Shown: one piece after another, positions 1 to 39,897 of the stretch | How the letters are laid out: each line of letters starts with the position of its first letter | How positions within the stretch are numbered: position 1 is the stretch's first letter | Assembly (NCBI GenBank): GCA_002372465.1 | Contig: DFGW01000093.1 | Coordinates: forward strand, 1-39,897 | DNA: 39,897 nucleotides | Direction of reading: 5' to 3' | DNA from: Butyrivibrio sp. UBA3740 | GTDB lineage: Bacteria > Bacillota > Clostridia > Lachnospirales > Lachnospiraceae | The notes under the pieces: model-generated | What the model was told of the DNA's origin: nothing | The model's input: only the letters and a program-made list of their open reading frames with translations | Database searches by the model: none | Made by a program: the position numbers and the translations under genes

Positions 1-323
1 TTGGTAGCCTCCAGGGTAATATCCGGGTCCTCCCTCTCCAGAGGATTGTACTTAACTCCGCTGTCTATAAAAGTTATCTCTATCGAATTTTCCTGCCTTG
101 AAACCCGTGTCAGCAAGCATGCCCTGCCAATACCGGTTTTATAGGCATAGCTGGCTATATTCACAAACAGCTCTTCTGCCACTATCAGAACCTGTGCCAA
201 TTCCATCTGTGAAATCTTAAGACAGCTGATGCTTTTCCCGATAAAATCAGTAACTGCAGGAAGGTTTTTAACCCTGGCTTCTATATCCAACTTATCCTGA
301 TACTCATTAAGGCTGTTATCCAT
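1..323 (-). CDS. Anti-sigma-factor type ATP-binding protein (RsbW/SpoIIAB-like), 3' end beyond window
   Basis: Leftward reading frame of 107 complete codons from ATG at 323, open at the left edge, so the C-terminus is missing. The translation begins MDNSLNEYQDKLDIEARV. It contains an N-box-like segment (EELFVNIASYAY, about residues 55-66) and a G1-like segment (FIDSGVKYNP, about residues 88-97), as in GHKL/HATPase anti-sigma kinases such as RsbW and SpoIIAB. Proteins of this family bind ATP and hold or phosphorylate a sigma factor or an anti-sigma antagonist. No partner sigma or STAS gene is visible in the window. The ribosome site is weak, but an in-frame stop lies just upstream of this ATG. 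It is divergent from the cNMP-fold gene at 469. The fold assignment is fairly secure; the target is unknown. Confidence 0.75.
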   Translation of the reverse strand, partial: MDNSLNEYQDKLDIEARVKNLPAVTDFIGKSISCLKISQMELAQVLIVAEELFVNIASYAYKTGIGRACLLTRVSRQENSIEITFIDSGVKYNPLEREDPDITLEAT

Positions 324-366
324 CCGACTAATCCATCAACCCAAGCACGAAACTATTACAGACTTT

Positions 367-375
367 ATTATATCA
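367..375 (-). promoter_or_regulatory. Extended -10 promoter for the RsbW-like gene
   Basis: Read on the minus strand, TGATATAAT is a perfect extended -10, about 45 bases upstream of the ATG at 323. No convincing -35 is seen, which is tolerable for extended -10 promoters. It lies back to back with the rightward -10 at 418-423. Confidence 0.45.
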
Positions 376-417
376 TGTTTTTAAGCTTTTTTTCGAAGTG
401 TCTTTTGTCAAATCGTG

Positions 418-423
418 TATAAT
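418..423 (+). promoter_or_regulatory. Probable -10 box for the cNMP-fold gene
   Basis: TATAAT lies 46 bases before the chosen start at 469. The -35 region is poor, so this is a suggestion from the -10 alone. Confidence 0.35.
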
Positions 424-468
424 ATAACTAATAACTGTAAGTGAATCTTTATGACACGGAGGTGTTTC

Positions 469-1017
469 ATGGGAGATAACGAACAAAAGAGCGCAATTAG
501 TGACAACTCCTTTGAAGGAAAGGCCATAGTCTGTTTTCCGGCTGAGACTCTTATTCTGAAAGAGGGTGAAGTCAATCTTGATATGTATAAGATAATTCAG
601 GGAAGAGCCGAGATGTACATGGGCTATGGAACCGAACAGGAGGTGCTGCTTGGGATCATCGGCCCCGGGGCTTGCTTTGGCGAACTTGGACTTTTAATGG
701 AGTCTCCTGCCATCTACACCGTCATTGCCTATTCAGACGTCTACGCCATAAGGGTTACTGAGGAGCGGATCGGGAACTTCATTCAGGAAAACCACTCCAG
801 TATCCTTCAGATCATGAAAAATATGGCCAAGACCATGTCCATCATGCAATATCAGATCATGGCGCTCAGCGAAGAGCTCAGTTCCTATACCAAGGAAGAT
901 TCCGACAACTTTGAGCAGGTCAAAAAAGAGCTGCTGAGGGACCTCTACAATCCAAGAGCCGCATCCGGTATGAAGGGCAAGATGTACTTCATGGGCAACA
1001 GCGGCGGAAAGAAATGA
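469..1017 (+). CDS. Cyclic-nucleotide-binding-fold protein without DNA-binding domain
   Basis: 182 residues. The start is the ATG at 469, not the in-frame ATG at 451, because GGAGGTG at 458-464 sits four bases before it. Residues about 22-110 form a Crp/Fnr-type effector domain, with glycine turns (KEGE at 31-34, IIGPGACFGELGLL at 63-76). The phosphate-binding segment reads FGELGLLMESPAIYT. It keeps Glu72 but lacks the arginine usual for cAMP/cGMP binding, so the ligand may differ or be absent. The C-terminal ~65 residues look helical, with no winged helix, so it is not a classic transcription factor. Family members of this kind act as sensors or scaffold modules. It sits between a divergent anti-sigma-type gene and a strong terminator and is probably monocistronic. 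Confidence 0.7.
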   Translation: MGDNEQKSAISDNSFEGKAIVCFPAETLILKEGEVNLDMYKIIQGRAEMYMGYGTEQEVLLGIIGPGACFGELGLLMESPAIYTVIAYSDVYAIRVTEERIGNFIQENHSSILQIMKNMAKTMSIMQYQIMALSEELSSYTKEDSDNFEQVKKELLRDLYNPRAASGMKGKMYFMGNSGGKK

Positions 1018-1023
1018 TCACTC

Positions 1024-1064
1024 CCCTGTACCGTAGCATCACGCATCGGTACAGGGCTTTTTTT
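1024..1064 (+). terminator. Intrinsic terminator after the cNMP-fold gene
   Basis: A perfect 10-bp stem (CCCTGTACCG at 1024-1033 with CGGTACAGGG at 1047-1056) and a 13-base loop, followed by a run of seven T. It starts seven bases after the stop codon. Confidence 0.92.
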
Positions 1065-1123
1065 ACGGGAAAAGAACTATCTTCTGAGTGGAAAACTAAT
1101 TCATTGTATTGTCATCAATTTAA

Positions 1124-1151
1124 TTGCAATAAATCCAAAATATGATATAAT
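1124..1151 (+). promoter_or_regulatory. Promoter of the radical SAM-nitroreductase pair
   Basis: TTGCAA (1124-1129), a 16-base spacer, and an extended -10 TGATATAAT whose hexamer is 1146-1151. It lies 43 bases before the ATG at 1195 in an otherwise AT-rich gap. Confidence 0.65.
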
Positions 1152-1194
1152 CTTCTTGTTACGAAATGAAAATTGTCTGACGAGGAAAAGAAAA

Positions 1195-2289
1195 ATGACT
1201 AAAGAATTCGATATCCAGGAATACATGACAAGAGGTGTTGAGCGTGTCGTTTCAGATGCCATCAGAGCAACGCTGAAAAATCCTAAGGAAAGCGCTTATA
1301 TGGCTAAATTTGCCCTCTCCAGCAAGGCAGCTTCCAAAAAGAGAGCCCAGCTTGAGGCAAAGGGCGAGCATGTTCCACCCTTCCTTATAGCCAGCATTAC
1401 CAGCAGCTGTAATCTCCACTGTGCCGGGTGCTATTCAAGATGCAACAGCGCCACCCAGGACTCGGAGCCTGTAGATCAGCTAACTGATGAGGACTGGAAA
1501 AACGTCTTCGACGAGGCACAGAATCTCGGCGTAAGCTTTATCCTTCTTGCCGGCGGAGAGCCACTTCTTCGAAAAGGCGTAATTGAAGCTGCAGGGGATA
1601 TGTCTTCAATACTTTTCCCCATCTTCACCAACGGCACTTTCATGACAGAGAAATATTTTGAAGAGTTCGACAGACACAGAAACCTGATCCCCATCATGAG
1701 CATTGAAGGTGGTCAGGAAGCTACCGACGCAAGGCGCGGAGAAGGCGTTTACGATAAGCTCATCTCCAATATGGATGCACTTAAGGAAAAAGGCATAATC
1801 TTTGGAGCCTCAGTTACAGTTACCACCGAGAACCTCAAAGAGGTTTCATCTGAGGACTTCATCGGTATGCTTTCAGAAAAAGGCTGTAAGGCTGTGATCT
1901 TCGTTGAATTTGTTCCGGTAACCGAGGACTCAGAGTACCTTGCTCCGGACGATGATGACAGGGATTATCTTAAGGATGAGATCATGAGACTCAGGGAAGA
2001 ACACCCTGAAATGGTCTTTGTTTCTTTTCCCGGTGATGAGAAGAGTTCAGGCGGATGTATCGCTGCCGGCAGAGGCTTTTTCCATATAAATTCCCACGGG
2101 GGAGCTGAGCCTTGCCCATTCTCTCCCTATTCAGACATAAATGTAAAAGACACTTCCCTGCGGGATGCCATGAGATCAAAGCTCTTTTTGGAGCTTCAAA
2201 GCGGCGACGTTCTTAAGGATGACCACAAGGGTGGATGTGTCCTCTATGAAAAGAGAAATCAGGTAGAGGAACTATTAAAAGCACAGTAA
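1195..2289 (+). CDS. Radical SAM protein with C-terminal cysteine motif (SPASM-like)
   Basis: 364 residues from the ATG at 1195, preceded by GAGGA at 1182-1186. A longer in-frame TTG at 1156 lies inside the spacer after the -10 and is rejected. The cluster motif CNLHCAGC (Cys72, Cys76, Cys79) is the canonical CX3CX2C that holds the S-adenosylmethionine-binding [4Fe-4S] cluster. LLAGGEP near residues 117-123 is the SAM-binding GGE motif. Three further cysteines in the last ~75 residues (CIAAGRG, PCPFSP, GGCVLY) suggest a SPASM or twitch-type auxiliary cluster. Such enzymes modify peptides or cofactors by radical chemistry, but the substrate cannot be read from sequence. It is 39 bases ahead of a nitroreductase-family flavoprotein in the same transcript, which may supply or consume electrons in the same pathway. 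Confidence 0.85.
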   Translation: MTKEFDIQEYMTRGVERVVSDAIRATLKNPKESAYMAKFALSSKAASKKRAQLEAKGEHVPPFLIASITSSCNLHCAGCYSRCNSATQDSEPVDQLTDEDWKNVFDEAQNLGVSFILLAGGEPLLRKGVIEAAGDMSSILFPIFTNGTFMTEKYFEEFDRHRNLIPIMSIEGGQEATDARRGEGVYDKLISNMDALKEKGIIFGASVTVTTENLKEVSSEDFIGMLSEKGCKAVIFVEFVPVTEDSEYLAPDDDDRDYLKDEIMRLREEHPEMVFVSFPGDEKSSGGCIAAGRGFFHINSHGGAEPCPFSPYSDINVKDTSLRDAMRSKLFLELQSGDVLKDDHKGGCVLYEKRNQVEELLKAQ

Positions 2290-2328
2290 GACATTTTAAC
2301 AAAGGATTTAGCAGGAGGAAAGATTAAA

Positions 2329-3144
2329 ATGAGTAATTTTCTGGAGCTTGTAAAAACAAGGCGCAGCGTCAGAACCTTTAACGGCGCTATGCCTGATGCG
2401 AAGGTTTTAGATGAGCTTAAGGCATTTGCAAAGGTGCTTGATAATCCCTATGGTATCAAGGTCAGATTTGAGTTTTTGGACAGGGATGAACACGACCTTT
2501 CAAGCCCTGTACTTACAGGTGAGAAACTTTATGTCAGCGCAGTTGTGGAAAAGGGCGACCACGCCGACGAAGCCTACGGCTATGCCTTTGAGGCACTTCT
2601 TATGAAGGCGCATGAGCTTGGACTTGGAACTGTCTGGATCGGCGGAACCATGCCAAGGGACAAGTTTGAGAAGGCTTCAAACCTCAAAGAAAACGAGGTA
2701 ATGCCCTGCATGAGCCCTCTTGGAGTTACTGCCGATAAGATGGCCATAAAGGAAACCCTCATGAGAAAAGGTGTCAAAGCAGACACCCGTAAGGATTTCG
2801 AGGAGCTTTTTTTTGCCGATGACTTTGGCACTCCAATGGTCAAAGAAAAAGCTATGGAGGCAGGTTTATGCGATGCCCTGGAGAGCGTAAGGCTCGCTCC
2901 ATCAGCAGTTAATAAGCAGCCCTGGCGCGTTGTAATCGGAGACAGGACGGCTCACTTTTATGAAAAGCACGACAAAGGATATGTCACACCTGACTATGAC
3001 CTTCAGCGCATTGATCTAGGCATAGCCCTCTATAACTTTGAAAAAGAGCTTACAGAAGAAGGTAAGTGTCCCAAGCTTGAAGTTGCTGATCCGGGGATCA
3101 CTGCTCCAAATGGTACAGACTATATCGCCACCTACAGATGGTAA
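2329..3144 (+). CDS. Nitroreductase-family flavoprotein (TM1586-like)
   Basis: 271 residues with a strong AGGAGG site ten bases ahead of the ATG. The N-terminus (LELVKTRRSVRTFNG) carries the Arg-Arg-Ser motif that binds the FMN phosphate in nitroreductases. A second segment (SVRLAPSAVNKQPWRVVI, about residues 185-202) is also typical of the fold. Two copies of the half-domain pattern in one chain fit the single-chain TM1586-type nitroreductases better than the ~190-residue dimeric enzymes. The expected role is an NAD(P)H-dependent FMN oxidoreductase in the cytoplasm, with unknown electron acceptor. It is the second gene of the pair with the radical SAM protein. No simple terminator follows; the next segment is the folded region at 3153-3290. 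Confidence 0.82.
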   Translation: MSNFLELVKTRRSVRTFNGAMPDAKVLDELKAFAKVLDNPYGIKVRFEFLDRDEHDLSSPVLTGEKLYVSAVVEKGDHADEAYGYAFEALLMKAHELGLGTVWIGGTMPRDKFEKASNLKENEVMPCMSPLGVTADKMAIKETLMRKGVKADTRKDFEELFFADDFGTPMVKEKAMEAGLCDALESVRLAPSAVNKQPWRVVIGDRTAHFYEKHDKGYVTPDYDLQRIDLGIALYNFEKELTEEGKCPKLEVADPGITAPNGTDYIATYRW

Positions 3145-3152
3145 TTGTATAT

Positions 3153-3290
3153 GAGAGTCGGAGGACAAGGGCCACATACAGGTCCGAAATGCAGTATCGC
3201 ATGGAAGAGCTGACTAGCCAGCTGCAGGCCTTTCATCCTCTCCTACTCCAATATCCGTTACCCTTCCGGCTTCCTACGGCAGTGAAGGCG
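3153..3290 (+). ncRNA. Candidate structured RNA between nitroreductase gene and sigH
   Basis: There is no plausible reading frame here, but nested complementarity is visible. A long-range closing stem joins 3153-3173 (ending GGGCC) to 3227-3248 (starting GGCCT, then TCCTC pairing with GAGGA). It encloses two hairpins: ATGC/GCAT at 3189-3202, and a perfect AGCTG/CAGCT with a six-base loop at 3208-3223. A third hairpin follows (CCTTC 3262-3266 with GAAGG 3284-3288, and CCG/CGG nested inside). It could be the 3' end of the upstream transcript, a leader, or an independent RNA. I do not recognise a known riboswitch core. The sigH promoter begins right after it. Confidence 0.4.
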
Positions 3291-3302
3291 CAAGTATGAG
3301 CT

Positions 3303-3332
3303 TTGATGCATTCGCCTAAACTGTGGTATCAT
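3303..3332 (+). promoter_or_regulatory. sigH promoter (sigma-A type, extended -10)
   Basis: TTGATG (3303-3308), an 18-base spacer, and TG-G-TATCAT with the -10 at 3327-3332. The ATG of sigH is 37 bases on. The longer in-frame ORF starting at 3303 would begin inside the -35, which supports the shorter gene. Confidence 0.5.
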
Positions 3333-3368
3333 GGGAAGGAAAAGAAAAGTCTCCCCAAGGGTGAAAAC

Positions 3369-3986
3369 ATGAGCAAATACAGCGATATAGATGACGAGCA
3401 GCTCATCGTCCGTATCCACGACGGCGATGAGCCTGATATTGTAGATTACATAATGAATAAGTACAAGGAACTGGTGCGCAAGAAGGCCCACTCCATGTAT
3501 ATTCTGGGTGCCGACAGGGATGACCTTATTCAGGAAGGCATGATCGGGCTTTTTAAAGCCATCCGTGACTACGACTCCGGGAGAGACGCCAGTTTTTCAA
3601 CCTTCGCAGACCTTTGTATCTCAAGGCAGATGTACTCTGCCATTAAAACCCAGGCCAGGAAAAAGCACGGTCCTTTAAACAGCTATATTTCCATCTACGC
3701 CAGCCGTGAGGATCCCGAGGCAGGCATGGATCTTCCTTTGGAGGAGATGCTTGAAGCGGACCCGGGCTCCGTTCCCGAACAGTATGTAATAGACCAGGAA
3801 AGCCTCAAGGCCCTTGAGGATGAGATAGAAAAAGAGCTAAGTGACCTTGAGAGGCAGGTCCTTGACCTCTATATCACAGGCATGAGCGTCAAAAAGATCT
3901 CCGCTGTCCTTGGCAGGGATGAAAAATCCACTGACAATGCCATGCAGAGGGTAAGATCAAAGCTAAAGAAATATCTGGAGCATTAA
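3369..3986 (+). CDS. sigH: RNA polymerase sigma factor SigH (sporulation/stationary-phase type)
   Basis: 205 residues from the ATG at 3369, with AAGGGTG at 3357-3363 as ribosome site. Residues ~20-95 match sigma-70 region 2 (YKELVRKKAHSMYILGADRDDLIQEG, then the core-binding and -10-reading helices through ADLCISRQMYSAI). Residues ~150-203 match region 4, with the helix-turn-helix GMSVKKISAVLGRDEKSTDNAMQRVRSKLKKYL. Length and the DRDDLIQEG motif fit SigH of Firmicutes, which directs entry into stationary-phase or sporulation programmes. In Bacillus and many clostridia sigH follows rlmB on the same strand. Here it keeps the neighbourhood but converges on rlmB and has its own promoter. Whether the organism sporulates cannot be told from this window. 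Confidence 0.88.
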   Translation: MSKYSDIDDEQLIVRIHDGDEPDIVDYIMNKYKELVRKKAHSMYILGADRDDLIQEGMIGLFKAIRDYDSGRDASFSTFADLCISRQMYSAIKTQARKKHGPLNSYISIYASREDPEAGMDLPLEEMLEADPGSVPEQYVIDQESLKALEDEIEKELSDLERQVLDLYITGMSVKKISAVLGRDEKSTDNAMQRVRSKLKKYLEH

Positions 3987-3996
3987 TCCACAAAAT

Positions 3997-4030
3997 AAGG
4001 ACTGACCTTATTGGCCAGTCCTTTTGTTTT
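3997..4030. terminator. Shared terminator between convergent sigH and rlmB
   Basis: AAGGACTG (3997-4004) pairs with CAGTCCTT (4016-4023), extended inward by CC/GG around TTATT. T-rich tracts follow in both directions, so it can serve sigH (rightward) and the carD-to-rlmB operon (leftward). Confidence 0.85.
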
Positions 4031-4048
4031 GCACCTCTATTAAATGTT

Positions 4049-4804
4049 TTACATCATCCTCTGTCTTACTACCTCAAAAGCCAGGATTCCGGCTGCCACA
4101 GAGGCATTAAGTGAATCTATGTCGCCCTTCATGGGGATAGATGCCACCATATCACACTTCTCTTTTACCAGTCTTGAAACTCCGTTTCCCTCATTGCCTA
4201 TAACAAGACCGATAGCTCCCTTTAAGTTAAGCTTATACATGGTCTCTCCGCCCATATCGGCACAGGCAAACCATAAGCCCTTACCCTTAAGCTCCTCTAT
4301 GGTATTGGCAATGTTGGTCACCTTAACAACCGGGGTATAGTTGAGCGCTCCGGCTGAAGCCTTTGCCACGGTTGCTGTAAGACCTACTGCCCTGTTTTTG
4401 GGTATGATAACACCATGCGCACCTGCAAGATTCGCGGTCCTGATGATGGCCCCAAGATTGTGGGGGTCCTCAATTCCATCAAGAATAAAGACAAATGGAT
4501 CTTCATTTCTTGCACTAGCCAGCTCAAAGATGTCATCCATCTCAGAATACTTATAAGCTGCTGCGATGGCTATTACTCCCTGATGTTTGCCGGTATCGGA
4601 CATCTGATCCAGTCTGTCACGGTTTACAAACTTGATAAGACAGCCCTGCTTCTTGGCTTCACGCCTTATTGTGGACACAGGTCCATCCTGACAGCCATCA
4701 AGGATATATATCTTGTCTATAGTTTTTCCGGAACGAAAGGCCTCAATAACGGCATTTCTTCCTTCTATCTTCTCTTCGTTAAGTCCTGTTACTTCTTTTT
4801 CCAT
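4049..4804 (-). CDS. rlmB: 23S rRNA (guanosine-2'-O-)-methyltransferase RlmB (TrmH family)
   Basis: 251 residues, a normal length. Residues ~12-85 are the L30e-like substrate-binding domain (IEGRNAVIEAFRSGKTIDKIY). Residues ~100-250 are the SPOUT knot: LDGIEDPHNLGAIIRTA (motif 1), IGNEGNGVSRLVKEKCD (motif 2, near residue 201) and SLNASVAAGILAFE (motif 3, near 234). The enzyme transfers a methyl group from S-adenosylmethionine to a ribose 2'-OH of 23S rRNA in the peptidyl-transferase region. Related TrmH proteins of unknown target exist in Firmicutes, so the exact nucleotide is inferred. It is the last gene of the leftward operon, 49 bases after mrnC, with AGAGG as ribosome site. Confidence 0.9.
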   Translation of the reverse strand: MEKEVTGLNEEKIEGRNAVIEAFRSGKTIDKIYILDGCQDGPVSTIRREAKKQGCLIKFVNRDRLDQMSDTGKHQGVIAIAAAYKYSEMDDIFELASARNEDPFVFILDGIEDPHNLGAIIRTANLAGAHGVIIPKNRAVGLTATVAKASAGALNYTPVVKVTNIANTIEELKGKGLWFACADMGGETMYKLNLKGAIGLVIGNEGNGVSRLVKEKCDMVASIPMKGDIDSLNASVAAGILAFEVVRQRMM

Positions 4805-4853
4805 TAAAAACCTCTTAGCGCATACTGCGCCAAATTGCCCTTTCAGCCCATGA

Positions 4854-5291
4854 TCAGTCTGTCAAAATTCCCAGCTTCCCGCAGCCCTTCTTTACCAGCA
4901 AAAGAACTCTGTCCATGTCGCCTGTAAGGTACAAAAATCCTACTACAGCCTCAAATCCTGTGGCCTCCAGGTACTCCATTGTCGACGCATTTTTGGCCTT
5001 AGTGTGGGGCTTTGAATTCCTTCCACGCCGAAATATGTCCTTTTCTTCCTCGGTGAGATCATCCATTATCGCAGCAGCAATCGCAGCCTGCGTGGGGGCT
5101 TTAACAATAGCGCTCGCTTTTTTATGGAGATTATTCACCGCTGTGTTGCCCTTGTTCACCAAAACCGAACGGACGATAAGGTCAAAGACTGCATCGCCGA
5201 TGTAGGCCAGGGTCAGAGGAGAATAGGTCCTGATATCCTTGGGCTCCACATCAAATTTCTCGTTTATATACTCGTTTAGATCAGCTGCCAT
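4854..5291 (-). CDS. mrnC: Mini-ribonuclease III (MrnC)
   Basis: 145 residues, as usual for MrnC. It has a catalytic RNase III domain without the double-stranded-RNA-binding domain. Asp33 lies in SPLTLAYIGDAVFDL and Glu114 in TGFEAVVGFLYL, the two acidic metal-binding sites of the family. The enzyme processes 23S rRNA precursor ends in Firmicutes. Its start overlaps the end of cysS by 16 bases, which implies translational coupling. The cysS-mrnC-rlmB order is the classic Firmicute arrangement and supports the call. Confidence 0.93.
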   Translation of the reverse strand: MAADLNEYINEKFDVEPKDIRTYSPLTLAYIGDAVFDLIVRSVLVNKGNTAVNNLHKKASAIVKAPTQAAIAAAIMDDLTEEEKDIFRRGRNSKPHTKAKNASTMEYLEATGFEAVVGFLYLTGDMDRVLLLVKKGCGKLGILTD

Positions 5292-6700
5292 TTAACTCCC
5301 TCGCGGGTATCCTTTATCTCAACACCCTTATCAAGCAGTTCCTGTCTGATGGCATCAGCAGTTGCAAAGTCCTTTGCCTTCTTGGCTTCTGCCCTCTCAG
5401 AAATCTTGGCATTTATGAATTCCAAAAGCTCTGAATCAACCTCTGCGCCCTCTGAAAGCGCCTTGGCATGTCCGATGAGATCAAGGGACAGAACCCTGTC
5501 AAAGCTCTCAATCAAGGAAAGCTTGGTGGCATCATTGGTGTCAGCCTTAAGTGCATCATATAAAACGGTGATGGCCATAGATGTGTTAAGGTCATCGCAA
5601 ACGGCTTCTCTGAACTTCTTCTCAAACTCAGCCTTTACAGCCTCATCAACAGCGCCTTCGCCCTTAAGCTCTGCAACTCTCTTAACCAGCTTGTTGTATA
5701 CAGCCACGTTGTTATCCAGAACGTCAAAGGAGAACTCCAAAGGCTTTCTGTAGTGTGACTGGAGGCAGAAGAATCTGTAAACCAAAGGATCGTAGCCTTT
5801 TTCCTTAAGTACGGAAACTGTAAGCACTGCGCCCTTGGACTTGGACATCTTTCCTGCCCTGTCATTTAAGTGATTGGAGTGGAACCAGTATCCGCACCAC
5901 TTGTGTCCTAAATAGCTCTCAGACTGGGCAATCTCATTGGTATGGTGAGGGAACATGTTGTCAACACCACCGCAGTGGATATCGAGCCTATCTCCCAGAT
6001 GCTTCATTGAAATGCATGAGCACTCGATGTGCCAGCCGGGGTAACCTACGCCCCATGGACTGTCCCACTTAAGAGCCTGGTCTTCAAACTTGGACTTGGT
6101 AAACCAGAGAACAAAGTCAGTCTTGTTCTTCTTGTTGGAATCTTCCTCAACGTCATCCCTTACGCCGACCTCAAGCTGCTCCTTCTCGATTGCCGAAGAG
6201 AATACATAGTACTCATCCAGCTTACTTGTATCAAAATACACATTCCCGCCGGCAAGATAAGCGTATCCCTTCTCCAGAAGGACCTCGATCATGTGAATAA
6301 ACTCAGGAATGCAGTTGGTCGCAGGTTCTATAACATCCGGTTTTTTATTCCCGACTGCTTCAAAATCCTTGAAGAAAGCATCAGTGTAGAACTTCGCAAT
6401 CTCCATAACGGACTTGTGCTCTCTCTTGGCTCCTGCCAGCATCTTGTCCTCACCTGTGTCAGCATCGGAGGCAAGATGTCCAACGTCTGTGATGTTCATG
6501 ACACGCTTAACGTCATATCCAGCGTATTCCAGGGCCTTTATAAGTACATCCTGCATGATGTAGGTCCTGATATTACCTATATGAGCGTAATGATATACGG
6601 TAGGTCCGCAGGTATACATTGAAACCTTACCGGGTTCGTTGGGCACGAACTCCTCAACCTTTCTCGTCAATGAATTGTAAAACTCAAACTTCTCTGCCAT
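5276..6700 (-). CDS. cysS: Cysteinyl-tRNA synthetase
   Basis: 474 residues from the ATG at 6700, preceded by TAAGGAAT. A longer in-frame start at 6775 would run into ispF and add 25 residues unlike the family, so it is rejected. It is a class I synthetase that charges tRNA-Cys. The zinc ligand Cys31 lies in TCGPTVY and the nucleotide-binding HIGN at 40-43 (HIGH class). WHIECSCISMKHLG near residue 230 holds further zinc ligands, and KMSKSKG lies near residue 285. The C-terminal helical DALR-type domain is complete. It is 31 bases after ispF and overlaps mrnC. Confidence 0.96.
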   Translation of the reverse strand: MAEKFEFYNSLTRKVEEFVPNEPGKVSMYTCGPTVYHYAHIGNIRTYIMQDVLIKALEYAGYDVKRVMNITDVGHLASDADTGEDKMLAGAKREHKSVMEIAKFYTDAFFKDFEAVGNKKPDVIEPATNCIPEFIHMIEVLLEKGYAYLAGGNVYFDTSKLDEYYVFSSAIEKEQLEVGVRDDVEEDSNKKNKTDFVLWFTKSKFEDQALKWDSPWGVGYPGWHIECSCISMKHLGDRLDIHCGGVDNMFPHHTNEIAQSESYLGHKWCGYWFHSNHLNDRAGKMSKSKGAVLTVSVLKEKGYDPLVYRFFCLQSHYRKPLEFSFDVLDNNVAVYNKLVKRVAELKGEGAVDEAVKAEFEKKFREAVCDDLNTSMAITVLYDALKADTNDATKLSLIESFDRVLSLDLIGHAKALSEGAEVDSELLEFINAKISERAEAKKAKDFATADAIRQELLDKGVEIKDTREGVKWQLI

Positions 6701-6731
6701 TTTATTCCTTAAATCCTTTCCTAAAGCTCTT

Positions 6732-7247
6732 TTATCCTCTGTCACAGCCCTGACATATGCTATAAGTATCATCACCCGGATTAGCTAAAAGACATATGGC
6801 CTGTGATGAAATTCCTTCTCCTGATCCGGTAAAGCCAAGTCCCTCCTCGGTTGTAGCCTTGACGTTGACCTGAGACATCTCTATTCTGAGGGCCTGAGCG
6901 ATATTGATCCTCATCTCGTCTATAAAAGGCCTCATCTTGGGCGCCTGGGCAATAATGGTGGCGTCAATGTTCTCAACAAGGTAGTGATTCTTATCAAGCA
7001 TCGTTGCCACTTCCTTCAATAGAGCCAGTGAATCAGCTCCCTTGTATTTGGGATCAGTATCGGGGAAGTGCTTTCCTATATCGCCAAGAGCCGCAGCTCC
7101 CAAAAGCGCATCCATTATAGCGTGAAGAAGAACATCTGCATCCGAGTGGCCAAGAAGCCCCTTCTCATAGGGGATCTTAACGCCTCCGATGATGAGGTCT
7201 CTGCCCTCCACCAGTTTATGAACATCATATCCCATTCCAATACGCAT
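6732..7247 (-). CDS. ispF: 2-C-methyl-D-erythritol 2,4-cyclodiphosphate synthase IspF
   Basis: 171 residues, about a dozen more than typical because of a short C-terminal tail (after CLLANPGDD). Zinc ligands Asp8 and His10 are in GYDVHKL, and His42 is in [28 protein letters not shown], near residues 130-147, is the family C-terminal motif. It makes the cyclic diphosphate in the non-mevalonate isoprenoid pathway. The partner ispD, often next to it in Firmicutes, is not in this window; the upstream neighbour is azlD, 18 bases away. AAGGA lies about ten bases before the ATG. Confidence 0.95.
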
Positions 7248-7265
7248 ATGACAGTTTTCCTTCCT

Positions 7266-7577
7266 TTAGATAAAATCTATGATCAGTTCCACAACAAAGG
7301 CTGCAGCGCAGGCAAAACCCGCCACTGTAAGAAGGCTCTTTTTGTTAAAGGCCAGAAAAAGAGCTACTGCAAACCCTACAACTGATGAAACAACATAATC
7401 TGTAGCCCCCAGTATCGCAGGGAAAGTCATTGCAGCCAGCGTTGCGTAGGGCACGTAGTAGAGGAAAGATCTGATAAAGTTGCTCTTTATCTCCTTCCTG
7501 ATAAGTGTAAGAGGAAGCGCCCTTATAAGATATGTGACAAATGCCATCAGGAGGATGTATAGGTAAACTCTGTTCAT
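7266..7577 (-). CDS. azlD: AzlD-family small membrane subunit (branched-chain amino acid exporter)
   Basis: 103 residues with three to four hydrophobic helices and the family feature of an early arginine-proline turn (TYLIRALPLTLIR, about residues 15-27). AzlD works with AzlC to export branched-chain amino acids and analogues across the cytoplasmic membrane. Its start overlaps the end of azlC by four bases (ATGA), typical of a coupled pair. Confidence 0.88.
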   Translation of the reverse strand: MNRVYLYILLMAFVTYLIRALPLTLIRKEIKSNFIRSFLYYVPYATLAAMTFPAILGATDYVVSSVVGFAVALFLAFNKKSLLTVAGFACAAAFVVELIIDFI

Positions 7578-8323
7578 GCCTGTTCACCTCCTGCAGCTTT
7601 TTCTTTTACCTCATGCTTCACAGGAGCGATAACTGCCGCAAGTGCAGAAATCACAACCGTTATTATAATAATCCTGAAACCACCTGAAATATAGTCCTTC
7701 AAAAAAGGCGCATAGGTAAATACGCAACTAAGCCCCATAGCTGAAAGGACCACAAACATAACCGCTTTATTGATCCTGGTATCAGGAATGATTATCGCTA
7801 TAAACATACCATAAATGGCAAGTCCAAGGCAACTTATAAGGCGCTCGGGCATGATCTGTCCGGAGATGGCTCCCAGCGTAGTTCCAAATACCCATCCAAG
7901 CACCGACGTAATTATAAGTCCGTAGGAATAAGCCGGATAGAGCCTGCCCTTCTTAAGAGCGCTGAGGGCAAAGATCTCATCGGTTACGCCATAGGATATT
8001 CCAAGCCTCTGGGCAGTTGTGACCGAAGGGTCAAGCTTCTGGGACAAAGCCGTACTCATAAGCATATATCTTAGGTTGATAATAAACTGCAAAATTGCCA
8101 GCTCAACAAAGCTTCCGTTTCTGGCTATAAGCTCCAGAGCTGAAAACTGTCCTGCGCTGGTGACATTTAAAAGCGATGTCATGGCTGCCTGAAAGGTGGT
8201 CATCCCAATCTTGGAGGCTTCTATACCAAAGGCAAAGGAAACAGCGATATACCCAAGACAGATGGGTATGGCTTGTTCGCAGCCCTTTTTAAATTCAACA
8301 ATACTTCCTATACTACTCTTCAT
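7574..8323 (-). CDS. azlC: AzlC-family permease, large subunit of branched-chain amino acid exporter
   Basis: 249 residues with about seven or eight membrane helices. The N-terminal half has the conserved pattern GCEQAIPICLGYIAVSFAFG and later INLRYMLMSTAL and YGVTDEIFAL, all typical of AzlC. Together with AzlD it forms an exporter of branched-chain amino acids. The pair sits between alaX and ispF in an otherwise housekeeping operon, where it looks inserted. It lies 23 bases after alaX. Confidence 0.9.
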   Translation of the reverse strand: MKSSIGSIVEFKKGCEQAIPICLGYIAVSFAFGIEASKIGMTTFQAAMTSLLNVTSAGQFSALELIARNGSFVELAILQFIINLRYMLMSTALSQKLDPSVTTAQRLGISYGVTDEIFALSALKKGRLYPAYSYGLIITSVLGWVFGTTLGAISGQIMPERLISCLGLAIYGMFIAIIIPDTRINKAVMFVVLSAMGLSCVFTYAPFLKDYISGGFRIIIITVVISALAAVIAPVKHEVKEKAAGGEQA

Positions 8324-8346
8324 CTTCTCTTCCCAACAAAATTCTT

Positions 8347-9543
8347 TTACAGTCCTGAAAGCTCCGAAAGCACCTGCTCCATGGATACTGCCCCAAGGCT
8401 CCCCTGTATCATGGCCGCATTTCCGCCTCCTCTTGCATTAAACTTCTCCTTAAGGGCTTCCTGAAGTGCTTTAAGCTCTTTTCCATCTCCTCCGGTAGCA
8501 ACAATATACTTATATCCGGTATCATTTGTTCCGGAAAAGACTCCGCAATAGCCCCCATGGGCGGAAGCCAGGGCATTTACAGTCTTCCTCATAAGGTTAG
8601 CGTCCATTCCGGCATCCTTTACCAGAAATACATCCTTCAGGTCCTTGTCTATGGCTTCAAGCTCATATTTCATGAGCTTTTCCTGTGTCTCGGAAAGCCT
8701 GATCCTGATCTCTTTATTCTCATCAGCCATCTTTACAACTGAAGCCATGACCTTATCTGAAGAAGTGGTAAGGCTTCTGGAGAGCTCAGTAAGAATGTCG
8801 TGTTCTTCCTGAATATAGCTAAGAGCTCTTTTGCCGCAAAGGATGCTGACCCTTACTCCGCCCTTGTAGGCTGCATAGGATACCACCTTAAGAAAACCAA
8901 TCTCACCGGTCCTTGCCACATGAGGAGCACAGCAGGCACAGGAATCATATCCCTGGATAGTAACGATCCTGACATCCCCTGTCAACTCCTTCTTGCTCCT
9001 GTATTCCATGCCATCGAGCTGCTCCTTGGAAGGGAAATCGCAGTGTACCTCTATATTCTCCCAGATAGCCCTGTTGACCTTAAGCTCCAGCGCCCTGATG
9101 TCTTCGGCATTAAGGGGACCGTTATAATCCATGGTCACCTCGGTATCGCTTAAATGAAAGCCCACATTGTCATATCCGAATTCCGAATTCACTATACCTG
9201 AAAAGATATGTTCCCCGGTATGCTGCTGCATATTGCTGAACCTGTGAGCCCAGTCAATCTGCCCTGTGACCTTGGAACCGGCCTCAAGGGGAGCGTTTGT
9301 AACGTGGGTAATGATCCCATCCTTGATGGAAGTGTGGGTTACCAATGCGCTCTTACCGGATTCGTCAGTGATCACCCCTGTATCGGAGCTCTGCCCTCCC
9401 TGCTCGGGGAAAAAGGCTGTCCTGTCAAGAACCACAAAAAAAGTGCCACCCTTCCCTTCCTCACAGGAAAGAACCATGGCATCGAACACATCAATATATG
9501 CATTTTCATAATAAATTTCGCTCGTCTTAACCATAAAAGACAT
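8347..9543 (-). CDS. alaX: Alanyl-tRNA editing protein AlaX-L with DHHA1 domain
   Basis: 398 residues. Residues ~35-240 are the AlaRS-type second additional domain. HTGEH, near residues 108-112, and the cysteine-rich CACCAPH, near 201-207, give the zinc-binding His/His/Cys/His set that hydrolyses Ser-tRNA(Ala) or Gly-tRNA(Ala) in trans. A helical linker follows. The last ~70 residues carry the DHHA1 motif (ARGGGNAAMIQGS), so this is the long AlaX form. The protein starts MSFMVKTSE and no strong ribosome site is seen for either Met1 or Met4. It is 43 bases after carD, behind the terminator that ends carD, so its expression probably depends on read-through or a weak local promoter. Confidence 0.9.
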   Translation of the reverse strand: MSFMVKTSEIYYENAYIDVFDAMVLSCEEGKGGTFFVVLDRTAFFPEQGGQSSDTGVITDESGKSALVTHTSIKDGIITHVTNAPLEAGSKVTGQIDWAHRFSNMQQHTGEHIFSGIVNSEFGYDNVGFHLSDTEVTMDYNGPLNAEDIRALELKVNRAIWENIEVHCDFPSKEQLDGMEYRSKKELTGDVRIVTIQGYDSCACCAPHVARTGEIGFLKVVSYAAYKGGVRVSILCGKRALSYIQEEHDILTELSRSLTTSSDKVMASVVKMADENKEIRIRLSETQEKLMKYELEAIDKDLKDVFLVKDAGMDANLMRKTVNALASAHGGYCGVFSGTNDTGYKYIVATGGDGKELKALQEALKEKFNARGGGNAAMIQGSLGAVSMEQVLSELSGL

Positions 9544-9566
9544 TTTATCACATTACAGCAATGGTG

Positions 9567-9599
9567 AAAATATAAAAGAGACTGCATTATGCAGTCTCT
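9567..9599 (-). terminator. Intrinsic terminator of carD overlapping its stop codon
   Basis: On the minus strand a perfect 10-bp stem (AGAGACTGCA / TGCAGTCTCT) is separated only by TAA, the carD stop codon, which forms the three-base loop. A T-rich tail (TTTATATTTT) follows. It stands between carD and alaX and should reduce transcription of the rest of the operon. Confidence 0.85.
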
Positions 9600-10105
9600 A
9601 ATGGTAACTGGGAAAGTTCCTCTAATACTTTTCTCTTTATGTCATCCTTTTCTGTCTCAAGTGAGAAAGCGAGCTCTGTGTAAAGAAGCTTCTCTGCAAT
9701 ATTAAGGTACTTCTCATTAAGGGCGGCAAATTTCTTGCCTTCTGCTTCGCGGACAGCCTTGATCTTGCGAAGGGATTTAACCAGACTCATCATCTCATCA
9801 GCCATGTTGCGCTTGATAACACTCATGATAGCCGGTTCAGCCTTCTTGCCTTCAGGCAACTCAAGCTCCGGAGTCTCCTCGATCTCATCGATCAGATCTT
9901 CCGCTACATCCGCAGAGATAACCTCGCGGACCTTGTCCTCAGCGCCATCTACCGGCACATAGAGAACGCTCCCGGTATCGACTGCTGAGATCATCTGGTA
10001 ATACTCTTTCTCCTTTCCTCTCTCAAGAAAAGACGGGATCAGAATATCACGCACTCTGCAGAGGCCGTGGCTGCCGTAGACAACACATTCGCCAACATTT
10101 AGCAT
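9587..10105 (-). CDS. carD: CarD-family transcriptional regulator
   Basis: 172 residues with AAGGAGGAA as a strong ribosome site. Residues 1-65 are the Tudor-like RNA-polymerase-interaction domain (VGECVVYGSHGLCRV ... YYQMISAVDTGSVLYVPVD), shared with the transcription-repair coupling factor. The rest is helical (KSLRKIKAVREAEGKKFAALNEKYLNIAEK), as in CarD/CdnL, where it contacts DNA next to the -10 box. These proteins stabilise open complexes at housekeeping and rRNA promoters. In clostridia carD is often directly upstream of ispD-ispF; here alaX and azlCD lie in between. The gene is led by a good promoter. Confidence 0.92.
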   Translation of the reverse strand: MLNVGECVVYGSHGLCRVRDILIPSFLERGKEKEYYQMISAVDTGSVLYVPVDGAEDKVREVISADVAEDLIDEIEETPELELPEGKKAEPAIMSVIKRNMADEMMSLVKSLRKIKAVREAEGKKFAALNEKYLNIAEKLLYTELAFSLETEKDDIKRKVLEELSQLPLETA

Positions 10106-10172
10106 CCTGTTCCTCCTTATATGTGAAAAGCAAACAACTTGTTAACGCATTTTTCAGCGCCTCAGCAGGTCA

Positions 10173-10201
10173 ATTATATCATAATATTACGTGTTTTGTA
10201 A
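10173..10201 (-). promoter_or_regulatory. Promoter of the carD operon
   Basis: On the minus strand: TTACAA (10201-10196), a 17-base spacer, and extended -10 TGATATAAT (hexamer 10178-10173). About 65 bases of leader precede carD. Confidence 0.75.
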
Positions 10202-10215
10202 CATTTAAAATCATT

Positions 10216-10232
10216 AAAAAAAGTGTTTTTTT
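10216..10232. terminator. Weak A/T-rich hairpin between carD leader and the GNAT gene
   Basis: Seven A, GTG, seven T form an all-A:T stem. Lying six bases after the end of the acetyltransferase gene, it is the only candidate terminator for the leftward sugar operon and would be inefficient. Transcripts could read into the carD promoter. Confidence 0.3.
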
Positions 10233-10237
10233 CGTGT

Positions 10238-10780
10238 CTAGTTATTCTTCTTCCAATCGCCCCAAGATATAGTGTTTATGTGCTCTGTACGATACTCTCC
10301 AAGCATGATAACGTGCGTTTTTTTATTGGTATGATGGTACGTAAATCCGCACTTTTGTTGCAACTTTTTTGAGCGTTCATTACCTTCAAAATAAGCGCAG
10401 TAAATTGTCTTAAGCCCCAGGTCCAAAAAGCCGTGCCGGAGTATCTCTTTTGCCGCCTCAAAGGCTATGCCCTGCCCCCAGAATGGCACCCCAAGCCAGT
10501 AGCCAAGCTCTGCTCCATCCTTTGGGATTCCCCGCTCCTTAGATTCTCTGAAGGTAAGCCCTATGCTTCCTATGGGCTCATCTGTGCCCTTTAAGCAGAT
10601 AGCATAGGTCTCCTCCCCTGAAAGAACAGTTCTTATCACAGCTTTTGAGTACTTTTCATCTTTATGGGGAAGCCAGCCGGCCGAGGGACCCACCCTGTCA
10701 TCCTTTGCATATTTAAAGAGGCCGGAAGCATCTTCATCTCTCCAGCCTCTTAATATCAAACGTTCTGTTTCCAGTATCAT
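10238..10780 (-). CDS. GNAT-family N-acetyltransferase (RimJ/RimL type)
   Basis: 180 residues from the ATG at 10780, with AAGGCGGG just upstream. The longer frame to 10957 overlaps the preceding gene and its added N-terminus is unlike the family, so it is rejected. It starts with the standard ILETERLILRGWRDEDA of Acetyltransf_3 proteins. Acetyl-CoA binding is expected at WGQGIAFEAAKEIL (the Q/RxxGxG/A loop), and the C-terminal GNERSKKLQQKCGF matches the family end strand. These enzymes acetylate ribosomal protein N-termini, antibiotics or small molecules; the substrate here is unknown. It is the last gene of the operon, ten bases after the 145-residue gene. Confidence 0.85.
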   Translation of the reverse strand: MILETERLILRGWRDEDASGLFKYAKDDRVGPSAGWLPHKDEKYSKAVIRTVLSGEETYAICLKGTDEPIGSIGLTFRESKERGIPKDGAELGYWLGVPFWGQGIAFEAAKEILRHGFLDLGLKTIYCAYFEGNERSKKLQQKCGFTYHHTNKKTHVIMLGEYRTEHINTISWGDWKKNN

Positions 10781-10790
10781 TTTTCCCGCC

Positions 10791-11228
10791 TTACAGACTG
10801 ACAAATTTAAATCCTGTTTCTTCCACAAATGTATCCAGCGCATTCTTAAAGAGAATGTTGTACTCTTCCTTCTTGTGAAGAGCTTCATGGGTAAGATAAA
10901 AGATAACCTGTCCGCTCTTAATGTCCATCTCAAAGTCATGTCCCGGATCAAGGGCATCTATGTCCTTAAAGGTAATGCCATACTTATCTTTGCAGAAGGT
11001 ATCCTTGTTGGGGAGATCCATGGTTTCCTCTATGATCTTATTCTTGGCTCTGATCAGCTCGTCTATCTTCTCCAAAAAGATCTGATGAGCAATGTTAAAA
11101 GAGGTGAGCTCGTATCCCACAAGCTTCATGTCAGATATGATCCTGTCAAAATCCACACAGCATGCGGCAAATGGATCCACTTTATTTTCACCGTAACAAA
11201 AAACTGCATTATAGAGAGCCTCGTTCAT
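10791..11228 (-). CDS. Uncharacterised 145-residue protein
   Basis: No family recognised. It is a soluble, probably mostly helical protein without signal peptide or membrane segment. It has a cysteine pair near the N-terminus (FAACCVDFDR, about residues 20-29), a charged central helix (EKIDELIRAKNKIIEE) and a histidine-bearing stretch near the C-terminus (YLTHEALHKKEEYN). AAGGAGAAAGG is its ribosome site inside the preceding gene, and its ATG overlaps the EAL gene stop (ATGA). That is strong evidence for translational coupling with the phosphodiesterase, and hence a possible partner or regulator role (inference). Confidence 0.7.
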   Translation of the reverse strand: MNEALYNAVFCYGENKVDPFAACCVDFDRIISDMKLVGYELTSFNIAHQIFLEKIDELIRAKNKIIEETMDLPNKDTFCKDKYGITFKDIDALDPGHDFEMDIKSGQVIFYLTHEALHKKEEYNILFKNALDTFVEETGFKFVSL

Positions 11229-13126
11229 AGCCTTTCTCCTTTCTGTGCTCTAAGAAACTCGATATATTCTTTTTCCGGAATGGGCTTTGAATAGTAAAAG
11301 CCCTGAAGGTATTCAACACCTTTATCTATAAGTAGCTGTGCCTGTTCGATGGTTTCCACACCCTCTGCCAGGACATGAAGTCCGTAGTCCTTAAGGAAGC
11401 TTATGGTGTATTCCAGCATCCTCATGTTCTCAGGTCTGCCGGAGTCCAGGCAGTTCCAGATGAATTCTTTATCCATCTTAACCAGAGCGTAATCCATTTT
11501 GAGAAGCTCCAAAAGATTGGAATAGCCTGATCCGAAGTCATCCATGGAAATCGTACTTCCCAGCTCTTTCAGCTTCTGAACATTTTCCTTGAATATGTCG
11601 TCATTGTTGATATAGGCAGTTTCAGTGATCTCAAAGTTAATGAACTTAGGCGGAATGTGGTACTTCTCCATCTTATTCATAAGCCTTGCATAGGTTGCCT
11701 TGTCCACCACCTCGTTCCCCGAGAGGTTAACCTCTACGCATTTAAGACCATAGCTTGAGAGATTTTCTCTTGCGATAAAGGAGCAGACTTTTTCAAATAC
11801 CAGGTCATCGATTTCAAGAATAAGTCCACACTTTTCTGCCACCGGAATGAAGTCCTCGGGAGAGATATAGCTTTCGCCTTCAGGACGCCTTAGCCTGACA
11901 AGAGCCTCTGTTGAAGTGAACTTGCCTTCCGCAACACTTAGGATCGGCTGATAGAAAACATCGAAGGCCTTGTCCCTGATCGCCTCCCTTACGATGTCCT
12001 CAATGCTGTTTCTGTAGATCATCTTGTCAACAATTCTTTCATTCACCACAAGATTCGGTGCTGACTGGGTATAGATGTATTCCCCGGAAACATAACTAAG
12101 GATCTGGATCGCTTCGTCAATATCCTTAGTATATCTTGGTATCTCAAGGACTGAATAGGTCAGCTTATAATTATTGCTCTCGTCCTTATAGTTATTTATA
12201 AGAGACATGAGCTGTTCAACTTTTTCGGGGGAACTTATCACAAAGGAAAGGGTGTTCCACTCCGAAAGATACGCCGGCTCCCTGATGATATCTTCAGCAA
12301 GCTTTGCAACTCTGTACTGGAGGCTTTCAAGCTTTTGCCTGTCCTCGCCGGTGAGGACCGAGGATTTACCTGTAAAAATAACTGATGAAACGTAAAAATG
12401 CTTCTGATAGCCGTATCTGTCCACCAATACCATCTGGAAGGCATCTTTATTTCTGACGTTGATGATATTCTTTTCGTAATACTCTTTCGGGTTCTCGGAG
12501 GACAGGAAAAGAATCAGTGACATTAGCATCATAGCCACAGAGCTAACCTGATAGCCATGAACAAAATACTGGAAGAGTCCAAGTACTGACCACATGACCA
12601 GTCCTATTATTATGACCTTCGCCTCTTCTTTTCTTAGCTTATTCCTACATATAATTGCAAAAAGCAAAGTTCCGAAGATGTAAATAGCTCCTACAAGATA
12701 AGACACCTGGATTGCCGGGCCGTAGTTGTAGTACTCTCCGGAGCTGTTCCTGCTGTAGTAAACCCTTCTGGAACAAAGGGCAAGTATCCCCACCACCATA
12801 GGCGCAACCATTATCGGTATCGCATAAAACTTGGCTTTCCGTCCCCTGTTTACCTTGGAAAAGACATAACAGCCCATAAAAAATGCGGCTATAATAAGGG
12901 TCGCAACGTAAAAACCCTGAGTGGTCCTTCTTAACACGAAAAACGAATTGTCAAGATACTTAAAAACAGCGCACTCAATAATGTCGCAGATGATGTTTAC
13001 GCCTGCAGCCACCAGAAAGACAAAAAATACGCGTGATGAAAAGACCTGAGGCATCGACCTCCTCAGATACATCACTATAAGGATTATTAATACCAAAATT
13101 GCAATAATTGGTGTGCGTATTTCCAT
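11225..13126 (-). CDS. Seven-helix membrane protein with degenerate GGDEF and intact EAL domain (c-di-GMP phosphodiesterase)
   Basis: 633 residues from the ATG at 13126. A TTG at 13144, very close to a TAAGGA box, would add six residues, so the start is uncertain. Seven hydrophobic helices fill residues ~1-220, a possible 7TM sensory module. Residues ~225-385 hold a GGDEF-like fold without the signature. Residues ~395-630 are an EAL domain with all visible catalytic features: TEALVRL, EVNLSG, FEITETA, MDDFGSGYSN (both aspartates), the lysine of LVKMDKEF, AEGVET and LQGFYYSKP. It should hydrolyse cyclic di-GMP to pGpG in response to an unknown membrane signal. It follows the lyase gene by about 20 bases, inside a polysaccharide-use operon. 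Confidence 0.88.
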   Translation of the reverse strand: MEIRTPIIAILVLIILIVMYLRRSMPQVFSSRVFFVFLVAAGVNIICDIIECAVFKYLDNSFFVLRRTTQGFYVATLIIAAFFMGCYVFSKVNRGRKAKFYAIPIMVAPMVVGILALCSRRVYYSRNSSGEYYNYGPAIQVSYLVGAIYIFGTLLFAIICRNKLRKEEAKVIIIGLVMWSVLGLFQYFVHGYQVSSVAMMLMSLILFLSSENPKEYYEKNIINVRNKDAFQMVLVDRYGYQKHFYVSSVIFTGKSSVLTGEDRQKLESLQYRVAKLAEDIIREPAYLSEWNTLSFVISSPEKVEQLMSLINNYKDESNNYKLTYSVLEIPRYTKDIDEAIQILSYVSGEYIYTQSAPNLVVNERIVDKMIYRNSIEDIVREAIRDKAFDVFYQPILSVAEGKFTSTEALVRLRRPEGESYISPEDFIPVAEKCGLILEIDDLVFEKVCSFIARENLSSYGLKCVEVNLSGNEVVDKATYARLMNKMEKYHIPPKFINFEITETAYINNDDIFKENVQKLKELGSTISMDDFGSGYSNLLELLKMDYALVKMDKEFIWNCLDSGRPENMRMLEYTISFLKDYGLHVLAEGVETIEQAQLLIDKGVEYLQGFYYSKPIPEKEYIEFLRAQKGERL

Positions 13127-13149
13127 AGATAAATTATAATACAATTTCC

Positions 13150-15591
13150 TTAGGTCAACAACTTATTTGCATTTACCAAACTCACGTAGAATTCTGTAAT
13201 CGGCAGAAAACTCTGAGCGAAATTCTTGGTGGTTCCGCTTCCCTGGAGAACAGAGTCCTCCACAATCTTCTTGGCACCTGTCGAGTAAGAAGAAGGAGTC
13301 AAAGCTCTTTTAAAGGTCTTCATTCCCTTGTCCAGATAGGTAGCATCTCCTGTGAGCTCATAGCCAATGGCCATTGCCTCCAGAAGCAGCGAATTGTTGC
13401 CGTTTCTGGCAAGGCTTGGAAGCTCCTTATATATAAACAGGCCCTGTGGCGTCATATAATTATCTACCAGGTCGTCAATGGCCTTAAGGAGCATTTTCTC
13501 AAGGTTCTCACTTGGAAAGGCCCTGTAATAGCGCATAAGAGAGCCTATAGCCACGCAGATCATAAAGCCTACCCTGATCATGGTGTTATCAAGATAGGGC
13601 GACTGCCATCCACCTGCCATATCATCCCAGGCCCTGAACTGAGCGATTATATCCTCGCACTTTCTGATCCACATCATATCTCCGGTCTCCAGGAAAAGAG
13701 CTGTCAGCGCCCGAAGGGCCCATCCGGTCTCCCTGGCATTCTGTTCCCCGGGGATACGGTAGGCAGGAGTATCCAGGAGCCTTAAAACATTGTTTCCAAT
13801 ACCAATAGCCGAATTTAAAGCCCTCTCATCGCCGGTGAAGTGGTAAAGGTCCAGTAGTCCTTCAACCCACTCATGGCTGCAGACTATCTCACCCTTGCAT
13901 CCCTTACCCTCTTCTGATCCGCCGGTATGCCTTGCAGTGTGCTCCCACTGCCCTCCCATCTTGAGGGGATCTTTGCTGTAATGACACACGTCAACATCCA
14001 TCTGGTGCCGGGCTGCAGCTACTGCATAGTCATAAAAACGCCTTATACCGGTTCTTGCATACATTATAAACATGGCATGTGGATAATCATACTCATTATT
14101 GGTCCAGACAAGCTTTCCGCCGCCTCTTCCCTGGTTGGTATAGTTAGGATCCGGAGCATCCCCGAAATTCAACATTCCATAACACCTGGGATGATTGTCA
14201 GCCCTGTCTATAAGCATGATCTCCACATCGTCTACCTGCTTCTCGGCAGGCAAAAATACATCAGGCATAACTCCCGCCCGGGCAAACTCCATAGGGTCAA
14301 TGTAAGGCCTGTCAGGCATCTGATATATTATCGACCTGTTATCAAGCTCGGAAACAGGCTCATCGGCGTCGTGGAAATGCAAAAGAACTCTCTGCTCCCG
14401 TGCCATTCCCGAGGTAAAGGCCACAGGCTCAGCTTTGGTCACATGGCTGTAAGAGCCCTGGTCAGGTAAAAGAAATACCGTAAGGCCGCTAGAGTCTGCA
14501 GAAACTGCCTTGGGGAAATTCTGATAGGCCTGAAAAACTGTAGCACAGATGCCAAGGTCATTAGAGGGGTCTGTAAAATCAGCAAAAAAAGTCCCATAGA
14601 AAACCTCCGGGAAATGCTCATTTGCTATGCTTTCAATCGTTTCAGCTGTTATTGTATTATCTACCTTGCTGCCCTTTGTGCTTATCTTGAAGATTGTCCT
14701 GTAGTTAGACCTTCCTACCATGGTCCTTATGTTTTTGCTGCTTTTCCTGCCAAAATCAAATTCTTTCAGGTTTTTGGTGCCAACTACTGTAATATAGTTT
14801 ACGCTGTCATTTTCATATCTTCCGTCCTGGAATCCGCCTACCTCATTGGCATATCCTGAAACAGGAGGACAGCTCTTATTAAGTTCAATGTTTTCCGAGG
14901 CCTTGATGCCAAATATCAGATCATCGGGCACAATATCTCCATCTGTACAATTTATAAATCTGACTCCCATATCAATCCAGGGCTTCCCGGCAGTCACAGT
15001 AAGTCTGACCTCAAAATTAAGCCCATCCAACGAAGAAACCTTATTGTCTGAAGGAATGAATCGTCCTTTTCCCTCTAGCACTGTAAGAACAGGCCCCTGT
15101 TTTACTGCTGACCAGCCATCAAAGGTGGTGTGCTTTCTTATTCCGTCGACCTTCATGGCAGGACCCACGAACCGATCCGCCGATATTTCTTTTCCCTTGT
15201 AGGAAAAAGCCTCGAAGATCCTGTCAGAGCCTTCACCCACAGTAAAGCTTAAAGGTCCGTTATTGACAACCATGGCAGCAAGAGCTGTCTTGATCGTAAC
15301 CTGATCAGGTACTTCTCCCTGGTCAGCTTCATTTTCATCAAAGGTAAGCTCAAGCTCTTTTCCCTTATTGCCCGGCAGGTCAGCCAGAAAGTTAAGGTAC
15401 ATGTAGCGCACAGACCCGTCATCCCAGGTGGCAGTAACCTCTGTCTGCAGGGGAACTGCCCTTTCACCGTCGAAAATTCTAACGCGGGAAATATCCGAAG
15501 CAGCCAGTACGCCTTTTTTCACAGGGACGCAAAGTCCGCAAAGCTCGTTCCTTCTTTCATCCTTGTACAGCTTGTCAAAGTAAATTTTCAT
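13150..15591 (-). CDS. YetA/PL26-like polysaccharide lyase family protein (exo-rhamnogalacturonan lyase related)
   Basis: 813 residues from the ATG at 15591, with AAGAGGC upstream. The longer frame to 15666 runs into the GH13 gene and is rejected. There is no signal peptide, so the enzyme is cytoplasmic. The N-terminal ~90 residues fit the RIFT-barrel of the PcRGLX/YetA family (VRIFDGERAVPLQTEV then TWDDGSVRYMYLNF). A beta-sandwich middle follows. The C-terminal ~300 residues look like an alpha/alpha toroid (EWVEGLLDLYHFTGDERAL, ARETGWALRALTALFLETGD). B. subtilis YetA is of similar length. Characterised relatives remove unsaturated disaccharides from rhamnogalacturonan; the substrate here is inferred. 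It lies 16 bases after GH13. Confidence 0.75.
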   Translation of the reverse strand: MKIYFDKLYKDERRNELCGLCVPVKKGVLAASDISRVRIFDGERAVPLQTEVTATWDDGSVRYMYLNFLADLPGNKGKELELTFDENEADQGEVPDQVTIKTALAAMVVNNGPLSFTVGEGSDRIFEAFSYKGKEISADRFVGPAMKVDGIRKHTTFDGWSAVKQGPVLTVLEGKGRFIPSDNKVSSLDGLNFEVRLTVTAGKPWIDMGVRFINCTDGDIVPDDLIFGIKASENIELNKSCPPVSGYANEVGGFQDGRYENDSVNYITVVGTKNLKEFDFGRKSSKNIRTMVGRSNYRTIFKISTKGSKVDNTITAETIESIANEHFPEVFYGTFFADFTDPSNDLGICATVFQAYQNFPKAVSADSSGLTVFLLPDQGSYSHVTKAEPVAFTSGMAREQRVLLHFHDADEPVSELDNRSIIYQMPDRPYIDPMEFARAGVMPDVFLPAEKQVDDVEIMLIDRADNHPRCYGMLNFGDAPDPNYTNQGRGGGKLVWTNNEYDYPHAMFIMYARTGIRRFYDYAVAAARHQMDVDVCHYSKDPLKMGGQWEHTARHTGGSEEGKGCKGEIVCSHEWVEGLLDLYHFTGDERALNSAIGIGNNVLRLLDTPAYRIPGEQNARETGWALRALTALFLETGDMMWIRKCEDIIAQFRAWDDMAGGWQSPYLDNTMIRVGFMICVAIGSLMRYYRAFPSENLEKMLLKAIDDLVDNYMTPQGLFIYKELPSLARNGNNSLLLEAMAIGYELTGDATYLDKGMKTFKRALTPSSYSTGAKKIVEDSVLQGSGTTKNFAQSFLPITEFYVSLVNANKLLT

Positions 15592-15607
15592 AGAAGCCTC
15601 TTTTTCC

Positions 15608-16912
15608 TTAAATCTGCAGCAAATATGAAGTGTAACCGGGAATCTCCAGTCCTCCGCCAAAATCAATATCTGCTCCTGTGATCAGGTCTGTTGCCCTTCC
15701 AGCCCTCGCATCAAAATGCGCAACAAATGGATTCTCATCGGCGTTTATAGCTACAATAACTCTGTCCCCTTCGGTTTCTCTTTCAAATACACACTGACGG
15801 TTTGTGAGAACCAGCGACTTAAAGCCCCCGTAGTTAAGGGCCTTGGACTCCTTCTGTCCCTTGCAAAGAGCAGCAATGTGATCTGTAAGCTCATTCCACT
15901 CAGGCTTTTCAAAGCATGGGCGAAGAGCCGGGTCTCCGTCTTTCTTGTCAGCCTTGGTTCCCCACTCACTTCCGTAATAAATTGTAGGGATTCCGGGCAT
16001 TCCAAACATCAGGGTATAGATCAGCTTAAGGTGGTTTGGATTGTTAAGAATGCTGGCAATCCTGCTCACATCGTGGTTGTCGACAAATGATAACAGGTGT
16101 TTTCCTTTATAAAGAGTCCAGTTCTCAGGCCCGAACTGCCTAAGGAGCGAGTGGATTATCTCGAAGAGATTCATGCTGTTCATGGCTGAGAACAGTCCCT
16201 TATAGCACTCATAATTGGTGGCGCTGTGGCAAAGATCATCACCCATGATCCTGTTGTAGTCACCGCCTATCATCTCTCCCATCAGGAAGAAATCCTCTTT
16301 CCAGCCCTCAGTCTCGTGGCGAAGGCGTCTTAAGAAGTCGCTCTCAACGCAGTAGGCAACATCCAGGCGAAGTCCGTCAATTCCAAACTCATCGATCCAG
16401 AACTTAACGCTCTCCAAAAGGTAGTCCACCACCTGGGGATTTCGAAGGTTAAGCTTTACCAGATCGAAATTTCCTTCCCAGCCCTCATACCACAGACCGT
16501 CATTGTAGTTGCTGTTGCCGTCAAAGCTTATATGGAACCAGTCCTTGTATTGGGAGTCCCATCTCTTTTCCAGGACATCCTTAAAGCCAAAAAATCCCCT
16601 TCCGGCATGGTTAAATACCCCGTCCAGAACTACCTTGATGCCTTTCTTATGAAGTGCATCGCAGACCTTCTTGAAATCCTCATTGGTTCCAAGCCTCACA
16701 TCGATTTTCCTGTAATCCCTAGTGTTATAGCCATGGGTGTCTGACTCAAAGACAGGATTAAACAGAACTGCTCCAACACCCAGCTTTTGAAGGTGCGGAA
16801 TCCAGTCCAAAACCTTAAGTATCCTGTGCTCCTGCTTCCCATCATTTTCAAAGGGTGCTCCGCAAAAGCCCAAAGGATAGATCTGATAAAAAGATGTTTC
16901 GTAAGCCCACAT
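15608..16912 (-). CDS. GH13 alpha-glucan-active glycoside hydrolase (alpha-amylase/cyclomaltodextrinase-like)
   Basis: 434 residues, led by AGGAGGC. It has no signal peptide, so it acts in the cytoplasm on imported oligosaccharides. The four GH13 regions are clear: VVLDGVFNHAG (region I), GLRLDVAYC (region II, nucleophile Asp near residue 181), FLMGEMIGG (region III, acid/base Glu near 214) and FVDNHDVSR (region IV, transition-state Asp near 278). The short N-terminus (MWAYETSFYQIYPLGF) starts directly at the barrel, with no N-terminal dimerisation domain of neopullulanase. Hydrolysis of malto-oligosaccharides or cyclodextrins is likely, but the exact specificity cannot be read. It sits 19 bases after the MFS gene and is the second gene of the operon. 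Confidence 0.9.
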   Translation of the reverse strand: MWAYETSFYQIYPLGFCGAPFENDGKQEHRILKVLDWIPHLQKLGVGAVLFNPVFESDTHGYNTRDYRKIDVRLGTNEDFKKVCDALHKKGIKVVLDGVFNHAGRGFFGFKDVLEKRWDSQYKDWFHISFDGNSNYNDGLWYEGWEGNFDLVKLNLRNPQVVDYLLESVKFWIDEFGIDGLRLDVAYCVESDFLRRLRHETEGWKEDFFLMGEMIGGDYNRIMGDDLCHSATNYECYKGLFSAMNSMNLFEIIHSLLRQFGPENWTLYKGKHLLSFVDNHDVSRIASILNNPNHLKLIYTLMFGMPGIPTIYYGSEWGTKADKKDGDPALRPCFEKPEWNELTDHIAALCKGQKESKALNYGGFKSLVLTNRQCVFERETEGDRVIVAINADENPFVAHFDARAGRATDLITGADIDFGGGLEIPGYTSYLLQI

Positions 16913-16931
16913 TTCTTTTGCCTCCTAAAAT

Positions 16932-18086
16932 TTATGTTATGCTGTTCTTCTCCACTGCACTCAGGGAGAGAACTGCAATAAGTGACAGTATAAAGAACGC
17001 TCCAAGGCACATGATGGCGTTTCGCATGCCAAGTGCATCCGCCATAAAGCCTGTAAGTGCCGTAAACACAACTCCGCCTATGCCGGTAGAGACTGTGATC
17101 ATAGCTGTTGCAATAGCCTTCTTGTCCCCGGAAAACCTCATAAGTATGGTCAGAACGCTTGGGTATATGGCTCCGCTGGCAAATCCAAGAGGAATGCAAA
17201 GAGCCATGACCGGATACTGGCTGTTCGTAAAGGCGATTATGGCAGTGATCACAGGAATGGCCACCACGGCTACAAGAAGGATCTTCTTAGCGTGCTTTGA
17301 GAAAAGACCTACCAGCACCCTGGCGGGAATCATAACCGCCCAGAAGATGGACAGGGCTAACTTGCCTGAATTTGAATTAAGCTCCTTTGTAAAAAGAGTG
17401 TCCACAAAGAAAGCAAAGCCGTTCTCAAAGCCGACATAGATGCACATAACCACGCACAGGAGTAGTACTCCAAGGATAACAAATGTTTTTCCATCAAAGT
17501 TTTCGTCGCCCTCTTTGGGTGCCTTCTCTCCGCTCCCCTGCCTGTTCATCATTGTTCCTATAAAGGCAATTGCAGATCCGACTGCCAGGGCGATGAAAAG
17601 AGTTCTCCAGCTTACGCCAAGCCCTAAATAGAACCCCACAAAAAGCGGCGAAACAAAGGCTCCCAGTGCGTACATGGAGGTCATAAAGCCGATTTTTCTT
17701 TTACCACTTAAGGGATAGACTTCGGCCAGAGCGGCGATAGAGATGAACTGAAGGGCACTTGTTGTAAGCCCCAGAAAGAATATGCCCACAACAAATACTG
17801 CCCGGACATTGCTGCAAAAAATAGCCGTCGAAAATACGCCCTGAATACCAAGAAGTATCAGGATACATTTGAGCTTGTCGCTTCGATCTGCCCAGCTGCC
17901 AAGAACAAGTGGTGCCAGCATGGTAGCAAGGAGTTCAACCGACGCAAATATGCCCATCCTGGTGATGGACAGATCATATATCTGGCCAATGGTATAAAGG
18001 CTGGCCTGATAGCCCCCCGCCTCGAATCCATTGATGAACACTATAAAGAAAAGAAATAGCCACAGATAATCCCGTCTTTTTGTCAT
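16932..18086 (-). CDS. Major facilitator superfamily transporter
   Basis: 384 residues with twelve predicted helices in two halves, split by a charged loop near residues 186-200 (RQGSGEKAPKEGDENFDGK). The loop 2-3 motif reads LGSWADRSDKLK, a recognisable form of the MFS GxxxDRxGRR signature. GGAGTGAG serves as ribosome site. It is the first gene of the operon with GH13 and the YetA-like lyase, so import of an oligosaccharide or plant cell-wall breakdown product is likely. Sugar specificity is inference from context, since the sequence alone would also fit efflux. Confidence 0.85.
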   Translation of the reverse strand: MTKRRDYLWLFLFFIVFINGFEAGGYQASLYTIGQIYDLSITRMGIFASVELLATMLAPLVLGSWADRSDKLKCILILLGIQGVFSTAIFCSNVRAVFVVGIFFLGLTTSALQFISIAALAEVYPLSGKRKIGFMTSMYALGAFVSPLFVGFYLGLGVSWRTLFIALAVGSAIAFIGTMMNRQGSGEKAPKEGDENFDGKTFVILGVLLLCVVMCIYVGFENGFAFFVDTLFTKELNSNSGKLALSIFWAVMIPARVLVGLFSKHAKKILLVAVVAIPVITAIIAFTNSQYPVMALCIPLGFASGAIYPSVLTILMRFSGDKKAIATAMITVSTGIGGVVFTALTGFMADALGMRNAIMCLGAFFILSLIAVLSLSAVEKNSIT

Positions 18087-18108
18087 AGTATCTCACTCCA
18101 TAGTATTA

Positions 18109-18138
18109 ATTATACATGGATTAACGTACCGCCGACAA
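18109..18138 (-). promoter_or_regulatory. Promoter of the MFS-GH13-lyase operon
   Basis: On the minus strand: TTGTCG (18138-18133), an 18-base spacer, and TATAAT (18114-18109), 22 bases before the ATG. No operator repeat was recognised. Confidence 0.55.
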
Positions 18139-18207
18139 AAAATATCTTCTCCTTGTATGGCTGAGAAATCATTGGATTTTTTGATTGGATTTTTTTCAAA
18201 AATATGC

Positions 18208-18237
18208 TTGACAATGAATATCTCTTAGAGGTATATT
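18208..18237 (+). promoter_or_regulatory. tRNA-Met promoter
   Basis: Consensus TTGACA (18208-18213), 18 bases, then TATATT (18232-18237), about 35 bases before the mature tRNA. Confidence 0.65.
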
Positions 18238-18271
18238 ATTCTAGTCGCTTGTGATTGACAGCGACACATAT

Positions 18272-18345
18272 GGCGAGGTAGCTCAGCTGGCTAGAGCACG
18301 CGGTTCATACCCGCGGTGTCGAGGGTTCAAGTCCCCCCCTCGCTA
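18272..18345 (+). tRNA. tRNA-Met (anticodon CAT)
   Basis: 74 bases with a seven-pair acceptor stem (GGCGAGG with CCTCGCT, first pair G-U), a D-arm (GCTC ... GAGC) and an anticodon stem CGCGG/CCGCG around TTCATAC. The T-arm has GAGGG/CCCCC around TTCAAGT, with one A-C mismatch. CCA is not encoded. The resemblance is to elongator Met tRNAs of Clostridia rather than the initiator, which has a mismatched first pair and GGG/CCC anticodon stem; a lysidine-type Ile tRNA is not excluded. Its 3' end is the integration target of the following island. Confidence 0.93.
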
Positions 18346-18356
18346 CTAACTTTTTT

Positions 18357-18395
18357 AAAGCGAAAACCTGTATTTATCAGGCTTTCGCTTTTTCT
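18357..18395 (+). terminator. Terminator after tRNA-Met
   Basis: AAAGCGAAAACCTG (18357-18370) pairs with CAGGCTTTCGCTTT (18378-18391), with one mismatch, followed by T's. By the att model it belongs to the left end of module 1 rather than to the ancestral tRNA locus. Confidence 0.8.
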
Positions 18396-18448
18396 CTTTG
18401 TAATGGAAAAATGTGTACATTTGTTGACAGTATAGAAATGCTTGATAA

Positions 18449-18628
18449 GAGTTATGTGAACTATTAGGAATCGGAAATAATACTGCTTACAAGTTGTTGG
18501 AATCACATCAGATTCCTGCCTTTAGAATAGGAAAGACCTGGAAAAATCCTAGAGAAGGAGTAGACAATTTTATACTAGATCAGTCAGGATTAACGAAATC
18601 TATGAATTACTTTCATAAATCCGAATGA
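18449..18628 (+). pseudogene. Excisionase / helix-turn-helix DNA-binding protein remnant
   Basis: 59 codons open at the 5' side: in-frame TGA TAA stand directly before GAG at 18449, and no start codon or ribosome site remains. The translation runs ELCELLGIGNNTAYKLLE then IPAFRIGKTWKNPREGVDNF. This is the winged-helix pattern of excisionase-family proteins (LxxLLGIGxxTAYKLL, FRIGKxWKxPR). Such proteins direct integrase toward excision in Tn916-like and tRNA-borne elements. The N-terminal few residues are lost. It fits with the integrase remnant at 25783-26088. Confidence 0.7.
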
Positions 18629-18658
18629 TGGTGAATTCTAAATATTTGAGTCAAAACA

Positions 18659-18692
18659 ATACGCAGTATGCCATTTCCGGCATACTGCGTAT
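18659..18692. terminator. Perfect 14-bp hairpin terminating the nucleotidyltransferase gene
   Basis: ATACGCAGTATGCC (18659-18672) pairs with GGCATACTGCGTAT (18679-18692) around ATTTCC. On the minus strand it is followed by TTGTTTTG, 40 bases after the stop codon. Confidence 0.8.
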
Positions 18693-18732
18693 TTAGCTTT
18701 AATGAACATTATCAATTTCCAAAATGTCTAAA

Positions 18733-19380
18733 CTATATTTTCTTCGCATTTACCCTATCATAAATCTCTTTAACGGTTTCTGCATAAAGTGATCTCGATT
18801 TCTTATTGGGATCATCATTATAGTTTTTCTTATCCAGATACAATTCACGAACAAGGTTCCAATCACCGCTGTTTTTTATGTAATCTATCTTCTCTCCCAG
18901 TTTATAAGGAGAGGACCTCTTTACCCACATGTAAATATTCGTCTTTTTGTTGTGGCGTATGTATTCTTGTCCACATTCCCCATTTTCTTCATACTCATTG
19001 ATCAAGGCAATGTCGCAACTGCGCAAAACCCTTGATGAAAATGGATCAACCCTTTTTAATGTGATTACTCTTGTAGAATCCTCGATTTTGTTGTAACCAT
19101 AGCTTAAGTATAGCTTCTGTAGACCAGTGATAATGATATTATGAATTTCGGATGCGCTATATTCTTCCTCAAAGTCATTAATCGCATAATCAATGTCAAA
19201 ATCATATCCTATGTTTGTCTTAGGATCATAAGTAATCATGTTGCGCTCACTACTGCCTATGAAATGAAACTGAAAGGTGAAATACTCCCGTATCAGGTCT
19301 TGCAATTCCAGAGTCATTTCAATGAGCTTATCTTTGTATGGCTTGGCTTCCTTCTCAGTAACATAAATAAAATTGTGCAT
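18733..19380 (-). CDS. Orphan nucleotidyltransferase-fold protein
   Basis: 215 residues from the ATG at 19380, nine bases after AAGGAG; the longer frame to 19410 lacks a site. The sequence FIGSSERN (Gly42-Ser43) followed by DFDIDY (Asp60, Asp62, Asp64) is the GS...DxDxD metal and nucleotide-binding pattern of the polymerase-beta-type nucleotidyltransferase superfamily. A third acidic site may be in SCDIALINEY, near residue 139. No HEPN, effector, kinase or antitoxin partner lies next to it. It is flanked by terminators inside the tRNA island. Possibilities are a defence-type nucleotidyltransferase (CD-NTase or MNT-like) or an antibiotic-modifying enzyme; none can be chosen from sequence alone. 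Confidence 0.65.
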   Translation of the reverse strand: MHNFIYVTEKEAKPYKDKLIEMTLELQDLIREYFTFQFHFIGSSERNMITYDPKTNIGYDFDIDYAINDFEEEYSASEIHNIIITGLQKLYLSYGYNKIEDSTRVITLKRVDPFSSRVLRSCDIALINEYEENGECGQEYIRHNKKTNIYMWVKRSSPYKLGEKIDYIKNSGDWNLVRELYLDKKNYNDDPNKKSRSLYAETVKEIYDRVNAKKI

Positions 19381-19489
19381 AGTTCTTATCTCCTTCTTAT
19401 CCCAAGCCACCCATCTAACGTCATCGTTAAATCATTTAATCATAGCACATACTATCGAATAATCAAGACATAAAGTAAGCATCAAATAA

Positions 19490-19527
19490 AAAGCAAAAAC
19501 CGTAACAGCTTCTCGCCATTACGGTTT
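19490..19527 (-). terminator. Terminator of the 1902-residue surface protein gene
   Basis: AAACCGTAA (19497-19505) pairs with TTACGGTTT (19519-19527). On the minus strand it is followed by a T-rich tail. It stands after the post-TAG reading frame ending at 19589, not directly after the TAG. Confidence 0.8.
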
Positions 19528-19588
19528 CTGGATCCACATCAAAGTTTTCAAACTAATCCATATATTTTCTGCACCATTTTTAGAATTA

Positions 19589-19753
19589 TCATTTCACAAT
19601 AACAGTACATTTAGATACTTTTACTTGGCTTGTCTTGGGCGTAAACGTTTTTGTATAGCCTGTTGTTCCTCCGCCACTATTTACGAGCTTTTTTATCGCT
19701 ACGTTAGACCCACACGAATAAGTATCAGAAGGAGTGTTTTCCTGAACATATGG
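19589..19753 (-). pseudogene. In-frame continuation of the surface protein after TAG
   Basis: 54 sense codons continue in the same frame directly after the TAG at 19756-19754 and end at TGA TAA. The translation starts PYVQENTPSDTYSCG and ends SQVKVSKCTVIVK, the kind of beta-strand end (TVIVK) that closes bacterial Ig-like domains. There is no start codon or ribosome site of its own. It is either the lost tail of the gene after a nonsense mutation or a stop read-through extension. Confidence 0.55.
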
Positions 19754-22700
19754 CTAATCTACGGTTACGAGTGATGACGTAGTTACTGCTTTGTTTGCGT
19801 TAGAAGTGATAGTTATTCTAGCCGTTCCTTTAGATTTACCAGTAACATTTCCATGCTTATCTACTGTAGCCACTTTTGTATTACTGCTCTTCCATGTAAC
19901 TTCAGGAATGTCGCACTTTTTAGGTCCATAAATTGGAGACATCGTAACTTTGCCACCGATAATTACATTTTCGTCCTGCATCGTTACAGATGTTGCGGCA
20001 AATCCTACCAACTCTCCATTTTTATATGTTCCAAGCCAAGCGTTAAAGTTATTAGCAGCAACAATCTTAAATGATATGATTTTGGAACCGGTGTATTCAC
20101 CACGACCTTCTATCCTAAGAGAAGCTGTTCCCTTCTTGACATTGTTGTAATATGAAGTCACAACATAATCGTCACCTTCAACAAGGGCTGTTTCTACTCT
20201 TGTTTTGCCGCTTCCCGAAACGAAGGTTAATGGAATATAATCAAGTTCTATAGCTCTGCCTGTATAGTACTGATTTGCAATCTTACCAGCTTTAACAGCA
20301 TTTACATTTTTGACTGATGCAACAACTTCATAGTCAATCTGCGCACTACCCGTATAATTCTTTTCTTTAGCTACTATATTAGCCCTTATAGTAGTACCAA
20401 CAGGTAGAACATCCTGCTTTCCTATAGCTTGCCCGGTAAGCAGATTAGTGTATGTTACAGTGTAATCCGTGTTCTCCTTGAGCGTTTTTCCATTGACATC
20501 ATAGATTACAGGTTTTGAATAATAATATGTTCCTTTCTTCTTGTCATTTGCCACAACATTTGTACAAGCCATTGACAAAGAACTAATGTTTCTCTTGGAA
20601 ATAGCAAATACCTGCGCAGCTCTCTTTCCGGTAAAATTTCCTTTTCCTGTGATAGTGAACGTAGGCACCTTCTTACCGCCAACAGCTGTATTATTTGCAT
20701 AAGACACTGTATAATCAAAGCCTTCTCTAAGTGTCCACGTGTTTTCACCATTAGTGTAATTCACAAGAGGAGATGGCTTTACACCGCCTTGTGAATAATA
20801 TATGTCATCCGGAACAGATACTGTTATTCCTTCATCATTTATGGAAAGAGGCGAAATTTTATATTTTGCTGTAAGCTTTCCGGTATAACCCATTTCCGCA
20901 TTTGCTGTAACAAAAACCGTCACAGTTGCCGCATTTGTTGGACTCACATTGTATGAAACATTATAGCAATCACTAGATATCTCATTACCGGTTCCTTTTG
21001 TTCCAGTGTATACACTTACAGAAGGCTCCTGTACCTTGCCATTGTAGGTCACACCCGGTGAGAGAATAACACTTCCAAGCTTGGTTCCCGTAATTGTAAC
21101 CGACACTCTCTTTTCACCCACATATATACCTGTGTCCGATGGTTGAATTACTATTGTGCCTTTTCCAACTTTATTACAATTCTCAAATTTGAAAGTATAA
21201 TCTCCCGGATTAACCTCCTTCTTTCCAATCTTTACCGCCAAAGAAGAACTATTTTCAATCAAATTCTCCATTTCTGTTAATGTATAACTCTTCTTTAAGC
21301 CAACAAGAGTAGCGCTCTTAATTGATGCTGTGCCTTTAGCCCTTACTACAAAGTCTTTCTTAATGATTCCTGTGTAATTTCCTATGCCTGTTATACTTAC
21401 AGCGGTTGATCCTACTGCATAAATAGGTTCATAGGACAATACATAGTCTTTCTTTTCCTTAAGCTGAATTCCGTTATGAATCACAACCACCACTGGCTTT
21501 ACCGCTTTATTTTTGTTTTCCACTCCTGAGGCAACGTCAATATCGTTATCCTGCAATTCAAGCGGTGTAATAGTAAATGTCTTTGTACATTTACCGGAAT
21601 AATTACCTTTTCCTGTTATAGTAATAATTGCTGTTCCAGCGTTTACATTATTCTTAAATGAAACAGCATATTCTGAACCGTTTCTTAACAAAGTATTTCC
21701 GTAGTAAACCTTAGGAATAGGCGTAATCTTAGTTCCTGTATAGGCATAAGATTCTTCTATTCCAGTTGTCCACAAACCTTCCGGGGCTGCAAATAATTCT
21801 GAAACGGCAGGATCACTGATAACATCAGAATTGACAACTGTTACTTCACAAAAAGCAACATTCATCCCATCTACTGTTCTAGCAGATATTATGGCTTTCC
21901 CTGATGAAACTGCAGTTATAACCCCATTGCTTACCTGTACAATCGCCTCATTTGATGTAATCCAGAATACAGGGTTATCAACATTAACTGGGTACACCTC
22001 AGCAACTAGAGTCTTTTTTTCTCCTACGTTAAGTGATACGACATCATAATTTAAGGACACACCTGTTGGTCTCGCATCTGTCCAGTATGCATAAAGTACA
22101 TGATCTGATGCCATGTTAACCACGGTTTCATTAGTAATAAGCTGGCCACCTTCTCGCTCCGTAAACCATCCAGCAAAATATTTACCTTCTAAAACAGGGA
22201 TGGGAAGAACGGCATATTCATCTCCAAAGATCACGTTGATAGAGTCAACGTCTACTACTCCTCCATTAGCATTGAATGAAACAATATATTCATGTCCATT
22301 CCAATGCGCATAAAGAGTATGGTCTTGAATGACTTCAACTATGCTATCTGATGTAACACGCAATCCACCATCTTTTTCTGTATACCATCCTATGAACTCA
22401 TATCCTACTCTTTCTTCTGGTTCCGGTAATTCACCATATTTACAGCGATACCTTACACTTGTAGATGTATCAAGTTTTTTTCCAAATGATTCATAATAAA
22501 CTGTATAATACTCATTTGTCCCGTACTCATACTGGATTACAGCATTGGAAAGATACGTATTATTTGTTCCAATGATTATATCTTCCCATTCACTCTGTGT
22601 CCCGCCATAAAATACTTCTCTTAACGATGAGCAATCTAAAAAGGCATCATCTTGAATATATGTAACGGATGCAGGAATATATACTGATTTGATGCTGTTG

Positions 22701-25462
22701 CATCTCCAAAATGCTTTTTGGGGTATTTGTGTAATGCCCAAAGGGATCTCTATACTTTGTAACGAATAGCACGCGCCAAAAGCGCCTTCATCCAGTTGAT
22801 CTAATACAGATGGCATATCAACTTTACTTAATGAGCTACAAATATAAAATGCATACTTCCCTATAGAAGATAAACTTTTGGGCAGCGAAATCTCTTCTAT
22901 CGCACAAAGACCAAAAGCGTAATCTCCAATATGTGTGACAGTGTTTGAGAACTCGACTTCACTTAAACCACTACAAGAATAAAAAGCATTATTACCTACA
23001 GTATGAATGCCATTTGAAATAACAGCTGATTGAATGTTTTGGTTTTCTGCAAAAGCATTGTCTGGAAGGATGCCCGTCCATGCATACTCAATAGAATAAC
23101 CGCCCCCTACAGGTCCAACTGAAACTAATTTCTCACATCCTTCAAAAACTTTGCTTTCTACCTGCGATAGAGTTTCTGGAATACTCACATATTCAAGATT
23201 GGTGCAGTTCATGAATGCACTGCCTCCAATACTTGTTAAACCACTTGGCAATGTCACTCTAGAAATATTACTACAACCCAAAAAAGCAGATCGTCCAATA
23301 CTAGTTATTCCGATTGGTAAGTTTAAACTTGATAAACTGCTACAACCTGCAAAAGCACCATGTCCGATGCTTTCTAAATCAGATGGCAAAGATATACTAG
23401 GTAAATTGCTACAGCCATAAAATGCACTATTTCCAATACTTGATATACTTGACGGAAGGACAACTTCTTCAAGCGTCTTAATCGACAATCCACTAGCCGG
23501 AATAGACTGTGTCCACCCAAACTGATAATCATAGTCTCCCCCTATAGGACCAGCTGATTTAATCTGCGTACAATCCTTAAAAGTATCTGTTCCAAATGTT
23601 GTTGTACTTTCAGGAATAATAAATTGTTGAACAGATGTGCACCCGGAAAAGGCTTCACTCCCCACCTCTGTAATTCCCTCTGGTATTGTTACAGAAGTTA
23701 AGACAGTATTGTTATAAAATGCTTTATCAGGGATTTTTGTATCCCACCCAATTTGTATATTATAGTCTCCGCCATAAGGTCCCACCGTACATAATTTGCT
23801 ACAGCTTTCAAGACCACTAGAATATACTGTTTCCACCGACTTGGGTATGTATATGCGCTCAAGATTAGCGCATGAAGAAAAGGCAGCGCCTCTAAATGTA
23901 GTAATTGACTCTGATATAACAACTGATTCTACACAACTTGAAGAAAATGTATTATGTGGAATTTCAGAAGTCCACTTGTATTCAATATTGTATCCACCAC
24001 CATATGGTCCTGCAGTCAGCAGTTTCACACATCCAACAAAAGGAGTGGACATTCTAGTTATTCCTTCTGGCAGAACAATGTATTCCAACTCACTACAATC
24101 TTCAAATGCTTTAATGCCAATTTCAGTTACACCTTCAGGAACAGTAAAAGAAGTAAGTGATATACAGCCATAAAAGGCTTGACTTCCAATACCAGTTACA
24201 TTATCCAGACCTTTTATCTCATTCAAAGAACTGCATCCAGAAAACAACTGCGCTCCTATTGTTTCAGTATCAGAAGGCAATGTTATGCTTTCTAAACATT
24301 GCGCGTCAAGAAAATAATAGGATACTGTGTTATCATCCCACATATACTCCACATCACATCCGCTACCCACTGGGCCCGCAGATAAGAGACTAGAGCATCC
24401 TTCAAATAAGTAATTATAAAAATTCATTTTACACGTTCCATGTACTTTTTTAAGCCCTGTACATCCGTAGAACGCTTGATAGCCAACATCAACATTATCG
24501 GGTAACGTAATCTCTTCAAGTGAAACGCATCCTCTAAAAGCACCGCCACCTATTTTCTCAATGCTTTCCGGCAGTGATATATTCTTAAGATTAACAAAAC
24601 CGTTAAATACATAATCGCCTAATTCAGTTATGCCCTCGTCAAGAATAACTGTCTTAACATTGGTGGTTTTATTAAATGGACCATTAAGATTATTAGTCCA
24701 TGTACTGCCTTCTCCAGTAATATGAATAAGAGTTAATTCAGGACAACTGCGAAATGCATATTCACCCATATCAGTGACAGATGTAGGAATAGTCAAAGTG
24801 CTTAAAAGGTCGCAGCTATCAAAAGCACTTTGTTCAATCTTTTTGACCCCATCCTTAATTTCTATCGTCAATAGCGCATCAAAATCTTTAAACGCTCCTG
24901 ACATAATATTATTTACGCCACCTTCAATGACTATCGATTTAGCATTGCCTCTGATAGGAAGCGATATGCTTCGCCATGGAGTACTCGTCATTATTCCTGT
25001 TCCGGATACAGTTAAAGTTTCTCCGTCATATTCCCATATAACTCCTTCGCCACATTCTCCTGAATTCGAAGAAGCTCCAAGAAGCATTTCGTCTTTAATG
25101 ATTATTTCTTCTACATCGTCTTCTTCGATAACATCATCTATATTTTCTTGTATATCCAGCGAATCAGCTATCGTTTCATCATCTATATTTCTTTGTATAT
25201 CCTGCAGATCAGGAATTGTTCCATCTTCTAATTCATTCGATTTCTCATCGTTTTCCTTATTTCCGTCGAGAGGCTCTTCCTCATCTGTTTCTAAGTCTTC
25301 TGTTGAATCTACATGCTCAAGACCAATATTGTTCACGTCTAATCCAGTTATACTATCTTCTGTTACAATGTCAGAGTTATAAGCATAAACTGGCATTGAA
25401 GATCCACACACATTTATTGCAATCAATGCACATATTGCCCTACAGATCATATTTCTTTTCAT
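19754..25462 (-). CDS. Giant secreted BspA-type leucine-rich/Ig-like repeat surface protein
   Basis: 1902 residues from the ATG at 25462; a GTG 48 bases upstream is unlikely. AAGGAG lies about a dozen bases before the ATG. Domains in order: signal peptide (~1-27, ending SMPVYA); acidic low-complexity region (~28-125); LRR_5/BspA leucine-rich repeats (~150-975) broken by a recurring insert of the form GPxGGxYxIxYxW; two InlB-type B-repeats (FIGWYTEKDGG, FAGWFTEREGG, ~980-1127); a Big_2 Ig-like domain (~1130-1210); five to six MBG-like beta repeats (GNYTG or GNFTG ends, ~1230-1807); and a last Big_2-like domain. No LPxTG or terminal membrane anchor is present. A role in adhesion or binding of polymers or neighbours is inferred. 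The frame ends at TAG with 54 coding-like codons after it. Confidence 0.85.
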   Translation of the reverse strand: MKRNMICRAICALIAINVCGSSMPVYAYNSDIVTEDSITGLDVNNIGLEHVDSTEDLETDEEEPLDGNKENDEKSNELEDGTIPDLQDIQRNIDDETIADSLDIQENIDDVIEEDDVEEIIIKDEMLLGASSNSGECGEGVIWEYDGETLTVSGTGIMTSTPWRSISLPIRGNAKSIVIEGGVNNIMSGAFKDFDALLTIEIKDGVKKIEQSAFDSCDLLSTLTIPTSVTDMGEYAFRSCPELTLIHITGEGSTWTNNLNGPFNKTTNVKTVILDEGITELGDYVFNGFVNLKNISLPESIEKIGGGAFRGCVSLEEITLPDNVDVGYQAFYGCTGLKKVHGTCKMNFYNYLFEGCSSLLSAGPVGSGCDVEYMWDDNTVSYYFLDAQCLESITLPSDTETIGAQLFSGCSSLNEIKGLDNVTGIGSQAFYGCISLTSFTVPEGVTEIGIKAFEDCSELEYIVLPEGITRMSTPFVGCVKLLTAGPYGGGYNIEYKWTSEIPHNTFSSSCVESVVISESITTFRGAAFSSCANLERIYIPKSVETVYSSGLESCSKLCTVGPYGGDYNIQIGWDTKIPDKAFYNNTVLTSVTIPEGITEVGSEAFSGCTSVQQFIIPESTTTFGTDTFKDCTQIKSAGPIGGDYDYQFGWTQSIPASGLSIKTLEEVVLPSSISSIGNSAFYGCSNLPSISLPSDLESIGHGAFAGCSSLSSLNLPIGITSIGRSAFLGCSNISRVTLPSGLTSIGGSAFMNCTNLEYVSIPETLSQVESKVFEGCEKLVSVGPVGGGYSIEYAWTGILPDNAFAENQNIQSAVISNGIHTVGNNAFYSCSGLSEVEFSNTVTHIGDYAFGLCAIEEISLPKSLSSIGKYAFYICSSLSKVDMPSVLDQLDEGAFGACYSLQSIEIPLGITQIPQKAFWRCNSIKSVYIPASVTYIQDDAFLDCSSLREVFYGGTQSEWEDIIIGTNNTYLSNAVIQYEYGTNEYYTVYYESFGKKLDTSTSVRYRCKYGELPEPEERVGYEFIGWYTEKDGGLRVTSDSIVEVIQDHTLYAHWNGHEYIVSFNANGGVVDVDSINVIFGDEYAVLPIPVLEGKYFAGWFTEREGGQLITNETVVNMASDHVLYAYWTDARPTGVSLNYDVVSLNVGEKKTLVAEVYPVNVDNPVFWITSNEAIVQVSNGVITAVSSGKAIISARTVDGMNVAFCEVTVVNSDVISDPAVSELFAAPEGLWTTGIEESYAYTGTKITPIPKVYYGNTLLRNGSEYAVSFKNNVNAGTAIITITGKGNYSGKCTKTFTITPLELQDNDIDVASGVENKNKAVKPVVVVIHNGIQLKEKKDYVLSYEPIYAVGSTAVSITGIGNYTGIIKKDFVVRAKGTASIKSATLVGLKKSYTLTEMENLIENSSSLAVKIGKKEVNPGDYTFKFENCNKVGKGTIVIQPSDTGIYVGEKRVSVTITGTKLGSVILSPGVTYNGKVQEPSVSVYTGTKGTGNEISSDCYNVSYNVSPTNAATVTVFVTANAEMGYTGKLTAKYKISPLSINDEGITVSVPDDIYYSQGGVKPSPLVNYTNGENTWTLREGFDYTVSYANNTAVGGKKVPTFTITGKGNFTGKRAAQVFAISKRNISSLSMACTNVVANDKKKGTYYYSKPVIYDVNGKTLKENTDYTVTYTNLLTGQAIGKQDVLPVGTTIRANIVAKEKNYTGSAQIDYEVVASVKNVNAVKAGKIANQYYTGRAIELDYIPLTFVSGSGKTRVETALVEGDDYVVTSYYNNVKKGTASLRIEGRGEYTGSKIISFKIVAANNFNAWLGTYKNGELVGFAATSVTMQDENVIIGGKVTMSPIYGPKKCDIPEVTWKSSNTKVATVDKHGNVTGKSKGTARITITSNANKAVTTSSLVTVD

Positions 25463-25560
25463 AATGAGATTAGTCTCCTTTGTCGAAATCAAAAAAGTGT
25501 ATACTTCCACCTATAACTATTCTAGCAATCGATTAATAATATTAAGTAAACAAAATGACA

Positions 25561-25601
25561 AAAAAATATAAAGAAAGGCAGCATACCGTTTTGGTATGCT
25601 G
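25561..25601 (-). terminator. Hairpin upstream of the 1902-residue protein gene
   Basis: CAGCATACC / GGTATGCTG around GTTTT (25579-25601). On the minus strand it is followed by a T-rich tract. It would insulate the surface protein gene from leftward transcripts that come through att copy A. Confidence 0.6.
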
Positions 25602-25651
25602 TCATATGATCGAGCTCTTTTCTTATTGAATCTGTAAATTGGTTTTAAAAG

Positions 25652-25756
25652 TTTTGATTAATCTTTGATTAATCTATTTGACGATGAAGCCGCAGGCCTT
25701 GTGTTTATGCTTGTTTACAGGAGAACTAATGGTTCAAGTCCCCCTCTCGCTACTAA
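25652..25756 (+). repeat. att copy A: 105-bp repeat ending in the tRNA-Met 3' end
   Basis: Contains two GATTAATC boxes (25656-25663 and 25667-25674), a conserved stretch with GATGAAGCCGCAGGCC, and the 26-base tRNA-derived core (25731-25756, one mismatch to 18324-18349). Closely similar copies are at 36487-36591 and 38309-38414. Read as the right-hand attachment site of module 1, with the boxes as integrase arm sites. Confidence 0.8.
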
Positions 25757-25766
25757 GGTTAAAGTT

Positions 25767-25803
25767 CCGGAAATGCCTTATTTTAGGCACTTCCGGTTCT
25801 TTT
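25767..25803 (+). terminator. Terminator directly after att copy A
   Basis: CCGGAAATGCC (25767-25777) pairs with GGCACTTCCGG (25786-25796), with one mismatch, followed by TTCTTTTTT. It also contains the stop codon of the leftward integrase remnant. Confidence 0.8.
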
Positions 25804-26088
25804 TTGCTTTTGTGATTCAGGGCAAAATTTGATTAATTTTGATGAAAGGTCTGTCAAAGCCCTTGTTTTCTCTGATTTCTCAGACATGTCGTAGTTATAA
25901 CAGATCTCGTTTGTGGTCTCCAGATGTCCCAACATACTCGCTACAGCTTTGATAGGAAGTTCCTGCCTAAGATATGAAGAAACTGTTCTGCGTATCTCAT
26001 GAATTGACGTTTTCTTGATTCCAGCCTCGTCAGCACGTCTTGTAACTGCAGAACTTATAGAATGAGCAGTACATCCATGTTTAGCCTC
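25783..26088 (-). pseudogene. int: Tyrosine recombinase (integrase) C-terminal remnant
   Basis: 101 codons, open at the 5' side. An in-frame TAG at 26091-26089 precedes the first codon, next to an A/T palindrome. The catalytic C-terminal part is well preserved: HEIRRT (His-x-x-Arg), MLGHLETT (the second conserved His) and the nucleophile Tyr in NYDMSEKSEK, all of the Tn916/phage integrase family. The N-terminal arm-binding and core-binding domains and the first catalytic Arg and Lys are lost, so it cannot be active. It ends 27 bases from att core A. With the excisionase remnant it shows that the island was built by a tyrosine-recombinase element. Confidence 0.85.
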
Positions 26089-26091
26089 CTA

Positions 26092-26113
26092 AAAAAAACT
26101 AGCTAGTTTTTTT
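26092..26113. repeat. 22-bp perfect A/T palindrome
   Basis: AAAAAAACTAG followed by its reverse complement. It lies at the truncation point of the integrase remnant. It can act as a weak terminator or mark a deletion junction. Confidence 0.5.
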
Positions 26114-26161
26114 AGTTTTATTAGTTTTTTAAAGTTTGACATAAGTTGCTGAAATCACTTG

Positions 26162-26203
26162 AAAAAGCGGTGATAATCCCTTAGGATTACCACCGCTCTT
26201 TTT
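26162..26203. terminator. Terminator of the 3358-residue surface protein gene
   Basis: AGCGGTG (26166-26172) pairs with CACCGCT (26191-26197), with inner TAATCC/GGATTA. It is flanked by A-run and T-run, so it could work in both directions. It begins about ten bases after the stop codon at 26208. Confidence 0.88.
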
Positions 26204-26207
26204 GTTA

Positions 26208-29200
26208 TCAGTATTCTGGCACGAAGAACACATAATTTTCAGGTGCAAGCTTGTAATTCTTTATTTCTGTCTTGGTAAGTGGCGTTGTCTCCAGATTTCT
26301 GAATTCCGGTGCCTTACCCGCCTTTACCTTATCTGACCAGTAAGAATCATAGTTTATGTGCTCTCTATAGTCGACACTATGACTTCCCTTATTATAGAAC
26401 TGCGTTTTTTCAACCAAAAATCTCTCGGGAAGGACCGGATATGCCCCGTCAAAGTCTCCATCATAACCGTTTGGCTGACCAAATGCCGCATCCATATACA
26501 GAGGTATACAATTGCCTCTTATCTTATAGAAATCAGAGTAATCTCCGGTATGAAGCGCATATATAAATGCATCCAGTCCCTTCTGTCCATACTTTTGATA
26601 CACTTTTCTATAACCCTGGTTTCTTCCGGGAGAATAAACCATTCCTATAGGATTTCCACCGGAATAGATTGTCATATAAGACCTATCGCCGGTTGTAAGG
26701 GAATACTTATCGCCTGCATAGGCAAAGTATGCACCCTTCGCTATATCCTCATCACTTGCCAGAGCCGGCAGATATCCTCCCTCATACTGTCCCTGGTCAA
26801 GGATGATACTTCCGTCAGCTACCCAGGAGGTTACCTCCTCCAATGTATAGGATTTTGTATACTTTACGACACTAACTGTACATTTGGCACTCTTTTTTGT
26901 ACCCTGAACAGTTCCGGTAATAGTTGCTTTTCCCTGTCCAACAGCAGTTACAAGACCGGTTTTATCCACAGTAGCAACCTTAGCATTGGATGTTGTCCAA
27001 ATAACAGTCTTGTTATATGCCTTAGCAGGTCCGACAGTTGCTACTATCTGCCCCGTAGGAAGATCAGCCTTGCTCAGGTTCAATGCCTTCTTGTCAAAAA
27101 AAATTGATGTGGCAGCTATCGCAACATCTCCATATGCCATTTTGTTGATCTTGAAGTTCAGGACCTTAGTTCCACCGAAGTCTCCAAGACCCTTTACCGT
27201 AACCTTAGCTGTTCCGACCTTGATGTTTGATGAATATCCGACAACTTCAATATAATCTGTGGCCGGTGTCAACTCATTTTTCTTACTCTTCGCATCCTTC
27301 GCATTGGCATAAACATGAATGCGTTCTCCTACCTTAGGCTCAACCTCTCTTCCGGTATGAGACATAGGATCCACAACAAATGCAAGCTTACTTACATTTG
27401 ACTTGAATACCTTATAGCTTCCCATCAGCGAAGATCCTTCATAGAAGCCCTTTCCAACCGCTGTCACATAAACTGTGGTTCCTGCCGCAGGTAAACGTCC
27501 CTCTTCCATTCCGTCATAAGAATATGTAAGGTTCTTGTCATAATCTGTTCCGGCAGCCAAAGCCTTACCATTTACATCCATAATCTTGACAGAAGATTTC
27601 CAGCCGGTTCCCTTTGCCACAACAGCCTTGTCTGTCAGGGTCATTGTCGCTTTTCTGAGATTTCCTTTAGTTACAGTTACCTGCATATCTTCCGACTTAT
27701 AATTCTTGAAATTACCCTTACCTGCAATCTGGAACACCATAGTTCCGGGTTTAAGATTGCTCCGGTTCTTGATCACAACCGAATAATCAGTTTTGCTGTT
27801 TAGCACGTACGCAGAAGCAGAACCCTTAGCATAGGTCACCTTTACTGAAGGAGTGACTCCGCCCTTAGCAAAAGAGATTTCGTCATCATAATCAACAGAA
27901 ATATTCTCTGTACAAGCGGTGATCTTAAAGCTCTTTGACAATGAACCTGTATATCTTCCCAGGCCCTTTATCGTTATCTTTGCAGTGCCCACCTTTTTGT
28001 TTGCACTGTAAGATGCAGTGTAATCAGTTCCCTCGACCAATGGATCGCCGCTATATTTCAGAGCAATATTCTGTCTGATTCCATTTGCCGAAGCTGCACT
28101 TGCGCCGTCAAATGTTACAGATGCGCTAAGACCTTCAACCGTGACATTTTTTATATTCCTGTCTCCATAGGAAGTTATGGAAACATTCTTATATCCAAAG
28201 TATCCGTTAGTCTTGCCTGTATTCGTTGCTTCGACAGTCACAATACCCTTTCCGACTTTGTCGGGTACGGATGTAATCTCATAGTAACTTTGAGGTACAA
28301 CTTTACCGCCCAGCTTTACAGTAGCCTTCAAATCTGAAGGACGTAATGTGCCTTTGAAATAGATCTTTTTATCAGCAGAATTAGCAGGTGCAATAGTCAC
28401 CGTTGCCTTGGACAGGCTCTTGTTAGCTTCAGTAATCTTAAACTCCACAGTCCTGGTTCCGGTGAAATTGCCATTTCCTTTCACCTGAATTGTGGGAGTC
28501 CAAAACGAGCTCACATACTGATAATAGGTATCGCTATCAGGATATTCGCAGACAAAATCTTTTTTATTTGTCAGTTTCTTCCCAGCGAAGTAAAGCTCAG
28601 GAATTGGATGCTGAACCTTTTTGTTGTAAACAACAGTCAGCTGACCATTCTCAGTTACAAGTTCTGTGTTACTGATATCCACAGGCGTAATGCTGAAGTA
28701 GTAAACCTTACTTCCCTGATACTGGCCCTTAAGAGTCACCGTAAGCTGAGGAGCACTCTTCGTATCGGAATCAGCCACATTTACATTGTTCTTGTATGCA
28801 ACTGTATAGTCTGTCTTCTCTTTAAGAAGCTTCTTGCCGTAATAAACCCTGAGGTTTTGCTGAGTTATCTTGCCGCCCGTGTACTGAATCTCAGACTCAA
28901 AACTCTGTGCAGCAACCCAGATTCCGGCAGTGGTCTCGTTTCCGTACGGAGTGTCGTCCTCTTCTACTTCCGATTCCATAACAGTAACAACGCAGTATGC
29001 AGACATCGCATTATCTGCAGTTGCCTTTATCAGAGCCTTTCCAGCTGCTACTGCAGTAATCTTTCCGTCTGTTGCAACCGTAGCCACAGCAGCATTACCT
29101 GAAGTGTAGCTGATCTGTGCGCCTTGAGCCACAGGATCCACATGAGCGGAAAGCGTATACTCTTCACCCACATAAAGGCTAACCTTATCCCTACTGAGGA

Positions 29201-32200
29201 TCACACGGTAATCTTTATCCGCAGGTTCATCCGGAATGACGGGATCATCAGGGTTTGTGGGGTCGTCGGGATTTACCGGATCATCCGGATTCACCGGATC
29301 GTCGGGGTTCGTCGGGTCATCAGGATTAACAGGATCATCAGGATTTGTCGGATCGTCTCCTTCTTCGCCCACGTACTTGAATCTCAGGTTATTCTCTTTT
29401 GCGTAAGTCTCAATGTAGCTTCCCTTATTTCCTGTAAGTGTAAGGTCTCTGCTGCCAAAGAATGCATTTGAACCTATGACTGTGACAGCATCAGGAACAA
29501 GGAGCACATGGAAACTATCGCAGTTTTCAAAGGCCTCGCTCTCAAGTGTGCTTATGCTCTCCGGGATTGCAAAATTCTCAAGATTATCGCAATTCCTGAA
29601 TGCCCCTTTTCCTATTGTAGTAACTGAGGCAGGAATATTCACTGTACCCGCGTAATTCTCAGGGCATCGAACAAGTCGATTGCCAAGATAAAGAATTCCA
29701 TCTGAAACGGTAAATTTTGAGCCCTGTCCCGACATTCTTATTTCAGAAATACTGTCGCAGCCATCAATAAATCCTTCTCCGATTGTTGTTACACCTGAAG
29801 GAAGCTCTATGCTTTCCAATGTGCTGTCCATGTAGAAGGCATGATCCTTAATAGATGTAACTGTCGCAGGAATGCTCACTTCCTGAAGATAAGTGCATCC
29901 GGCAAGACTGTATTTTCCTATTGTTTCCAGTCCTGCAGGGAGTGCCACTTCATAGAGATTTGTATCATACATGAACAAGCCCTCAGGAAGCTCTTTTACA
30001 GCAAATCCTGACAGATCAACGCTATTTAATGATCCGCAGTTTGCAAATGCATATCTTCCGATACTTGAAACATCCTCACTAACTGTAAGCTTTTCAAGCC
30101 TGCTGCATCCATAAAAAGCATAGTCTCCGATAGTATCAACAGAATTCGGTACTGTTATCTCGCGCACATAAGTATTATCCCGAAGTGCGCTATCTCCAAT
30201 GGCATTAACAGGAGTACCGTTTATGGAAGCAGGAATCACAAGATATGTATCTGTTCCTCCATATCCGGTAATTGTAAGCTTTCCGCCAATCTTTTTATAC
30301 GTAAACTCATTGTCGGCAATGTTTTCGTTCTGCTTATACCACTTCGCGTAAACCTTTGCATCACGTCCGGGCATAGTTTCAGCCCCAAAGTCAAACCCGG
30401 TAGTCAGCTCTTCATCTGCAAACCAGTTTGCAAATACATGATTATCTTTAATGGGATCTGAAGGTTTTGATATTACCTCGCCCTTAGCATAATAACAATC
30501 ATCTATATCAGATCCACCATTGGTAACAAATGAAAGTACATATTTTCTGACTTTAAACTCAATGCCGTTGTGACCGGTTGCATAGTTTTCAGCCTCTGTA
30601 TTCTTGTCACCTACTAAAGTGATGCCGTTTGCAAAAGCACCTTCCGCAATTGCCGTAACAGTAGCAGGAATAGTAACAGACTTAATATTCTCGGAAACAA
30701 AAGCACCCTCTGCAATTGATGTAACTATCTTCTCCTCAATTGTGTCCGGAATAATATAGTCGGTCTTACTGTTTCCCGTTCCAGTAATTGTTACTGCACT
30801 GCCCACAACAGAATAAGTAAAATCACAATTCCAGTCTGCATAGAGAGCCAAGTCTTCTGCTGGCATCTTATCATTGGCAAAATCCCAAATCTTATCTGTT
30901 GATGTCACCTTCCAATTCTTGATCTCGTAAGCATCTTTCTTGAATTTATTTAGCTCATTCTTAAAATCTTCAGAAATACATTCGCCTGCTCTTTGTTTAA
31001 TCTTATAAACGCTATCATCGCCAAGACTAAATGTAACAGTGAAATAATTGTATGGAAGACTGTAATTCTTCATATAAGAATTTATCTTCGCATTCTGAAC
31101 AGGCCCGTATATTGAATCAAGGCAACTTCTGGAAAAAGCAAATTTGCCTATTGTTTCAACGCTGTCGGGAAGAGTGATTGTCTTTAAACTCTTACAATTA
31201 TCAAAAGCAAGATTTCCTATCGTTGTAAGTCCACTGGGAAGAATGATTTCTTCCAGGGCAGAGTTCCTGAAGGCTGCATCCGAAATCTCTTTTACACCAT
31301 CAGGAACAGTATAGGAACCTGTCTTTCCAAGAGGGAAAAGAACCAGCTTGCTGTTATCTTTACTAAACAGCACTCCATTGTTCGCAGCGTAAGTTTCATT
31401 TTCCTCCGCTACTGTAAATGTAGCCAGTTTTGTATCGCCGGAAAATGCATTCGAATCCACTCTTGTAATTGTCTTTGGAATCTTAATTGTTGTTAAAAGA
31501 GTATTATCAGCAAATGCATATGCACCGATCTCTTTTACCGTAAGTCCGTCCAAGGTTTCCGGTATTGTAATAGAAGATGGAGTGCCTTCATATCCGGTGA
31601 TCACGATAAAGCCATCAGACGCATCAACATAGAAGTTGCCGTATACCCCTTTGCCCCTGGTCCATCCGGCATAAAGAGTGACTCCTGTCTCCGGGAGCAC
31701 ATCCTTTACAAAATTCCATTTGCTCTTGCAAGCTTCGTCTTTATACCATCCGGTGAATGTAGCATATCCATTTTGTGGATCACCAATGGGCTTAAAAGTC
31801 GAACCGGCAATTTCGCGAACCTCTTTATCTGCCGTACCATTATTAAAACAGTAGCGGACAGTTGCAAAAGATGTGTCGATATTAACTACCGCAAAGCCAT
31901 GCTCTTTCGCATATCTTTCAATATCAGAATCTTTGAAACAATAGATTGTTCCCTTAAAATCATCTTCCAAAAAAGTCGTGCTTTGAAGTGATGAATTACT
32001 TCTTGAGTAAACTACAAGTCTTTCAAGATTTGTACATCCGGCAAAGGGAAGATCATATATGTTTTTACATTCTTCCGGAATAGTGATACTTCGTAAGGCC
32101 GTGCAGTTAGCAAAGGCTCTTTTGTTAATAAGCGTAACCGTTGAGGGTAATTCTATGGTCTCAATACCTGTGCAACCATTAAAAGCCTCCTCATCAATCC

Positions 32201-35200
32201 TTGTTACGCCCTTAGGAATAGTTATTGAGTGAAGTCCCGTGCAATTATAAAACGCTCCTTGGGGAATAGAGGTTATTCCTTCTGGTAAAACAATTCTTTC
32301 AATGTTGTTCCAATTGCGAAATGTATTATCTGCATGGAAGCTTTTGGTAAGAACCACCTCTTTAAGTGCTGCATATTCCGAAGTGTCCTCAAAATATTTA
32401 TCATCTTCGTTGCCAAACAGTCCCCCAAGTCCTCCAGGCGCATGGCCTATTTCAATCCTCTTAAGAGCAGTGCATCCCTCCAAACTTCCAGGGCAGAGTG
32501 ATGCCTGATTTTCATCCGTAAATGACTCCAAAGAGGTACAATCCTTGAAAGCATATTCCATTACTGTAGCACGCTCATTCTTGGGAAGTGTTACCTCTTT
32601 TAATCGTGAAGCTTTTTCGAAAGAATGTGAGTCATAATACCAAACAGATGTGGGCAAATCAATTGACTTAATTCCACAATTGTAAAAAGCATATTGTTCT
32701 ATATAACAAATGCCTTCCGGTAAAACTACTTCTTCAAGGTTATTCCAGTTTCTAAATGTATTGGCAAGTATTCTTTCTCGACTTTTTGTCAATACAACCT
32801 TTTTAAGGGAGGAATACCTTGACGTATCATCAAAATAAGGCAGCTTTTTATCATCACTATGAGTTACCTCCGCGTTAGAGTTAAATAACGCGCCGAGTGT
32901 GTTGTTGACATGTGTGACATTTGATGCGATTCCACAAATATACGGGGTGGTGATTGTTTCAATTGATGTACATCCTTCAAGTGCACCAAGACCAATACTT
33001 TGAACCGAATCCGGAATTTTTAAAGAGCGCAGGGAACTACAATCCTTAAATGCTCCTTCACCAATATTCTGCAGCTTATCCGGCAAAGGTATTCTCTGAA
33101 GTGAACTGCATCCTTCAAAAGCATATTTATATATTCCTTCTATATTGTCTGGTATATTAACTGACACAAGCGATGAACATCCCGAAAAGGCGTAGTCATA
33201 TATCATAACTACTGTATCTGGGAGTACTATTTCAGTAATTTGACTCCAATCTTTAAATGCCATGGTATTAATTCGATCACAATTTGTTAGGCAGACTCTG
33301 CTTAGTGCAAAATCAGAAGGATTATATTCTCTGCCTTCTATGTTGGACTCATCAACACCAAGCAACCAGCTAATGCGCTTCACATTAGGCAAAGTCAAAC
33401 TTCTTATTGATGTGCATCCTTTCAGTGCCCCGTAACCTATACTGGTGCAGCTTTCAGGGATTGCAAAAGAGATAAGCCCACTGCAATCCTTAAATGAATA
33501 CACACCTATTTCCACTAAGCCGGCAGGCATCCTGAAAAACTTAAGACTGCTGCATCCATCAAATGCATTTGCCTGAATGCTGGTTGTATTGCCGGGAATA
33601 ACTATTTCTTCTATGTTTGACCAATGGTAAAAAGCTTTTTCCTTTATTTCTGTAACTTTTGTCAGCGTAACCTTTTTAAGCGCTGCATAAGTAGAAGTGT
33701 CTTCTAATACCTCCTGCTTGGCAAAAAGATACCCCATGGTACCGCTTGTTCCCGAAAGTAAAAACGGTGTTTTCAACTCCTCAAGAGAAGTACAACCTGC
33801 AAGAGCACCCGGATAAATACGCTTAAGGGAATCCGGAAACTCCAGGTACTTAATCTCTGTGTGATCCTTAAATGCATCTTCAGAAATCTCAATTACCGGG
33901 TATCCTGAAATAGATGAAGGAACAACTACTCTTTCTATGTTTCCAGTATATCCGGTGATACATATTTCAGTATTCGCATTTATCTTGGAATAGCTAAACT
34001 TTGATGTTGGGACTACATTTTCATCGCCCTCTGAAGAAGCATCATGCTCCCAGGGATTTCTTCCCGGCATCTCAGTAAACTTGCCATAAAGAGTGATGTC
34101 TTCATCAGGCATCTTATCAACATTGAAGCCCCAGCTTTCTTTGAACTCCTCATCCTTGTACCAGCCATCAAAAATGTATCCCATCTTCGAAGGCTTCTTA
34201 GGATAATCAATATATTCACCTTCAAAAGCGGTAGCATAGAAATCTGCAATACCCTCCGCTTTATAAGTTATCTTATGTGTCTTTTTCCATTTTGCATACA
34301 GTATAGTGTTTCCGGTAACTTTATCATTATTAAAATTCCACTCCCGAACATATCTACTGTCCTTATACCAGCCATATACAGACTCACCCTGGTGACTGGT
34401 CATATCAGGACGGGGAATAAGACTTCCGGCAGGAAGATTTAATGGCGCAAGATATACATCGGATTTTCCCGTGCTAAAGCCTATTCTGTATGTTTTTTCC
34501 TTCTCCTCCTCTACCTTGTTTGTATATATAAGTTTCTCAAAGTTCGGAGTCGTTACTTCCTCATCAATGTCTAATTCCTCAATTAAAACATGAGCACCCA
34601 CTCGACAAAACGCAAAAATGCTTATGGTCTTCTTGAGGATCTCCATCTCCAGTCTTACACCCTCATCGGCAAATAACTCTGCATCTGCCTCAATAAGGAC
34701 ATTTACATGTAATCCAAGGGTCTCTCTTAAATAGACTTCACCATTAACCTTCGCCTCAGCACTGGCGGTTGGAACTACATCGCGTTCCATAGCAAAGCTG
34801 CCATAAGCATATTTCAGTGTGGCGGAAGACGCCAGCGAAGTCTTGACTGAAACTTCACCGGATACATCAAAGCAAAGATAAATATTGACTCCTATATCCT
34901 CGATTCCGGTGGTCTGGAATGGAATTGTAGCAATCTGTATCTCGCCTTTATACTTTCCTTCAACTTTACCTTCAAGAGTAGTTTCATTCTTTAAAGTAAG
35001 GGTGAATTCGTTAATCTTCCAGCCAAACAGGTCAATATCAATATCAGCATCTACAGACAATTTATCTGCAGCTTTAACAGTGTACTTTAGGTTTTTCCCT
35101 ATATTGCCTGTATATTCCTCAACCGCAAGTTCATCCCCCAATGGATCGGGATTGATGATTATATGATTAAGATCTAAGTCAGGTTTAGACCACATGAGGA

Positions 35201-36284
35201 TGCTTCCATCCTCATTTGTTACCTCTTCAGCCTTGTATGCTTCCTGAGCTCCGTCTCCGTCCGTATCAAAATAGTAAATTGCATTTGCAAAATCAGGAGC
35301 CAGATTATGATCATGGATAACAAGCGTATTAAGTGCATCTCTTCCAAGAGCTCTTTCAACGGAAAAGACTACAGAATCTCCCTTATCTTCAGCAGAAAGA
35401 ACCTTGAAAGCATCTCCGTTTGGAATCTCTGTTGAAGGAGGCAGATAAAATACAGAGCCGGTCTCCAAAAGGTCCGCCTCAGGTTTTGAAATTTCTATTT
35501 TTGACTTGGAAATAAAAGAATAGTGTGATCTTACAATTTCAGAAAAATCGTGGACTCCATCCGCAAAATCAAACTCAGAAAGATTCTCTGAATAGTAGCC
35601 CATTCTTTCGGCATAAAAAAGAGCCTCAGAGCCATGATAGGCCCTGATTGTTACAGATGAGTTAAATGCATAGTTGCTTATATAAGAAACATAGAATGGA
35701 ATGGTTATGGTATTAAGTGATTTGCATCCTGAAAAAGCACCCTCTTCTATAGCTACTGCGAACTTGCCGTCCAGCTTTATCGGGACATTGACTTCCCTGT
35801 CCGAAGTGCCGTTAAAGCGCACAATATGAGCGTAGTCATTATCATCGAGGTAATACTCATACTTACCTGCAGTTAAGATCTCAGGATCTACGACTGCTTC
35901 TTCATCAGACGATAAAAGGTGCGAGCCTTTTTCGATATTCTGAGTATCCTCTATATCTTCTTCAACTGAAGCATCGCTGTCTGACTGGATTTCGTCGTCC
36001 AACTCTCCGGTATTCTCATCAAAATCCTCATCTTCTGCGTCGAAGTCATCCCCGATTTCATCAGATGAATTGCCGCGCTCAATATCCTGAAGCTGTTTTT
36101 CAAGATCTGAATAGTCTACTATCGTGCTCTCGTCCGAGGTCTCTTGCTGATCCTCGTCTTCTGCGCTGATAGCTGATATACTGTCATTCTCAAATTCAGC
36201 AGCAAATCCCGTAACACCTGCACTCGTGAAAATGAGCGTAAAGCTCATTATTCCACTTAATACCCTGTAACCAAGTTTTATCAT
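26208..36284 (-). CDS. Very large secreted repeat protein: LRR (BspA), InlB B-repeats, Ig-like domains and an unassigned C-terminal domain
   Basis: 3358 residues from the ATG at 36284, with AGGGG upstream; a TTG 21 bases earlier is unlikely. Layout: signal peptide (~1-29, ending GVTGFAA); strongly acidic region (~30-130); one LRR unit; unassigned region (~240-370); beta-rich domain without repeats (~370-580); paired InlB repeats (~595-740, FDGWYKDEEF); LRR blocks (~775-1430, 1560-1735, 2000-2300) with further InlB repeats between; a DDPxNP linker (~2309-2353); Big_2 (~2355-2438); six to seven MBG-like repeats (~2445-3070); Big_2 (~3075-3145); and a unique C-terminal ~210 residues. LRR blocks share the phrase LxxTxFRNWNNxEEIVLP. 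No LPxTG motif or membrane anchor ends it. A surface adhesin or polymer-binding role is inferred. It is one uninterrupted frame of about 10 kb. Confidence 0.88.
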   Translation of the reverse strand: MIKLGYRVLSGIMSFTLIFTSAGVTGFAAEFENDSISAISAEDEDQQETSDESTIVDYSDLEKQLQDIERGNSSDEIGDDFDAEDEDFDENTGELDDEIQSDSDASVEEDIEDTQNIEKGSHLLSSDEEAVVDPEILTAGKYEYYLDDNDYAHIVRFNGTSDREVNVPIKLDGKFAVAIEEGAFSGCKSLNTITIPFYVSYISNYAFNSSVTIRAYHGSEALFYAERMGYYSENLSEFDFADGVHDFSEIVRSHYSFISKSKIEISKPEADLLETGSVFYLPPSTEIPNGDAFKVLSAEDKGDSVVFSVERALGRDALNTLVIHDHNLAPDFANAIYYFDTDGDGAQEAYKAEEVTNEDGSILMWSKPDLDLNHIIINPDPLGDELAVEEYTGNIGKNLKYTVKAADKLSVDADIDIDLFGWKINEFTLTLKNETTLEGKVEGKYKGEIQIATIPFQTTGIEDIGVNIYLCFDVSGEVSVKTSLASSATLKYAYGSFAMERDVVPTASAEAKVNGEVYLRETLGLHVNVLIEADAELFADEGVRLEMEILKKTISIFAFCRVGAHVLIEELDIDEEVTTPNFEKLIYTNKVEEEKEKTYRIGFSTGKSDVYLAPLNLPAGSLIPRPDMTSHQGESVYGWYKDSRYVREWNFNNDKVTGNTILYAKWKKTHKITYKAEGIADFYATAFEGEYIDYPKKPSKMGYIFDGWYKDEEFKESWGFNVDKMPDEDITLYGKFTEMPGRNPWEHDASSEGDENVVPTSKFSYSKINANTEICITGYTGNIERVVVPSSISGYPVIEISEDAFKDHTEIKYLEFPDSLKRIYPGALAGCTSLEELKTPFLLSGTSGTMGYLFAKQEVLEDTSTYAALKKVTLTKVTEIKEKAFYHWSNIEEIVIPGNTTSIQANAFDGCSSLKFFRMPAGLVEIGVYSFKDCSGLISFAIPESCTSIGYGALKGCTSIRSLTLPNVKRISWLLGVDESNIEGREYNPSDFALSRVCLTNCDRINTMAFKDWSQITEIVLPDTVVMIYDYAFSGCSSLVSVNIPDNIEGIYKYAFEGCSSLQRIPLPDKLQNIGEGAFKDCSSLRSLKIPDSVQSIGLGALEGCTSIETITTPYICGIASNVTHVNNTLGALFNSNAEVTHSDDKKLPYFDDTSRYSSLKKVVLTKSRERILANTFRNWNNLEEVVLPEGICYIEQYAFYNCGIKSIDLPTSVWYYDSHSFEKASRLKEVTLPKNERATVMEYAFKDCTSLESFTDENQASLCPGSLEGCTALKRIEIGHAPGGLGGLFGNEDDKYFEDTSEYAALKEVVLTKSFHADNTFRNWNNIERIVLPEGITSIPQGAFYNCTGLHSITIPKGVTRIDEEAFNGCTGIETIELPSTVTLINKRAFANCTALRSITIPEECKNIYDLPFAGCTNLERLVVYSRSNSSLQSTTFLEDDFKGTIYCFKDSDIERYAKEHGFAVVNIDTSFATVRYCFNNGTADKEVREIAGSTFKPIGDPQNGYATFTGWYKDEACKSKWNFVKDVLPETGVTLYAGWTRGKGVYGNFYVDASDGFIVITGYEGTPSSITIPETLDGLTVKEIGAYAFADNTLLTTIKIPKTITRVDSNAFSGDTKLATFTVAEENETYAANNGVLFSKDNSKLVLFPLGKTGSYTVPDGVKEISDAAFRNSALEEIILPSGLTTIGNLAFDNCKSLKTITLPDSVETIGKFAFSRSCLDSIYGPVQNAKINSYMKNYSLPYNYFTVTFSLGDDSVYKIKQRAGECISEDFKNELNKFKKDAYEIKNWKVTSTDKIWDFANDKMPAEDLALYADWNCDFTYSVVGSAVTITGTGNSKTDYIIPDTIEEKIVTSIAEGAFVSENIKSVTIPATVTAIAEGAFANGITLVGDKNTEAENYATGHNGIEFKVRKYVLSFVTNGGSDIDDCYYAKGEVISKPSDPIKDNHVFANWFADEELTTGFDFGAETMPGRDAKVYAKWYKQNENIADNEFTYKKIGGKLTITGYGGTDTYLVIPASINGTPVNAIGDSALRDNTYVREITVPNSVDTIGDYAFYGCSRLEKLTVSEDVSSIGRYAFANCGSLNSVDLSGFAVKELPEGLFMYDTNLYEVALPAGLETIGKYSLAGCTYLQEVSIPATVTSIKDHAFYMDSTLESIELPSGVTTIGEGFIDGCDSISEIRMSGQGSKFTVSDGILYLGNRLVRCPENYAGTVNIPASVTTIGKGAFRNCDNLENFAIPESISTLESEAFENCDSFHVLLVPDAVTVIGSNAFFGSRDLTLTGNKGSYIETYAKENNLRFKYVGEEGDDPTNPDDPVNPDDPTNPDDPVNPDDPVNPDDPTNPDDPVIPDEPADKDYRVILSRDKVSLYVGEEYTLSAHVDPVAQGAQISYTSGNAAVATVATDGKITAVAAGKALIKATADNAMSAYCVVTVMESEVEEDDTPYGNETTAGIWVAAQSFESEIQYTGGKITQQNLRVYYGKKLLKEKTDYTVAYKNNVNVADSDTKSAPQLTVTLKGQYQGSKVYYFSITPVDISNTELVTENGQLTVVYNKKVQHPIPELYFAGKKLTNKKDFVCEYPDSDTYYQYVSSFWTPTIQVKGNGNFTGTRTVEFKITEANKSLSKATVTIAPANSADKKIYFKGTLRPSDLKATVKLGGKVVPQSYYEITSVPDKVGKGIVTVEATNTGKTNGYFGYKNVSITSYGDRNIKNVTVEGLSASVTFDGASAASANGIRQNIALKYSGDPLVEGTDYTASYSANKKVGTAKITIKGLGRYTGSLSKSFKITACTENISVDYDDEISFAKGGVTPSVKVTYAKGSASAYVLNSKTDYSVVIKNRSNLKPGTMVFQIAGKGNFKNYKSEDMQVTVTKGNLRKATMTLTDKAVVAKGTGWKSSVKIMDVNGKALAAGTDYDKNLTYSYDGMEEGRLPAAGTTVYVTAVGKGFYEGSSLMGSYKVFKSNVSKLAFVVDPMSHTGREVEPKVGERIHVYANAKDAKSKKNELTPATDYIEVVGYSSNIKVGTAKVTVKGLGDFGGTKVLNFKINKMAYGDVAIAATSIFFDKKALNLSKADLPTGQIVATVGPAKAYNKTVIWTTSNAKVATVDKTGLVTAVGQGKATITGTVQGTKKSAKCTVSVVKYTKSYTLEEVTSWVADGSIILDQGQYEGGYLPALASDEDIAKGAYFAYAGDKYSLTTGDRSYMTIYSGGNPIGMVYSPGRNQGYRKVYQKYGQKGLDAFIYALHTGDYSDFYKIRGNCIPLYMDAAFGQPNGYDGDFDGAYPVLPERFLVEKTQFYNKGSHSVDYREHINYDSYWSDKVKAGKAPEFRNLETTPLTKTEIKNYKLAPENYVFFVPEY
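29224..29358 (-). repeat. 18-bp tandem repeat coding the DDPxNP linker
   Basis: About seven copies of an 18-base unit encode DDP(T/V)NP between the leucine-rich and Ig-like halves of the giant protein. Such Asp/Pro linkers are stiff, extended spacers in surface proteins. The near-identical copies could change in number by slippage in whole codons without breaking the frame. Confidence 0.85.
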
Positions 36285-36334
36285 AACCCATACCCCTGTT
36301 TCCAAAAATAAATTTTTTATAAACTGTCTTTTAC

Positions 36335-36364
36335 ATTATACAAAACTTAGTATTTCACCCACAA
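36335..36364 (-). promoter_or_regulatory. Promoter of the 3358-residue protein gene
   Basis: On the minus strand: TTGTGG (36364-36359), an 18-base spacer, and TATAAT (36340-36335), about 50 bases before the ATG. Confidence 0.55.
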
Positions 36365-36486
36365 CAGATTTAAACGATTTTTTGAGCCAAAACGAAACTA
36401 TATTTCATCGGGGAAAGTGTCACTATCTCTTAGAAATCTGTGTTTGCAGAACAAAAGAGGCTCTTTCAGCCTTCTATGTTCACTCT

Positions 36487-36591
36487 TTTTGATTAATTCT
36501 TGATTAATCTTTTTGATGATGAAGCCGCAAGCCTTGTGTTAATGCATGTTTACAGGAGAACTAATGTTTCAAGTCCCCCCCTCGCTACTAA
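36487..36591 (+). repeat. att copy B: 105-bp repeat ending in the tRNA-Met 3' end
   Basis: Same layout as copy A: two GATTAAT-type boxes, GATGAAGCCGCA, and the tRNA core at 36566-36591 (one mismatch to the tRNA). It forms the junction between modules 2 and 3. Confidence 0.8.
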
Positions 36592-36622
36592 AAAAGGAAA
36601 GCATTCGTTGCTTTCCTTTTTT
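36592..36622 (+). terminator. Terminator directly after att copy B
   Basis: AAGGAAAGCA (36594-36603) pairs with TGCTTTCCTT (36609-36618), followed by T's. It is nearly identical to the terminator after copy C. Confidence 0.85.
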
Positions 36623-36631
36623 GATGCACAA

Positions 36632-36796
36632 GACCGGCAAGCGAATGGATGCTTGCATACAAATTCATTTGCCGGTCGTAAGGACATGGAGCACGAAGTG
36701 CGGAATGTCTGTGTGCATAATCGAGTAGGAGTCAGCCTACTCGATTGTGTGTATAGGTAAAATGGTCCCTGGGGACTTAAGTCAAGGGACCATTTT
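36632..36796 (+). repeat. Cluster of four strong hairpins, non-coding
   Basis: H1: GACCGGCAA.../...TTGCCGGTC (36632-36677, with an inner GCAAGC/GCTTGC). H2: nested GACAT/ATGTC and GCAC/GTGC (36683-36709). H3: a perfect 11-bp stem AATCGAGTAGG/CCTACTCGATT (36719-36746). H4: a perfect 12-bp stem AAAATGGTCCCT/AGGGACCATTTT (36759-36796). The reading frame that spans part of it starts inside the att repeat and is not credible. It may be a structured RNA, a mobilisation or recombination substrate, or stacked terminators. Confidence 0.6.
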
Positions 36797-36941
36797 ATTG
36801 AATTGCTAGGGTTAGATTTCTCCGTAAGAATGTTTATAGCAAAACAGCGTTGGTGGTATGTGATTTCTGCCAGACTCTGGGTTGATGATTCCGGGTGGAA
36901 TACTCCAGGGAATGATTCATATCACTGTTTTTGCCTTTGGA

Positions 36942-37108
36942 GTCAACACGTTTAAAGCTCTTGCTTGACCTCAATTGGCGATAATCACCGATGAGTCAAC
37001 CATGTAGAATGTACACTGTTGACCTCAAATGAAGTATTGTAGCTGATAAGTCAACAGATGGACTGATTTTTGTTGACTGCAAATCACAGATTTAAATGTT
37101 GAATCAAC
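36942..37108. repeat. Degenerate ~54-bp tandem repeat with GTTGAC/GTCAAC pairs
   Basis: The half-sites (G)TTGAC(C/T) start at about 36964, 37018 and 37072, exactly 54 apart. Their inverted partners (G/A)TCAAC occur at 36942, 36995, 37050 and 37103. Each unit thus has an inverted pair about 26 bases apart. The rest of 36797-37147 has no gene I can support. Confidence 0.5.
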
Positions 37109-37147
37109 GACCAGGGGTTATTTTCATGACCGCAAACATAAAAAGTA

Positions 37148-37469
37148 TCAAATGAAGTCAAGCAGCGGCTCAGGATTATTTCTTTTTTTCAATGCTTCCA
37201 GTTCTTTCAATGTAATCCCATCCGCAGTTTTCCACTCTAAATTACCGTTTGTACTTGATGCGCAAACAAAAGCTGACGCACCGGATGGTGAATTAAACAA
37301 GATATCCTCCAAGAGAACATAAAGCTAATCCAGTCCAATTCGCAAGGGTACACTTAATACGGCCACTTACGTCCCCATCCATCAAATATAGATTTATGCT
37401 TTTCCCTCTTTGCATGGCTGCAGCGCCAATGTCATCAATTTCATCTTTAGTAAGTGTTTTGTTTCGCAT
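37148..37469 (-). pseudogene. DUF4357 / GIY-YIG-type protein, internally deleted and frameshifted
   Basis: The ATG at 37469 opens a frame reading MRNKTLTKDEIDDIGAAAMQ, then GKSINLYLMDGDVSGRIKC and LANWTG, and stopping at TAA. A different frame then encodes NSPSGASAFVCASSTNGNLEW and KTADGITLKELE and stops at 37148. The first part is the N-terminus and the second the C-terminal DUF4357 domain of a known family of small DNA-processing-like proteins. In complete members a GIY-YIG nuclease domain of roughly 150-200 residues lies between them; here it is missing. This is a remnant with an internal deletion, not a sequencing-type single frameshift. Confidence 0.7.
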
Positions 37470-37536
37470 CTGACTGAAAAGCTATTACTTCTTTGAGTAA
37501 AAAACAGTTTTTTCCATATCTCGGGCATATAACAAT

Positions 37537-37620
37537 CTAATCAGGATGCTTGAACTTCTCGTCTAATGTCTCGCATTCCTCTTTTGTATTCAATATCCAA
37601 AAAACAACTCTCTTCATCAT
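37537..37620 (-). pseudogene. Small broken frame of unknown family
   Basis: From the ATG at 37620 the translation is MMKRVVFWILNTKEECETLD then EKFKHPD, ended by TAG. The same frame then continues IVICPRYGKN, which looks like more of the same protein (a CPxC/G knuckle may have been lost). No family was identified. It lies between the DUF4357 remnant and the toxin-antitoxin promoter. Confidence 0.35.
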
Positions 37621-37684
37621 GCTTTTTCGAATAATTACACTAACAATTTTGTTATACCACTTGCTTTTTAAGCAACACGATTAC

Positions 37685-37713
37685 TTGTTATGTGTCCATA
37701 TATGATGTATAAT
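37685..37713 (+). promoter_or_regulatory. Promoter of the toxin-antitoxin operon
   Basis: TTGTTA (37685-37690), 17 bases, TATAAT (37708-37713), 25 bases before the antitoxin ATG. AAAGGAG at 37724-37730 is the ribosome site. Antitoxin-toxin complexes of this family usually repress such promoters. Confidence 0.7.
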
Positions 37714-37738
37714 TTAGCCACAGAAAGGAGCAAATATT

Positions 37739-37996
37739 ATGCAGATAGTTCCAATGAGAGATTTAAAAAATACTGTAGAAATCGAGCGCTTATGTGCAGA
37801 ATCCAATGAACCAGTATTTGTCACCAAGAACGGATATGGAAGGCTTGTAGTAATGGATATTGACTATTATGAGCGGACCATGCAAAAAATCAATGAAGCA
37901 AGTCTTGTGAATAAAGGCATTGCAGATTATGAAGCCGGCAAGGTCGTTAATGGCAAGGAATCTTTGAAGAAACTAAGGCAGAAACATGGCATCTAA
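37739..37996 (+). CDS. Type II antitoxin, Phd/YefM family
   Basis: 85 residues. The N-terminal ~50 residues have the Phd/YefM fold pattern (VPMRDLKNTVEIERLCAES then EPVFVTKNGYGRLVVMDIDYYER). It dimerises, binds the operon promoter and presents a disordered C-terminal tail (ASLVNKGIADYEAGKVVNGK) that wraps the toxin. Strong ribosome site. The last 11 bases overlap the toxin gene, so the two are translationally coupled. The pair is intact, unlike most of the island, and probably stabilises it. Confidence 0.9.
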   Translation: MQIVPMRDLKNTVEIERLCAESNEPVFVTKNGYGRLVVMDIDYYERTMQKINEASLVNKGIADYEAGKVVNGKESLKKLRQKHGI

Positions 37997-38315
37997 GAAC
38001 TATGAATATGTTTTTACCGAATCTGCCGAAGCTGATATCGATCTTACATTCTCATATATCAGTGATACTTTGAACAATCCTGATGCTGCATCAGACTTGG
38101 CTGATGAGTTGGAGGCACAGCTTGAAAAAATCTGCAAACGCCCAGAGACAGGTAAGATTGTTGAAAACGAATTTCTGAAGAGAAATGATGTATGGCATTT
38201 TATTGTAAAGAACTATATAGCCTACTATCTCATAGATGACGAGAATAGACAGATTGTCATTTTGAGGTTTGTGTACAGCGGTCGTGGTCAGGATAAGATA
38301 GTTAAGAATTTTTGA
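37986..38315 (+). CDS. Type II toxin, RelE/ParE family
   Basis: 109 residues. The sequence has the ParE/RelE order: an N-terminal strand (YEYVFTESAEADIDLTFSYI), two helices (DAASDLADELEAQLEKI) and the strand set WHFIVKNYIAYYLIDDE and VILRFVYSGRGQD. This is the YafQ/ParE-like layout (V..YR-type core strand, here KNYIAYYLID, and the final RVxHxRRD-like strand, here RFVYSGRGQD). Gyrase poisoning or ribosome-dependent mRNA cleavage are both possible. Its stop codon TGA (38313-38315) is part of the first GATTAATC region of att copy C, so the toxin gene ends inside the repeat. Confidence 0.88.
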   Translation: MASKNYEYVFTESAEADIDLTFSYISDTLNNPDAASDLADELEAQLEKICKRPETGKIVENEFLKRNDVWHFIVKNYIAYYLIDDENRQIVILRFVYSGRGQDKIVKNF

Positions 38316-38414
38316 TTAATCTTTGATTAATCTTTTTGATGATGAAGCCGCAGGCCCTGTATTTATACTTGTTTACGGGAGAACAAATGGTTCAAGTCCC
38401 CTTCTCGCTACTAA
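38309..38414 (+). repeat. att copy C: outermost repeat ending in the tRNA-Met 3' end
   Basis: Paired GATTAATC boxes, GATGAAGCCGCAGGCC and the 26-base core at 38389-38414 (two mismatches to the tRNA). It marks the right-hand end of the island; beyond it the original chromosome should resume. Confidence 0.8.
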
Positions 38415-38443
38415 AAAAGGAAAGCATTCGTGCTTTCCTTTTT
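38415..38443 (+). terminator. Terminator directly after att copy C
   Basis: AAGGAAAGCA / TGCTTTCCTT around TTCG (38417-38440), followed by T's. In the att model this is the original tRNA-Met terminator, moved 20 kb away by the insertions. Confidence 0.85.
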
Positions 38444-38455
38444 CTGTTTGCCCCA

Positions 38456-38483
38456 AAATGGACCTGGGGGTTGTGGTCCATTT
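38456..38483 (+). terminator. Second hairpin after the island
   Basis: AAATGGACC / GGTCCATTT with a ten-base loop, followed by CTTTT. It resembles H4 of the hairpin cluster after copy B (AAAATGGTCC...). The remaining gap to 38562 holds only a weak TACAAT (38512-38517) that may drive the next gene. Confidence 0.6.
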
Positions 38484-38562
38484 CTTTTAAGTTCTTTTTA
38501 GGATTCTCGAATACAATTTTCCCATAAGATGCAAATAGCAAATTGAAGGAGGTAACACTGAT

Positions 38563-39897
38563 ATGAAGAGAATTGCCCTTATTCCTGCTTATATGCCGGA
38601 TGACAAAATGGTTGCAATTGTCAGGCAGCTATATGACGCGGGTTTTGAAATAATCATCGTAAATGATGGCAGTTCAGATGATTGCATCAGAGTATTTGAA
38701 GAGGCTTCGAGATATGCCAAAGTACTATGCCACGAGAAAAACCGGGGAAAAGGTACAGCACTGAAAACAGGTCTTAAATTCATAAACAGCATTTATGAAG
38801 CTCCTTATACAATTGTCACTGTTGATGCAGATGGACAGCATAGGATCGAAGATGTGATTCGAGTGGCTCAGACCTCTGAACAAAATCGCTCCTGCCTCAT
38901 TCTCGGAAGCCGTAAAATGGAAGGCAAGGTGCCCTTTAAGAGCCTTGCCGGAAATGCCATTACGAGATTTGTTTACAGACTTTCATCAGGAATCAGTGTT
39001 TATGATACCCAGACAGGACTGCGGGCATTTAGCGATGAGCTTATCACGCGACTTATAGATATTGATGGATCACGCTATGAATACGAAATGAACATGCTCA
39101 CAGCGCTTCCCAGAGAAGGCGTTGCGATAAAAGAAGTCTGGATAAGCACTGTATATATTGGTAACAATGAGTCCTCACATTTTAATGCCGTAAAGGATTC
39201 ATTCCTGATTTACAAGGGGCTGCTATCGGGCACGAAAAAGAATCTTTGGCCGGTATTTTCTACAGTCCTGCTAACGGCCTTTACACTCTACATCACACTG
39301 GACACCTTTGTTATCAGCAAAGGATATAATACAAATGCTACGGAAATGAACACAGCAATGTTTGCAGATATTGAAAATTCTTCTGTTACTTCTGATGAAG
39401 AAACAGATCTTTTGACAGATGGCTCCGCACAATCAGAAGGGACTGCCAATACTTCTGAGGCATCCTCAGACAGCACCACATCCAAACACAAGAAAGGGTC
39501 CGGGAGGCAACATTCTTCATCTGCCGAAACAAATGGCACGTCAGATGATACCACTTCTTCATCTGCCGTTTTAGATTCAGCCGGCGAATATTCGGGAGAA
39601 AATACCGTATCCACAGATGACTACACCATAACCCTGTCTGATTATTATCAGAATGACACTAAGATCTACGTTGCAGACGTAACCCTCTCTTCTACCAGGT
39701 ATTTAAAGACCGCTTTCGCAGATGACACCTATGGAAAAAATGTGACGGCAACAACTTCCTCTATCGCAGAAGATAACGATGCTGTGCTGGCCATAAACGG
39801 AGACTATTACGGAGTTCAGGAAAGTGGCTATGTCATAAGAAACGGTGTTGTCTATAGAAACACGGCAAACGGTTCCGACGTGCTTTGCATATATGCC
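38563..39897 (+). CDS. Glycosyltransferase family 2 fused to membrane segment and phosphodiester glycosidase (NAGPA) domain, open at right edge
   Basis: 445 codons without stop to the window edge, after AAGGAGGT. Residues 1-~215 are a dolichyl-phosphate-mannose-synthase-like GT-A domain: IALIPAYMPDD, IIVNDGSSDD (~33-42), TVDADGQH (the DxD metal site, ~86-93), YDTQTGLRAF and RYEYEMNML. One membrane helix follows (~226-250, WPVFSTVLLTAFTLYITL). A Ser/Thr-rich low-complexity linker (~255-345) leads into a domain that starts YTITLSDYYQND and reaches AINGDYYGVQESGYVIRNG. That is the conserved N-terminal part of NAGPA/phosphodiester glycosidase domains. Substrates are unknown; a cell-envelope glycan role is likely. 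It lies just outside the island. Confidence 0.85.
   Translation, partial: MKRIALIPAYMPDDKMVAIVRQLYDAGFEIIIVNDGSSDDCIRVFEEASRYAKVLCHEKNRGKGTALKTGLKFINSIYEAPYTIVTVDADGQHRIEDVIRVAQTSEQNRSCLILGSRKMEGKVPFKSLAGNAITRFVYRLSSGISVYDTQTGLRAFSDELITRLIDIDGSRYEYEMNMLTALPREGVAIKEVWISTVYIGNNESSHFNAVKDSFLIYKGLLSGTKKNLWPVFSTVLLTAFTLYITLDTFVISKGYNTNATEMNTAMFADIENSSVTSDEETDLLTDGSAQSEGTANTSEASSDSTTSKHKKGSGRQHSSSAETNGTSDDTTSSSAVLDSAGEYSGENTVSTDDYTITLSDYYQNDTKIYVADVTLSSTRYLKTAFADDTYGKNVTATTSSIAEDNDAVLAINGDYYGVQESGYVIRNGVVYRNTANGSDVLCIYA

Follow-up and report, generated by a model that had tools for sequence, protein, structure and literature searches.

The 20 kb that follow a tRNA-Met gene in this Butyrivibrio genome very probably formed when three or more integrative elements accreted in tandem at the 3' end of the gene and later lost their recombination genes, which would make the region a string of CIMEs and an additive island. 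The sequence comes from a short-read MAG of Butyrivibrio sp. (263 contigs, 77% complete), and the window, by which we mean the whole stretch of 39,897 bp that was analyzed, is one of its contigs. An ARAGORN scan found no tRNA in the window besides tRNA-Met. The earlier note had reported that the 26 bases at 18324 to 18349 recur three times, and we recovered these copies at 25731 (96%, one mismatch), 36566 (96%, one mismatch), and 38389 (92%, two mismatches). Att core copies (18324, 25731, 36566, and 38389) flank every module, as in CIMEs, and the modules measure 7407, 10835, and 1823 bp from core end to core end. The features are as follows.

18272 to 18346, plus strand: tRNA-Met (CAT), the integration target (ARAGORN)
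18324 to 18349, plus strand: original att core, the tRNA 3' end (repeat family D8)
18350 to 25756: module 1, with terminator, Xis-like remnant, 225-aa ORF, 1918-aa BspA-like protein, and right end A
18467 to 18583, plus strand: Xis-like helix-turn-helix remnant (HTH_17, E 1.2e-5, just under the gathering score)
18733 to 19410, minus strand: 225-aa ORF without a family
19754 to 25510, minus strand: 1918-aa BspA-like LRR_5/Big_2 surface-type protein
25651 to 25756, plus strand: right end A, with a TTGATTAAT pair at 25654 and 25665, spacer, and core copy A (25731 to 25756)
25757 to 36591: module 2, with terminator, integrase remnant, 3365-aa BspA-like protein, and right end B
25786 to 26061, minus strand: tyrosine integrase C-terminal remnant (PF00589, E 8.6e-5, under the gathering score)
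26208 to 36305, minus strand: 3365-aa BspA-like LRR_5/Flg_new/Big_2 protein
36486 to 36591, plus strand: right end B, with a TTGATTAAT pair at 36489 and 36500, spacer, and core copy B (36566 to 36591)
36592 to 38414: module 3, with terminator, noncoding stretch, Phd/ParE pair, and right end C
37739 to 38315, plus strand: Phd-type antitoxin (37739 to 37996, match just under the gathering score) and ParE/RelE-type toxin (37986 to 38315)
38309 to 38414, plus strand: right end C, with a TTGATTAAT pair at 38312 and 38323, spacer, and core copy C (38389 to 38414)
38415 to 39897, plus strand: terminator and glycosyltransferase gene after copy C, running off the contig

The cargo comprises two BspA-type LRR_5 proteins and the Phd/ParE pair, consistent with the giant surface proteins and toxin-antitoxin pair named in the earlier note. 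That note had also placed an excisionase remnant after the tRNA and an integrase remnant beside copy A; both matched Pfam families at scores below gathering, and both lie at left ends. It described the modules as no longer carrying a recombinase, and a PF00589 search of the MAG returned the remnant as the sole integrase match on the contig. Possible traces of an ICE or IME origin are the integrase remnant in module 2 and the Xis-like remnant in module 1, with none in module 3; no relaxase was seen, and a Pfam scan of the large ORFs (seven ORFs plus the 3365-aa protein) found no conjugation or mobilization genes. The DNA beyond copy C either begins a fourth insert or belongs to the host, and the array need not stop at C.

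As had been claimed, copies A, B, and C each terminate one common right end of ∼105 bp, starting at 25651, 36486, and 38309. Identity to right end B is 91% for A and 90% for C, over aligned lengths of 105 and 136 bp, and copies B and C also have the same terminator 3' of the core. Within the window, pairs of TTGATTAAT spaced 11 bp apart occur only at the three right ends, and the seventh TTGATTAAT is a single copy at 25829, inside the integrase remnant. We read the right end as an attR made up of putative integrase arm sites and the core; no left arm site was found in modules 1 and 3. Elsewhere in the MAG, outside this contig, the best match to the repeat reached only E 0.06 over 41 bases. We rejected the idea that the right end came from a phage, given 0 matches in 50,697 phage records; a single pattern match in a viral contig (L206) and another in Cytobacillus (L185) have no tRNA core near the motif and were taken as chance.

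Based on these features, we propose that elements entered successively through site-specific recombination by a tyrosine recombinase at the tRNA-Met 3' end. The attP of each incoming circle would have held two arm sites in 11-bp phase, a spacer of ∼60 bp, a copy of the tRNA 3' end, and a terminator, and would have joined the tRNA. Every entry would have rebuilt the tRNA with the newcomer's terminator and shifted the old tRNA tail to the newcomer's right end, so that the module nearest the tRNA would be the youngest. The core copies, right ends, arm repeats, and recombination remnants that this mechanism predicts are present in the window, and its modules would now be immobile without a helper. 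Against this reading, no intact autonomous element bearing the window's right end was found among 79 genus genomes, so that the integrase presumed to have used this end is known from a remnant.

Accretion is further supported by empty and occupied sites and by terminators that differ between species at the tRNA-Met locus, which is an insertion hot spot across the 79 genus genomes (one per species). Its states range from empty sites to inserts of ∼1.5 to 7.9 kb, two of them with intact integrases. The site is empty in G033 and G024, and the same GDSL-lipase gene is preceded by inserts of 1.6 to 7.9 kb in six genomes (G028, G030, G064, G013, G075, and G022); the inserts of G028 and G064 have no recognizable right core. 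A 1.48-kb insert likewise distinguishes G067 and G009, where it is present, from G050 and G046. Autonomous users of the site include G017, with an intact integrase, and G011, with an integrase and a Mob_Pre relaxase. Where the same cassette occurs in G067 and G030, its right core carries each host's specific core base (A and G, respectively). Across 61 genus tRNA-Met loci, window included, the final 17 bases of the tRNA recur downstream 17 times (with 15 or more of the 17 matching), compared with 0 in base-shuffled controls (one per locus, 61 loci), so that chance is not the explanation. A hairpin and T-run follow the tRNA at 58 of 60 loci by a loose criterion applied without a shuffle control, and these regions fall into 51 sequence clusters, versus 35 for the 60 bp upstream. 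As in additive islands, cassette presence at a conserved locus differs between species. Given the empty sites, varied insert sizes, arm-type repeats, and integrase and excisionase remnants, the original reading, in which related elements inserted repeatedly at a single tRNA gene and lost their recombinases, is well supported, and no relative among the compared loci had the 20 kb as a single ancestral block.

The right end could instead be an ordinary dispersed repeat that ends by chance in a tRNA tail. Seven of its 13 full-length copies have no demonstrated tRNA-Met position (three inside integrative elements at another gene, one beside that gene, one on a plasmid, and two unplaced), and an unrelated hairpin repeat with a tRNA-tail end lies 127 to 153 bp past tRNA-Met in five genomes. 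We consider this hardly credible. The right end closes an insert at tRNA-Met in G013, G022, G073, and the window, and it is not common: the 13 copies, counted at E <=1e-12 (a cutoff set after inspection of the list, which excludes the differing right end of G075 at E 9.3e-11), are distributed over 10 of 79 genus genomes with at most three in each. The window-type end had 0 matches in 396 other family genomes sampled, with search filters that miss weak matches in both genome sets. Any right-end match at all was found in 44 genomes, mostly to the tRNA tail alone. One copy is carried by the megaplasmid pCY186, where its neighbors are a YoeB/RelB pair and type I restriction genes; the sequence 3' of its core is common only to G012 among the 79 genomes.

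Misassembly at short repeats would be a concern for any short-read MAG as fragmented as this one. Five compared loci lack counterparts of modules 1 and 2, matching them only at the right ends and over ∼50 bp at the start of module 2, so that both modules, apart from those ∼50 bp, are without confirmation from an independent genome. However, the repeats are ∼105 bp long and just ∼90% identical, and independent assemblies repeat the junction types (Phd/ParE, right end, and core in G073 and G031; right end and core in G022 and G013), making an assembly artifact extremely unlikely. On the G031 contig, the Phd/ParE right end is joined through the core to module 3 left-end sequence, which could be a tandem arrangement or the junction of a captured circle, as both would look alike.

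Integrase-less cassettes also occur in other species. A 2.7-kb DegV/radical-SAM/TetR cassette without an integrase is 98 to 99% identical among G013, G012, and G022, far above the neighboring amylase gene (75.5 to 77.6% between species). In G012, cores bound the match to within 8 bp at a distance of 170 kb from the tRNA-Met of that genome, and this copy sits in the remnant of a Tn916-type element at a tyrosine-phosphatase gene. Similarly, G067 and G030 share an NTase/RelA-SpoT-domain/DUF6718 cassette at 97.5% identity, versus 62 to 65% for its flanks. Based on these sequence comparisons, we conclude that cassettes without an integrase have moved between species. Homologous recombination or segmental duplication at the tRNA locus, with no site-specific step, could exploit the homology offered by tRNA genes and common terminators, and the G010 and G064 cassettes, cut within the right end, indicate that illegitimate changes occur at the locus. 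This route is nevertheless very unlikely: between G013 and G022, identity is 73.7% over 500 bp upstream, 98 to 99% in the cassette, and 82% in the right-hand gene; high identity ends at the cores; the G012 cassette has no tRNA-Met flank; and the modules have ends in common, not cargo.

Such movement could plausibly have depended on a helper integrase supplied in trans. Integrase-less cassettes with a common right end would then be moved by an outside integrase, with tRNA-Met as the platform and ICEs or plasmids with matching sites as vehicles, a proposal that is compatible with accretion and adds a mode of cassette travel. The two cassettes shared across species, the core-bounded G012 copy in the Tn916-type remnant, and the right end on pCY186 argue for it. 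Against it, the same data are explained by cis co-transfer with a neighboring element that was lost later, no circle junction was seen, the G067/G009 cassette is no more similar than its surroundings, and of the 10 right-end genomes, only the window's has anything related to the remnant integrase (E 1e-5), and that is broken. We therefore regard trans-mobilization as possible but doubtful; the relatives show cassette movement, and cis-mobilization by the CIME route fits equally well. Equally tentative is a wider picture of an integron-like cassette economy with tRNA-type att sites in Butyrivibrio, in which helper integrases might shuffle small integrase-less cassettes with a common arm-plus-core right end between the tRNA-Met platform and vehicles (Tn916-type elements at the tyrosine-phosphatase gene and pCY186), with toxin-antitoxin cassettes holding and giant adhesins being supplied.

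Relatives of the remnant integrase were sought in the MAG, the genus, and databases. The MAG (77% complete) held no relative apart from the remnant itself, six of the 79 genus genomes had relatives at E 1e-5 (at most 52% identical), and no intact integrase close to the remnant was found among the 79. Among database proteins, identity to the remnant reaches 69% at best, over 72 residues. Explaining how islands that lack a recombinase of their own spread is a practical problem still to be solved. In Butyrivibrio, the ends are closely defined, one integrase-less cassette occurs at 98 to 99% identity across species and at two types of locus, and the remnant has intact relatives, so helper dependence is directly testable in a rumen commensal genus. 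The cargo suggests a possible route for swapping giant surface proteins and toxin-antitoxin pairs among rumen bacteria.

The window can be compared with several known systems. Streptococcus CIMEs are described as decayed elements that keep att sites, lack recombination genes, and lie in tandem with ICEs or IMEs at a gene 3' end, with classical sizes of 1.2 to 13 kb including cargo (PMC5704250, PMC7563491). The window's modules of 7.4, 10.8, and 1.8 kb fall in that range. Unlike the Streptococcus accretions as those accounts present them, no intact ICE or IME lies beside the window's tRNA, near-identical integrase-less cassettes span species and sit in an element elsewhere, and a right end occurs on a plasmid. 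Additive flexible genomic islands of Alteromonas and Methylophilaceae target tRNAs and gain and lose cassettes between strains, and in one of them the final 20 bp of tRNA-Lys recur (PMC4119200, PMC10872708); the parts of those papers cited here describe neither an arm-site right end across unrelated cargo nor nested copies, both of which Butyrivibrio has.

CALIN are integrase-less integron cassettes, each ended by a common recombination site and thought to be moved in trans (PMC11389934), and integrons are reported to carry toxin-antitoxin pairs among their cargo (PMC4119200). The window resembles them, as these sources describe them, in its integrase-less cassettes, common closing site, and toxin-antitoxin cargo, but its site consists of arm repeats and a tRNA core without a conserved fold, and its cassettes are fewer and larger. 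Right ends fail the single-strand folding criterion of integron attC sites, and an attC-like fold was rejected (consensus of 12 right ends, -2.4 kcal/mol, 13 weak pairs). Tycheposons are characterized by a tRNA border (tRNA-Met included), cargo, and a tyrosine recombinase (PMC10872708, PMC11389934); by that description the window is likewise tRNA bordered with cargo, yet its integrase is just a remnant. Within the genus, comparable elements are an IME (G011) and Tn916-type elements (G033, G038, and G064), with integrases that are not close to the window's remnant (E 1e-5); elements with an intact integrase lie at tRNA-Met in G011 and, with flanking repeats, at the phosphatase gene in G038.

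The array downstream of tRNA-Met is best explained by serial, site-specific integration at the 3′ end of this tRNA gene, followed by decay. This agrees with the earlier note, which proposed repeated insertion of related elements that then lost their recombinases, and it is supported by copies of the tRNA 3′ end (cores), shared right ends, and integrase and excisionase remnants:

18272-18346, tRNA-Met, the sole tRNA gene in the window
18324-18349, tRNA-Met 3′ end, the original core, which recurs downstream
18467-18583, Xis-like HTH remnant
25786-26061, minus strand, tyrosine integrase remnant (C-terminal part; PF00589, E = 8.6e-5, under the cut-off)

The 26-base core recurs at 25731, 36566, and 38389 with one, one, and two mismatches, and each copy terminates a common right end (A, B, and C, closing modules 1, 2, and 3) that begins 80 bp before the core; relative to B, identity is 91% for right end A and 90% for C. 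Both remnants lie where they had been claimed, after the tRNA (excisionase) and beside copy A (integrase). The right end consists of two TTGATTAAT repeats 11 bp apart, a conserved spacer of ∼60 bp, and the core. In the window, the paired repeat occurs three times, exclusively at right ends A, B, and C, and the seventh, single TTGATTAAT lies 73 bp to the right of core A, within the integrase remnant. We read these repeats as putative arm-type binding sites, for which Tn916 and lambda provide the model. No conserved fold of the right end was found, and no left arm site was seen in modules 1 and 3 or in the cassettes of genomes G013 and G022. The cargo is as anticipated, with two giant BspA-type LRR surface proteins (1,918 and 3,365 aa) and one Phd/ParE toxin-antitoxin pair, plus a 225-aa ORF without a family.

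We detected tRNA-Met in 72 of 79 genus genomes (G0xx) and compared the window with 60 of the other 71 loci, most of the 11 omitted having a contig end close after the tRNA. To gauge chance matches, we searched downstream at all 61 loci for the final 17 bases of that genome's tRNA-Met and found 17 copies with at least 15 of 17 matches versus none in one base shuffle per locus. These comprise 3 in the window, 5 from a separate hairpin repeat, 1 from a second tRNA-Met gene (G020), and 8 element-type cores spread over 7 other genomes. Because this ungapped search overlooked the cores of G013 and G073, owing to a one-base difference in their C-runs, further cores may have been overlooked as well. 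Among the 54 loci that extend 5 kb or more past the tRNA, at least 10 have an element-type right core (window, G073, G013, G022, G075, G030, G067, G009, G011, and G017). In G025, G014, G026, G015, and G044 (stretches L124, L126, L131, L137, and L142), the tRNA is followed after 127 to 153 bp by a hairpin-rich repeat that closes with the tRNA-Met 3′ end; this repeat also occurs at several places of the G058 locus (L118). It resembles microCIMEs in size but not obviously in its palindromic make-up.

Empty and occupied sites with differing insert sizes bear out insertion at one tRNA-Met gene. One version of the empty site is recognizable by a GDSL-lipase gene, which immediately follows tRNA-Met in G033 and G024. 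Between the two genes, G006 (B. proteoclasticus B316) has a ∼170-bp relic, and G028, G030, G064, G013, G075, and G022 have inserts of roughly 1.6 to 7.9 kb, those of G028 and G064 without a recognizable right core. G067 and G009 carry inserts of 1.48 kb, for which G050 and G046 are the empty counterparts. We saw right ends of four kinds, which differ in their direct repeats (GATTAATC or GATGAT; TTGAATAC; TTGGTTACTT; GTTTGAGTAG). Integrase-bearing elements do use this site: in G017 an intact 467-aa integrase adjoins tRNA-Met, and a 5.9-kb element in G011 (L095) encodes both a 412-aa integrase and a 614-aa protein matching Mob_Pre, has a right end of its own, and looks like an intact integrative mobilizable element. 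Under serial integration, newcomers would enter one after another at the tRNA 3′ end, each bringing its own terminator behind tRNA-Met, and would then decay. A hairpin and T-run follow tRNA-Met at 58 of 60 loci, and the post-tRNA sequences form 51 clusters at 80% identity versus 35 for the upstream 60 bp, which fits newcomers bringing their own terminators. In G073 (L039:3185-10201), the segment from tRNA-Met to the Phd/ParE right end encodes a 2,338-aa giant BspA-like protein with LRR_5 and Big_2; adhesin-type cargo therefore recurs at tRNA-Met in a second genome.

Judging from sequence identity, cassettes without an integrase have moved between species. G013 has a DegV/radical-SAM/TetR cassette that matches G012 at 98.4% over 2,346 bp and 98.1% over 367 bp, G022 at 99.2% over 2,240 bp and 98.1% over 367 bp, and G010 at 96.2% over 2,287 bp; the amylase gene adjoining the tRNA is 75.5, 77.6, and 75.5% identical to those of G012, G022, and G010, respectively. 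Outside the cassette, G013 and G022 are 73.7% identical in the 500 bp that precede the tRNA and 82% identical in the right-hand gene. The G012 match is bounded by cores (within 8 bp), 170 kb away from its tRNA-Met. G067 and G030 share an NTase/RelA-SpoT-domain/DUF6718 cassette at 97.5% identity over 1,317 bp versus 62 to 65% in the flanks, with differing left ends; between G067 and G009 this cassette is not more similar than its surroundings. The base that differs between the G067 and G030 tRNAs is host specific in the right core of this cassette in each, as a crossover upstream of that base would predict. The cassette (L097:8407-9525 in G030; also in G067 and G009) encodes three proteins, an MntA-like nucleotidyltransferase, one of 204 aa with a RelA_SpoT domain, and one with DUF6718, which may form a toxin-antitoxin unit. 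Module 3 matches G031, G022, and G073 at 90 to 94% in pieces (amylase, 78.5 to 81.5%), and module 2 begins with ∼50 bp that are 91 to 96% identical to post-tRNA-Met sequence in G031 and G030; in the five loci compared, matches to modules 1 and 2 were limited to right ends. In G031 (L040:3022-4329), a Phd/ParE right end is followed by a core and module 3 left-end sequence, an arrangement that could represent either a tandem or a circle junction. Such cassettes may move in cis with a neighbor or in trans. Relatives of the remnant integrase were found in 6 of the 79 genus genomes at E = 1e-5; among the 10 right-end genomes, only the window has one, and it is broken.

CIMEs are decayed elements in tandem at the 3′ end of a gene (PMC5704250, PMC7563491), and additive islands are cassettes landing at tRNA genes, one with recurring copies of a tRNA's final 20 bp (PMC4119200, PMC10872708). 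The window array shares decayed tandem elements at a gene 3′ end with the former, and the tRNA landing site and recurring tRNA-tail copies with the latter. CALINs are also cassette arrays without an integrase but belong to integrons (PMC11389934). Among the matches listed from open-licence papers, none described such arrays in Butyrivibrio; what the window array and its relatives add is a defined right end, copies that are nested or carried on a plasmid, and cross-species identity of integrase-less cassettes.

The earlier note had allowed that the ∼105-bp repeat might be a common dispersed repeat, which the searches did not bear out. A sequence model trained on 12 copies, which it recovers by construction, found 13 at E ≤ 1e-12 in 10 of 79 genus genomes and none at E = 1e-7 in the 396 other family genomes sampled (334 genera; at least one genome, G003, of the genus Butyrivibrio). 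The repeat was not found on other contigs of the window's own genome assembly (3.19 Mb, 263 contigs, 76.65% complete; best E = 0.06). All contigs with this right end are from Butyrivibrio: besides the window and B316, strains NC2007 (G013), VCB2006 (G012), FCS014 (G022), CB08 (G028), and X503 (G027) and the MAGs SIG346 (G031), SIG345 (G032), and SRR1206671_bin.68 (G073). A pattern scan of the genome contig database gave nine stretches, eight in Butyrivibrio records and one, with no core, in Cytobacillus. Phage records gave 0 matches among 50,697, and only pCY186 matched among 72,556 plasmid records.

Six of the 13 copies lie in tRNA-Met arrays (three in the window; G073, G013, and G022) and three in elements at a tyrosine-phosphatase gene (two in G012, one in G027); one is on the phosphatase-gene contig of G032 without a visible right border, one is on pCY186, and the two in G031 and G028 are unplaced. 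A second hot spot for integration in the genus is the start of this low-molecular-weight tyrosine-phosphatase gene (L257, L261, L265, L053, and L269). The G012 cassette lies there within a 3.8-kb stretch bounded by the direct repeat GCCGTGGCAGACGAA, with paired AGTTGTAAA at both ends and 11-bp phasing of the arm pairs. G038 has a 10.8-kb element at this gene, flanked by the same repeat, whose 415-aa integrase carries a DNA-binding domain of the Tn916 type (PF02920). Integrase ORFs also occur there in G033 (recognized by motif only) and G064, the latter Tn916-type like that of G038, and the G027 element has imperfect repeats and a decayed core. The plasmid copy is on the fourth contig of B316, which is pCY186 (100% match over 2,001 bp):

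86442-86548, minus strand, window-type right end of pCY186 (NC_014390.1; stretch 78000-96000, L209)

On this megaplasmid, a YoeB/RelB pair lies to one side of the right end and restriction genes to the other; type I restriction-modification genes are found farther out.
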